Below are positions 1 to 64,000 of a stretch of DNA of 64,000 nucleotides, piece after piece; within the stretch, counting starts at the first letter, position 1; every line of letters begins with the position of its first letter. The position numbers and the translations under genes were made by a program. The notes beneath the pieces are model-generated. The model was not told where the DNA came from. It did not search any database and was given only the letters and a program-made list of their open reading frames with translations. Origin of the DNA: Gloeophyllum trabeum ATCC 11539 (lineage: Eukaryota > Basidiomycota > Agaricomycetes > Gloeophyllales > Gloeophyllaceae); assembly GCF_000344685.1 (NCBI RefSeq), contig NW_006920422.1, positions 486,521 through 550,520 of the forward strand, read 5' to 3'.

Positions 1-725
1 GCAAGCTTCCTACTGAAGCGATCCCATCCAGAATTGTTTGTAAAATGAAAGAGATATATTGTTTTGGAGAATTTGACCGAAAATGCGCTTTTTTGCCGCT
101 TATGGTGCTATTTCACTCCCAAAATTGGGGCTGAAGAGTTGTATCTGTACTGTGAGATCCGGGACACAGCTAGGTAGAAGTATGATAGGTAGATAAGTGA
201 TAAGTGGTTCATTAAGTTTGGGATGCATAAAGTGAGCGGCGCGACAGCACCGCCGAAAAAATATGATTTTGACTTCCAGGTTGCTTAATTTCTTGCGATT
301 CACGTGAGCAGTGGGATATGCATAGAGGCGTCCATTCAAACTTAAAATACCACCAGGTTGTGCCTTAAGCTATCCAGAGAGTTAATACGGCGTGCAGTGC
401 CGCGAAGCAAAATTCATGTGCTGTGGAAACTGAAGAAACTAGCCTCGAGGGATATTCAAGCCACGGGAGATCCCTGAATATAGCACTAATATACCCTTTC
501 AGTAATATACCCCTTCTGAAGCTCACGGGGCCCGAACGGAGTGTCTTTCCCTTCTCTTTCTCTCTCTCCTTCGATTTAATTTCTTTAATTTCTTTAATTG
601 ATCTAAAAGTCCACACCTATAGTACATAAGCCCCATGTATCCCAAGGCGTGGCAAAGTTCGAAGTCTATCGTATCGAACTCTACAGGTACAAATCATCAA
701 ATCGTTGAGCACTGCTTTATATCCG
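1..725. other. intergenic DNA, nothing recognised
   Basis: No open frame here resembles a known family and I see no plausible exon chain. A T- and C-rich run at about 545-605 with repeated ATTTCTTTA units is simple-sequence DNA. The segment lies 3' of the MFS gene on the minus strand and may hold its 3' UTR and terminator. Confidence 0.5.
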
Positions 726-3427
726 TCATGAGCTCTGTCTCGTTGACTCTACATCGCCTTCCATCTCCCGCTTTTCATTTTGCGCTTCCAAGTCCACGTC
801 CTCACTTTTCAGACCCTCCTTCGCAGCCTTTTTCTGCATAAGCTTCTCCTTCGCAGCCCTCTTCAAATCAGCATCACCCTCTCTCATAAGCTGATGCTGC
901 TGGATGAAAAACAGCGCAGTGAAGAACGAAAGCACCTGACATGCGATCGTCAAATAGAACACGCCGTGGAAACCCTGGGTGTATCCATGAATAATGGCAG
1001 CCTTGTTCGCCGGGCTGATACCGGCGCTTGCGTCGTTGATCGTAGTGGGGTCGTTCAGTATGTTCGCGACCATCTCGGAGCTGAGGCCGAGGGGGGTGAG
1101 CGTGCTCCGCAGCTTGTTGTTGATGATGGACGCGCAGATCGCTAGGGATATCGTGGAGCCAAAGAGGCGGACGAAGTTCCGCACGCCGGTGACGACGGCC
1201 ATTTCTCGTCGAGACACGGCTGCTTGGGCGGCGATCAGCGTCCTGTCGGTGTACACGATTAGGTGACCACATTAACCAAGCTTAGAGTATTCGACGTACG
1301 TCTGGAAAGTGAATCCTGATGCAATGCCTCCCATAAGCAAGGTGCCCACGATCTTCCCCGTGGACGAATGCTCATCGATAGTGGATTGCAGGCCCTGAGC
1401 GATACTCCATATGGCATAGCCAATGATGATATTATATCTATAATGGCCGGTTTTAGCCGTGAATTGACCTGCATCATATTTTAGCACCGTCTAGCTGGCG
1501 AAGAGGGTAACAACGTACCGTTGGCGAATACGACAAAAGCTACAGGGACTGCGTCGGACTCATTCCTACATCGTAGGGAGAGTAAACGCACCTATGGGAC
1601 AGAGGAAGGGCAGCATGAGGACACTGGAATATATGGGCGAGCTGCCTCGGACCAGTTGCAGAAACTGTGGGACATAGTACAAAATCTGACCGATACAGTC
1701 AACCCAACAGCGCCTGACAAGGAGATATGAGTGCAACATACAGCGAAGAAGGTCATGCCGCTGCATGAAAATAGGATATCAGTTTGACGTTCCAGCAGAC
1801 AAGACTCGAGGTAGATACTTTAGGAGTGTGCAGACGTATACGCCTGAAACTGTTTTGTGTCTAAAGATATGGACTAATCAAGGATAAGACGGTGAAAATC
1901 AAAAAGACCGTATGAGGGTACGGATGGCACGAACCTGGAATAATGGGCAACGCCGCGAACTTAGCCTCCCAGAACAGGAAGCCCGCCAGGACGAGCACGC
2001 CGAGGAACAGAGGCACCAAGACTTGCGCAGACGCCCAAGGATACGTGACTCCTCCCCTGCATTGGAATTTGTGAGCCTCATAACAAACCCGTCCTACAAT
2101 GAAGTACGACATACCAAGTTAGCGCAATCTACAACGTCATCAGCCATTCGTTTATTCACAATAACCGCGAGAAGAGGGAGCAAAAGAGATGTACCAGGAT
2201 CAGTATGGATGACAGTATCGTCAGAGCCGAGCCGACATAATCGATCTTGAGGAGCTTCTCCTTCATGTTGCCCTTCACGCCTTTCAGGGGGAGCAGCATG
2301 ACCGCGACGAAGATCGCAAGGCCCGACATTGGGAGGTTGATCCAGAAGCACCATCGCCTGTGGACGTGGGCATGCCGTTAGATGAGCGATGTGTGCGAGG
2401 GCACAGCGGACGCAATGACATACCATGTTGTATATTGAGAGAATATGCCTCCCAGGATCGGGCCGATTCCATTGGAGACGGCTATGGTGCCTTCTTGGAT
2501 ACCTTGATATTTACCCCGGTCTTTGAGATTGACGATATCGGATGTACTACAATGAAAGGTAATGAGGTTGTCACGCGGATATTGGAAGGGGAAAATGCAC
2601 GTACATTATAAGGACCATCGTGATGATAGCTGACAGAATCGTTCAGGCTATTTCCGAATATCTCCGAACGGTTGTAGACACACCTCCGCCTCCTATTCCT
2701 TGAAAGGCTCGGAATACGATAAGCTATGGGTGGGTCAACAGCCGTAAGTCCGAGACAAGAGCGCTCGGGGGTAGGAGAGGGACGCACTTGTATCATAGAC
2801 TGGGACAAGGCGCATGCCAGGGAGAATATAAGGAAGAAAACCAGCGAGAACAGCAAGACTGCCTTCCGGCCAAATACATCTGACCACCGCCCATATAACG
2901 GGGTGAAGGCAAGACTATATATTTCAATTAGTTTACTGAGCAAACTTGAACAGTCAACGATAGATCGCACCTCGTCAATAAATACGCTGTTGCAACCCAG
3001 GAGCTCTCTCGTCCCGAATGAAGGTCAGAAGAAATTCGAGGAAGAGCGGTCGCGACACTGGTCATACCAAATGTCAGTATGCTAAGATTCTCTCGACCCC
3101 GAAAGAGACATACATTGTCTGATCCAAGAACGAGCACGACAAGGCTACCGACAATCCAAGAAAGACCGTAATGACTTGTCGTGTCGGAAGGAAGTTAGTT
3201 TGGTCCTCGATAATAAGCTTGGTGGCGCCCCCGTCCTTGTTTGGCTTCTCGCCCTCGATTGTCGTTGGTACAGGCGCGTCGGGACCGCCTGTCTGAGCCG
3301 CCTCGGGCATCGTCACGATCGGGGAACCGTGATCGACCTGGGTCTGCTCATCCAGGTCCCTTTCTGCCGCGCGAGCATCATTGGCCGTGACGTCCAAGCC
3401 GTCGACTTGTTGTGGGCTCGTCATCAT
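726..3427 (-). CDS. DHA2-type MFS multidrug transporter
   Basis: This is a multi-exon plasma- or vacuolar-membrane transporter of the 14-helix DHA2 (drug:H+ antiporter 2) family, which exports drugs, toxins or other small molecules by proton antiport. The start is set by the hydrophilic leader beginning MMTSPQQVDG near 3427. TMS1 follows (VFLGLSVALSCSFLDQT), and an intron joins it to IVATALPRISSDL. Motif A is present as GRWSDVFGRKA (about 2890), and the antiporter motif C as GIGPILGGIFSQ (about 2450). Later exons carry RWCFWINLPMSGLAIF, GGVTYPWASAQVLVPLFL, YVPQFLQLVRGSSP and GHYRYNIIIGYAIWSIAQGL. The last exon (1256-726) ends in a long charged cytoplasmic tail. I could follow the family order of exons with consistent splice sites and saw no disabling change. 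The substrate cannot be told from sequence. Confidence 0.88.
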
Positions 3428-4471
3428 GCAAGCCAGTGGAAGGCGTCAGGCAAAACAGTGCGATGCAGGGCCGAGAATGACCCGCACACGAGGAAAAACA
3501 AGATATTCCCTTGCAGAACATTATAAATGGCGTCCGCGGAGGTCGGCTCGCCCTGCCGCAGCGAACAAGTAGGACATCCGCCAATGGCACGATAAGAACG
3601 ATATTAGAGTGATGGTCTCGTGGACCGCCGAGATGCCGATACCGAAATGGCAGGCGCTATGCCTTTCTTGGGTGGGATACTTGCTGTTCTGTCCTGGCGT
3701 CTCGTAGATGCAATGCCATACGGAAGTGTACGCAGAGATATTAATCATGGAGCCCTTTTCATGGGGCCTTGAATATATGTACCCTCAGCCTTACCGTTTC
3801 ATCAACCTGTAGTTTTATAATCGCCCCGGGATCCCTCCGTGGCTTGCGGGCCACATACTAGTTTTAGTAATACAGATGACAGGCGCCATACCGATTCACG
3901 CACATTGATAACTTCCAAACAATTAGTATACTGGATGACTTCCCTTCAGACGTCGATTAAGTGCTTGCTCACTACTGCCTCGAAGTCACTGCCAGATTAG
4001 GACTCGGAAAAGCTCAGAATTCCTCCGATCACCTTGTAGGAGACAATCGATGACTTGTGCAAATGGCCGATACATCATTCTTCCAACCACTGTCACAGGA
4101 TTGTAACCCAGTCTATGAGTCCGAGCCTCGAAGCTCAGCTCCAAGGCAGCAGAGTTAGCCATTCAGTGCCGTCGGCAGTTGATATCTACACTGCTTCGTA
4201 GCACTTACCGTGATAATATGTCGCCATAAGGGAGGCAAATGACCCGGAACCCGTAGTAGCCTGAGGACGGACCTCGATTTGAAGAAAGATAAATAATACT
4301 GCAGCTTTCACATCGAGCGTACAACAGGATACTGACCACTGTATCAAATGCGAAATCTGTGTACGACAATCTGAAATCAGTGGCTGTGCTACCCAGGTAA
4401 AAGGAAATCTTCGGCTGCTCAGGTTAGGGTAATGCGTCCACCATTACGTCTACCATCTATTCAGCTACACT
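3428..4471. other. intergenic / divergent upstream region
   Basis: About 1 kb between the 5' ends of the MFS gene (-) and the CCDC137-like gene (+), so it should hold both promoters. No coding frame here resembles a protein family, and no repeat stands out. Confidence 0.5.
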
Positions 4472-5327
4472 ATGCCTCATAAGCGAGCCAAACGATCTGT
4501 AAGAGAGCAGCAACTCGCGCAAAGGTGTGTAGAAGGACGAGAAATCACGACACTCCCGGGAAAGCTAAGTGTCTGACAGAGGTAGCGACCTCGCACCTGG
4601 GAATATCTCGGTTTCTGCGGAGGGAATTCCCAAATCTATGGCAAGAGTTCTAAACGCTGCCAAGCTGCACGCGGAGTACAGGAAGCGGAAGAATGAAGAT
4701 CAGAATGAAGGCGGGAAGAAGAAGAAGAAGCGGAAGGTCCAAGGCGACCGAGCTGACAAGGCGGACATGAAGATCTTGCCTGGGGAGAGTCTCGCGCATT
4801 TCAATCGGTGCGCAAACATGATGATGAGATGCGTTTTCTATCTAACTTTTCTTAGACGGGTGGAGGATGCGATGCGACCGCTGGTACGAGAGGCTGTGCA
4901 AGCCTCGTCCGCGCTGGAGAGGAAAACGCGGAAAGAAATGCTGCAAGAGAAGGCCGAGAAGCAGAAAGCGAAATCCGATGAAGTAATAAAGAAACAGCAA
5001 AAGAGTGAGGACGCCGAGCCGGAACGACCAGACAAAGCACCATCACCCGCCAAAAAGACCGACTTCCCCACACTCTCAACGTCGCAGCCGCGCAGGCTCA
5101 ACGACATTGCGTTGGCGCCCCCGCAATTCACCAAGGTGCCGAGACTACGGAAAGGCGAGAAGGCGGAGACGACGAAGGCTGAAGGGGTGCTGTCGATGGC
5201 ACAAAAGCAGATGATGGAGGCGGAAAGGGAGAAGGCTATCCAGCGATATCGGGATATGAAGAAGGCGAAGCTGAGGGAAAGCGGGAAGCTGTGGGCGGAG
5301 CAGGGTGAGGTGCCGAGTGGGTCGTGA
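4472..5327 (+). CDS. CCDC137-like basic nuclear/nucleolar protein
   Basis: Three exons are supported: 4472-4524 (MPHKRAKRSVREQQLAQ), 4580-4807 and 4856-5327, with introns 4525-4579 and 4808-4855. The second intron is 48 nt, so reading through it keeps frame and inserts 16 residues. The product is about 250 residues and very basic. It has a lysine cluster (KKKKKRKVQ), a conserved ILPGESLAHFNRRVEDAM segment, a long charged coiled-coil stretch, and RLNDIALAPPQFTKVPRLRK. The order IP-short helix, Lys block, PGES-x-HFNRRV, coiled coil, 'APP.FT..P' matches what I recall of CCDC137-type nucleolar/chromatin proteins. The family call rests on motif memory; the cellular role is not established. It has no operon-like partner. 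Confidence 0.6.
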
Positions 5328-5850
5328 TCTTGGTAAAGTCCGTGTATAATGAGGTCTGGCTTGTGAGGGTGCTGACGTTCGGCACTAGGGTTGTTTGGCT
5401 TAAGAAGCTATGTACACATTTATTCATGATCAGGACATTCATTTCGTATACCACATGATCGTAACGATACCAGTGACTTCACCTTACTCTGCCGCCTGAC
5501 GAGTCGCCATTGTCATGGCCGTCACGTTACGGAGCCCTCGCCTCGACCGCCGAAGAGATTGCTGGTCACAACGGCCAAGGGGGCCCAATTCCTCATCCAC
5601 ATCCACGCCATCGTTGAGCGCCCGGTCTAGCACATGCCCTCTCTGTTTCGAAGGCTGACCGATGGCGGGATTCAGACGGTAAGAACAATTTGCACGGATC
5701 CATTATGATTGAGCAACAACTATATACAGCTATGCAGACAACAGACTGGAAATCAAAGCAGACATGCGTGGCCGAAGCCAATAAATATGTGGTGCTTGCA
5801 AACGCCTTTTAGTGGATCTTGATGGTACAGTGATGCAGCGGAGTGCCCGC
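5328..5850. other. convergent intergenic region
   Basis: A 3'-to-3' spacer between the CCDC137-like gene and the small CBM-like gene on the minus strand. No coding signal is recognised. Confidence 0.5.
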
Positions 5851-6191
5851 TCAGCACAGGCGGATGAACCTCCAATAAGTGCTGTTGGGGGGCTGATTCT
5901 ATCTGTTAGGCCCGTTCAATCAGGACGTGGTATGAGGGGCCTACCTCGTTAGTGCTGTTACTGACGTCTAGAAGGCATCGCATTCGAGTAAGTACCAAGT
6001 TCAATCCAAGCCACATTGACATGGATACACTTACGGTCAATCAAACACTCGTAAACAGCGACCTTCTTGTGGGTCTCCGACCACACGCTGCAAGTGGAGT
6101 TCTTCATCCAGCGGTGGTTTTCGGCCCAGATAGTGGTGAGCTTCTCGACACCGTTGGCTTGACGCGGTCCAGGGCTGATGACCTTCGACAT
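5851..6191 (-). CDS. small CBM5/12-like protein, pair 1
   Basis: A 73-residue protein from three exons: 6191-6035 (157 nt, 52 codons plus one base), 5967-5945 (23 nt) and 5892-5851 (42 nt). All borders are GT..AG. It starts MSKVISPGPRQANGVEKL. Then come W22 and W28 (with N31 where most siblings have G), STCSVWSE, YECLID, HVSNSTNE and PPNSTYWRFIRLC. The spacing of aromatic residues, and H-x-S followed by PP and YW, resembles compact chitin-binding CBM5/12 domains; this is my inference from pattern. There is no signal peptide, so it should be cytosolic. It is divergent from the APH gene at 6898, with 706 bp between start codons. A TATATAAG box lies about 120 bp upstream on this strand. Closest sibling in the window is the gene at 35297. 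Confidence 0.75.
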
Positions 6192-6897
6192 GATGGATGA
6201 CCGATGGTTAGTGGATCGTAAGACAGGCCGGTTTTGTTTTGTAGGAGGGTCGATGTGATGCGCCGCCGGGGCTAGAAGTTGTCGATGGGACTCTTCGTTG
6301 CAGAGGACCGTCTTATATACCTGCGGAAGACAAAGGAATGTTGTGGCAGGCAGGTTGTACGTAAGTGCATGAAGGCAGGGTGGCGCGAGTTGCTTCTGTG
6401 TGGCTTTGATGGATGATTGCTCCTGATGGGGACACAGGACACCGGCTGACGGACCAGGTGGGCTGATTCACGAAATTTTCTGGACGCGCTCATCCGTTCG
6501 GACGCTTTGTATCCCAATAAGGATAATGTTTCGTCTTCTCTCTAGGTTCAGGCCAAACTTCTCTCCATCTTTCCCTGATGGATGGGCAAACCATTCAGGC
6601 TCCATGCGAATTCATCAAACCGACACCCACAAATCCATGCACTCGCGCTTGGATGAGCAGTCCGGCCGCGTTGCTGTGGCACGAGCCACAAAGAAGACAC
6701 CCTTATCATATGGTCCATCAGCAAATCGCGGTCCAGATTCGGACGACCCTGACGCTTGGACGGATCTCCCGAGCCACTCGGCGATGCATGAGCGCCGGGT
6801 ACCCCAGGACCGAGCGTATAAAAGCGCCCTAAGGTCACTCTGTGGAGGTAACATCATCTACTCTATCCTGAGCCACCCATTGATACTTGCTGTAAAC
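6192..6897. promoter_or_regulatory. divergent promoter region of pair 1
   Basis: The region holds both promoters of pair 1. TATAAAAG at 6817-6824 lies about 80 bp upstream of the APH start. CTTATATA at 6312-6319 (TATATAAG on the minus strand) lies about 120 bp upstream of the small-gene start. No coding frame here is convincing. Confidence 0.6.
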
Positions 6898-8209
6898 ATG
6901 TCGGAGTTCGTCGAAAACGGAGTCAAGATCCATGTCATCCTCGCCAAGCTCGGCGACCACTTTGGAGATCCCGTCGGTGAAATCGAAAGGGGACCGCGAG
7001 GTGCGTACAATATAAATCAGGTACTGATTTTCACCGATTGAGCGGTTTGTGATAGGGAGTCATCATATGGTCAGTCCTCCTGACGATGAATCTGCGTTGC
7101 GGGTCATTCATACATTGATTTCAGACGTACATCGTCACCCAGGAAAGTGGCACCAAACGACTCCTTAGAGTCAGTTACCCCGTCTTTAAAGACTTCGGTT
7201 CTGGTATCGTGCCTCCCTCGAAGATGAAGTCTGAGGTAAGGATAGCGCAATGGAGACGGTAGTGTCGCTCACGTCTATGCGCTCAACAGATAGCGACGAT
7301 CAAGTATGTCCGAGAGCATACTAACATCCCCGTCCCGGAAGTCCTGCTTCACGACAGTGACGAAGATGGGAGCGTCGGAGCTGAATGGATGGTTATGGAA
7401 TACGTGCGCATCACCTTCCTACTTGCACCTAGAGGGGGCATCTGAGAAAATATCAGGTGAACAGCCTCCCGCTCTCGCAGATGTGGTTCTCGATGTCGGA
7501 AGATCAACGCCAAGGCGCTGTTCAGGGCATCGCAGGCGTCTTCCACCAACTCCTCGGTCTCAGGTTCGACAAGATCGGCAGCCTATACGAGAACGAAGAA
7601 GCAAAGATCCACGTCGGTCCGATGACCTTTATGCCCTCGAACAACACACGCGACACGGCTCCTCCCAATCCGGCGAAGTGCGGGCCCTTTGAGTCTATCA
7701 AGCAGTGGCTCCTGGCTCTTGCTGCCGGAGACCTCAACTTCGAGTCGACGAACGTTGACGAGCCCGTGGAGGCTGAGCGCAGGGCAGCCGTTATAGAGGA
7801 CATCACTTCCACCACAATATTTGAAGACGAGTCCTTGAAGGAATTCTGCGCCATCGTCTTGGAGCACGTCGACCTCAAGGTCAACAACTTCCTGGTCGAT
7901 CCCGAGGATCCCACCAAGATACTAGGCGTCATCGACTGGGAGGGTGCGAGGACCGTGCCCTTGTTCGCCATCCAGCCCCGGTGGTACACTCCCCTGGGGA
8001 CCCCGCCCGAATGCATCTCTTCTGAGGAGGTGACAAAACTGCAGGTGTCTACTCGTGAAGCCGTCCAGACGCTCTCCCCTGCGTGGTATTCCTCTACCGA
8101 GGATCCTGGCCGTGCTTTGCGAGAGGTGTTGCATCGGGCGATCCACAGTCGGTTGGATCCGGAGATGTTCGACTTCGAGTCCATGGACTGCTGGCATCGG
8201 GGGGCGTGA
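6898..8209 (+). CDS. APH-fold kinase-like protein, pair 1
   Basis: Five exons give about 364 residues: 6898-7000, 7056-7069 (a 14-nt micro-exon completing GSHHM), 7125-7235, 7290-7403 and 7457-8209. The protein has the aminoglycoside/choline phosphotransferase (APH) fold. The N-lobe has an SGTKRLLRVSYP strand, PPSKMKSE-IATIKYVREHT, IPVPEVL and the hinge EWMVMEY. The C-lobe has the catalytic loop EHVDLKVNN (H-x-D-x4-N) and the metal-binding VIDWEGA. All expected catalytic residues are present, so it could transfer phosphate to a small hydroxylated substrate, but the substrate is unknown. Arg sits at the usual N-lobe lysine position (VRV), as in its siblings. It is divergent from the small gene at 5851-6191 and closest to the APH at 33309-34643. 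Confidence 0.85.
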
Positions 8210-10739
8210 GTAACGTTGCAGGAAGACTCTTTTTAGAATAAATGCATTCCCATTGTACTTGTAGTCGATCGAATCAATTGTGTGTGGGGGTGCATTTCCT
8301 TGCTGATAGCGCTGTCCGCTGTATTCATGCGTGGCACTCAGAGATGAGACTGGCAAAGGTGAACCTCGTACATCGAGGGAATAATTGCAATAAACAATGG
8401 GTGATTCTGCCGCAAATACGATGGCTGTATCTTTCGGGTGCACCACGGAATAACTACAGTGTAGTACCACAGAAAGGACAGTGCCACCTCGACCTCGGAG
8501 AAATTCCCGCTACCTTGGGGAGCGGGTCTTGCGACCAAGTGTGTTCGCACTTTCTCCGCCATTTTACCTAGCAAGGTCTCTGCTTGTCGGGAATTGAGCC
8601 ATCAAAACTGTATTTGTTTATATTTGTTTGTGGCGTGTGCGTTGTTCACGCGCATCATTTCGCGCCACAGGCCGTTCTCCTCTGCCAACCTCGGACTAAA
8701 TGATCTATTCCTGCACAATAAAGAGAAAGTTTGATTGCGAGCGAAGCGAGCAATTCTTCACTAGGGCAGAAGTCCGCGACAAACATGTACAAAGTCTACT
8801 CCCGGTGGCTGAGGGACCCACAAACACTTCATGATATTGCTAGATGCTCGTATATCCCTCAATTCTTCCTATGTACCTGTAGATTAACTCGTTGAATACA
8901 TCCCTTGTTATTTGCTGAAAGCCATGGAAAAAACCACTGCAAAAATCGTGCTGTGTAGCCCAATATGTGCCCATATAACCATGCCACGAACTGATTCTCC
9001 CTGACTGATAGACACAACAAATATATACATACTGCCTATGGCATCTCTCGTTCTGCTAGTAAACGTTGGAGCTATGCTAAGAGGTGCCGCCCCCACCATC
9101 GAGTGCGATGTTATGCAGCGTTCGCGCGGGCGTGTCGCGTCGCGTCGCGCTGCCTCAGCGCCACTCACGCGATGCTACCACAAAGCGTTATGTGGCCGCG
9201 TCGCGTGGGGATAGCTGTGGAGGTAAGAAAGCTGGCATCGTTGTTTTTGTACTCGCACGAACACTCAACCGTCTCTCTAATCCCATGCCTGCCCACAGTC
9301 GAATCCGAATCCCGTCCCGGTACTGCATCCCCTCGCACATGTCAGGTATGACTGGGACCGAATATCAGTGCTGCAAGGCTGCACCACGATGCGCTCGAGC
9401 CGAGCGCCGCCTTCTTCGGGACCGATATGTTATTATGTTAACATCTTACTAGCTAACAGAAACTGCAGCCTATGCTTCCAATCATTCCGGTCATCGCAAT
9501 GAAAGCAACATTTTGAACATGGTGGCTAGCCCGCGTCTCGCAGCCAAATCCCTCTGCATCTCACATGGGCAGTGACTGTACACAAATCTCAGACATTGCA
9601 GAGGGCAAGAATCGGCCTTGGGTCAAAGCAGTTCTGTGCAGGTCTCACTTTTGTGGCATTTTCAAGGGTTCGGTGATATGCACAGACACACAACAATCGC
9701 CAAGGACCAAAGGAAATAAACCTAAACCCCGTGATATGGGTGAAGGTGGTCCAAGACAACTGAAGGGTATTTAATAGTTCGAGGGGGAAAGGAGGAGTAA
9801 GACGCCGTAGGGTAGTCCGTAGGAAGACCTAGAAAAATAAAACAAAACCTTGACACCTGAAACAAACACTAATGGACGCTCCAGAGTATTTATCTCCGAA
9901 ACGGCGCAAGCAAAGTCGCAAACCACGGAACCGAGTGTAGGTTTGGGCCCACGGAAGTAAGAAACGCTAGAAAGACTTGTTTAATTTTATTTCGCTATGT
10001 GAGGCTCACCGGAGCTAATTGAATCGATGGCGGAGATAATTCACTCGACGAGTCAGGCCTATTGGCAAAGCTAGGATCGGTTATAATTCGCTAAGTTCGA
10101 CGCTTTCGAACTTCTCGGGTCGCTGAGATCGTAACGCTAATTCTCTGAGATGGTGAAGTCGAAACTTGTTTTTCTGTACACTACTTTGTACAATTTATAC
10201 TACAGGAATGGCTTTGCGACCGTTCGGAGATAAATAACAAATAAACGCCGCTACCCACAGGATTGCTCAGCACTTTCCTCCGCTATACCATACACCATAC
10301 GACTCTCTTGCGCTCCTGCTTGCTCTTTCCAGCCCCTATAGGTCACCTCGACGCTCCGCCACCTGACCCAAGCGGTCCCATCACTCCGTGTGACGCGCTG
10401 GTCACGTGCTAATTACCTCCGGCTGCTTGCTGACTGATACTGGCCTCATGGTGACTCGTATGCGTCCGCACCTTCGGTATCTTGACGGAAACGAGAGAGG
10501 GAGTATGCTGGAGGGTGGGAATGAGGACGACACCCCTCAATGGAAGTGTCCGCGGGCCCCGGAGCTAATTCACCTAGACGTTGCATTGGTTAAGTCGCTC
10601 CGGAGCTCCTGTTCGCGGAGATAAATCATGGAATGGGTCCGTGTACGCCTCAAGGATGTTAGGAAGTCCGGAGCTAAAACCAGAGCAAGTCTTTAGAGCC
10701 CATAGAAGCCTAGAGGCGTGTGAGCGCTGTGTCGAATAA
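8210..10739. other. gene-poor region
   Basis: No gene is supported. A short motif, CGGAGCTAATT or close forms, recurs at about 10010, 10558 and 10666, with GGAGATAATTCACTCGACG at about 10031, suggesting old repeat sequence. Open frames in the segment (for example 9084-9452) have no family likeness and lack credible splice partners. Confidence 0.5.
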
Positions 10740-10883
10740 GCTCTGGAGGGCTTGTACGATGCACTGAGTCCACGTTTTCGGGGGTCAGACGATCCCGAGG
10801 CTTATCATCGGGACATGCTCCTGGTTGATCAGGTCGACTACAACCGGGTGAAGAAGTGGGCGGGTAAGAATCTGGATGAATGA
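10740..10883 (+). pseudogene. possible coding relic or isolated exon
   Basis: A 47-codon open frame follows an in-frame TAA and ends at TGA 10881. It reads protein-like: ALEGLYDALSPRFRG, DDPEAYHRDMLLVDQVDYN, RVKKWAGKNLDE. The composition is that of a globular soluble protein, but no start codon or confident splice partner is visible. I do not recognise the family. It could be the last exon of a decayed gene inside the gene-poor region, or chance. Confidence 0.3.
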
Positions 10884-11279
10884 CAAGATGAGTTCAGACA
10901 TAGATACATATTACCACGTGGATACCTCTGCATATCTACATTTACTGAAAAATATCGCCGGACACCCCTAGCTCTTCGAAGCGAGCAACTCGGCGCAACC
11001 GCGGATCACTAGTATGTACGACCCTCAAAAACTTGTCAGTAGAGGGCCATTGCTATGCATGGCAGGACACGAGTCCTGAGTTGTGTCTGATAAGTGTTAG
11101 CATTGGGTGTATAGATGTTCCAATTGATGTATACAGTACTCTTTCTTATGCACATATTGAAATCCCTTAGATCTGTATCTGCAATGTCCCCTTCTTTCCT
11201 ACTTTCAAGTTGTCCTCCTGTGGCTCTGTGATCATTGTACCATAAAATGTACCATAAAAGTCCCTGCCACTCTGACATA

Positions 11280-13060
11280 TTTAAAGTTGGTCTGTATTGG
11301 TGGCTTCAAAAAGACTACGAAATTGTATTTGTACCCAGCCCAAGGGATAGCAGCAGCTGCACTACTAGACACAATTAACAAAGATCAAAGTACACCTCTG
11401 CTGCCAATCTTTGATTGGCAGCTCTGTGACACAGGTCTTTTGTCCCCAGTGGAAGAGATAGTCAATAATACCTGCAGACTCCAGGTAACATCCTACCAGA
11501 ACCAGAGTGCTTGTCCACTGCCAATCTTTGTTTGGCAGCTCCCTCGCATTCATTTTCCCAAACCAAGCTGAAGGACAGTCATCAGAAAGGGTACTCAAAC
11601 AGTACTCCAATCAGCTGGGAGCAGAAATAATATATATATTACACATGTACTAGTTTCAATTTCTCAAGGGGACATATAGAGACCACTGAGCAGAAGAAAT
11701 CAGGGTTCCAGAGGCAGCAGAGATTGAGAAACACAGGCCCAAGATGCCTGTGACCAAAGAGACTTGTATCATAGTCTCTGCCACCCACATCTTGACTCAG
11801 ACTATGTGAAAAACACTCAATGTTGAGACTAATTCCCACAGTAACAATCCATCAAACTATTCAGCAGTCAGCATCTTATTTCAGAACACAAGTGCAACAT
11901 TCAAGAACCTCTTATAGCCAACATAAGCTCAATGTGTATGTACCAGTAATGATTTAATTAAAAGGAAGCACAGCCCACCAAGTTGACATGCTTCAACTGC
12001 TGCAAGTACTAGACTAATGAGCGAGTGGGTAACTATGACATCACTCAACTACAGAAATGCAGTTTTTGCAGTCAAGCTATGTCATAGTAAGCAGGAGCCA
12101 ATGAGAAGCCAGAGATCCCACAGAAGTCAATTCCCACGGTAACAACATGCCACACACGACAAAGAGCATGCAGTAAAGGAAGGAGATACGATCAAATGCT
12201 GCAAATATTCCAGTAGACGGATAACCTAAAAAAACCTCTTCGTAGAAGAAACTACGGAAATACATGAACAACTCAAGATGAAAACACAGTGTGATTGCAA
12301 ACAGACACTACAAATACCAATTTTGTAGTCTTTTTGTAGTCTCCAATACAAGCGGAAATTGAATTTTGTATTCAAGACTACAGCACAAAAGTTGCACGAA
12401 TTCTCAGCAACACTGATTCCCATGGGTACAATGTTTGGCACACATCCCATTTTGCAGGTAAGGACTGATCCTTCGTAAACGCAGGACTCGTAATCACAGC
12501 CAATCACAATTGAGTAATCGTAATCCCTACTGCACAGACACATAGCGTGCGAAAATCAACCACTGAAATACATAATTCACACGCTAACTAATAATCTAAT
12601 CATCGAAATAACAAGCAACCACGATACTTGCTGAAACAACACAGTACAACACACCAAAAAAAACAAAAAACAAAACAACTACACACAAACATGCATCCAA
12701 CACACAAAGCACCGAACAATAAGTCTAACATAGCAAAGCACAAAGGTAACACCCAACACCCAACAATGACATAGCACAACCGCTATTCTGAATACACGCA
12801 CTCAAGTTGTGTCATAAGGAGATAGCAGCCAATCACAGCCATCGAATCCCAACCGGCGCGGCGATATGCCTCAGCCACCGACTACAAACCGCCACAAAAG
12901 TCAATTCCCACGGTAAGAACATGCCACAGATGACAACGAGCATGCAGTAAAAGACCAGCTGCCACACCGGGCACTGATTCTCGCATTGGCATTTATTGGT
13001 ATTTTCGGGGGTCCTTTGGTAACATGGACTACATGTACTCATACACTTGCAACTCTCCTT
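11280..13060. repeat. A+T-richer repeat-bearing segment
   Basis: Visibly richer in A/T than its neighbours and without any convincing gene. Two imperfect direct repeats are seen. The first is about 40 bp with a core palindrome GCTGCCAATCTTTGATTGGC (about 11389-11430, again at 11504-11545). The second shares AAGTCAATTCCCACGGTAA and AACATGCCAC..GAGCATGCAGTAAA at 12124-12178 and 12898-12951, with homology reaching upstream to about 12065 and 12805. It may be a degraded transposable element; no transposase or reverse transcriptase frame is visible. Confidence 0.5.
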
Positions 13061-14340
13061 TAGAGTATTGGTTGGACATTACCCTGCGATACAGGTCACA
13101 TGTAAAAAAATGTGTTACTACTAAGTGAGTTATGGAAGGCTCTTGTCTAGCTTGTTGCGGGTCAAATTAATAACTCTAAGAGAAAATATGGAGCTGGCTA
13201 AGTCTGACTGCTGGTCCGGAAATTTTGATATGCAAGACCATTATTCTGCTTCCTGGCTCTCGAGAACCCCTCATACCAGTGACACAGAGCACACGAGACT
13301 ATGAGCTTTGAATCTTCCATATATTCCAAGGTAGCGGGCTCTGCCGCCCGGAGGGTGGCGCTACCAGCCTTATCCGATTGGAGCCTTGGGCCAATCAGAT
13401 GCGTCACTGTCACTCGGCAGGGGCCGCAGAAGCGTCAGCTTTTGCTTCCGCCAAAAAACATGAAGCTCACCAGTCACTGTCTCCACTACTTTGCTACGCC
13501 TTCTATCGACTCGGACAACTGGAGAAACTTGCGTATAATCTGCTAGAACATGCGCAACTTGCTACTTAACTGGTCGCAGACGCGAGCTTGCTTGGACGGG
13601 TCCACTAATAAACGGACGACATTCAGCTATATATACTTATCGCAATATCACCAAGTCATTATTTGCGGCATGGCTGCGCAATAGACAATGCCGTCAACCG
13701 ACTACAGACTATACCTGCTATTGTGACATCCATCAGCATGAATGCTGGCTCCGAACTCACTCCTCTTGCTGCGATGCCTTAACTGGCGATACATGCTGGA
13801 ATTCATTGGGTACCTTTTGGACGTGTCACAGATACATGTTCTGCAGAGCCCCGTCTTGCTCTCGTTTAACTATTGGAACTACAGCATGCTCTTTTGTAGC
13901 GCTTGATCTATCCTGGCACACTGTCGTCAGGTTCTGAATACTATGTGGTGCGCAAATTGTCTGCTGACAACGTTAACGGGTCCTCAGGATATTCGGATAT
14001 TGTGGCTGTCTCCTCGCTCAACCTCACAAGGGACAAACCGCGGATCCTGATGTGTTTCTTTTGTATCATGAAGATTGTTTGAATGGTCACAGCGGCCCTA
14101 CTGGGGTATAGATATCCGAAACAGTCCTTTGTGCGCACGCTGTCTCGTGTTTGGGTTCGCGACTATGCTGGTATAATGTCGTGGGGCGCCATATAAGTAT
14201 CTCTTCAGTGTTGCCACACAACGCGCGTGAACTGGTCACGTGCGACCTCGTGTGGCATTCCATTCATTCTATCAGGTCTGACCGGTTCTTTCGCTCTCCT
14301 TCACAACCCCCGATTTTTCCTATCGTACCGCTCCGCCATT
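13061..14340. other. upstream region of the lone APH gene
   Basis: No small CBM-like partner gene could be found here, unlike the other APH loci. The region should hold the promoter of the gene at 14341. No other feature is supported. Confidence 0.45.
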
Positions 14341-15719
14341 ATGCTGAGTAAATACCACTCGGCGCGCTGGATCGACCAACGGGTGCTACAGGACCGGATC
14401 AGTGACGCTTTGTCTGAGCCCTGCGAGGAGCTCGAGAAGTTCTCGGGGCCAAGTTTCTCAGAAGTTTCACGTCGGTCTACTCGTGATCCGGGCTTAGGTA
14501 GGCATCACGCGGTAGGTTGCCATTACCCCGCCTAGGTACTGTACTGATTTTCCTGCCGTAGACGCTCATCGCCACGATGGCAAGTGGCACGAAGAGATTT
14601 GTCAGAGTTCACTATCTAGTCATAAAGGAGGAAGGATACCTATACGGTGCTTCTCACACCCTTAAGATGTCCTCTGAAGTGAGCACATCACCATCCTTTC
14701 TGTGGCAGTGAGAAACGAGTACCTCCTCCTGTTGTTATCCAGATAGCCACAATGATGTTTGTCCGGCGAAACACTCGAATACCCGTACCGGACGTATTTG
14801 CCTATGACCCTGACGAAGACGGTGCCGTGGGCGGCGAGTGGATGGTCACAGAATATGTGAGTAGGCATACTGTAGTACCGCCGGCTACCTTTCCATGCGA
14901 CCTTCCTTCCAGATTGATGGCGTGCCACTGGACAACCTTTGGCCCGGAATGACCAGGAGAGAACGCCGTCGCGCCGTCCTCTCTATGGCGCATATCTTCG
15001 CTCAGCTCCTGAGGCTTCGGTTCGATCATATTGGCAGCTTGTATGAATCTGATGACGACGGGCACTTCGAAGTCGGCCCCATGGCCTTCCTCCCATCCCA
15101 CGAGAAGAAGGTTCCCCCGAATGAGCACATGTGTGGACGCTTTCACTCGCCACGGGAGTGGCTGCTGGCTCTTGCACGAGGTGATCTGGATTACCGACCA
15201 AGTGGCGACCTGTGGGCTCCAGTCAAACACACCAAGGAGATTGTACAGAAGATAGCCTCCGACCCATTTATCCGCGATGGGACTTCGGACCCAATGTGTG
15301 CAATCGCTCTGCAGCACATCGATTTCAACATTTTCAATATCATGGTTGACCCCGACGACTCTGCGGTCATTCGCGGCGTTATCGATTGGGAGGGGGCTAG
15401 GACCGTCCCTCTTTATGCCATTCAGCCGGTGTTCTTCGTCGATTGGGACGGCGAACAAACGCTGATGAGTGAAGAGGAAGAGAGAGCGTATCAGTGGATG
15501 GCTCGTGTGACGATAGCGAAGAAAGTTCCCAGTTGGTTCGAGGCGACAGGAGATCCTGGGACTCCGTTACGGAAATTGCTGATGCTCGCTTCGCATGGAG
15601 ACTTGGAGGAATTCGATTATCGGGACGCCTTGCATCAAGGTCGTGCACCGCCAGAGGATTCACATCTGGATCTTTCGGCTTCTGAGGATGAAACTGCAGT
15701 CTCTGGCGAAGATTTGTAA
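14341..15719 (+). CDS. APH-fold kinase-like protein without a partner
   Basis: Four exons give about 402 residues: 14341-14511, 14562-14678, 14743-14856 and 14913-15719. The first exon encodes MLSKYHSARWIDQRVLQDRI and runs directly into GRHHA. That segment corresponds to the separate GSHHM/K micro-exon of the sibling genes, so the intron in front of it is absent here. The catalytic loop is QHIDFNIFN and the metal site VIDWEGA. The N-lobe is unusual: after FVRVHY it reads LVIKEEGYLYGASHTLKMSSE, where siblings have a Pro-x4-RFG/DFG-S/AG segment. The C-terminus carries an acidic serine-rich tail (SASEDETAVSGEDL) that the others lack. It is the most diverged of the five APH genes. It looks intact; the substrate is unknown. 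Confidence 0.82.
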
Positions 15720-16123
15720 TGTGGTTTGCACGAATCTCGCATCTCTGCAGCTTTACTTCTAGTATGTTCACGTACGTTGAGTACAGAATTCCATGTTGCA
15801 ATCTTGAACTTGTTCAAACAGAGTGGTCTTCTGTCGTGAAACCTCCAGCGTTCTGGCAGATTTCAAGCCAAGAGATTATGCCTCCACTGAACGTCGGTAT
15901 GTCCTACGTATTGGGCCCCAGCTGTGAGTAGGCCGCATCATCCAAATATACTTGCGACCTCGAATCCAAGACCGAGTCCATAACCGCCATCCCCGAGCGC
16001 TCCATGGAAGTTTCGACGGTTACAATCATCCGATCATGTACGTGCGATGCGTGAGGGCACGAACCGTGCCACGCCGCTGTACTCTCGCGTATCTCCATAC
16101 TGCACCCTGAAAGGCTTCTCAGA

Positions 16124-17707
16124 TTGCGGATCTCCTCCGACTGTCCAGGATTTCTGGATGACGATTATATCCAACGCAATGGTGGTTGGGTCGTCGTATC
16201 GCATCCGTTGCAAAGCTGTTTGCCACCCTTGAAGGTCTGGTTCTTGAACAGAAGGGCTTCTTGTCCTGATAGGTTACCCCCTTCGGTGCGTTTTAACCTT
16301 ATTCCCAGGGAGGATCCGGTTGAGAAGTACTTTCCCGGCTTGCAATATCAGCTCGAAGGTTTCGACCCCAAATTCAAGTCCCAACCGTCTTCTTTGACAC
16401 TGTTTCAGCTAGCCACCCATATGTCAGGACTAGGGAGAGACTGGCCGGGAAGTCTCCGAGGAGGTGGTCCTCCCCCGACTAATGGGCACCGTTTTCCCTC
16501 CCACGAAGCTCTGTTCGAAGAAATCAAGACTATCAAGCCAGTCTCGCCTCCATGGACATACCCTTCGTATTCCAACACTGGAATCGGCCTGTTAAGGCTT
16601 TCATTGGTCCAAGCGAATCGAGTCGCCAGCAAGCTTGAGAAGGAGCCTGCAACGTATGCGGAGCTTCTCAAGCGCGATATATTCGACCCGCTTGGCATGA
16701 ATCACAGCCATTTCCTTGCGACGGAGCATAACAAACGGATCATAACAAACGGATCATTGCAGTTCCTTCGATCGCTCCCGAAGTTGTTGTAAGCACAGTC
16801 CACAGCCTTCTCGTCCTGATCTCGGGAAACTAAGCTCTACTGAAGGACCAAGACTTTCTGAACGCGATGAACGCTGCGGGGGGCCAGTTCTCATCCCTTT
16901 CGGATTTGATAGTCGTCGTCGAGACCCTGCTTAATCCTGCATATCCTAATAGCTTGCTGAGAAGGCACACTCCTGATAACTGGCTCCGTCCGGTGCACGA
17001 CTTTGAAGAGTATGATTGGACCCAGGTGGGGTTCACTTGAGAAATAGTCAAGACTCGGGATTCATACGGACGGACACGGAAGATATACTGGAAATGTGCG
17101 CGTTTCTTCTATGCCTCCCGATTCCGCGATCCTTCTAAACATGCATTGTTCAGTGGGAGCTATGGACGGTTATCATTCTGCTTTAGCTATTCATCCCGGC
17201 ACAAGCTTCGGTATCGTCGTTCTCATGGCTGGCCGCTACCCCGATGCTGCACAGCTAGCGTATGATGCCTTTGAGATTATGCAGCCGGGTATAGATAAGG
17301 CACTCACCGACTTGGCAAGCGCCCTCTATGTCAGTATATGGTTGAGTCAAGGTAGAAATAGCGGTGCCATCATTACGGTGCAGAAGGGGACCTTGGACAT
17401 GGAGCATCTGACTCTGAACGGAACCGACACTTTCGCCACCCTGCACGTATCACGCAGACCGACTCTCCAATCGAGCCAACCGCGGGATGAATTCAGGTAT
17501 GTATGCAGTATCTTTACTCTAACATGGTCCTGACATAACCAATTTATTGAATATCAGATTGGACGGATTCTACAACGGGAAGAAACATATGGGCTGTTAC
17601 CCTTATTGGAACGTTCAGGACAACTGGGCCATGCGAAACGTTGCTCCCAGCAATTTTTTAACTTCACTGGAGAGGGATAGCAACGGCTCTCCATGTACCC
17701 TCTGTTG
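16124..17707 (+). pseudogene. class C beta-lactamase/transpeptidase-like pseudogene
   Basis: Fragments match the fungal serine beta-lactamase-related family in order. They include ASVAK (SxxK motif, 16201-16215), YSNTG (YxN motif, about 16568), AAGGQFSSLSDLI, and IHPGTSFGIVVLMAG (third motif, about 17190), then an exon with NGKKHMGCYPYWN. Damage is clear. The frame shifts between SSYRI and ASVAK. The 14-bp unit CATAACAAACGGAT is repeated in tandem at 16727-16754, which breaks the frame after ATEHNKRII. A TGA at 17038-17040 interrupts GFT-EIVK. Family members hydrolyse esters or amides and are often secreted; this copy should make no active enzyme. The 5' end is not clear and could lie before 16124. 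Confidence 0.8.
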
Positions 17708-18131
17708 ACGTCTTGATGACACGAGTCCAGGTATGGTAGTGAGGTAGCGGGATCGGCCCGTACTCGATGCACGGCTTTGCTGGAAGGGCACCCTCCTTCT
17801 ATACGTGCAAGATAGTACCTTTATATATGTATTGCTGTCGAGCCAACGGAGGAGTTCCCTCTCTGAGATAGCCGTGCTATAAACACCCTGAGGAGGTTCC
17901 CGCCACTCTTGTGTTTGTCCCAGCTTTCGACCCTGTTCAGCCACAGCGCCACACTCCACGTGCGACTCCCATCAAGGGAAGGAATATGGCCGGTGACATC
18001 ATCGCACGTCAACTCCAATCTCTCCAGGATGTGATCCCAGGTATCCTCCTGTGCGGTATATAAGTTCTCTTCCCTTTCCATTCTACACCCATCATACCAT
18101 AGTTTCCTCACACCGAACCAAATATTTCATC
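17708..18131. other. intergenic region upstream of the 18132 gene
   Basis: No coding feature. GGTATATAAG at about 18055 is a likely TATA box, about 75 bp upstream of the next start codon. Confidence 0.5.
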
Positions 18132-18468
18132 ATGTCTGGCGTCAAAGGAGTCACCGGCACGCAGTCCCCCCCGCTCGAAGCCACGGGCGAGAACCGTCCG
18201 ATGGGCGTGTCGAGCGTCGAGCAGAGCTCAGGCGAGGGCGTGAATGCCGTGAGCGACTCGGAGCAGCGCGGAGGTGAGTAGCGCCCCCTTCTCCCATTCA
18301 CAGGGTGTTGATGATATGTTTCTGACCTGCCTAGCATACTTCAAGGAGGGCGATAAGGAGCGGACGCAGGCGGAGGGCCATGGGGTTTCGGTAGGTTATG
18401 ACATTTGCTAATTGACGGTGGAGGCTAGCTGCTGATTGTGGGCTCAGGCTGAGAAGAAGACGTCGTGA
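18132..18468 (+). CDS. 72-residue disordered hydrophilic protein
   Basis: Three exons with clean borders: 18132-18273, 18335-18390 and 18448-18468. The protein starts MSGVKGVTGTQSPPLEATGE, is rich in Gly, Ser, Glu and Gln, and continues AYFKEGDKERTQAEGHGVS and AEKKTS. It has no hydrophobic core, signal peptide or cysteines, so it is probably intrinsically disordered. The TATA box, short spacing and clean three-exon structure argue that it is expressed. I do not recognise a named family. Small stress-type hydrophilic proteins have a similar composition, but that is only a comparison. Confidence 0.65.
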
Positions 18469-18685
18469 TCTGTGCTTATAATGAGGAGAGGAGAGGGAGA
18501 AGGAGGATGTTGTACGAATATAATGGAGTTGGGTATAACTTCATAGAGTGCAATTGTAGGAGTCACAAACAGACGACAATTCAAGCGATTGTATCAATCT
18601 GTCTTCGCTCTATTGCTTCGCCGTGAATTGTCTGTCAAGATCGTACTCGTACACGCCCGCGAAACTGCTTCTGGTCTTTGTGCTC

Positions 18686-19982
18686 CTACTGATTCTTTGT
18701 GAGGTATTCGGTCCACCACTCCTCGAACAGAGAGCACCCAAGCCCCCCCTCTACGCCCAGGTCCTCCGTCTCCCTTGTGTACAGCTGACAGTCCCTTGGG
18801 CGCGAGGTCGCCGCCGCGCCCGTGGGCGGCTCAGCGTCGGGCACGACGTGATCGTGCGGCAGCCCGAGGATCTTCGCGAATATCAGGCACATCTCGTACT
18901 TCGTGAACGGCTCTGGCGCGGAGTAGTGCAAAATGGGCGGGAGCGCGCTGCCCTTGAGGGCTGTCGAGCAGACCAGCCCATCAGCCTTCCTTAGACTCGG
19001 GATGCAGATGGATGGGGAAGAAAAGCGCACCTGAGAGGCGGACGAGGAAGTCCGCGATGTCGAGCACATTTGTCGGGTAGCGCGTCGCGTAGTGGTCCAT
19101 CTTGTACGTCTTCCCCGACTGGTCCTTCACGACGTCGACGAGGATGTTCACCGCCGAGTCGGCGTTGTTCGGCGTCGGGCCGTACCTGGACAAAAATCAG
19201 CGTCGCGCCAACGGAGACAGCTGTGGCAGCGCACAGAACGGGCACGCGGAAGACGACGGCCTTCGCGCCCTGCACGCCGAGCACGGCGATCTCGCCGTCG
19301 CGCTTGGTGCGGCCGTAGAGGTTGACGGGGTTAGTCTCGGAGGAGGGGGTGTAGGGGGGTGAGGTGCCGTCGAAGACGTAGTCTGAGTTGGGCGAGCGTG
19401 CCAGTGAGATAAGCGCTACGTTGGATGGATCGGGACGCGTACCAGTCGATATGTAGATCAGGGTGAACTTGAGTTCTCGGGAGAGGACGGCGATGTGTTC
19501 GGAGACGGCTACGTTTAACTGGACTACGATCAGAACGGCTGCGTGAAAAAATAGACTTCGCGTTCACCTGTTGCGCGCCTTCAGGATTCTGCAGCAAACC
19601 CCGCCATCAGCAGCTTCACTTGGTATCTAGTACAGAAACGCACCTTCTCAGCCACGTCGGGTCTCCTCTCCGCCGCACAATGAATCACCCCTTCATCCAT
19701 GCATCAGCCTCCCGCCAAGACTCAACGGAACTGACGATGCCGCACAATTGGGCTTGAACTCGCGGAAGACAGCCTCAACCTGCCCTTTGTCGGTCAAGTC
19801 GACTTTCTTGAGGTCGCCGGTCGCGCGAGAGTGCGCGAGCCCGAGGACGTCGTGACCGGCTTGCTTGAAGGCGTTGTACACCGCCGAACCGAGGAGACCG
19901 GAGGCACCTGTGCGAGAGTTGGTTGTTAGACTAAGACCGGCTCGTGTGGAACATATAATTCACCTGTAACCAAAACTTTCAT
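18686..19982 (-). CDS. RmlD/MAT2B-like NAD(P)-dependent reductase
   Basis: A Rossmann-fold protein of the extended short-chain dehydrogenase group. It is closest to RmlD (dTDP-4-dehydrorhamnose reductase) and the regulatory beta subunit of methionine adenosyltransferase. Exon 1 is tiny (MKVLVT, start at 19982) and joins to GASGLLGSAVYNAFKQAGH, giving the nucleotide-binding G-x2-G-x2-G. Then come DLTDKGQVEAVFREFKP, STDYVFDGTSPPYTPSSETN, and the YxxxK pair in NLYGRTKRDGE. VFRVPVLYGP, NADSAVNILVDVVKD, HYATRYPTNVLDIADFLVRL, and a C-terminus ending EEWWTEYLTKNQ follow. The order and length (about 310-320 residues) fit the family. Its start is 205 bp from the PWP2 start on the other strand, so they probably share a promoter region. 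Confidence 0.85.
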
Positions 19983-20187
19983 ATTTCTTGTAGTTCAATC
20001 CTCTAAAGGTGGCAGTTTGACAAAAGCACCGATGATGCGCGATGATGAAGGGATCTGAGTTGTCTCGCGATTCAAGTTGTGGAGATTGATCTGGGGTCAA
20101 GGTTACTCCGAAAGACACAGCCACAGTGCTTCTCGGATAGGTCCGGATGTCAGAGGCAGCATCGGTTCCGCGAGCATCTCAAATTTC

Positions 20188-23100
20188 ATGAAGGCCAACT
20201 ACAAGGTGTGCTCGTCCAGAGTCTATATATTCTGTGCAGGGGAACTGAAGGATGTGTCTTGGATAGCTCTCTAATGTCCTTGGGACTGTTTACCGGCAGG
20301 GAAATATCGTTTTCACGCCAGATGGGAATTCGGTGCTGAGTCCGGTCGGGAATCGCGTTTCGGTGTTTGACCTCGTGAAGTGAGTAGATGCTTTCTATAC
20401 GGAGAGGTTTTTGGCATTCTGGGTTCTGGGTGTTGGCAGTAGGGACATGGGTGGTATGGTGTGCGGGTCGTCGAGCCCCTCTGTCCCAGCGGGGTCTTGA
20501 CTGGTACGGGGTACACCGAAGGATGCAGGGGTGGCTTGGTCAGCCGGGGTTTGCCATTTCTCATGCATTGAGTACACGTCTACCTGCTGGTACACGAGCC
20601 ACTCGTTGGTATGGGTGTAACGCGGGCAGAGGTGGTATATCCCGGCAAGGCCTAATTCTCAACCTAGTTGCACGTCCTCCTCCGGTCTTCTGCAGCGTCT
20701 AACATGTACTGCATAGCAACAAGTCATTCACGTTTCCATTCGAGAACCGCAAGAATATTGCCGCCATTGCCCTTAGCCCTGACTCGAATGTCCTCATATC
20801 CATTGACGAAGGTGAGCTGAGTGATATCCTCCCGGATACATTGATTTATCTTTTTTAGATGGACGAGCTTTGCTGGTGAACTACCGAAGGAGGGTAGTCC
20901 TTCATCACTTCAATTTCCACAGACCAGTCAAAGCCGTGAAGTTCTCACCGGATGGAAAGTACGCAGATGTATCCCTTGCTCGCGATTCTATGATTAACCG
21001 ACCGGTTCCAGATATATTGCCGTTACCCATGATTCGCACGTGCAAGTGTGGCGGACGCCCAACCACCTTGTGCGAGAGTTTGCACCCTTTGTGCTGCACA
21101 GGACATACACGGGCCATCACGACGAAGTCCTGAGCATCGAATGGTCTCCCGACTCAAAGTACATGTAGTTGATCCTGGTAATGTGTCTGTGACTAACGCT
21201 TTATCTTCTGTAAGGTGTTTCATTACTACATCCCGCGATATGACGGCGCGGCTATTCACTCTGGACCCACTTGAAGGGTTCAGACCCAAAACGTTCGCTG
21301 GCCACCGAGACGCCATCGTGGCTGCATACTTCTCGTCCGACGGTGATCATGTGAGCTGTAGGCCCTGTTTAACTCAATCTGTTTCTGACATCCCTTAAGA
21401 TATACACCGTCAGTCGAGACGGTGCTGTGTTCACGTGGAAGGCCAAGACGCCCGAAGACATGGGGGACAGCGACGACGAGCAGCCGGGCGAGTCCTCTAA
21501 ATCCACGCTAGACGCTAACAAGATCGCCAACACCCGGTGGGGCGTCTCCAAGCGGCACTACTTCAATCAGGCGCACACTAAAGTCGTCTGCGCCACCTTC
21601 CACGCGCCCTCCTCGATGCTCGTCGTCGGCTTCTCGACGGGCGTCTTTGGCCTCTGGGAGCTGCCCGCCTTTACCAACATCCACACCCTGTCGATCTCGA
21701 ACGAGAAGATCTCCTCCGTCGCGATCAACCCCTCGGGCGAGTGGCTCGCGTTCGGCGCAAAGAAGCTCGGACAGCTGCTCGTGTGGGAGTGGCAGAGCGA
21801 GAGCTACGTGCTCAAGCAGCAGGGCCACTTCTTCGACATGAACGCGCTCGCGTACTCGGGCGACGGCCAGCACATCGCGACGGGCGGCGACGACGGGAAG
21901 GTCAAGGTGTGGAACACGACGAGCGGGTTCTGCTTTGTCACGTTCGCCGAGCACTCGGCCGCGGTGAGCGCGGTCGAGTTCGCGCGCGGCGGGCAGCAGG
22001 TGCTCTACTCGGCGTCGCTCGACGGGACCGTGCGCGCGTTCGACCTCGTGCGCTACCGCAACTTCCGCGTGTTCACGTCGCCGCAACCCGTGCAGTTCTC
22101 GTGCCTGGCGGTCGACCCGAGCGGCGAGGTCGTCGCGGCGGGCTCGACGGACTCGTTCGAGGTCTTCCTGTGGTCCGTGCAGACGGGGAAGCTGCTCGAC
22201 GTGCTGGCGGGGCACGAGGGCCCGGTGAGCTCGCTCGCGTTCGAGCCTGGCGGGGGTAATGTTCTCGCGAGCGGGAGCTGGGACAAGAGCATACGCCTGT
22301 GGAATGTCTTTGCGCGGTCGAGGAACGTGGAGCCGTTCCAGCTAAACTCTGACGTGCTGTCTGTCGCGTTCCGGCCCGACGGGAAGGAGCTCGCGGCGGC
22401 GACGCTTGATGGGCAGATCACGTTCTTCGACGTCGCGCAGGGCAAGCAGACGACGATCATCGAAGGCAGGAAGGACATCTCAGGGGGTCGGAAGGCGGAC
22501 GACCGTGTCAGCGCGGCTAATAATGCGTCGGGCAAGTCGTTCAATAGCCTTGCATACACCGCGGATGGCAGGTGCCTGCTTGCTGGGGGCAACAGCAAGT
22601 ACGTGGTGCTGTACGATGTGCAGGAGGGTGTCATGCTCAAGAAATTCCAAATTTCGGAGAACTTGTCTCTGGACGGCACGGAAGAGTTCCTGGATAGCAG
22701 GAGAGTCAACGACGCGGGGATCAACGTGGATCTCATCGATGACAGAGGGGACGAGAGCGATCTGCAAGACAGGCTGGAGAATTATAACACTCTTCCTGGC
22801 GCCCAGAGGGGAGATCTGTCCAAACGACGGTACCGACCGGAAGCGCGCACGAAATGCATTCGCTTCGCACCCACTGGGCGGGCATGGGCGGCAGCATCCA
22901 CTGAAGGCCTGCTGATTTACTCTGTCGACGACAACGTTGCGTTCGACCCCTTCGACCTCGACATTGAGCTCACGCCACAGTCTATCATCAGTGTGCTCTC
23001 CAATAAGGAGTTCCTCAAGGCTCTCGTCATGGCGTTTCGGTTAAACGAGAGCCCCTTGATATCTCGGGTATACGAATCCATACCTTCGAGGGATATCCGG

Positions 23101-23476
23101 TTCATCGCGAAAGCTCTGCCCGTCGTTTACCTGGAACGCATGCTGCGCTTCATCGCGGACAGGATGGACCAGAATAGCCCGCACTTGGAGTTTGAGTTAA
23201 CATGGGCAAGGGCGATACTGGGTGCGCATGGCCGAGTCCTCAGGGATAGGAGCATGGAATATGCTAGCGTTCTTCGGGGGCTGCAGAAGGGACTGGGAGA
23301 GTTTGAGACGGTGGTGGCAAAACTGTGAGTGCATTGTTGCGTTGCTCTCCCTCTCATGCCTAACTGACAAAACGCCCAGATGCGACCAAAACACGTCGAC
23401 TCTGCAGTATCTCATTGACCAATCTCGTATGCGGGCAAATCAGGAACATGTCTCTGATATAACCATGACCAGCTAG
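20188..23476 (+). CDS. PWP2: PWP2/UTP1, U3 snoRNP WD40 protein
   Basis: Periodic tryptophan protein 2, a core of the UTP-B subcomplex of the small-subunit processome, needed in the nucleolus for 18S rRNA maturation. Exon 1 is MKANYK (20188-20205), followed by LSNVLGTVYRQGNIVFTPDG. Later exons have NNKSFTFPFENRKNIAAIAL, LVNYRRRVVLHHFNFHRPV, THDSHVQVWRTPNHLVREFA and SRDMTARLFTLDPLEGF. The largest exon runs from about 21400 to 23325 and has repeated WD40 blades (for example GGDDGKVKVWN, ASLDGTVRAFD, GSWDKSIRLWN). It ends in a Utp12-type region (ISVLSNKEFLKALVMAFRLN). A final exon gives CDQNTSTLQYLIDQSRMRAN and stops at 23476. About 900 residues, usual for the family. No defects seen. Confidence 0.95.
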
Positions 23477-23643
23477 TTGTTGCAAAGTGTACGATTGCTC
23501 GTACGAGTGCTACCATAATCTCAAAGGGTGCTCTGTGATACGACAGCACCAACAACGCAGCGGTATAGTTGTATCTGTCATCCCAACGGTATGCCAGTGG
23601 TCATACGAACCCATTAAACTTATGTTAATACATCGCTTCTGTA

Positions 23644-24933
23644 CTACGCTATCAATCCTTGCAGGCGTCGGTCAATGCTTTCATAATCCGCTTCATCAAA
23701 CCGCCAGGGGCTATCTTCTGCGCCCCTGAGCCACCTTCTGAGTTTCTGCCCCTCGTCTCCCATTGCGCGGAGCCACAGAGGTTCTCGTTCGCCCACGGCC
23801 CTGCAAGTGAGCAATTGGAGGTCTCGTACCTCCTCATCGGATGCTTCCTGTAAATGCTGGAAGAAGCGGGGCTGAATTGCCCACAGCGGAACTGTCCGAG
23901 CACCCTCCCAGTCGATAACGGCGACAATGCGAGTCGGATCGGCGTCGTCGACCAGAATGTTGCTGACATTCATGTCAATATGTTGTAAGGCAATACTGGA
24001 TATTTCCATTCCCCCAGCTTCGTCCAACTCAGGGTTAGAACGCAGCTCCTCTACAAGTTCTTCGATATTCGCGAGCTGTTCGGAGCTGCGCGGCGCGTCC
24101 CGAGAAAAATCCAGCTGTCGAGCTGCTATAGCCAGAAGCCATTCCTTTGGGTTGTCGAATGGGCCGCATTGCGAGGGATCTGGTGGCCCTATATCTCTGC
24201 TGTTGTTCGATGGTAAGCGCGTCAGAGGCCCGACGAAGAAGTCGCCTTTGCCGTCTTCTTGAAGGCTGCCAATGTGGCTGAACCTGAGGCGAAGAAGTTG
24301 GGCCCAGATATCCGCAACATGCTTTGTGACTTGGCGGCGTTGGTCATCGGACATGGCGGCCCACGCCATGATCAGCGGGGTGCCGCGCACCTGATGGGCT
24401 CATACGTCCAGCTCGCACTACCGATGAATCTGATCCATAATGACTCAGACGCACATATTCCATGACCATCCACTCGCCGCCTACTCCTCCATCCTCGTCT
24501 GCATCGTACCCCAGGACGTCAGGAGCGGGAATCTGCGTATATTTCCGTATGTACTTGATGGTGGCGATCTTCCACGACATGAGTCACTCTCCTGGAAACG
24601 CAAGCGCTTATTTACCTCTGAGGGCATCTTGTTTTTCGGTGATATGCCTGCTCCGAACCGCTTGAGCTCCGGAAAATGGACTCGCACGAATCTTTGCTCG
24701 CCACTGCCCAACGTTGCCATGAATGTCTATGGTGGTAGCACGTCAGCTGGCTGTCATTGAAAGTACGGAAGACGGTATACTTTATGGTGACTACCTAAGT
24801 CGTGTCTCACTTCAGCCTCTGCGATTATCGCGAACGATAATGGCTCACCTTGAACATGTTCTTGGATTTCCTGAACATTATCGCTGAGACGCTTCCCCAA
24901 TCTCTCCGCGAGGACGTCCTCACGGATCTCCAT
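23644..24933 (-). CDS. APH-fold kinase-like protein, pair 2
   Basis: Five exons on the minus strand. Exon 1 is 24933-24849 (MEIREDVLAERLGKRLSDNV); a methionine at 24987 is also in frame, but alignment to the sibling favours 24933. A 14-nt micro-exon completes GSHHK. It is followed by SGEQRFVRVHFPELKRFG, KMPSE, IATIKYIRKYTQIPAPDVL, EWMVMEY, and the last exon from VRGTPLIMAW. Catalytic loop QHIDMNVSN and VIDWEGA are present, as is the conserved PPDPSQCGPFDNPKEWLLAI block before them. The C-terminus is RRLQGLIA. It is divergent from the small gene at 25413 and very similar to the gene at 27882-29192, including shared 3' flank, so the two arose by duplication. Confidence 0.85.
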
Positions 24934-25412
24934 GACACTTTGTGTTCTCGAGTAGAGTCTAAGAGTGGGAGATGTGTTTGGACTCATTTAACTGGGAGAA
25001 GGGTATCACATAGCCTGAGCCACACGGGTAGTCAGGGTCGCCGGGATAATGCTTCCGATGATCCGAATATTGATGCGGCATCTTCTTGAACTTAGAATCA
25101 GTGGAAGGATGTGGCCAGCCCTCCCAAAGCTCCCTCCGAAAACCGATGGTTCGGGAGGTTTGAGACGGAAAACCTATCATGGCCGAACGGAGTTCCAGGT
25201 CGTTGAGGAGATGTATGGCATCGAGAAGAACGGTCCATGACAAGGTATTCTTTTGCCTTCAGGACACGACCCTGCATGCTTCTATGATGCATCAATTATT
25301 CACGGAACACAGAGAAGACCTACGACTGTGGGTACAAACCACATTTCCTCATATAAGAGCATGGCCTGGCTATTCGATTCGCAAGTTCACTCGACTTTCT
25401 ATCGCACGTTAA
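24934..25412. promoter_or_regulatory. divergent promoter region of pair 2
   Basis: The small gene on the plus strand has CATATAAG at about 25350, about 60 bp upstream of its start. A block at 25014-25080 (CCTGAGCCACAC..CGCCGGGATA..CCGATGATCCGA..TTGATGCG) is also found in the pair 3 intergenic region at 29275-29340. It is non-coding in both, so it is a candidate shared control element or simply residual duplication. Confidence 0.55.
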
Positions 25413-25735
25413 ATGTCTCAGAGTTCGTCTCAAGCACAACGACAAGGCCCTGGGGGCACCACCAAGCGATGGGAAATAGGGATTACCTGGGAACAGGGCT
25501 CGTACTGTGGCGTATACGACCCAGCCACAAAGCGAGTCACTACTTATTACTGTAGATTGGAACGTAAGTCTGCCTCGGTTGCTTCTCCCAACTGCCAGCT
25601 GAGCTGAACTTAACACCTCCAGACAAGTCTTCCCCCCAAACTCAGGTAATACTTCCCGTCGTAAAGAATTCAGAACACTGACCCCTCCACTAGCCCCCGA
25701 ACAATGTATACTGGGAAATATACAGCGTCAACTAG
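25413..25735 (+). CDS. small CBM5/12-like protein, pair 2
   Basis: A 71-residue protein from exons 25413-25563 (151 nt), 25623-25645 (23 nt) and 25694-25735 (42 nt). It starts MSQSSSQAQRQGPGGTTKRW. W20, W26 and G29 keep the family spacing, followed by SYCGVYDPATKRV, YYCRLE, HKSSPQTQ and PPNNVYWEIYSVN. Cysteines at the SYC and YYC positions are shared with most siblings. No signal peptide or membrane segment. The GPGGTT leader and the WEIYS.N ending define subtype B, shared with the gene at 29726; its divergent APH partner is also the subtype-B form. Confidence 0.75.
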
Positions 25736-26415
25736 GAGGCGCACTATGCATGCCTGAAAGGTAAGGAAGCCACCTGTGTTTCGAAATCGCGACTCACAAG
25801 GGGCAACAGTCAGTCCTAATGACATCGTCATCTCCATTCGTTTTAGTCTATCTTCACGAGTTGCCTGAGTTTCCTTAATTCATGTACCGGCACGATATCT
25901 GTACACTCCTTAATGTAGCGTTACTTCATGTAGGCCACCGCTCGGATCCAATTTACTCGTCGTTCTCCAGACTGATTAGCATCGACTCGAAGGCCCTTAA
26001 GATGATTAATTTAAGGGCCGAGACGCTGTATAATTCCTAATATTGGGGTCCATTACGTGGGAGAGAGAAGAGACCGGCTTGCAGAAGTAGCTCGCTGATG
26101 GTCGCCTTAAATTGCTGTCCCAACGAGGACACTGCTGAGAGGCAGGCGTAGATGCTACACGCTGCTACTCGAAACTCGAAAGGTACTACAATGCGAGAGC
26201 GCCGTGGTATGGTCGTATACACCATTAGCGGTATGCTAATCATGATGGCCACTGGCACACGAACTTATTGGACTCATGTTGATACATCGCTTCTGTACTA
26301 CATTATCACACCTTGCAGGAGCTGGTCGACGTATTCATAATCCGACTCAGGAAAGTTGAACGGGCTCCACTCTGCTCTTCTCAGCAAGTGCCTGAGACTT
26401 AGCCCCTCCTCCCCT
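25495..26415. repeat. left copy of 921-bp gap-edge duplication
   Basis: This stretch appears base for base again at 27079-27999, directly after the N-gap. It covers most of the small gene of pair 2, the following non-coding DNA and the last part of an APH gene on the minus strand. In this copy the APH frame is cut at 26415, where the sequence changes, so only about the last 40 codons (ending QLLQGVIM) are present. An uncollapsed overlap between two contigs is the simplest explanation. Confidence 0.85.
26283..26415 (-). pseudogene. 3' fragment of APH gene (gap-edge copy)
   Basis: It encodes the C-terminal segment LSLRHLLRRAEWSPFNFPES and onward to QLLQGVIM, identical to the end of the complete gene at 27882-29192. 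Upstream the frame runs into unrelated sequence (26416-26637). It is probably not a separate gene but a duplicate made during assembly. Confidence 0.7.
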
Positions 26416-26637
26416 CGTGGCCAAAACGTTCAGAGTCTACACACGAACAGCGAGACAGGAAAATGTGGACCGGTAAGAGTGACTCCAGTGGCAAATGCAG
26501 TCGTAATGTGATTGGACGCCACAGGACTGGGCACTCACACGTGCCGAAGGTGTCAACGCCGATGATGCACATTTTGGGCCGTGTGGCGGCCTCGCCTGCC
26601 ACAAAATAGGAGCAGCATAACTCCGAGGCAGACTAGC

Positions 26638-27078
26638 NNNNNNNNNNNNNNNNNNNNNNNNNNNNNNNNNNNNNNNNNNNNNNNNNNNNNNNNNNNNNNN
26701 NNNNNNNNNNNNNNNNNNNNNNNNNNNNNNNNNNNNNNNNNNNNNNNNNNNNNNNNNNNNNNNNNNNNNNNNNNNNNNNNNNNNNNNNNNNNNNNNNNNN
26801 NNNNNNNNNNNNNNNNNNNNNNNNNNNNNNNNNNNNNNNNNNNNNNNNNNNNNNNNNNNNNNNNNNNNNNNNNNNNNNNNNNNNNNNNNNNNNNNNNNNN
26901 NNNNNNNNNNNNNNNNNNNNNNNNNNNNNNNNNNNNNNNNNNNNNNNNNNNNNNNNNNNNNNNNNNNNNNNNNNNNNNNNNNNNNNNNNNNNNNNNNNNN
27001 NNNNNNNNNNNNNNNNNNNNNNNNNNNNNNNNNNNNNNNNNNNNNNNNNNNNNNNNNNNNNNNNNNNNNNNNNNNNNN
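26638..27078. other. assembly gap (441 N)
   Basis: A run of N. The duplicated flanks suggest the true gap may be zero or negative in size. The 222 bp before it (26416-26637) match nothing else in the window. Confidence 0.95.
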
Positions 27079-27319
27079 AGGGCTCGTACTGTGGCGTATA
27101 CGACCCAGCCACAAAGCGAGTCACTACTTATTACTGTAGATTGGAACGTAAGTCTGCCTCGGTTGCTTCTCCCAACTGCCAGCTGAGCTGAACTTAACAC
27201 CTCCAGACAAGTCTTCCCCCCAAACTCAGGTAATACTTCCCGTCGTAAAGAATTCAGAACACTGACCCCTCCACTAGCCCCCGAACAATGTATACTGGGA
27301 AATATACAGCGTCAACTAG
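27079..27319 (+). pseudogene. 5'-truncated copy of small CBM-like gene (gap edge)
   Basis: Identical to positions 25495-25735. It holds the end of exon 1 from the GSYCGVYD region, then exon 2 (27207-27229) and exon 3 (27278-27319). The 5' part is lost in the N-gap. Either a second complete gene lies in the gap or, more likely, this is the same locus assembled twice. Confidence 0.75.
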
Positions 27320-27881
27320 GAGGCGCACTATGCATGCCTGAAAGGTAAGGAAGCCACCTGTGTTTCGAAATCGCGACTCACAAGGGGCAACAGTCAGTCC
27401 TAATGACATCGTCATCTCCATTCGTTTTAGTCTATCTTCACGAGTTGCCTGAGTTTCCTTAATTCATGTACCGGCACGATATCTGTACACTCCTTAATGT
27501 AGCGTTACTTCATGTAGGCCACCGCTCGGATCCAATTTACTCGTCGTTCTCCAGACTGATTAGCATCGACTCGAAGGCCCTTAAGATGATTAATTTAAGG
27601 GCCGAGACGCTGTATAATTCCTAATATTGGGGTCCATTACGTGGGAGAGAGAAGAGACCGGCTTGCAGAAGTAGCTCGCTGATGGTCGCCTTAAATTGCT
27701 GTCCCAACGAGGACACTGCTGAGAGGCAGGCGTAGATGCTACACGCTGCTACTCGAAACTCGAAAGGTACTACAATGCGAGAGCGCCGTGGTATGGTCGT
27801 ATACACCATTAGCGGTATGCTAATCATGATGGCCACTGGCACACGAACTTATTGGACTCATGTTGATACATCGCTTCTGTA

Positions 27882-29192
27882 CTACATTATCACACCTTGC
27901 AGGAGCTGGTCGACGTATTCATAATCCGACTCAGGAAAGTTGAACGGGCTCCACTCTGCTCTTCTCAGCAAGTGCCTGAGACTTAGCCCCTCCTCCCCTG
28001 TGGCGCGGAGCCACATAGGCACTCGTTCGCCGATGGCTCTACGAGTGAGCAACTGCAGATCTCGTACCTCCTCATCGGATGCTTCCTCTAGATGGGCGAA
28101 GAAATGAGGTTGAATCGCCCACAGCGGAACTGTCCGAGCACCCTCCCAATCGAGAACGGCTACAATGCGAGTCGGATCACTGTGGTCGACGAGGATATTG
28201 CTCACGTTCATGTCGATGTGGTGTAAGGCGATGTTGGATATCTCCAGCTCGGCTGCTGCCTCGAGTCGTGGGTTGGAAAGCAGCTCTTCTACGACTTTGT
28301 CGATAGGTGCACGCTCTTCGGCGGTGCACACTGTTGCTTGAGAAAAATCGAGGTGCCTAGCAGCTACAGCCAGAAGCCAATCTTTGGGGCTGTCAAACGG
28401 GCCGCAATGCGAAGGATCCGGGGGTGTTATATCCCTGCTGTTATTAGAAGGCAAGCAGGTCATAGGCCCGACAGAGAAGTCGTCTTTGCCATCTTCCTGA
28501 AGGCTCCCAATTTGATTGAAACTGAGGCGAAGAAGATCAGCCCAGACATCCGCAACAGATTCCACGATCTTGTGACGCTGAGCATCGGATGTGGTAGCCC
28601 ACGCCTTGATCAAGGGGATTCCATGCACCTGACGGTTTCATACGCTAAGTTCGAACCGCTAGTAGTCAAACCCCTAGAGACGCACATATTCCATGACCAT
28701 CCATTCGCCGCCCACGCCTCCATCACTGTCTGCATCATATGCTACGATGTCGGGAACTGGGATCTCAGTATGTTTCCTTACAAACTTGATGGTGGCGATC
28801 TTAAACAAAGTAAGCCACTCGTTGCAAGCAAAATGGGACATATGATTTACCTCTGAGGGCATCTTCGTCGCCGGAGACAAACCTGCCCCAAATCGTTTGT
28901 AATATGGGAAATGGACTCGCACGAATATCTCCTTTCCGCTCTCCAAAGTTGCAATGAAGGTCTACAGTTGTTGCAGGTTAGGCGGGCTACCATCGTAAGT
29001 GTAGACAGAATCATACTTTATGGTGACTCCCTGGGTCGTCCGTATCTTAGCTGGATACAGCTTTCGAAACGGTGCCGGCTTACCTTGGACGAATTCTTGC
29101 ATCGCCTTAACATTTTCACCAAGTTGCTTGGCAAGCCTCTTGGAAAGCTCCTCCGGGCGTATCGCTGTGACAACTTCGAGTTCCGTAGACAT
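27882..29192 (-). CDS. APH-fold kinase-like protein, pair 3
   Basis: Five exons in the same arrangement as pair 2. The start at 29192 gives MSTELEVVTAIRPEELSKRL. The 14-nt micro-exon again completes GSHHK. Then come TFIATLESGKEIFVRVHFP, KMPSE, IATIKFVRKHTEIPVPDIV and EWMVMEY. The last exon has the catalytic loop HHIDMNVSN and VLDWEGA. The PPDPSHCGPFDSPKDWLLAV block and DEEVRDLQLLTRRAIGER are shared with the pair 2 protein. All key APH residues are present. Divergent from the small gene at 29726 with about 530 bp between starts. An upstream methionine (29207) adds five residues and cannot be excluded. Confidence 0.85.
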
Positions 29193-29725
29193 AGCGGGTG
29201 TTCTCAAGTAGAATTCGAGAGCGCAAGTGTTAGGTTAGAGTGGGAGTATTTAACTCGACAGAAGTGCCACTTGACCTGAGCCACACAGGCCGTCAGGTCC
29301 GCCGGGATACTGATCCCGATGATCCGACATGTTGATGCGAAGCCCCCTTGCGGTGAACATCGGATTCGCACCTTGACTAAGGTGTGGCTGCACCCTTCAC
29401 CAGGTTCGCCCCGAAAGCGGGAAAAGTGATGGGGGAGATTTGTCAGTAGAAAGTTTACCTATATTCATCTTTTCATATTCGAATTCCAGAACACCAATGA
29501 GGAGTGTAGCATAAAGTTCCGGGTTACACCTTCGACCTTATTCCTTTGTACTGCGACCCTGCATCCTTCTGATGCATCAGCTTGTCCGCCGTAGTTGGTA
29601 ATACTTCCTTGGCGGACAATTGAGGCTCAAGGCCTCAAGGGCGTAAGCCACCATCCTCCGCCGTAAAATCGGATGAACACTTGCCAGTGGTCCAGTAATT
29701 CGCTCACTCTTCCAGACCCCGCTAG
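29193..29725. promoter_or_regulatory. divergent promoter region of pair 3
   Basis: Contains the block shared with pair 2 (29275-29340) and, just beside it, a second shared stretch, AGAGTGGGAG followed by TTTAAC, at about 29235-29255 (also at about 24961-24995). No coding frame is supported. Confidence 0.55.
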
Positions 29726-30054
29726 ATGTCTGAGGGAACTGTGCCCGCACAACCTGGAGGCCCCGGCGGCACTACCAGGCAGTGGCGGAAGGGACTTCGG
29801 TGGGCTGTTGGCTCGTATTGTGGGACGTTCAACCCTGTCACCAAGAAAACCACCACTTACAAATGTCTAGTCGAACGTGAGTCCATATCAGGTGCTTTCA
29901 GAGCTCACCCGACAACGCTTAATTTCTTGTCACCAGACGTCAGTGGTCCGGACACTGCGGTAAGGGTCTTCTACCATAGAGAGTTCAGATTGCTGATTCA
30001 TAAGCCCGTTAGCCCCCGAATGATGTTTACTGGGAGATTTATAGCATCAATTAG
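29726..30054 (+). CDS. small CBM5/12-like protein, pair 3
   Basis: A 71-residue protein from exons 29726-29876 (151 nt), 29937-29959 (23 nt) and 30013-30054 (42 nt). It starts MSEGTVPAQPGGPGGTTRQW. W20, W26 and G29 are kept, then SYCGTFNPVTKKTTTYKC, LVE, HVSGPDTA and PPNDVYWEIYSIN. Subtype B, nearest to the gene at 25413. No signal peptide. Head-to-head with the APH gene at 27882-29192. The intron phases (1, then 0) equal those of all siblings. Confidence 0.75.
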
Positions 30055-32722
30055 GGCCGCACGCGTCAGACAGTGCAAGGTGAGGGACCTACTCATAAGT
30101 GGCAAATAGTCTGACTCACGTCTTACAAAATAGTTTGAATCCCGTCCTTCGTTCCGTTTCGTGAGCATATTTTGTCCAAGAGTCTTCTGAGTTTTCCCTA
30201 TATCATGTACCGGCATCACATCTGTACTCTCCTTAATGTAGCCTTGTGTCATGTAGACCACCTCGTGAATGCATTTTTGCTGGTCGTTTCCCAGACTCAG
30301 TCAATTCTGATTTTTAAGATAATCAATGACGATACTTCGTATCCCGGAAATCACCAGCAGGAACGCGGTCCCCTCGCCAGTCCACTTACCTTCAGGTCTA
30401 GGAATGAGGAAGGAATGAGAAACACCACGGAAATAGTCTTGAGGAACAGTGGAAATTTAAAGCACCTTCATGACACGACCGCTCTCACTCACCAGTAAAA
30501 CGCATCCATACGTGGTATGCCTATGCTTGTCTTCAGCATACGGAACTGACCGGCGCCGAAACGCATATATGTATAGTATAGTCCCTGCCTTTGCTTTACC
30601 TTACGAAGGAGGGAGAAGGAATCGGCTGAAGCAGGTGGCTGATTCCTGGCCGCAGTGAATGTCCGTATCAATAAGAGCGCCGAAAGGAAGGACGATATTT
30701 CGTGCATGCGGGCGCCATTCTCGGACTGCTTTAGTTCTATCTCGCGGCAGATGATAGCGGAAGAAGCAAAGCGCACAGGCAGGCATAAGCAAGAATAAGT
30801 GGGGGTGTAAAGGAATTACTGGTGCTAGATTTTTCGCCGCCCGTTCGTAGCGAAGAGGGGCCGGACCAGAGAGTCTTCACTTGGCATCGACTCGCGCACA
30901 TACCGACATCGCTGTCCTATCCTACGTCGTCCAACACTGCCAAACCAACTCAACGTATTCTTTATCAGCCGCCTCACTGCCACTGGCAGGGCCTGTCTTC
31001 TGCTATTCAGGATCCTGAGTTACCCTCAAATCATGCTTCAAGTTATCGGAGTCGCGTCGCCGCGTGTCGCGACGCGGAAGGCCTTGATGTTCCAAGAGAA
31101 TTATCATCCAGAGTCCAGATTAGCTTCGAGAATCGGCATGTTGTAGGGCGACATAGTAAGAGGTCTACAGGCAGAGGTAATTTTGCTGGCAGTAGACACT
31201 GGCAGCCAGGCGCGCAACGAATGGCAATCACTCGGAATGAACCGGTCTGAGTCTTCATGCTCGGAGTCGACCGGAAGAGTACGCATCCCTGTTCACGAAA
31301 AGCACAGCAGCGTGCCCTAGCAATGCCTGCGCTCAGTGGGCAGTATGTCGAGGTAACTCGGTCTCCAAGGTCTGCATCACTCACGAATCAGATCTAAACT
31401 AGCTCGTCCATCCCTCCATTTCTCAGGACCTGTTTCAGGTATCTTCATGACCCCTCGCCACCGGTAGGCTTCTGTGTTACGCTACATGCGGAGACAGTAC
31501 TCGGAAATTGTCAAGAATTGAAGGGGGAAATCACATGTACGGCCTTGCCGCCCCCGCTTGCTTCCAGGATAAGAAATGGGATGACTACAAAGGTGTTCTC
31601 CTAGGTGAAATCAGGCAAACAACAGACCACATATCCGTTTGGGATACCTCCTGCTTTGGGTCGAACTCACTAGGACGATGCTTTCACCAGGAGCAGTCAA
31701 TGATCGCGGTACCAGATGTGATGTCACACGACGGGCCAACCCAGTCGGGCCGTAACTTCAAAGTCGTCGACGGACTTAAGTTAATGCATCACTGAATGAC
31801 AAGGAAATCCTCTATACTCCCCATCTACTGGCTTCCGCTCAGTTCTCGGACCAGGTCAGTACACGCGTATGGCTCAGGCAGACACCATAGCCTATCAGTT
31901 GTGATGTGCGTTCGCCGTGCTCTCCAAGCCGAAAGATGGTCCAGTCACACCTTCTGTGTCGCTCGTCTATCTTAAGCTTACGCGTCGTCTAGGGAGTTGA
32001 AATCACTTCAACCCGAAGCCAGGGGGAGGACTTGAGCATGGTCAGGAAGCGGAAAATACTGGATATGCCTATCTTCGCACTCGATGAGTAAGAGAAGTGG
32101 GGGAAAATGTGCCAATATAATTTGCTGAGTTCGCACCCGCTCAAGGCCTCGCAGGACATATCCTGGTGAGTTGTATGCCCATTAGGATCACATATTCATA
32201 TATTGCTTCGACCCTGATTCGAAACAGTGGTCGTGCGCTATAGGCGTGCCTCGCCAAATACATGGACCCGAAAAGAAGCTCGTCAACAAGTGCATCAGCA
32301 TGCAAGTACATACGTCCCTTCCCATATCACATTCAGTATGTTTGATCTCCCTCTGGGGTCCTCGTCAACTTTGCACCCGATATGGGCCGATGCTCCTGAT
32401 TGATTCGAAGCACCGGTCCGAAGACCCTTCTGAGCCACACTTCCAGCCCTGAGATACGAGCAGCCCGAGCCCGAACCCGGCGTTGGTCGAATGCTGGGAT
32501 TGGAAAGCCTCTTATTCACAGATTTGACCGACTTCACTTTTGGCGAAGGGCAATTGATTCTTCGATCCGATATCTGAACTTACAGCCGGTTCGATTGTTG
32601 ATGCGACATAGCAGGCAAGTTAAATAGAGGCGGGTTTGTAGCCCTTCACGATCAAAGCCTCAATCAACTGTCCCTCTTCCGGCGCCTCTCACTCTATCCT
32701 CACTCTATCCTACGCCTGCATC
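30055..32722. other. gene-poor region in the APH cluster
   Basis: About 2.7 kb with no supported gene. I searched the minus strand for an APH partner of the small gene at 32723 and found no catalytic loop or DWEGA motif. Open frames at 30822-31250, 31043-31384 (-) and 31508-31795 have no family likeness. Confidence 0.5.
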
Positions 32723-33079
32723 ATGTCGTCTTCAAGGCATCAAGCCCTTCAGCGCGAACCTCTTTCGGACTCAGAGGTCATAGATACTAGCAGCGAGGAA
32801 GATATCCCGGATCCTTGGCGCATGGGAAGGAAATATGATACCAGGTCCACTTGTTCCATCGTCTCCGTGACCTTGAAGACAGTGGTGATATACGAGTGCA
32901 TTAAAGCTCGTGCGTCTTTCTGCCCTATATCGTTCTACACGTAGGTTCTCATAAGGACTTGCAGATACGAGCACTACCGAGAAAAGGGTATGCTGTCTTG
33001 CTATGTCCCACACCGATTTTCTGACATGCCTTTCCAGCCGCCCAGCCCCGTTTATTGGAGGGTGTCTGAGCTCTTATAG
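32723..33079 (+). CDS. diverged small CBM5/12-like protein, no partner
   Basis: An 83-residue protein from exons 32723-32909 (187 nt), 32965-32987 (23 nt) and 33038-33079 (42 nt). The exon 2 and exon 3 lengths are exactly those of the other small genes. The N-terminus is longer and acidic (SDSEVIDTSSEEDIPDP). The family core follows: W32, Y38, STCSIVSV, IYECIKA, HTSTTEKR and PPSPVYWRVSELL. The glycine at the +9 position is R. It is not head-to-head with an APH gene; the next APH (33309-34643) points towards its 3' end. It may be a paralogue that lost its partner or works on its own. Confidence 0.68.
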
Positions 33080-33308
33080 CATCTCCCGTGGCGTCGAGCT
33101 TGGTTCGGACCCTCCGGAGCGATTGGATGTAGTCAATCTGTCGGATATTATTCCGCATGCTAATGGCATTCACGCCTTTCCCTACCGTACCTTTGCACCT
33201 CAAATCAGCCACATGAGAATATGCATACTTGATTCCAAATCGGCCACAGTCGGACAGCAACAGATAAGACAGATATGCCATGTGTGAATATAGCTACACT
33301 ACCAGAAT

Positions 33309-34643
33309 TCATGGATCCGTACCAGCTGGCGGTATACCGCGCTGGTACACATCCGTACCTTCGAAGCTGAACACAACGGGGTCCCACCGACTGTACATAG
33401 CACGGTGTAACACCTCTCTCAGGCTACGCCCCTGGTCATCCGTAGCGGCAAACCAGACCGGGTCGAGGGATCGCACAGCCGCACGAGTATAGACTTGCAT
33501 CTCGTTTTTCTCGTCCGAAGTAGCGTGTTGGATACCGAGGTACCACCGAGGTTGGATAGCGAAGAGGGGCACAGTCCTTGCACCTTCCCAGTCAATGACG
33601 CCGACGATGGCGGTGTGATCGTTGGGGTCCACCAGGATATTGTTAAGCTTGAGGTCGACGTGCTCCAAGGCAATAGCACAGAAGTCCTGCAGAGACTCAT
33701 CGTCGAATACGGTGGTAGCCTGGATGTCTTGTACGACAGCAGCCCTGCGTTCAGAGCCCTCTGACGTGTCAGTGTCGGAAGTCTCGAAATCCAGGTCGCC
33801 AGTGGCAAGAGCTAGGATCCACTGCTTAATAGACACGAAGGGGCCACACTTGGTGGAATCGGGGGGAGCAGTATGATGAGTGTTGTTGGAGGGCATGAAG
33901 GTCATTGGACCGACGGAAATCTCTCCCCCCTCGTTTTCTTGAAGACTGCCAATGTTGTTGAATCTGAGAGCGAGGAGTTGATGGAAAACGTTCGCGAGAG
34001 AATGGGCGACTGCGCGACGCGAGTCGCAAGACATGTCGGGCCATAGGTGGTAAAGGGATAAACCGTTGATCTGAGATTATTTTAGACACTGTCCTTCAAG
34101 GGGTACGAGCCGTCACTCACGAATTCCAAGACCATCCACTCAGCGCCTACGCTTCCATCTTCATCTCCGTCGTAATGCAGGACTTCTGGAACTGGGATAC
34201 GGGTGTGCTCTCGGACATACTTCATGGTTGCGACCTACGTCATGCGTTCACGGATTGCTTGAGTAACAGATACGCTTCCCTCACCTCAGATTTCATTTTC
34301 GACGGCGGCACAATACCAGAACCGTAATCTCGGAGAAACGGATAACTGACTCTAACGAGTCGCTTGATTCCACTTTCTAAAGTGACAATATACGTCTGGG
34401 ATAAGAAGATGAGGAAGTCGGCGAAGGACATCAGGTTGCTAGACCGACTTACCATATGATGGCTCCCTGCCAAAGGGATCACTTCTCTTCACCAATTGCT
34501 CGTCAATTGGACCAGAAATCAGACGCACCTTGCTTATGTCTCTCGACTGCGACGCAGGGATCTGAAAAGCGCTCGCTAATCTTATCGAGGACCAAGTACA
34601 TCTTGACTCCATTGTCAATGAACTCGTACGACTCTTCAGCCAT
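33309..34643 (-). CDS. APH-fold kinase-like protein, pair 4
   Basis: Five exons on the minus strand starting MAEESYEFIDNGVKMYLVLD at 34643. The micro-exon completes GSHHM (about 34454-34467). Then TYIVTLESGIKRLVRVSYP, PPSKMKSE, a VATMKYVREHT-type segment with IPVPEVL, and the last exon with LGLRF/LALRFNNIGSLQENE. Catalytic loop EHVDLKLNN and VIDWEGA are intact. The C-terminus ends ERG-type YQRGIPPAGTDP. It is most like the pair 1 protein (shared FIDNG/FVENG start, PPSKMKSE, CGPF.SIKQW, FDDESL.EFCAI). A TATATAAGG box lies about 70 bp upstream. Divergent from the small gene at 35297. Confidence 0.85.
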
Positions 34644-35296
34644 GATGATAAGTATAGCTGAGGGTGGCTCAGTGAAGACCGACTTGTGGGACTTCATGAT
34701 ATTCCGAAGGACCTTATATACCGATAGTGCTCGGGAGCCACACGGAAGCACTAATAACCGGTGGTTCGGTCACGCCCAAGTGCATGCGGGGTCCTACCCC
34801 GTATCAACACGAGACAAAGCGCTTATGTAACCACAGGTGTCTTCTTTGTGGCCATTGCCACAACTGACCCTTCGATACCATGCTGTCGGTTGGCAGGCGA
34901 AACGCGCTGCGTGTGTTAGAGAAGTGTGTTCTCGATAGTATCTGACTTCTCACCTCAACTCATCAGCGAGATTCGATGAGTAAATCCAGAGGGACCGCTT
35001 GGGGTTATCCTGGCCAATTCAAAAATAATGCTTGCGGCCTGGAGATATCAACGCGGCCTCGGATCACATCTTTGGCTATATACAGCCCTGTATTGGTTCT
35101 CCCGAGAGCGACCCTGAAGGATGTAGATTCCTCCCGCCATCAACCATCAAATCCACAGAAGGCATAACCACACCTACTTCTCCGATTTTGTGGCCTTTTT
35201 TACGTATGCCTCGCCTCAAAAGTGCCCTCCTTTGTCCTCGTCAGCATATAAGGAGCTCGGATCCATACGATACCACATTCAATCCAACATACCACC
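34644..35296. promoter_or_regulatory. divergent promoter region of pair 4
   Basis: Contains minus-strand TATATAAGG (about 34712-34720) for the APH gene and CATATAAGG (about 35245-35253) for the small gene, about 50 bp before its start. No coding frame is supported. Confidence 0.6.
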
Positions 35297-35638
35297 ATGA
35301 CCAAGACTGTTCACCCCGGACCCCGTCAGGCTAACGGCGTTGAAGAGATGACCATCATATGGGATAATGACATCCACTGGATGCAGGGTTCCACGTGCAG
35401 CCTGTGGTCGGTAGCGCACAACAAGGTAGCATGCTACGAATGCCTTGTGGAGCGTGAGTGGTCTTGCGTATTGACAATATTGATGGCTTACGACTCACTC
35501 AACTGTTGTTTCTTGATCATTCCAGACAAGAGCGCACCCAGCAATGCGGTAAGTGCTATCTATCTGCTTGTGGAGTGCATCTGACAGATACACCAGCCTC
35601 CAAACACGCGCTACTGGAAATTCATCCGTTTAGTCTGA
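35297..35638 (+). CDS. small CBM5/12-like protein, pair 4
   Basis: A 73-residue protein from exons 35297-35453 (157 nt), 35526-35548 (23 nt) and 35597-35638 (42 nt). It starts MTKTVHPGPRQANGVEEMTI. W22, W28 and G31 are present, then STCSLWSVAHNKV, CYECLVE, HKSAPSNA and PPNTRYWKFIRLV. The PGPRQANGVE leader and the FIRL ending define subtype A, shared with the pair 1 small gene. Its APH partner is the sibling of the pair 1 APH. No signal peptide, so it should act inside the cell. Confidence 0.77.
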
Positions 35639-36088
35639 AGGCACAAAAATACGGCGTACGACTTCGCATCGGTCTTGATTTTATGGGTGAAGGTCTGTTG
35701 AACGAGCATCTGTTTATGATTCGAGCCACATATGTACTTGCTAATATCTAATGAGTGCGTTGTACTATGACATACTGTCAACGCTCTCTCACAATGACCA
35801 AATCGCGTTCTGGAGTGCTCTCACCTGCTAGATGAAGCGCCTTTCGAATCATACTACTTGCCCCGACTGATTGACGAGCACGGGCATCTGCGTTGGTATA
35901 GAGAGAGGGCTAACAGAGGCTGCCCCCACACAAGCTGACGCGTTGAATACGAGGATGGTCAACGCCGCACGTTAATGAACTAACTGGCATATTTACCGTC
36001 CTGGCAGATCCTACTCGGCTAATCCGGCCCGACTTGGCCGCTGCACCTATATCTTATCACTTTACGATCGTCATTCCTTCACACGGGC
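35639..36088. other. intergenic region
   Basis: A spacer between the small gene of pair 4 and the racemase gene. GCACCTATATCTTATC at about 36043 could be the core promoter of the latter. Nothing else is seen. Confidence 0.4.
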
Positions 36089-37081
36089 ATGGACAGCACG
36101 ATACCAACACTGACATCCGTCGAAGAGGCGGCGAGGGTCCTCGCAGCTTCTCCTATTCACTTGACGCCGCTTCTGACTTCCGTATCACTCTCAGCCCTCG
36201 CCCCGGCTGATACAGACATCCTGTTCAAAGCAGAGAACTTACAGAAAGGAGGCGCCTTCAAAATCCGAGGTGCGACCTATGCAGTTTCGAAGCTATCCCC
36301 GGCCGAGCTGGAGAAAGGCGTCATAACACATAGCTCGGGCAACCATGCTCAGGCACTCGCTATCGCGGCCAAGGCCAACAATGTCAAGGCTTACATCGTT
36401 ATGCCAGAGACGAGTGCTGTGATTAAGAAGAACGCTACCAAGGGCTATGGCGCAGAAGTGATTCTCTCCCCTCCTCTGGCGGAGGATCGCGAGCGCGTCT
36501 GCGAGGAAGTGAGACAGAGGACAGGAGCATTTTTCATACCTCCGTACGACCACTACGATATTATCACTGGCCAAGGCACAGTAGCCCTGGAGATGATACG
36601 ACAAGCACGGGAGATGGGGAAGCCGCTGGGAGCATTGGTCGTGCAAGTCGGCGGAGGCGGACTGCTGGCTGGGTGCAGTATCGTGGCCAAGGCGCATAAT
36701 ATCCCGATCTACGCAGCCGAGCCAGAACTGGCAGATGACTGCTACAGAGGATTCCAGTCCGGAACGCGAGTCGAGCGAGTGGTCACGTCGACTGTCGCAG
36801 ATGGGCTGCGGACACCGGTCGGGATCAGGAACTTCAAAATAATAAAGAAGAACGTAGAAGGAGTCATAACGGTCAGCGAGCGAGAGATAGTGACGGCGCA
36901 AAAACTGGTTTGGGAAAGAATGAAGATGGTGATCGAACCTAGTGCTGCTGTGGGTGTCGCAGTTGTGCTGTTCTCCGAGAAATGGAGGAGCTTAGGGATT
37001 AGTGGAAATGTGGGGGTTGTCTGGAGCGGGGGAAACGTAGACTTAGATGCTCCTATGCCATGGACCGCAGTCAGGGAGTAG
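36089..37081 (+). CDS. serine racemase / threonine dehydratase-type PLP enzyme
   Basis: A single-exon gene of 330 residues in fold-type II PLP enzymes. The Schiff-base lysine is K58 in GGAFKIRGA. The substrate loop is SSGNHAQA, and the phosphate-binding loop is GGGGLLAG (about residue 190). The length and EPSAAVG near the C-terminus match serine racemase and the related 3-hydroxyaspartate ammonia-lyase (yeast SRY1). It should racemise or deaminate serine or a close analogue in the cytosol. Racemase versus lyase specificity cannot be settled by eye. It is one of the few intronless genes in the window. It is followed 635 bp later by the ELYS-like gene on the same strand. Confidence 0.88.
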   Translation: MDSTIPTLTSVEEAARVLAASPIHLTPLLTSVSLSALAPADTDILFKAENLQKGGAFKIRGATYAVSKLSPAELEKGVITHSSGNHAQALAIAAKANNVKAYIVMPETSAVIKKNATKGYGAEVILSPPLAEDRERVCEEVRQRTGAFFIPPYDHYDIITGQGTVALEMIRQAREMGKPLGALVVQVGGGGLLAGCSIVAKAHNIPIYAAEPELADDCYRGFQSGTRVERVVTSTVADGLRTPVGIRNFKIIKKNVEGVITVSEREIVTAQKLVWERMKMVIEPSAAVGVAVVLFSEKWRSLGISGNVGVVWSGGNVDLDAPMPWTAVRE

Positions 37082-37716
37082 GATGACCGATCTCGGAGTT
37101 GTATCGCAAAAGAGCATCCCGTCCATCCGTTTCGGCGCGTTAAAAAAGCTTGTCAACAGCTCCTGGTTGGCTTGTGATTTGTCTGGAGACGAAGGTTATC
37201 CAGATATTTGCAGAGCGCGACCCTACAGCTATCGCGCTGTGGGGCCGCCTACACAACGAATATTGCGTATATTTCAAGACAGGTTAAAAGCAGAGCTCCT
37301 CGCAGTAAATGCGGACCAGGTTTCGAGTCGATTTCCACGCAAGACTTGTCATGGCGAAGGTGGAACTGGAGGAACCGCGAGTCCGCCACACGTTTTGACA
37401 TCCGTCGCGCGACGTGTGGCCATCTTTCAGCGCCACCGTGACCCACCGAACCAACTTCCTACCTCTTTCACTGTGGCATCGGTCGTTCTGTGGCTGCCTG
37501 GCTTTCTCCGGCGACGAAGGACAGGATCCACAGTTGATTCAGCCGAGAGACAGCGCGTACGTGAGCGCTAATAACCAGCAACAACGTCTCGCGTCTTGCC
37601 GAAACACGTTCTTGTTCAACGTCACGCATGGCCACCTCGACGCGTCTCGAGCCAGAGGATTTAACAATGGACACAACGGTGAGTGCTGCTTTTTTCTCAA
37701 CTCCAACGCGTGACGA
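37082..37716. other. upstream region of the ELYS-like gene
   Basis: An ATG at about 37629 opens MATSTRLEPEDLTMDTT and meets a GT donor, but joining it to the next exon would break the frame. I therefore take 37717 as the start. No other feature. Confidence 0.45.
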
Positions 37717-40255
37717 ATGGCAGACCCACAGGAAGAGGATATTGCACTGAATTTGTTGGAAGAGGACGAGGAGGAGGAGCAGGTGGTGGAGGACCACCCT
37801 GCGCGAGAGCGGAGCATTGACGTTGACGCAGAAGAGGACGAGGATGCGGAGATGATTGAGGATCCCCGGAACCCAGAAGACGACCCTTGGCAAAAGTATT
37901 TCACTCGCAGCTCGACACTCTTCCCGTGGACCGTCGCCGTACGCGAACAAATCGAGACGCGGCGCGCGAAACTATCCGACTGTCTGTTATTCGACTCTCT
38001 GCTTCGCTTGGGTAGAATATCCGACCCCGCCTCGCTTTATCCGCCAGCCGACACAGAGGGTCTGCGGCGGCTCGTGAACGCCATACGTAACTGCTCGTGG
38101 GACAGGCTCAAGCGGGATTGTCTACTCTACTATCTGTTGCTGTTCTACCAGGACACGCGAGCAGATGAGTTCGCGTACGAGAGAGTGGTCCCGCCACCGT
38201 TTCTGGGTGTTGCGTCGGCGTACTGGTGCTTGGACAATACTACGGACATTCCAGTACGTGTTACCCTTTCGCAACCTCGCTCGTACTGAACTGTCGCCGA
38301 CGGTAGAGGGCAATCAGCTACCTTTCGGATGCCCGTGTACAAAGGAACGACGTGTCCAAGATCATGGAAGCCCTTAGTCTTGAATCCAAGGCCAACTCAT
38401 ACATCCGGCAATATGTCCGCACAGTACGACCACACCTCATGGCGCCAAAGGACATCAACATTTATGTGATTGCTCTCGCGGATTCGAGTCTTTTGGAGGC
38501 ATGGCAGTACCAGAGAAGTTTCTTGTCGCAGAGCGAGATGCGGGACACGATGATTCGGAAAATCCTACAGTGGATGCTCACCCGTGAGTGGTCTGCACCA
38601 CGTCCTTCATCTGCTCGAAGTAAACCTGGCTCTGTATTTCAGCCGAGCCCCGCCCCGTCCCTCTGACGCAGCTGTTATCATTCCCGTTAAATAGCTTCGA
38701 AGAAGCTATCCTCCAAGACTTCTGCCTCCGCCCACCGGATAGTGTGCCTGCAAAGTCAATACCCATCATCCAGGACCTCATATGCGTACGACTTGTCCGT
38801 GCGGGGAACTACGCCACCGCCATCAAGCTGGATCGCCAATTCTCAGCGGGGGTTCTGGGACACCACGTGGAAGGCGACAGCGTCGCTCAGAAAATGGCGC
38901 GCGAGCGCAGAAAAATGCTCGACGAACTGCTGTCCCTAATGCCAGAGATTGAGCGACAAATACTGGAAGAAGAGCTCGAGGCACTGTCCCTGGGCAAGGG
39001 TAAGTCTGCGAACGGCGATGCGACTAGTCGCCGGAAGTCCCGGAAGTCCACTACAACTATTACCCCGGAAAATTTGGGCCGTAATGATAACCTGTTCGTC
39101 CCGACAAAGCCGGCAGAACGCCGCACTATCTGGGACAACCTGAAACTGCCCCCCGCGCCCCCACCGATCCCCTTGTCGAGACCTACGGCCGTGGCTGAAG
39201 CCGGTCCGTCTGGCATGAAATATGGGAATGGTCTTTTTGGACTTGGGAAGCCCAACTCGCCAATGGTGCTCCCAGGGAATTCATTATTCAATAAGACGGG
39301 GAGCGCTAATAAAGCACCTAACGCATTCTACGATCCGTCGAAGAGACGACCATTGAAGAGGTCGCCCGAGCGCAGGTACACCCCCAGGAATCTGGACCGT
39401 CCTCCTACACCACCCTCCCTGGCGCTGCCGAAGGATCTCCCTGCTGAAAATACAGCAGAAGAGCAGACCAACGGTCAGCTACCTCTACCCGCCACAGAAC
39501 CTTCCCAAAATGACAAAGACGTTGCGATGGTCTCAGCATCCGACATTGCGAATGAGCAGTCGGCACCTGTTCAACAGGAAGAACCCCCGGCAAATGAGTT
39601 CTCGGCGTCCATCTTCGCACCATCTCGTCCGAGCACGTCGGATTCGCTCTCAGCGTCGCTCGCCAGTTCTCGGGGGTCCCCGAAGCGCGCCGACAAATCT
39701 CTCTCTGAGTCCCAAAGAAGGGCTTTGCCTGGAGCATTCGATCCCGATGAGACTATTGACACGCCGTCCCCCGAACCGGAGCCTAGCCCAGAACAGCTAT
39801 TCTTCCGCTCCAGCCATGGTTCAGAGCAAAGCCACGCCAGTGCAGCGGCTATGTTCAATGGAGCACGCAGTCCCAGTCCTTCTCCTCCTGTCTCCCCGAC
39901 GCCTCCCCCCAGCAAACGTACTCGCGGTCGGAATACCGACCACAATCCCACTCCTACCAAGCGACAGAAAGAAGAGGCGGACCTCAGCCGCAGTATACCT
40001 GGTTCGTACACCCTGGAGGAGCTCGAAGACGATGTCCCGCCGCTGCCTGCGTCGCCCAGGAAGCCCTCACGAAAGGGACGGTCTTCGAGGGCGAGCAGCG
40101 ATGAGGATGAGTCATCATTCCGGCCGAGACGCTCGACCAGGCTGTCGGCTGCATCATCAGTGGGTTCGATTACATCTCCGGATGTACAACGGCAAAAAGG
40201 ACGTGCAAATATGCAAGCCGCAACAAACGGTAGCAGGACGAGAAGAAAGCGGTGA
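37717..40255 (+). CDS. ELYS-like domain protein
   Basis: Three exons: 37717-38253, 38307-38583 and 38643-40255, about 808 residues. An acidic N-terminus is followed by a helical ELYS-like region from WQKYFTRSSTLFPW through RLVNAIRNCSWDRLKRDCLL, YLLLFYQDTRADEFA and SYLSDARVQRNDVSKIMEAL to RLVRAGNYATAIKLDRQF. The second half is disordered, Pro/Ser-rich and basic, with SKRTRGRN and repeated SPSP motifs. ELYS-type proteins anchor nuclear pore assembly on chromatin; fungal members are shorter than animal ones. The domain call is good. The exact role in this species is inferred. Confidence 0.82.
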
Positions 40256-40398
40256 TGCGCTGGAGGTTCCTGTGACGTCCGCTTGGTGTAACCTCAGTAT
40301 ATAACGTTTGTCTGGTACATCATCAACTGTTTGTGCGAACGTCTGAATTGTTGTGGTTCATTATAACACGTAACATTATTTCGTTTTATCGTTGGTGT

Positions 40399-42525
40399 CT
40401 AATCCGGACGTCGCGGACTGTTGGGTACAATGGCCCATATCGCGATCATACATCCCATCATCGCAACCAACCTGTAGTATCTATTTCAGCATTGCATGGA
40501 CTTGAAAAGCTTGAACCGCACTCACACAGGCTGTAAGCTGGTGATACCAAACCGGGATGCGAAGGCACCCGTGATGAATGGAATCAGCGCTGAACCCGCC
40601 TGTCCTAGCCCTGCAATCCATCCAATGGCACCTGTCAAAAGCCAACGCGGCAGGATACGCCCGGAGTGGTTCATGATGATTGGGTACATCGGTCCCAGCA
40701 GCACACCGACTATAGATACTGTCACAGCGCCGCCGATGAGAGAGGGGACGAGCCAGATAACGAGCTCCAGCCTGCGAACAGCAGAAATCAATGAGGGTGG
40801 TATGAGGTTGAGACAAGGGGAACTTACCCCAGGGCAAGAGCGGCGTATATGAAAAGTACCGTCCTCTCACCGACCTGTAACGCGCATGAGCTTTGCGTGT
40901 GTGGCCTGGGGCCAGACTGGTCAAATTATCCCAACCTTATGATTAACCCATAGAAGAGCGACCCGCCCAAGGGTCAGTCCGCCGAAGAAACCAGAGGATA
41001 TATATCCAGACGAAGAACCTCCATGCCTTGTGTCGATAACGTACGTGACGGTCCATCCTTTGCACCCTTATTCAGTGCATGATTGGAAGCACAGCGGAAA
41101 TAGGCAACAACCTCCGATAGTGACTTCGACGCCGACATATATGAGGCTGAATATCGCGAGGAGGTGGACAGCCTTCAACGTAAAGATCTGCTTGTAGTCG
41201 CTCTCCGCACTCTCGCCGGACTCGTTCGCGGCCTGGCCTATCTCCGCGTAGCATTCTTACGTGGTGCGCAAACGTGAAATGATTGAAGAGAATGAAGGCG
41301 AACAAATGAGACGCACCGTCTTGTGTCTTGAAGCGAAAAACGGCGGACAGAACGACACCGCAAGAGGCTGCGACGCCCAGCGAGCACAGAAAATGGTACG
41401 ACCAGTGGCGGAGCTGGGCGAACTGCGTGGCTACCAGCGGTGCGCAGAGAGCACCCGTTCCTTGAGGAAGCCAGTTAGCCAGTCACGCGTTCAGCTCGCA
41501 AACATTCCGCGTGTCACCGTATACAGCGTGCATTATGCCCATTTTCGTCGTCGGGTTGTCCTTCAGGCTCGCGACAAAGCCGTTCGCTTGGGCGTCCTGT
41601 GAAACAAGTTGTCGTTCGGATTAGTGCGAGCCTGTATGGAGGGCGAGGCTCAAGGGGGCATACCTGAAGAGCGATGCCGAAGCCATTGATGGCATATGCT
41701 ATCACAAAGACGGGAAAGGGCGGGGAGGGGGCTTGGATTATATATGCGCAAGTCTGTAGGACGGTGCCTGGTGGAAGTTCACGCAGCCAATGAACTGGTC
41801 GAAATATACACAGCGCGGAGGATTACAGACCCAGAACTATGGCCTGCGGAACCCGTCGGTTAGAACGTGTATGGCTAGGTCGATTTCGGAAAGAAGAAAG
41901 GCAGGACAGCGTTGAAGCCGCTCCGAATTTCTTCAAGAGGACCTTATATATATCTCGGCTGTCCTTCACGGGAAAATGCTCGTTGAAGGCTAGCTGTAGA
42001 CATCACACGCACCTTCCCAAACCCCAGTCTATGTGTCAAAGCTACGTTCGCGCAAGCACCTGCCACGAAACCCTCGATTCACGAGTGCTGGTGTCAGCAC
42101 AGAGTAGCCCTACTACCTGAAGAGCACTTACAATGCAATTCGAGACGAAGATCAGCGAAACGACTGCATAGCCCACCTGCATGCTATTTCATCACCCGAG
42201 CACTTTCCTAATAAGCGCGTCCACGTACATGATAGACCTCTTGTATCCGAGGTAATAAGGGGCCCGTGGTCCCATCATTCCACCCAGCTAGAAAAAGAGA
42301 ATAGCACAGCGCCGCAAACTGGATGTTCGCCTTCAACTTCGCTTTATGTGGGACGACAGTCGCAGCCTCGCCGCTGACTTGGTCCTGGCCTTGCTCGTGA
42401 ACGCCGCGATCTCGAAGCGTACTGTCATCTTTGATGTCTACCTTCGAGTCATTCGCGTGTGCTTGTGGTTTGAGTGTATCGCTGGGGGTGCGGAGTGTCT
42501 TGAGGTCGATAGGTGGCTCTGCCAT
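40399..42525 (-). CDS. MFS transporter, BSC6/fucose-permease-like
   Basis: A multi-exon membrane transporter starting MAEPPIDLKTLRTPSDTLKP at 42525. TMS1 holds the family signature LFLAGWNDGTTGPLLPRIQ. Later exons have VFVIAYAINGFGIALQ, DAQANGFVASLKDNPTTKMG, VTIGGWIVTYVIDTRHGG, GVLLGPMYPIIMNHSGRILP and AGSALIPFITGAFASRFG. A last intron joins ITSLQP to VLVAMMGCMIAIWAIVPNSP, with the stop at 40399-40401, beyond the more obvious stop at 40522. The fold and order fit fungal MFS proteins related to BSC6/FHS. The substrate is unknown. Confidence 0.82.
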
Positions 42526-42981
42526 GATATTGTAATCGGGCTGTAGGGCTCACAAAGGGCTCAGGATCAAGCTCAGAGTTAAAGGAGGCTTTCAGGGTAT
42601 AAATACAGGTTATAGACGGCCAGGATTAGCCCTCATCAGCGATGTCTTGGCTACTACACGTTAGCACTAGTACAACTAACTGACTCGAATATGGGCGTTT
42701 ATCGAGGCGGGGTAATTACCCGAAGATTATCCGACAGCATCAGGACAATGCCGGCCTTGCAACAAAGTTCCTCTATGGTGAGCGCTGCGAGAGCAGCGAA
42801 AGACACGTATCACCACGTCGAGATTCTTCAGAGAAAAAACTTGGCTGGGCAGAGGGGAAGGCGGAGGTACACGTAATACCAGCAAATTAAGTATCATCCC
42901 CGGCAACACAGAAGGACTGTAACAGCCTTGGGGTGGTATTAGAAATACAAGCATTAGTACACTCTCTTAGTACAACTGCAT

Positions 42982-43833
42982 CTACCGAGCCGTGGTCTGC
43001 TGGGCGCCAGCCTTCTCCAGGACCCGATCCGTAATCCGAGCGTCCGCCGCATTCGCTGCTGGAACCACCATCTTCGAGTTCGCCTCCTTCCGTGGCGTTC
43101 GAGCGTCGCCCTTGAAGCCCACGTAGTAAATCCTCGTCATCTCGCCCCCGGTCGACTCGTTCTGTTCACAAGGTCCGTTAGCGTTACGCACGGATGCACG
43201 CATGACGCAGCGTACTTACGAAGAAGAGAGAGAGCGTGTTGACGTTTGCAAATGCGGCCACACGTAAGGGATACTCTGTGACGCCTGACTCTTCTAGCAG
43301 AGCAAGGTTGAGTTGAGGGGTAATCACTTCGGCTTCGGCGAAATCGACTATGGTAGGGTGATTGGCGTATATTCGTAATTGGCGTGGCGTAACCTCGCCT
43401 CGCCCTGAATGTGTCAATTGCGGTTCTCAGTATGAGTCTAGAGCTACGTACCTAGTTTCACCAATATAGACTTCACCCTCACGTTCTGCGTGAAGGGTAT
43501 ATGGAGGATCAGCTGATGCGCGTAGGTCACACCTTTACTCTTCGACAGGACGTATGGAATGAGCGCACTTGATCGTCCACGTTCGACTCAGCGAATAAGG
43601 TTGTATCTTCGCGCTCCTCCCAGGGTTTCACGACCGCCTTCGCATCTTCGGGGACAGTGAGATTCAAGCCGTACACCCTTCAATAGCTTCACTCGTTACA
43701 GATCCGCCAGGACAAAAACACCTACGGAACGCCAAGCTTACTTGTCTTTGTCAATGACGCCATATAAGCTGTCAATATCAGAACCAACAAGCTGGGATCT
43801 CGCAGAGTTTTCAGAATTGTCGTTGGAGGCCAT
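42982..43833 (-). CDS. PITH domain protein
   Basis: The start at 43833 gives MASNDNSENSARSQLVGSDI, then an intron to VYGLNLTVPEDAKAVVKPWE. Further exons hold ESNVDDQVLIHIPFVQNVRV, GRGEVTPRQLRIYANHPTIV, FANVNTLSLFF and GEMTRIYYVGFKGDARTP. This order is the PITH (proteasome-interacting thioredoxin-like C-terminal) fold, here without a thioredoxin domain, like the short PITHD1 group. About 200 residues, cytosolic. Its start is about 110-150 bp from the uS5m start on the other strand, so a shared promoter is likely. Confidence 0.86.
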
Positions 43834-43984
43834 ACGAGCGGGTAGTAGTACAAAGGCGCCTCGCAAGCCACACTACAAAAGGAAATAGTAGTTACCTAAT
43901 ACATACTTTCCCACAGTCACAGAAAGCTTCGTTGTCCCCGTTTCATTGAAGTCCACAGCGTACCACCCTTGCCCGCTCACGCTG

Positions 43985-44989
43985 ATGCAAAAGCTTGCCA
44001 GAATCTGCCAGGCAAGCATACGCCGGAGCCAGTCGACTTGCGTTGCATCCAGCTCGACGCTCCCAAACTCCAAATGTTTTCGCCAGTACTCTACGCAGAA
44101 CCCGGGTGCTAAGCCTACCGCGCAAGAGCAGCGGGCAATGGAGGACCGCCGGCGGGAACAGGCAGAAGAGTATCCCAATCTCTTGACATCTCATCCCTAC
44201 TATGACTCCTTCGACACCGAAGAACTTGAGCCGCTCAAAAACTCTCGGCATCGTTCACGAATCATCAGCCGGAATGACCCCTCCATGTTCGTCGAACAAA
44301 TGACCAAGGAAGTCGAAGCGCAGCAAAGAGGCCAGGTGGCATCCGAGGACGACGAGGAAGAAATCGACTTTCAAGGTGCCCAGGGCGAGGACGACGTAGA
44401 CCCGCTGAAGATCGTCCCCCTCACCCGCGACGACCAGGCCGCGCTACACAAGTACGACCTGCTCGTCCGGCGCATCACGCAGCAGACAGGCAAGGGCAAG
44501 ATTCACCGCATGTACGTGCTCACCGTCGTGGGCAACGGCGACGGGCTCGTCGGCTACGGGGAGGGCAAGGACGACGAGATCGGGCGCGCGAAGGAGAAGG
44601 CGTACGCGCAGGCCCTGCGCAACATGGACTGGGTCGAGCGTTTTGAGAAGCGCACCATCTTCACCGAGATGCACGCCAAGCTCGGCTCGACGCAGATCAT
44701 CCTCAGGCCGCGGCCCGTCGGGTTCGGGCTCGCAACGAATCCCAATATCCACCAAATACTCAAGGCGGCTGGGATCAAGGATTGCAGTGCGAAGGTGTGG
44801 GGGAGCCGGAATCGACTGAACGTCATCAAGACGCTGTTCCGGATGCTGCAGGCAGGGAATGCGCCGCTTAGTATGGGTGACGGATTTGGGGGACGCGCGA
44901 GGAGGCTGGATGCAGGCTCTGGTGTGAGAGGAAGGGGTGACGTCGAGCGGGAACGCGGTAGAAAATTAGTCGATCTTCGGACGTGGTAA
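43985..44989 (+). CDS. MRPS5: mitochondrial ribosomal protein uS5m
   Basis: A single-exon gene. I prefer the methionine at 43985 (MQKLARICQASIRRSQSTC), which gives a classic positively charged mitochondrial presequence; an in-frame ATG at 43946 would add 13 residues. The S5 N-terminal domain is seen as LVRRITQQTGKGKIHRMYVL and VVGNGDGLVGYGEGKDDEIG. The S5 C-terminal domain is in RPRPVGFGLATNPNIHQILK and AAGIKDCSAKVWGSRNRLNV. It is a structural protein of the mitochondrial small subunit. An acidic linker (EDDEEEIDFQ) precedes the domain. It is divergent from the PITH gene. Confidence 0.92.
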   Translation: MQKLARICQASIRRSQSTCVASSSTLPNSKCFRQYSTQNPGAKPTAQEQRAMEDRRREQAEEYPNLLTSHPYYDSFDTEELEPLKNSRHRSRIISRNDPSMFVEQMTKEVEAQQRGQVASEDDEEEIDFQGAQGEDDVDPLKIVPLTRDDQAALHKYDLLVRRITQQTGKGKIHRMYVLTVVGNGDGLVGYGEGKDDEIGRAKEKAYAQALRNMDWVERFEKRTIFTEMHAKLGSTQIILRPRPVGFGLATNPNIHQILKAAGIKDCSAKVWGSRNRLNVIKTLFRMLQAGNAPLSMGDGFGGRARRLDAGSGVRGRGDVERERGRKLVDLRTW

Positions 44990-45408
44990 TGTTCGTCGCT
45001 GCTTTGATGTTTCTGCTCTCGGAACCTGTGCCTAGACTGTTAATGACGGAGTCTCCTGGTTTCCCCTTTCTGCATCAGAAAGTCCCTTTCGTGAAGCGCC
45101 ACTGCCGGTCCTCGAGCAAAACGCATGTCCGGAGGCTGTCAAGTCTGCAAGTCACAGAAGGGAAAGTTTCCCCAGTTTTCTCACTCGTTCCAAGCATACG
45201 AGGTGTAATGCAGGTCATACATTCATTGCGTGCGTGATATGGTACAAATGCGTCAACCCTCATGACTAACAGTACACCTGTGTACGCGTATAGACGTGCA
45301 GAGTAGAGATACAATAGCCGAACAGCAGCCAGACTGCCCAATATAAGATCTAAGTTCGTACCATGCCATGGATCAATAAGGTTATGCGTGAAGAGTCAAT
45401 GCAATGCG
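44990..45408. other. convergent intergenic region
   Basis: A 3'-to-3' spacer between uS5m (+) and the kinase (-). No gene or repeat is recognised. Confidence 0.5.
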
Positions 45409-47764
45409 TTAAGATGGTACGCAGGCCGCCGCTAAGAGCTTGCCGCGTGATAGCGAGAACCATCGCCGTCGTTTGTGGAGGCGCGAGGCAGCAGCCTCCT
45501 TCCGCCGGACGACGCTGGATGACACGGCCGTAGTCACCGGCGGTGAGACGGGAGACACGACCATGGGTGAAGATAGGGGTGATGCCGATGACAGAAATTG
45601 GGAAGAATGCGTGTTAGTGCATGCTGAGGACGACCCGTGGAAGACGGCCGTCGAGGGGGTGGAGGGGTTGAACATGGAGCCGGGCGTGAGGGAGCGTTGC
45701 TTCTCTGTCCGCGGGGAGTGGAACGCGGCGAAGGAAGTAGGAGAAAAGGAGCGGAGGAAAGCGGACTTGATGGGACTAAATATACTGGACCCCTTATTGG
45801 ACTTTTCGCCGCCGCGAGACTCCTTCGACGACGGCGGGGAGGGAGACGTCAGAGGGGGCGGCTGCAGCGGTGAATCGAATTGGAATACCGACATGCTGCG
45901 CTCCGACCGCGGGTAGGGGATGTAGAGCGGCGGCTTTGTGTCCTCTATGACCTCCTCTTCCTCGATTTCGTCCGACGAGTACTCGGTCTGGAAATTCAGC
46001 TCGAGACCTGTGACTGAACTCCGCTGCCCGAAAGACGTCGACTGCGACGACATGTACGCCACCGACTCGGTCGCGTCCGTCGTAGAGTACGTCCACGATG
46101 TGTCGAGCACGTCTTCATCGTCCATAGCCATGTCCATCATTCCGACGTCCACAGCTGACGACATCATCGCCGACTCCTTCGACGGCGAGGTGGCGCTCGT
46201 GTAGAAGTACCTCGAGTCCCACGCGTCTGCCATACTCTCGATCGCGCTGTCGATAGCAGTCTGCATCGCCGATGAGCCAGGCGAGACCATCGCATTCGAC
46301 TCAACCTCGTAATCTGTCCGCCCGAAGGCAGTGTTGATAGCGAGCACCGGCTTCGCGGGCACGGGCACCATATCGTACGAAGTGTCGAGCTCCGCGTCGT
46401 GGTAGCGCGGCGTGGCGGGCAACGAAGGTATCGACCCCACGGGCGACGACATGGAGTGCGTCGACGGGGGCGTGTGCGGCGCGGACCGGTACTTCCGCGA
46501 GGACGCGGGCGAGGGCGACGACGAGCGCGTGAACGAGTTCTCGCCCCACGTCGCGGCCGCGGGCGAGCACGTCATCCACGGCGACTCGACCTGCGACGCC
46601 GCGGTCGCGAACACCATCTCCGAGTCGGTGTCCCTGCTCCAGTGCGACACGTACTTCGCGGGCGGCACGTCCTCCTCGGGCGAGTCGTTCTCGATGTCGA
46701 TGTCCGCCTCCCACGGGCAGCGCGCCATGCTGCCCTGGAAGATGACGTCCTCGGAGTAGAAGGAGCGCACGCCCTTGATCGCGCGCCGCAGCTCAGGGAG
46801 TGTGATGCGCTTGTGCCAGTTCACCTCCAGCGTCCGAACGAGGACTGCGTTGACCTCTTCCGAGATCGGGAGGACGGTGGGCAGAAAGCCGGCGGGGTTC
46901 TGCAAGTACGCGCGGAACGTCGGATCCGAGTCCGATGCGGACCGCCAGGGATTGCGGCCGGTAATAATATTAAGAAGGATGATACCAAGAGACCATATAT
47001 CATTGAACATAGGAGCATATGTCCCCTCGGGCGCAAAGGCGCCGCCTTTGCATTCTAAGAAAGGGCAGATCAGTGGCGCTCCGAAATGACGCCGAAATAA
47101 AAGACGTACCGGGACTCATGTGGTAGATGCTGCCTGTGCGGAACTCATCGCTGAGCGCATCGGTTGTGGCGAGACCAAAATCAGTGATGGCCAGCCGCAG
47201 GCCTTCATCAAAGCATAGAACGTTCTCTGGCTTCAGATCACGGTGATAAATACCGATAGAATGGCAATATTCAACCGCGTCGAGCAGCTGAAGGAAGACC
47301 CGCTTGATGAGCCGCTCTCGCCCGAGATAGCGACGGTTGTTGAGAATTTGCGAGAAGAGGTCGCCGTCGCTGCAATAGTCCATGACGATCCACGTGTAGT
47401 CGTGCTCCTCGATGACGCGGTGCAGGGTGACAACGTTGGGGTGCGCGGAGGCGCGCTGGTGGAGGGCGATCTCGCGGAGGTGGACTTGTCGCTGGCGGGA
47501 CGTTTCGTGCATATTGGCATGGATGAGACACTTGACGGCATAGGAGGTCTGATCGCAGGACCGGGGGTCGACGGCGCGGTAGACGACGCCGTAGCCGCCG
47601 TAGCCCAGGACTTCGACGAGCTGGAGGGCGCCATCGTCGATGAACGTGCCGAGTTCCGGGGGAGCGGGGGAAGAGCTGGCCCTCGAAGGCATGGCGGACG
47701 GCGTACGACGACGGGGAGATGGTGCTCCTGAGAGGAGGTTAAGCCTGGTCGAAGCGACAGACAC
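45409..47764 (-). CDS. Ran1/Ksp1-type serine/threonine protein kinase
   Basis: Two exons, 47764-47110 and 47054-45409, separated by a 55-nt intron inside the activation segment, give about 766 residues. The kinase domain has the Gly loop GYGGYGVV, the ATP lysine in YAVKCL, catalytic loop YHRDLKPEN and ITDFGLAT. SPECKGGAF appears where many kinases have APE, which is typical of the Ran1/Pat1, Ksp1 and Vhs1 group. The C-terminal half (about 450 residues) is Ser/Thr-rich and disordered, ending LHKRRRWFSLSRGKLLAAAC. This group regulates nutrient response, meiosis or TOR-linked growth in yeasts. The role here is inferred from family only. Confidence 0.88.
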
Positions 47765-48993
47765 TTTGGGTTAATAAGAGACGGGAGGGGGGAGGAAGCG
47801 GATGGAAAGGCGTAATAAACGTGATTGACGTCCAGTTACGGCGTGTCAAGCATGAGGCAGCAAACGCAGCTATTCCGCACTCCAGAAGTCAGACATTCTC
47901 CGAGCTTCATTGTGATCGACTTACCGTGACTATGATGGCTGTACATATCAAGACCTGACAGCGTCCAAAGTGGAGCAAACCGGTCGAAAAGCTAGTGGCC
48001 CTGCCCCAGGATCTAATCGCGTGCAGTACACGGCCTTTGATCGAGATGCACTCTCCCCCAGATTTCTATCCGGGACAGCGGAACACTTTTGCATCCTTCG
48101 GCAAGTTCCGTGCTATATTGATCAAGCTTGCAACGCACTCAAAGATGCACGTTTTGTCCAGGGCCGATCAGGCTCAAGCGCCCGTGCACACCCCTGCGAG
48201 GCTGCATAGCTCGTAAGTCCAACGCCGGAGCTGCGGTGGACAGAGAGTACGAGGCCCGCAGGCTCAGCCAATATGATGACATGTACAAGTTACGTACTGC
48301 AGCCGTCCACCATTAGGCTCGACGGAGTGATGTCACTTTCCGATTTATACCCTCAGATATGAAGGAGGCAATCGCGCTGAGAATGGACTTCCGAGGTCCG
48401 AGTCCAGGCCAGTGCAAAACTTCCAGAACGAGGCAGACGACGTTCCCCCAGCACGGGTCGATTAGGTACGTGATCGCTCCAGCAATATATACGGACGGTC
48501 TAGTGTCGGACAACCCAATCGAGTCGATCGACGGACGGATAGTCCTGTCTCACCATGGTCCGTCCTAACCATAGGCCACAACTATTAGGAGCAGGTGATA
48601 GACGCTGTTGCAGATAGAAGGTCCATAGTTCCACGAACGAGAGCGAATTCAAAGGCTAATCTTCGGATGCGCATAGTTGCGAGAGGAGCGGCTTGTATTC
48701 CTGGTTGTTCCGTATGCCTCGTCAGGAGGTGATAGCCATCGACGAACTGCCCTTGAAGCTTGTATTGGCGGGAAAAGACGGTCGCTTGGACGTATACGCT
48801 TCGCAACTGAGATATTCTGCGACAAACGGCGCTCCAGGGAGGTTATTCTCCAGTAGAGGGGAGAAAAGGCTGATAGTAGTTGTAATGGCAGTGTATGGAA
48901 CAGTGTTAGCAGAGACCGCGCATGCAAAGACCCCTATACGCGCACGTGATAGGACGCACCGCGTCTCGCGACTGCACCGTCCTAATTACCAAG
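47765..48993. other. intergenic region
   Basis: About 1.2 kb upstream of both the kinase (-) and the first Mug135-like gene (+). No coding frame resembles a known family, and no clear repeat is seen. Confidence 0.45.
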
Positions 48994-49858
48994 ATGGCCA
49001 TCCAGCCCCCCGTCATCCAAACAGGCTACGACATCCCTACCCAGCGCCAAGACGTCTCCGGCAGCCAGGACGCGGCGAACGCAGGCCTTCACGCACACCG
49101 CGCCGAGTTGGCCTCAGGTAAGTACGACGTCTTCAGCATGACCGGGCCCTCTGACCAGGTTCTGACCAGCGATGGGCGGGACAGCCGCACCGTCCGTCGA
49201 CGCCGTGGCTGACGCGCACAAGTCCAACAGTGTTACACCAGCGAATGCAGCAGAAGGTGTCTCTCTATGCATTTCTTCCCTGAGTGGCATGTTTTGACTA
49301 TCGAGTAGCTGCTCCTCCTCCCTGGTTCCACACTGCCATGCGGGACTTTCAAACTGCCATGCGGGAAGAACTTCACACTGCCATGCGGGAGGTGGCGGAT
49401 AGGTTGGGTAGGTTAGAGGACCGATTGGGTGGTATGGAGGGCCGGGTGGGTGAGATAGAGGACCGCTTGATTGCGACAGAGATCAGCGTAAAAATCGTGA
49501 GTGAGCAGCATTCTTGTTTCTTACCTGAAGATTGAGGACGTACGTAGGCTGAAAATACTAAGCGCGGTGAAGGGACGTACATTGCGGTCCCCAATGCTCG
49601 CGGCGAATACCCAGTCTCGCAGGTAAGCCTGTCATTGTAGTAATCGACATGGGATCTTGTAGTGATCATGACTACCAGGGTCTAACTGCCTTGACTCATG
49701 TCGATCAGATCAAGGCACTATCCACCGCTGAAGCTGATCGCTACATCGCCTTTTATTCCCGTCCAGGACAACAAGCTACCGCTCATTCACTTGAGGGAAA
49801 GCAGCAATTTATAGCCCATGCAGTCGGCTGTACTGTACCTTTATTTGTAGCTACCTAG
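48994..49858 (+). CDS. Mug135-like protein, copy 1
   Basis: Multi-exon. It starts MAIQPPVIQTGYDIPTQRQD, then AMGGTAAPSVDAVADAHK and APPWFHTAMRDFQTAMREEL. The coiled coil here has the HTAMRE unit repeated three times, followed by RLGRLEDRLGGMEGRVGEIE. Next come AENTKRGEGTYIAVPNARGE, YPVSQ, and the C-terminal LTHVDQIKALSTAEADRYIA and FIAHAVGC. The last two blocks match the C-terminal domain of fungal Mug135-like proteins (named after an S. pombe meiotic gene); their molecular role is not known. Introns have GT..AG borders and match those of copy 2. The C-terminus VPLFVAT differs from copy 2. Confidence 0.72.
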
Positions 49859-50850
49859 GGAGGCATGTATGCTTCCATCCACATGAGTTCCATTTGGATT
49901 CCATAGTCTGTATCAACGGTCATACCCATTAACAGTTTCTACGAGGGGTCGATACTAATGATTGGGGGAGCTTGCTCCCCCTTTCGGTATAGCGGTCTCG
50001 AAATGCGTAAGGGATCTCCCACGCCACTCAATGGCTTGTCAACCCTAGCGTAGGGTTACAGGCTCGGTGGCGCTGCTGCCGCCACGTGCATGGCTCGGGC
50101 GTTCCCGGTGGCGTTGCCTCCCGCCTCAACCCACTCACTGGTGCTTTCCTTACGCCATAGGAATCACACCTTCGCAATGATCAGCTCCTCACATTGAATA
50201 ATAGGATTCAACTGTATGTGGGCGAGTCAGGATACATAGAGCTGAATAGACTATAATGAGAATCAAATCTGCAATATTGGAAAAACATGTAGTGTGAGAT
50301 ATTATTACAAAAAGGAGGAAATACCAGATCTCCCTGATGTGTCACCTCATAGGCTCATACAGCTCTTCTGTCTACATGATGGGAAATTTTAAGAGCTCAA
50401 ATGGAGATAAGCAGTATGAAGCAAGTGGAATATACTGAGACTCAGACAACTATAACTTACCATAATGGATAATTCCAGGGCACACCCAAGGATGTGCATA
50501 CAAATCTGAACAGTTCCCCTGCATGGCCTAACACCCTCCCCACCATATCCTCCTCTCCTGCATGGCCTAAAACCCTTCTCCCCTGTGTGGGCTAAAACTC
50601 TTCTCCCCTGCATGAGCTGACCCTCCCCTCCATGGGCTGACTCTCCCCTGCGTAGCCTAACCTTCTCCCCCAATTTCATGGCTCATGACACATGAATCTA
50701 TCATAGCACAATATATATAATAGGAATAACACCACTGTGACAGAACTATCTGGACAGACTGCTCAATCCCTTCGGAAAAAATTATCAACTTGACCTCAGA
50801 TAAATAAGCTCCCCCTGAAGTACGCGGGGAACCTGCCTACATGCCATATT
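49859..50850. mobile_element. insertion-like segment in the duplicated block
   Basis: Comparing the two copies of the duplicated block, about 885 bp (roughly 49962-50849) are present here and absent after copy 2. It begins with the hairpin GGGGGAGCTTGCTCCCCC and ends near AAGCTCCCCCTGAAGTACGC. No coding frame for a transposase is seen, so it may be a small non-autonomous element. Exact borders and target-site duplication could not be fixed by eye. Confidence 0.45.
50515..50680. repeat. minisatellite, about 20-27 bp unit
   Basis: About six degenerate tandem copies of a unit like CTGCATGGCCTAAAACCCTT followed by CTCCC; variants have CTGTGTGGGCTAAAACTCTT, CTGCATGAGCTGACC, CTCCATGGGCTGACT and CTGCGTAGCCTAACC. 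It lies inside the insertion-like segment. Confidence 0.75.
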
Positions 50851-51034
50851 ATTCGGACTCCGGTGAATGTCCGGGGATACCATTTACGGTACTGAGTCTG
50901 CTTAGACTCGAGCCACATACATATGCGAACCTATAAGACTTCCTGCAGATTTACTCATAAAAGTTACTACAGATACATAAACAGGCCTACAAAGCAGCCG
51001 CGCTGCCCGTCTACTCCATGCTCCCCACATTGTT
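50848..51034 (-). pseudogene. 3'-end fragment of glucosamine-6-phosphate deaminase gene
   Basis: Matches the 3' end and 3' flank of the deaminase gene (52380-52552), including the last codons NNVGSME and stop (51011-51034). The match then ends abruptly at GTTGGATTTC. It was carried along when the Mug135-like gene was duplicated. Far too short to encode function. Confidence 0.75.
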
Positions 51035-51451
51035 TGTTGGATTTCGGATTTTGAGCTGGCAAGCTCGCGCCGCGTCACGGCGCATGGTGACAGCCCCCGG
51101 GGGAGGGGGACGGCGCAGGCGAGCCCGACTGATAAGGTGGTAAGGAGATTGTATAGATTTGCTGTATCTACTCGATGTACAGTATGCGAATGTCCTTCGG
51201 GCAACCGACCGTTCGGGGCAAATGCGCTCGTGTTCCGTTTGCAAGGATTATTTCAACATTTGTTACAGCCGCTTGCAGATCATTAGGCCATCACTTCAGA
51301 AAGTCACATATAATATATAGTCGGAGTGTGTCGGACATGGTGCCACTGTGTGTGCTCGGAACGCTCACGTGATGCTGAGAACTGTAACACGTCGCGTCTT
51401 ACAATTGCATCGTGACAGTCTCACAGACAAATCACAACTTGAACCATCGCG

Positions 51452-52264
51452 ATGGCCATCCAACCACCTGTCATCCACACCGGCTATGACATCCCTCCCC
51501 AGCCCCAGGACCCGCCCAGCAGCCAGGACGTGGTGAACGCAGGCATCTATGCCCACCGCGTCGAGCTGGCCTTTGGTAAGGATGTCGTCCCTAGCATTCC
51601 CGTCGTCCCTAATCAATCTTCATCAGCTATGGGCGGGACAGCCGCACCGTCCGTCGATGCCGTCGCTGAGGCGCACAAGTTCCACCACAGCGTTACAGCG
51701 GCAAAGGCAGCAGAAGGTACCTGTCTATACATTTCTTTCCGGAGTGGCATGTGTTGACTACCGAGTAGCTGCTGCTCCTCCCTGGTTTCACACTGCCATG
51801 CGGGAGCTGACGGACAGGTTGGACAGGATAGAGGGCCGGGTGGGTAGGATAGAGGACCGCTTGATTGCGACAGAGGACCGCTTGATTGCGACAGAGATCA
51901 TTGCAAAAATCGTGAGTGGGCAGCATTCTTGTTTCTTACCTGAAGATTGAGGACGTCTGTAGGCTGAAAATGCTAGGCGTGGTGAAGGGAAGTACGTTGC
52001 GGTCCCCAATGCTCGTGGCGAATACCCAGTTTCGCAGGTAAGTCTGCCGTTGTAGTCCTCGACATGGAATCCTCCAGTGATCATGATTGTCAGGGTCTAC
52101 CTGCCTTAACTCATGTGGACCAGATCAGGGCACTGTCCACCGCTGACGTTGATCGCTACGTTGCTTTTTATTCCAGTCCCGGGCAACCAGCTCCTTCTCG
52201 TTCAATTGACGGGAAAAAGCATTTTATAGCCAATGAAATTGGCTGTATTGCCCGGTTATTGTAA
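51452..52264 (+). CDS. Mug135-like protein, copy 2
   Basis: It starts MAIQPPVIHTGYDIPPQPQD. Exon 1 ends at 51575, then AMGGTAAPSVDAVAEAHKFH and AAAPPWFHTAMRELTDRLDR. The coiled coil has EDRLIAT duplicated in tandem (EDRLIATEDRLIATE) but only one HTAMRE unit. AENARRGEGKYVAVPNARGE, YPVSQ, LTHVDQIRALSTADVDRYVA and FIANEIGC follow, ending IARLL. The exon order and C-terminal Mug135-like domain match copy 1. It is tail-to-tail with the deaminase gene, only about 265 bp apart, which suggests this is the ancestral position and copy 1 the duplicate. Confidence 0.72.
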
Positions 52265-52529
52265 CTGGATAGCGAGGCCTGGAATAATCTCATGTACCTG
52301 TGTTCCATTTGTATTCTAGTATGTATCATACCCATGTAAGATACACATTGAGAGTTTCTACGAAGGGTCAATGTAGTGATGTTCGGACTCCGGTGAACGT
52401 CCGGGGATACCAGTGTTTTGAGTCTGCTCGAGCAACATACATATGCGAACCTAAGACTTCCTGCAGATTTACTGCATAAAGGTTATTAGAGATACATAAA
52501 CACGCCTACAACGCAGCCGCGCTGCCCAT

Positions 52530-53894
52530 CTACTCCATGCTCCCCACATTGTTATCGCTCTCCGGCACGCCCTTCTCCCGCAGCTCGCGGTGCATCCGCT
52601 CGACCTCGTCCTGCACCCGCTCGATGGACTTGAAGTACTTGACCGTCTTCACATGGAGCTCTGGCGAAACCGAGCGATGAGTGCGCCGTAGCTGAAGGAG
52701 GGCAGTGTACCACGTACCTGCCGTAGCGTCCTCGTCAACGACAATCAGGGCCCACGGGTGCTGCTGCAACGCGGACAGCGTCCACTGCGGAAAGATCAAG
52801 ATCAACAACCGCCTCCGCAGCGACGAATGCGCACGCATACCAAGTGGTTCACACCCTCCTCTACCAGCGCGCAACGAAGTCAGCATCACACGCCACACAA
52901 AAGCGGCTCCACCCACCGATCGCCTTGCTCAGCGCGAGCGCCTTCCGCTGGCCGGTGACGATGACGACGACCTCGCGGCTGTCGAGCACCGTGCCGACGC
53001 CGACGGTGAGCGCCATGCGCGGCACGGCGGCGATGTCGTTGTTGAAGAAGCGCGCGTTGGCGAGGATGGTGTCGTACGCGAGCGTCTTGATGCGCGTGCG
53101 CGACACGAGCGACGAGCCTGCGTTCGTCATTGATCATTAACGACAGTCAGATCCGAAGAGGCTAGGGGGGAGGATGGGAGGGATGGGATGGCGCCTACCG
53201 GGCTCGTTGAACGCGATGTGTCCGTCCTCGCCGATCCCACCGAGGAAGAGCTCGATCCCGCCGTAGTCCTTGATGCGCTGCTCGTACGAGTTGCACTCCG
53301 CGATCAGGTCCTTTGCGTTCCCGTTCAGGATGTTCACCTGCGACGGCGGGATGTCGACTGCGCGGCAGGATCAGTATGCACGATGGGAAGAGACGGGGGG
53401 AGAGGGGGGACGCACTGTGCGAAAAGAACTCGCGGAACATGAAGGTGTGGTAGGACTCGGGGTGGTCCCGCGGGAGGTGGACGTACTCGTCCATGTTGAA
53501 GGTCACGACATGCTTGAATCTGAGATAGTGGTCAGCAGGAGTGTGATACGGGTGTCGACAAAGTGCAAGGGGCCACGGAAGGATGTGAAGAGGGACTCAC
53601 GATAGCTTGCCCGCTTTAACTAGCTTGATCAAGGCCTTGTAGGTCGGGATTGGCGAGGAGCCGGTCGGTAAACCGAGGACGAATGGCTTCTCGGCGGTGG
53701 GTGCAAAATCATTGATGCTGTCCGCGCATGTATCTCAGCATCACCACAAACTACACATTCTGAGCAACACACCGTTTGGCGATATAGTTCGCAATGTACT
53801 CTCCGACAGCGGCGGGGTCATCGCGGATGATGAGACCTTTGTAACCCAATCAGCCCTATAACTCTTCGCGCCAATGAAGCTGATACCGACGCAT
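52530..53894 (-). CDS. glucosamine-6-phosphate deaminase
   Basis: It converts glucosamine-6-phosphate to fructose-6-phosphate and ammonia in the cytosol, feeding amino sugars from chitin or its precursors into glycolysis. Exons carry [20 protein letters not shown], a [17 protein letters not shown] loop, [71 protein letters not shown] and [13 protein letters not shown] segments. The catalytic Asp (MDEY) and the [11 protein letters not shown] loop are present. The first exon may be only ATGC (53894-53891), joined to GTCTCATCATC to give MRLIIRDD; its donor is weak, so this start is tentative. The C-terminus NNVGSME is copied in the pseudogene fragment at 51011. Confidence 0.88.
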
Positions 53895-55188
53895 GATGTG
53901 CTGCTACCGCTGAAGTCCCGAGATGCAAGAAAGTATAGACAGCTCGCCGCAGGGAGCTCGTGGATGGTCGCAGCAGCAAGGAAGGAGTGCCGGCCAAAGA
54001 CGCAGATGGCGCGTATAAAAACAGAGCCTAGGAACAAGGCAAAATGCAGAGCATGCTGGAAGATCGGCCGGATTGGACCAGCGTATGCGCCTGTTCTGGC
54101 GATGCATACCTGTTTTGCTATCGCAGACGATCATGCCGTGCGTGCGCCATATGAGCCGCCATATGCCTCCAGCCACGGTCGCTCTGCCATTGGCAAGGTC
54201 TCGGTCCGTGGGCACCGAGGCAGCGCCGATGGAGGGCTAAACGTGGCGAATCCGGCCTAAAGCCCTGAACTGACTTTCTGGCCTCCATCTGGCCTGCATG
54301 TAGATCCCTTCTCGGGAAGGATACAGTGCTGCCAAGTTCTGTCTCGAAATTGAGATGAGCACACAGGACAAAATACGGAGACGCGGGGGTATGGTGGCTG
54401 GATCCCCGACCAGCGGAGATGGTAGGGCAAGAGGGACCAGAGCACATTACATGGAGGTATGGGTTAAAGGGAGAACTGTATAAACCTCCACCTTCTTGTC
54501 TGCCTGAAGCACCAGGGGTAGAACACATCAAAATAAAAATACATGACATAATCATTTTAAGCATTGTAACTTCCATATTAGGCCAGACATACCGTGCTCT
54601 GAAGCGCGCCATTACGGACTGATCATGAATTTCTCAAAGTTACCTTCAGTCACCTACTCACGTGTACCCCAGCGTTCGCTACTTTGTGTTCAACTTCAAG
54701 GAACTCACGACCAGTTTGGCCGTCGGCTGCAGAAGGCCAGTGGGAAACGCCGGAAATGATGGATTCAACAACGCTAACGGTCCTCGTACGCCACCGACGC
54801 GTCAGGAGGTAGCACAGTAATACCTGCAACAAAGTTACACGGCGTATAATTTGTAGCATTTTACGGACAAGCTCTCCAGCAGTTTGTAACAATGCTTTCC
54901 TCGAGGAATTACACGTCCAGACTGGGGCGCCTAAACGCGAGGCGCGTCAAAGCACGTGATGAAGACGCGACGCGACGCGCGACCGTGGGCACCGCCGCAC
55001 GCCGTGCGAACATATGGCGGAGTTTGAATCGCCCAATAAATCCGATCGTCCCTCAACGTTCCTTTCCTTCACCTCAACCAGCCGCGACCCGAGGCCACCA
55101 CCACCGTCCGACTCCTCGTGTTCGCGGCTTGCAGCGACATTCCTATCCTCCTCCACCTTCTACATAACATCATCGATATCGTTAAGAG
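53895..55188. other. intergenic region
   Basis: About 1.3 kb with no supported gene. A minus-strand frame (54118-54612) and a plus-strand frame (54419-54622) are open but show no family likeness. The last 200 bp should be the promoter and 5' UTR of the next gene. Confidence 0.45.
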
Positions 55189-56037
55189 ATGGCGTCTGTT
55201 AAGGCTGCGTTCTCCGTCTTCGTTGACGAGGCCACAGTGGCTGAGTCGTCGACGACTTTGAAAACAACTTCTACTATCACCACGGCTACCTCCATTACTA
55301 CCATATCGTCTTCCTTCTCAGTCTTTCTCGAGCACGAGAAGGAGAACATCGACCCCTTGACGGGTCTCCGCGTCAACGCCCCCGCGCCCAAGTCCAAGAA
55401 GCGCAAGGCTGTCCTCGCCTCCAAGGCAGCTCAGCCTTTGTTGGAGAACTTCAACCCCCTCAAGTCGAAGGCCGATGGCGACACCAAGAAATCGAAACCC
55501 AAGGCTGGGTCTAGCAAGAAGAAGACCACCAAGGCTCGGAAGCCCAAGGCCCGGTCCCGGTCCCCCTCCCTCCCCATCCTCCAGGAGGACGAAGAAGAGC
55601 TGCCGCGATCCCAGGCCGACATTGATTCGCGCTGCTACGAGCTCACTGTCCTGCCGCTCGCCGATGTTAGCGAGGCGTACGAGGGTGGCTCGCCGTCGAA
55701 GAGGCGAGCTCTCCCCCCTTCCCCGGTTAAAATGCAAAGGGTCAGTAGCAGTGCCCTGTGTGTTGTCGATGTGGTTGCTGACCTCTACTACTAGGATAAA
55801 TCCCTCGAACCCGAAATCAGCGATACTTTCATACCCTCCGCTCTCGACCTTGGCATCAAGCCCCGCCTTCGGAGCACCTCGCCCGCCGCTGAGGCTCCCC
55901 AGACCTTCTCCACCCCTGAGAGGAAACAAATCTATTCGAACTTTACTTTCTCCTCGCCGTCGAAGTCCGCTGAGCGTTACCGGCGGGTGCGAGAGCGCAG
56001 CCTGTCCCCGGAGGAGGCCGATACCCTCGAGTTATAG
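55189..56037 (+). CDS. KEN-box nuclear protein of unknown function
   Basis: Two exons, 55189-55740 and 55795-56037, give 264 residues. The N-terminus is MASVKAAFSVFVDEATVAES followed by a Thr/Ser tract. Then comes EHEKENIDPLTGLRV, which holds a KEN degron and an R/L spacing. A bipartite basic region (SKKRKAVLASK, KSKPKAGSSKKKTTKARK), LPILQEDEEELPRS and SPSKRRALPPSPVKMQ are followed by exon 2 with STPERKQIYSNFTFSSPSKS and RSLSPEEADTLEL. Several SP/TP sites suggest CDK control. KEN boxes mark APC/C targets, so a cell-cycle-regulated nuclear role is plausible. Securin-like or other mitotic regulators are possible, but no domain proves this. Confidence 0.72.
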
Positions 56038-56757
56038 GAGCCCGTCCTCGCTCCTCCTTCTATCATCATTATTCCTTTTCTCAATTGCTTGTTGCCTATG
56101 CCTATCTTTTCGACCAACTCCGCTTCACGATCTCGCACGTCCACTGTCACTCTTGTCAATGCCACCCACGATCGCACCGACTACGTTCCGGCTTCAAGAC
56201 ATGACGTTTCGCTCTACCTCATCGCATCTATCATCATCTTCTATTCTACCTCGATCTCGCTTATGACTCGGACTCCGCCCTCGGTGGCACGCATCTATGG
56301 TTACGACCACTAGGCTCAAGGCCTGAATCTCACGTCCCATTATCTCTCTTCCATTTCTCTTTCTCTTGCTTGCACATGCTCTCTCTCGCGTTGTCTCCTG
56401 TACATTATCTCCCTCCCTCTCCCATTCTCCTTGATGTACATAGCCTCCCTCCCCCCCCTCATGCATATTTTCCTCGCACTCACGCTCCTCTGCATATTTA
56501 TCCGCATTGGCCTGACATTCTCGTAGCTCGCACCGTATATCATTATGCGTGTATGTTATTGTAGTCTGTCTAGTGCGACGTCTCCTGTACAATTCTAATT
56601 TCTTGGGAAACTGAAGCTCTGGCTCTGTCGTGTGATGGTGTACGCGTTATGTTGAAAATTAAATGTTTGGGAGTTGTGGGTCCAGGTAGACGCGCTGGGC
56701 ACGTGACCGCGTTCTTATCTCGTTCGTGACGGACTTCGTCGCGTGAAACTTAGCCTA
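56038..56757. other. 3' region of the KEN-box gene
   Basis: A pyrimidine-rich stretch (TCTCTCTTCC-like, about 56330-56470), probably including the 3' UTR. No gene is supported. Confidence 0.45.
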
Positions 56758-57370
56758 CTATCATTGAGGGGGTTCTGCAAAAAGTATCGAATTCGGCCGT
56801 AGCATTCCACACACTTGACGGATTCTTATCGGATCTTCCGCATATTGTGTGTAACTTAGTGATGAACGTCCTCATTATTTTTGTGCATTTTTATGCAGCC
56901 TGTGGAACGTAGGAGAGAGATGCCGGTTCATGTAGGGGGTTCTGCAAAAAGGCGTCACATGCGGTCACAGTGGGATCTCGCCGCGAGCGATGTCACGCTT
57001 TTGTCACGATATGGGCCCGGGAGATGTGCAAAGTTGCCTCTCTATCTCGACACGCTCATTATTTACTCTATCGGGCTGGTGTATTGTACTGTAGACGGCA
57101 TATTCATGATATCCCAAGCCATTCCGCTGCAGTCCGTTGAGAGCATCACGAGAGATCTAGTGGACACTGTTTCTTTCCCATGGCCTACAGGACCCGTTTT
57201 CTCTCCCTCTTTTCAACCACAGCAGATATTCCCATTCTGACTTGGCAGAGGGTCTATTCTAGTGTATATATACCTGCCTGAGCTTACCCAACATTTTTTG
57301 GTTGAGTGTGGAATGAGATATAAGGGGGTGAGGGGGTTCTGCAAATTTTGCAGAACCCCCTCAATGATAG
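56758..57370. mobile_element. 613-bp TIR element with TA target duplication (MITE-like)
   Basis: The ends are inverted repeats of about 25 bp, CTATCATTGAGGGGGTTCTG then CAAAA, at 56758 and its reverse complement ending at 57370. TA flanks both sides (56756-56757 and 57371-57372), as for Tc1/mariner-type insertions. The GGGGGTTCTGCAAAAAG motif recurs inside (56937). Near the right end, GAGGGGGTTCTGCAAATTTT continues as a self-complementary hairpin. No transposase frame is visible, so it should be non-autonomous. Confidence 0.8.
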
Positions 57371-57524
57371 TACGGTAACGAGGAACAGTTTACACCTTCT
57401 GCGCAAGGTGAACTAATACCAGTAGACTTAGGGTCAGAGTAGAGAGCTGCATGAAGCTTTGTGGTAAGAAGTGCTGAAAAGTCCATTGGGTTCAAATGCA
57501 CGCCTGCGCCAGGCCAACTACTTC

Positions 57525-57734
57525 NNNNNNNNNNNNNNNNNNNNNNNNNNNNNNNNNNNNNNNNNNNNNNNNNNNNNNNNNNNNNNNNNNNNNNNNNNNN
57601 NNNNNNNNNNNNNNNNNNNNNNNNNNNNNNNNNNNNNNNNNNNNNNNNNNNNNNNNNNNNNNNNNNNNNNNNNNNNNNNNNNNNNNNNNNNNNNNNNNNN
57701 NNNNNNNNNNNNNNNNNNNNNNNNNNNNNNNNNN
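57525..57734. other. assembly gap (210 N)
   Basis: A run of N. The 637 bp before it (56888-57524) are repeated after it (57735-58371), which suggests an uncollapsed contig overlap. Confidence 0.95.
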
Positions 57735-58371
57735 ATTTTATGCAGCCTGTGGAACGTAGGAGAGAGATGCCGGTTCATGTAGGGGGTTCTGCAAAAAGGC
57801 GTCACATGCGGTCACAGTGGGATCTCGCCGCGAGCGATGTCACGCTTTTGTCACGATATGGGCCCGGGAGATGTGCAAAGTTGCCTCTCTATCTCGACAC
57901 GCTCATTATTTACTCTATCGGGCTGGTGTATTGTACTGTAGACGGCATATTCATGATATCCCAAGCCATTCCGCTGCAGTCCGTTGAGAGCATCACGAGA
58001 GATCTAGTGGACACTGTTTCTTTCCCATGGCCTACAGGACCCGTTTTCTCTCCCTCTTTTCAACCACAGCAGATATTCCCATTCTGACTTGGCAGAGGGT
58101 CTATTCTAGTGTATATATACCTGCCTGAGCTTACCCAACATTTTTTGGTTGAGTGTGGAATGAGATATAAGGGGGTGAGGGGGTTCTGCAAATTTTGCAG
58201 AACCCCCTCAATGATAGTACGGTAACGAGGAACAGTTTACACCTTCTGCGCAAGGTGAACTAATACCAGTAGACTTAGGGTCAGAGTAGAGAGCTGCATG
58301 AAGCTTTGTGGTAAGAAGTGCTGAAAAGTCCATTGGGTTCAAATGCACGCCTGCGCCAGGCCAACTACTTC
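57735..58371. repeat. right copy of 637-bp gap-edge duplication
   Basis: Same sequence as 56888-57524, including most of the TIR element and its right end (58217). Probably one locus assembled twice; a true tandem copy cannot be excluded. Confidence 0.85.
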
Positions 58372-58895
58372 GGAAGCGCCCTTGCGATGTGCGATATGAA
58401 GAGTGACGGCAACATATCTTTGACCAGCAGGATCCGGAGCATAGTCAAGCATACCAGAGAGAAGTTTATCAAGCCTGTACTGGCTCCTCGGAGCGGAGCC
58501 GTGTGTGTGGATATTATTTGTTCCGCATCCCGCACGAGCGCTGGCGTATCGCAGGGGCCATCGTACACTGCGTGTAATTGCTCAGAAGTACATGCCAACA
58601 CTGTGCTCGTTGTCTCGAAGAAATGGGTGGAACGCGAACGCTGGTGTGGCATGGCTGGCACACCCGTCCTGGGCCGCGCCACCGAGCTGTTCTTAGCCAG
58701 CTTATCTAGGCGACGACGCGACCCCGCATGCCATCACGCGCGTTTGCAATTGCCTATCTCCCCTCCAGCTTGAGTCCTGTCAGTGGAGAAGATTTCATTG
58801 CGAGATGCGGTATTTAAGCATTGGGCCCGAGAGCAAGCTGGCGGGGCGTTCGTTCTTCTCCCGTGTCCTCGCGAGCTGAGTGTCGACGGAGCAGT
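58372..58895. other. upstream region of NCS1 permease 1
   Basis: GCGGTATTTAAGCATT at about 58806-58821 may be the TATA region of the next gene. A frame open across this stretch (58318-58773) begins inside the repeated segment and has no family likeness. Confidence 0.45.
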
Positions 58896-61334
58896 ATGAG
58901 CAGCTTGTTACGCCGCCTCGAAGTCTCCCATAAACGCGGGTTGAGCCACAGTCAGACGTTCTTGGAGGTGGGTGCTAGTACTGTTATTCTTGGTCTGCTT
59001 GTGAAATCCTGATCGTATGGTTCCGGCGATAGAACGAAGATCTGCTCCCGGTACCCGCAGAGCAGAGGACATGGGACAAATGGAACTTTGTAGCATTGTA
59101 CGATTGACCCCAGTTGCTGCATTTAACTTCTTTATTTATTAACTCCATCGGAATAACAGCTGGATCGCTGATAGTTTCAATGTCAATACGTACGCCTATC
59201 ACCGCTCACTAGCGAAACTTCCGGCTGATAGTCTTTAGATGGATGATCGTATCCTCCATGATCCAGCTCGGGATGTCCTGGTGGCAGGCGTGGATCTGCG
59301 TGTGGATCGGGTACGGGGTTGCCGCGCCCTTCCTTGTTCTGAATGCGCGCCCGGGCGCGGTGCACCACGTCACGTTCCCGGTGGTCGCCCGGACGAGCTT
59401 CGGGTTGTGGGGATCGCTGTGGACAACGCTGAACCGAGGCGTGATGGCTTGGTGAGCACATCTCCATATTTCGAGAATGCGTGATCGCCGACGCTCCGTT
59501 AAGTATATGGTATGGCGTGCAAGCTTCCATAGGAGGGAGCTGCATGCTTGTCATGCTGCGAGCTATGTGGCCTAGCATCAATAACATACGTGAGTCACAG
59601 AGTTCATTTATTTTGGTGCTGGGTATGAACACGATTTCCGTGACAAGCAAACCATCTCCCCGCGTCATCGGGCACGACCTCGCGCGATTTCCTGGGCTTC
59701 TTCCTCTTCTGGCTGATCTCCCTCCCGGCGATCTGGTTCCCCGTGCACAAAATGTAAGCCGATCATTGCGTTCTCATCTTGCGCAGACATTTACACAGTT
59801 CAGCCGCCACCTCTTCACGGTCAAGTCCATCGTGGTCCCGATAGCCGCCATCGTCTTCTTCGTGTGGTGCATCGTGAAGGCTAAGGGCGTAGGCCCGATC
59901 GTGCGCCAGCCAGCCACGATCCACGGGTCGGAGCTCGGGTGGGCGATGGTGACGAGCCTCATGTCGTGCATCAGCAATATGGCGACGCTCGTTGTGTGCG
60001 TGCTCCCCACGGGCGGATTCTCGCTGGTGCTCATATAGAATTGTCTTCATGCGCCATTAGGAATGGCCCGGACTTCGCATCCCGCGCGAGCCGCCCGTCC
60101 GCAGCGGTGCTCCCGCAGCTGATCACGATCCCGCTGGCGACGTCGATCATTAGCTTCATCGGGATCATCGTGAGCTCGTCGTCGCAGGTCATCTACGGGG
60201 AGGCGGTGTGGTCGCCCATCGACCTCCTGGGGATGTTCTTGGATGGAGAGCCGTCCCACGCAACGCGGTTTGGTGTACGTCGTGTGTTAGTATGAATGGA
60301 GACGTGTATGAGTGACGCGCTGTTTCCAGGTTTGGTTCATTGCCGCTTCATTCATAATCGCGCAGGTGAGCTTCTCCGGCTTAGTATTACCCTGTAAATG
60401 TTCATATGATTACTCTGTGATTGTGCACGTAGCTCGGGTAAGAACTGTGTGGAATGCATGGTGGGGCAGGAGATGACGCAGTCAACAGGACCAACATATC
60501 GGCGAACTCGGTCAGCGCAGGCTGTGATCTGACCTCGCTGTGCCCACGATATATCGTACGTATCGATGCCCTCTTCCGCTGATGCTCTGGAAGTCTGATC
60601 GTCTCCCATAGAATATCCGGCGAGGGGGGTATATCGCTGCCATAGTTGGGCTATGCATGTGCCCGTGGAATCTGCTCAGGAGCAGCAACAATTTCACCAC
60701 GTATTTGTCGGCGTACTCGGTTTTCCTGAGTTCCATCGCGGGAGTAATGGTGCGGCCACCGTCTTGCCGGTCTATCACATCTACAAGGCTAAACGCGCAT
60801 ACAGATCACCGAATATTGGATCATTCGGCGGGGGCATTACCGAGTTGCTGACCTGTACTCTACTCGACGAGATGGGTGGTATTGGTACACTTTCGGAATC
60901 AATCCTAGGTACGTTGCATGGGATGCAGATGGAACGCATATACTGATGCGTGCATCCCTCGTAGAGCGTATGCCGCATATATCTCGGGAATCCTCATCAA
61001 TGTTGTCGGCTTCGCTGGAGTTAGTGCGTACCCGTCCAACAGATACTTATCCCCCAGCATTTACTAAGTCGTCAAATTGCTAGCGGGCCAAACCGTCCCT
61101 CTCGCGGCTACCAGGATTTATCAAATGTCGTTCTTCACCGGCTTCGGGGTCTCGGCACTCGTATACTGGTTGCTGAACCGCGTGTTCCCCGCACCCGGCG
61201 CGTCACGTAAGTTCGAGGAAGTTGATGTATCCGAGCAGGTGGACAGCCCTGCGTACTCCCGGGAAGAATCCGATGCTGAGAGTAAGAGCATGGGGAAGAA
61301 GAGTATTGAGGATGTCGAAGTGCGTGCCGTCTAG
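58896..61334 (+). CDS. NCS1 nucleobase/allantoin-type permease, gene 1
   Basis: A multi-exon integral membrane symporter of the NCS1 family (uracil, allantoin, thiamine or nicotinamide riboside uptake in yeasts, Fur-type branch). It starts [20 protein letters not shown]. Next are [70 protein letters not shown] and [80 protein letters not shown] and [18 protein letters not shown] follow. A charged C-terminal tail ends EDVEVRAV. Splice borders link all blocks in frame and I saw no defect. The substrate cannot be assigned. Confidence 0.86.
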
Positions 61335-62011
61335 ATGGATAATAGAGATGAAAAGACGACTACGGTGTAAACTACTAATGAGTGACGAAATCAAAAGTAT
61401 CTTTGGATGTTCTCTTCGTCTTTTGCGTTCCATTGTCGTTGTGCGCATGCAGGGACTAGGAAAGGTGAGTGCAGTCTACATATATTACCGTTACGTATTG
61501 AACTGACGTTGGTATATGGTTCGGTGGCTATAGAAGAGATGTGTTATGTCTGGCGCTCCTCTGCCATGGTCCCGGCCATTTATCGCTCTATACGGAAGCC
61601 AAGACAGGGACAGCAAAGCAGATGTTCCTGGCTCCCGAACTTCTCATGTGCATGCGGTCTTGCAACTTCAACTAGTACTATTGTATGCTTTCGTAAGGTT
61701 GTCGCAGACCGGATGCCCAAGATCGATAGGTTTGGAGAAACTTTACACCATTTACACCTTTGTATCAGAGAAGATTCTGACCATCAGGGTATCGGGCACC
61801 CGACATCCACTGTCCCACTCGGCTTGGTAAAGGGAGCACTCCTGTGCCGAATGGAAGTCAGACTCCCGTGAGCATTTGATGTTGCTTCCGCTTTTATCTT
61901 ATCATTGTGGATAACAAGATTAGAACCGTTCTTTGAGCCATGTACTTTAAGTACTCTGCAAGGATCGGGCACACGGCTGACTGACTGTCGCCTGATCGCG
62001 TCCAACTTGTC
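61335..62011. other. spacer between the NCS1 genes
   Basis: A tandem spacer holding the 3' end of gene 1 and the promoter of gene 2. No further coding feature is supported. Confidence 0.5.
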
Positions 62012-64000
62012 ATGAAGAGCCTTCTGGAGCTGCTGGAGGTTTCCCACAAACCAGGCTTGACATGGACTGAGACATTCCTTGAGGTAAGTGGCATCCTTTA
62101 CTACTGATTTTGTTTTCCTAATCTTCGGTCACTAGAATGAAGACTTGGTCCCTGTTCCCCAAGAACAGCGAACATGGGGCCACTGGAATTACATCTCTTT
62201 GTGCGCAGTCTACATTCCATTGCTAGTACTTCAGAGGTGTTGACCATGAGTGTAGTTGGGTCACGTCGAGCTACAACGTCAACACGTGAGGACCCGTCCT
62301 TCGTCTCTGGGCCAGCCATAATCTCCAGCCTTATGCTAGATGGATGATCGTCTCTTCGATGATCCAACTCGGCATGAACTGGTGGCAAGCATGGATATGC
62401 GTCTGGGTGGGGTACGCAGCGGTCACCCCCTTCCTGATATTGAACTGCCGAGCCGGGGCTGTATTTCACATCACCTTCCCTGTGGTGGCGCGAACCAGTT
62501 TCGGCATGTGGGGTTGTCTGTGGACCACGTTCAATCGCGGTGCTATGGCTTGGTACGCTGCGAGTCCTTTCTCGTCGACATTGGGAAACAAAGCTGACTC
62601 GAGGCCGTTGCACTCTTAGCATATGGTATGGCGTGCAAGCCTCGATCGGTGGAAACTGCGTTCTGGTCATGCTCCGGGCGATGTGGCCGAGCGTCAATAA
62701 TATTCGTACGTCTTCGCCGAACCCGAGAAAGGTACCAAAGTCACGCGCGCACGTCTGTTCAGCGAACCACCTCCCGGCTTCGGCAGGCATCACCTCCCGC
62801 GACTTCTTCTGCTTCTTCCTCTTCTCGCTCATCTCTCTGCCCTTCATCTGGTTCCCCATTCACAAGATGTACGTTTCCCACCATATTGCATGACGGCATC
62901 ACCCTCTCATCTGCCCTAAGCCGTCACTTCTTCACGGTAAAGTCTATCTTGGTGCCCATCGCGGGTATGACCTATTTCGTGTGGTGCATCATCAAAGCCA
63001 AGGGACTCGGACCCATCATTAGCCAGCCCGCCACCATCCATGGATCGACGCTCGCGTGGGCGATGCTCGCGAGCATGATGTCCTGCCTCAGTAACAAGTC
63101 AACATTGATCGTGTACGTCCACTCCCGTTTCTTCTACTATACTTTCCCACCGATTCTCATCGCGACTTAGCAATGGGCCTGATTTTGCCTCGCGCGCAAC
63201 CTATCCCTCCGCCATCGCGATCCCGCAGTTGGTCGCGGTCCCGCTCGGCAACGCGATAATCAGCTTCTTCGGGATCATTGTGAGCTCGTCCTCGCAGGTC
63301 ATCTATGGAGAGCCCATTTGGTCGCCAGTGGATCTGCTGGGGCGTTTCTTGGACGGCGAGCCGTCGCACGCTACGCGATTGGGGGTGCGTATCCTTTATT
63401 CTTCGGAGGATATCAACGCTTATGTTGTACCTGTGAAGGTCTGGTTTATTGCCATCGGTTTCATAATTGCTCAGGTACGCCGTGTGCCTCACAAAATTGA
63501 CCGGCATCCCTTCGTGACTGATCTCCCTCATAGATAGGGTAGGCGACCTGTGAGTATGGGAGACTCAGCCGCCTGATACCGCTTCAGAACCAACATCGCC
63601 TCCAACTCTATCAGCGCAGGCTGCGACCTCACTTCCCTCTGTCCGCGCTTCATCGTACGTCCTTGCCCTACATCTCTACCTTTCCCACTCCTTTCCCCCT
63701 TCCCATTACCTGATCCATTTGCTCAGAACATCCGGCGCGGCGGGTACATCGCCGCCATCGTCGGCTTCTGCATGTGCCCGTGGAACCTGCTCAAGAGTAG
63801 TAACAAATTCACTGCTTACCTCTCCGCGTACTCGGTGTTCCTCTCCTCCATCGCGGGGGTCATGGTGCGTGTCTTCACCAGACATTTCCCTCCAAGTGTG
63901 GTTTTAAGTTGGGAGCTGATGAATGGTTGGGGCGGAAGGTGACGGACTACTGGGTGGTGAGAAGGGGCCATTATAGAGTCGGGGATCTGTATTCAATGCG
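62012..64000 (+). CDS. NCS1 permease, gene 2 (cut by window end)
   Basis: A tandem paralogue of gene 1 with the same exon order. It starts [20 protein letters not shown]. Next are [30 protein letters not shown] (where gene 1 has [10 protein letters not shown]), [40 protein letters not shown] and [80 protein letters not shown] and [12 protein letters not shown] are present before the window ends. The frame is intact as far as can be seen. The differences in the first helix could alter substrate range. Confidence 0.84.

What the first reader, a model, noticed from the sequence alone, without database searches (positions are those of the whole stretch)
5851..35638. Four head-to-head cassettes of APH-like kinase and small CBM5/12-like protein, with matched subtypes
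Sequence shows four divergent pairs: 5851-6191/6898-8209, 23644-24933/25413-25735, 27882-29192/29726-30054 and 33309-34643/35297-35638. Subtype A small proteins (PGPRQANGVE leader, FIRL ending) go with the APH forms that have GSHHM and PPSKMKSE. Subtype B (GPGGTT leader, EIYS.N ending) goes with APH forms that have GSHHK and the HIDMNVSN loop. Matched subtypes imply that the two genes duplicate and diverge together, as for a protein and its partner, regulator or substrate. I know of no described system of this kind. A chitin-fragment- or sugar-sensing module, a substrate-delivery partner, or a heterokaryon or defence function are only guesses.
Basis: partly seen in the sequence, partly recalled or inferred. 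Interest (0 to 1): 0.9.

Follow-up and report, generated by a model that had tools for sequence, protein, structure and literature searches.

The report
Divergent kinase and sugar-binding-like gene pairs
A wood-rotting fungus carries four copies of a two-gene unit, a small-molecule kinase-like gene back to back with a tiny chitin-binding-like gene; the copies look like block duplications that still share a promoter signal, and whether the two proteins work together is untested.

Summary
In detail: four intact divergent pairs lie at the stated coordinates in what is Gloeophyllum trabeum; three APH models and one small-protein model equal public proteins exactly. The small proteins (71-73 aa) have a CBM5/12-like predicted fold but fail the Pfam threshold. 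"Matched subtypes" is weak evidence for partnership: pairs 2 and 3 are a tandem block copy and pairs 1 and 4 inverted copies, so linkage alone makes the trees agree. Pairing is not general: seven small genes and seven close APH genes were found in the genome, four of each paired. The conserved small gene (about 63 aa, in Polyporales) stands alone here, and outside Gloeophyllales no named species was in both hit lists. That word is short and was picked after looking. Best reading: a Gloeophyllales-local, block-duplicated, probably co-regulated gene pair of unknown substrate; passive linkage is a close rival. Pairing in other genomes could not be tested.

The parts
5851..6191 (-). small1, subtype A CBM5/12-like protein, 73 aa, exons 6035-6191, 5945-5967, 5851-5892
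   Evidence: spliced model; public model P0004 has a different 3' end, apparently reading through the last donor
6898..8209 (+). aph1, subtype A APH-like kinase, 364 aa, 5 exons
   Evidence: identical to P0008
23644..24933 (-). aph2, subtype B APH-like kinase, 356 aa, 5 exons
   Evidence: identical to P0009; Pfam APH E 4.1e-14
25413..25735 (+). small2, subtype B CBM5/12-like protein, 71 aa, 3 exons
27882..29192 (-). aph3, subtype B APH-like kinase, 364 aa, 5 exons
   Evidence: public model P0010 (333 aa) lacks exon 2 and most of exon 3
29726..30054 (+). small3, subtype B CBM5/12-like protein, 71 aa, 3 exons
   Evidence: identical to P0001; AlphaFold2 model and fold match
33309..34643 (-). aph4, subtype A APH-like kinase, 371 aa, 5 exons
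   Evidence: identical to P0007; Pfam APH E 2.5e-13
35297..35638 (+). small4, subtype A CBM5/12-like protein, 73 aa, 3 exons
32723..33079 (+). small7, fifth intact small gene, 83 aa, same 23-nt and 42-nt exons 2 and 3; no divergent APH partner found
14341..15719 (+). aph5, lone APH-like kinase of the same group, 402 aa, first intron absent in the model
6868..6876 (+). CTGAGCCAC in the aph1/small1 spacer
25015..25023 (+). CTGAGCCAC (as CTGAGCCACAC) in the aph2/small2 spacer
29276..29284 (+). CTGAGCCAC (as CTGAGCCACAC) in the aph3/small3 spacer
34664..34672 (-). CTGAGCCAC in the aph4/small4 spacer; a related GAGCCACA lies at 34735
32430..32438 (+). CTGAGCCAC (as CTGAGCCACAC) upstream of small7
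26638..27078 (.). N gap flanked by a 921-bp exact direct repeat (25495-26415 and 27079-27999); assembly duplication or very recent tandem copy

Best explanation
A divergent gene pair arose once in the Gloeophyllales lineage, when a duplicate of a conserved lone small gene came to lie back to back with a local APH-like kinase gene. The whole unit was then copied as a block: an old A/B split, then a tandem B copy and an inverted A copy. SHOWN: pairs, copies, purifying selection, retained kinase motifs, CBM5/12-like predicted fold, shared promoter word. INFERRED: single origin; co-expression of the two genes from a common control region; the APH-like enzyme phosphorylates a small hydroxylated or amino-bearing compound in the cytosol; the small protein, which shows no obvious N-terminal secretion signal by eye, binds a sugar-like ligand in the same response. 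Binding of the two proteins to each other is not needed and not shown.
For: Copies: direct repeats at about 4.2-kb spacing for 2/3 and inverted repeats for 1/4, with similarity beyond coding exons in 2/3. Trees: APH (1,4) 98/95 with Neolentinus P0011 as sister at 100/100, APH (2,3) 99/99; small (2,3) 99/98, small1+4+7 grouped 87/90. dN/dS 0.16 (aph1/4), 0.21 (aph2/3), 0.32 (small2/3), dS about 1 to 1.5; small1/4 saturated. H, D, N and D-W-E residues invariant in aph1-5. Fold: small; APH. Promoter: CTGAGCCAC occurs 6 times in the 64-kb window, 0.69 expected, 0 of 100 shuffles reached 6; 5 of the 6 lie in the four spacers or upstream of small7, the sixth in aph2 coding sequence. Chance that a random segment, read at the positions conserved in B, shares any 9-mer with the A set: 67 of 20000; with freely drawn 9-mers 0.14% of 5000. 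An 11-mer links both B spacers with the small7 upstream region. TGAGCCAC is in 0 of 5 1-kb stretches upstream of aph5, aph6, aph7, small5 and small6.
Against: 3 of 7 small genes and 3 of 7 close APH genes found are unpaired. No named species outside Gloeophyllales appears in both hit lists; both searches can miss unannotated genes. The promoter word was picked after looking; within each subtype it is shared by descent; at 8-mers sharing is uninformative (47% of random 500-bp segments hold some A 8-mer, 35% of 600-bp ones some B 8-mer), and at 9-mers 8.4% and 4.8% of random segments hold some A or B 9-mer. CTGAGCCACA occurs 108 times in the genome, control pattern 68. The small5 upstream stretch, lone, holds the shorter words AGCCACAC and CGACCCTG. 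The motif sits at different places and strands in A and B. No expression data were seen, and no paper on these genes was found.
Confidence: 0.47

Rival explanations
1. Passive linkage: an APH-rich, duplication-prone stretch of one contig happened to include a small-gene duplicate next to an APH gene, and later block copies carried both. The pairing has no functional meaning; each gene is kept for its own reasons.
For: All 7 small genes found lie in C13:469-597 kb and 6 of 7 close APH genes in C13:432-521 kb. Block copying explains the four pairs from one event. Unpaired intact members of both families exist. The conserved small gene is alone.
Against: All four pairs kept orientation and short spacers although A and B proteins share only 32-47% identity and synonymous sites between A and B are mostly saturated; a promoter word is kept in pairs and small7 but its core not in 5 other lone members.
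Confidence: 0.36
2. Protein-partner module: the small CBM5/12-like protein physically binds its own subtype of APH-like kinase, as regulator, substrate-delivery subunit or substrate, so the subtypes had to co-diverge.
For: Co-duplication and congruent subtypes; neither protein shows an obvious secretion signal by eye, so they could meet in the cytosol.
Against: No fusion among the 27 APH hits: a profile of the small family scores at best 3.4 bits, E 0.11, in them. Lone APH and lone small genes persist. Named species outside Gloeophyllales do not overlap. Congruence is expected from linkage alone. No complex prediction was made.
Confidence: 0.12
3. Artefact: part of the array is an assembly duplication.
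For: A 921-bp exact repeat flanks the N gap between pairs 2 and 3.
Against: The four pairs differ from each other (58-59% small and 64-69% APH amino-acid identity within subtypes), so they are not assembly copies; only the truncated pieces at 26301-26429 and 27081-27316 are suspect.
Confidence: 0.02

Closest known systems
CBM5/12 chitin-binding domains (e.g. those of chitinase A1, chitinase C, chitinase B, Vibrio chito-oligosaccharide deacetylase; that these domains are CBM5/12 is recalled)
APH-fold small-molecule kinases (aminoglycoside and macrolide phosphotransferases, PsiK, 25-hydroxysteroid kinase, FN3K)
   Different: 11-16% identity to those structures, and the top matches are tied, so the substrate cannot be read from the fold. 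By sequence profile the only PDB hit at E<=0.01 was 3dxp, E 0.0026.
The lone ~63-aa small6-type protein of Polyporales and Gloeophyllales (MPGLVSDATRIWE...)
   Same: Same family, shared W, C, H, PP and W positions.
   Different: The 8 full-coverage named Polyporales members are 60-79% identical to the Phlebiopsis one; the G. trabeum copy is unpaired and lacks TGAGCCAC in the 1 kb taken as upstream; no paper describing it turned up in the searches made.

Membership tests
CBM5/12 (Pfam PF02839) | Score above the family threshold | tested here: not met
   0 families at E<=1 for small1-4; 2 of 13 members list CBM_5_12, best E 0.047; precomputed domains are '-' for all 6 and all 31 listed homologs
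CBM5/12 (Pfam PF02839) | Compact three-strand chitin-binding fold | tested here: met
CBM5/12 (Pfam PF02839) | Exposed aromatic residues and chitin binding | not testable with these tools
   no coordinates were available for analysis and no assay
APH phosphotransferase family (PF01636) | Pfam score above curated cut-off | tested here: met
   aph2 53.4, aph4 50.8, aph5 42.1 bits against cut-off 23.2; aph1 and aph3 were not in that call, but the identical public protein P0008 of aph1 and P0010 of the aph3 gene carry PF01636
APH phosphotransferase family (PF01636) | Catalytic HxDxxxxN and metal-binding Asp | tested here: met
   H245, D247, N252, D268 invariant in aph1-5; in the 18-row A6, H245, N252 and D268 invariant and D247 nearly so. 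Calling them catalytic is recalled
APH phosphotransferase family (PF01636) | Phosphorylates a known small molecule | not testable with these tools
   no assay; fold matches to several enzyme classes tie
Conserved co-functional divergent gene pair | Pairing conserved across genomes beyond block duplication | not testable with these tools
   no other fungal genome held; only hint is the shared contig length 781007 for Heliocybe P0005 and P0013
Conserved co-functional divergent gene pair | Members are normally paired within the genome | tested here: not met
   4 of 7 small and 4 of 7 close APH genes found are paired
Conserved co-functional divergent gene pair | Shared control element | tested here: inconclusive
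   CTGAGCCAC in 4 of 4 spacers and upstream of small7, TGAGCCAC in 0 of 5 other lone members, but chosen post hoc, short, and small5 holds a shorter related word

The most novel reading that the evidence does not exclude
A previously undescribed fungal response module: a cytosolic, chitin-binding-fold mini-protein and a cognate APH-like kinase, expressed from one bidirectional promoter, together recognise and phosphorylate an amino-sugar-like compound (a competitor's antibiotic or a cell-wall fragment), with subtypes tuned to different ligands.
Probability: 0.15. Interest if true: 0.75.

Novelty: new variant of a known kind. Interest (0 to 1): 0.42.

Why it matters
If the pairing is functional it would give a first handle on the role of APH-like kinases in wood-decay fungi, whose substrates I recall as mostly unknown, and on a conserved mini-protein family with no Pfam match above threshold. 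Even if the pairing is passive, the conserved stand-alone CBM5/12-like protein of about 63 aa in Polyporales is a tractable unknown: a chitin-binding-type fold with no secretion signal that I could see by eye.

Tried and rejected
Considered and rejected: (a) matched subtypes as proof of partnership: linkage and block copying suffice. (b) Assembly artefact for the whole array: copies too divergent. (c) Missed partners of lone genes: profile searches of the window and eight fetched stretches of 9.9 kb found no small gene near aph5, aph6 or aph7 and no APH near small5 or small6; tblastn with small1-4 and aph2-5 (aph1 was not in that query file) agreed. For aph6 only about 1.3 kb upstream was held, for aph7 about 4 kb, for small6 about 5 kb each side. 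(d) A decayed APH left of small7: best tblastn E 0.015 with a stop inside, not credible. (e) A possible eighth small gene at C7:955 kb: has stops and scored 5.0 bits, E 6.3, by profile, dropped. (f) Fusion of the two domains: none in the 27 APH hits, tested with a profile of the small family.

Led nowhere: PDB search with profile A2 returned antibody light chains at E 0.00036 and up, read as a false match because the 13-row profile A7 did not list them. Papers: (search listings only; one search found none) gave nothing on the pair; PMC10512373 was looked at by passages only and its main text holds neither of the two locus numbers tried. Cross-genome pairing, complex prediction and co-expression could not be done.

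Caveats on counts: the APH homology search scored only the 7999 candidates sharing most words; own-genome counts are lower bounds by the tool's own note; small genes with 23-nt exons are probably under-annotated, so absence from protein lists is weak evidence. The aph6 row in the tree is a join of three six-frame pieces, not a full gene model. Assignment of species to Polyporales or other orders is recalled, except the lineage of Gloeophyllales.
Full report
WHAT IS THERE. The four divergent pairs are real. Gene structure is shared: each of the four small genes has a 23-nt second exon and a 42-nt third exon; each paired APH gene has a 14-nt second exon. Public proteins identify the organism as Gloeophyllum trabeum ATCC 11539: aph1, aph2, aph4 and small3 are letter for letter P0008, P0009, P0007 and P0001. 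Public models P0004 (small1) and P0010 (aph3) differ and look misannotated at splice sites.

An intact fifth small gene, small7, lies at 32723-33079 with the same exon 2 and 3 sizes; its end faces the end of aph4. A fifth APH, aph5, lies alone at 14341-15719. Outside the window, own-genome searches found small5 (C13:469 kb) and small6 (C13:597 kb), aph6 (C13:432 kb) and aph7 (C7:830 kb). Counting APH genes at 40% identity or more over the C-terminal part against aph4, seven were found; counting small genes with an intact reading, seven. Four of seven on each side are in divergent pairs. Around the others, tblastn and profile searches of the window and eight 9.9-kb stretches found no partner. 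More distant APH genes exist (29 exon-level matches to PF01636).

HOW THE COPIES AROSE. Pairs 2 and 3 are same-strand copies at a spacing of about 4.2 kb, with similarity extending to spacer and downstream DNA; pairs 1 and 4 are inverted copies at 75% over the longest arm (local blastn). Within subtypes, protein identity is 0.64 (aph1/4) and 0.69 (aph2/3), 0.59 (small1/4) and 0.58 (small2/3); between subtypes 0.41-0.47 for APH and 0.32-0.39 for small. dN/dS by a simple NG86 count is 0.16, 0.21 and, for small2/3, 0.32; other comparisons have saturated or near-saturated synonymous sites. Both families are constrained. The APH tree gives (aph1, aph4) 98/95 with Neolentinus P0011 as sister at 100/100, and (aph2, aph3) 99/99; aph5, aph6, aph7 and the two Heliocybe genes are unresolved. 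The small tree gives (small2, small3) 99/98 and small1, small4, small7 together at 87/90, with warnings of long branches. The trees agree, but because block copying moved both genes at once, agreement carries little information about partnership. Since Neolentinus holds an A-type APH, the A/B split is probably older than the Gloeophyllum-Neolentinus split (inference).

THE WIDER FAMILY. The second small-protein search listed 31 proteins, 14 with a species name: 3 from G. trabeum and 11 from Polyporales (order recalled); Heliocybe P0005 came from the first search. The 8 full-coverage named Polyporales members are 63 aa and 60-79% identical to the Phlebiopsis protein, and the Polyporales rows group with G. 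trabeum small6 and Heliocybe at 99/96. So the ancestral-type gene is probably the lone small6, and the paired members are faster-evolving local duplicates (inference). APH relatives: 27 proteins, 21 with a species name, 8 of them from Gloeophyllales and none from the Polyporales species just mentioned. Outside Gloeophyllales the two named species lists do not overlap; 17 and 6 proteins bear no species name. This argues against an obligate pair, but the searches are limited by annotation and candidate caps. Heliocybe P0005 (small) and P0013 (APH) are both listed with longest contig 781007, which suggests the same scaffold; their distance is unknown.

PROMOTER EVIDENCE. The four spacers share five distinct 8-mers and one 9-mer (counting strands once), against mean 0.00 in 100 mononucleotide shuffles, but sharing within subtypes is by descent. 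Controlling for that, random local segments read at the positions conserved in B shared any 9-mer with the A set in 67 of 20000 draws, and freely drawn 9-mers in 0.14% of 5000. Weaker controls: any A 9-mer occurs in 8.4% of random 500-bp segments and any B 9-mer in 4.8% of 600-bp segments; for 8-mers 47% and 35%, so the 8-mers say nothing. CTGAGCCAC occurs 6 times in the window (0.69 expected, 0 of 100 shuffles): four spacers, upstream of small7, and one in aph2 coding sequence. CTGAGCCACAC is shared by both B spacers and the small7 upstream region. TGAGCCAC was not found in 1 kb upstream of aph5, aph6, aph7, small5, small6 (0 of 5; start points of aph6 and small6 approximate), though small5 holds AGCCACAC and CGACCCTG. 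Genome-wide CTGAGCCACA occurs 108 times against 68 for the reversed control. I read this as suggestive of a shared control element, not proof.

VERDICT. A real arrangement, not described in the papers that the searches listed (listings seen, not whole papers), best read as a locally block-duplicated, probably co-regulated divergent gene pair in Gloeophyllales. Matched subtypes do not demonstrate a protein-partner system. The close rival is passive linkage.

Noticed in passing
window 25495-26415 and 27079-27999, N gap 26638-27078: A 921-bp exact direct repeat sits on both sides of an N gap, with truncated pieces of aph3 (26301-26429) and small2 (27081-27316); assembly duplication or a very recent tandem copy.
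   Followed up: partly
window 32723-33079: Intact fifth small gene, very divergent, end to end with aph4 and with the promoter word CTGAGCCACAC upstream.
   Followed up: yes
G000:C13:597.1-597.5 kb (L058) and Polyporales homologs P0034-P0041: A conserved, stand-alone CBM5/12-like protein family of about 63 aa with no Pfam hit above threshold; no paper on it turned up in the searches made.
   Followed up: partly
G000:C13:387-390 kb and 431-433 kb (L053, L054): More APH-like genes cluster here, including two end to end at 431-433 kb; the contig stretch 387-521 kb is rich in APH genes.
   Followed up: partly
window 6676-6689 and 34848-34861; 25285 and 29570: The A-type spacers share an inverted repeat GTGGC-N4-GCCAC preceded by the same stretch; the B-type spacers share the palindrome TGATGCATCA.
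   Followed up: partly
window 16124-16792, 21427-23328, 36089-37081: Neighbours: a beta-lactamase-family piece (PF00144), a WD40 protein with an Utp12 domain (PF04003), and a PLP-dependent enzyme (PF00291).
   Followed up: no
P0047 (Ganoderma boninense): A member of the small family carries the source name 'Type III effector protein', which looks like a mis-named automatic annotation.
   Followed up: no
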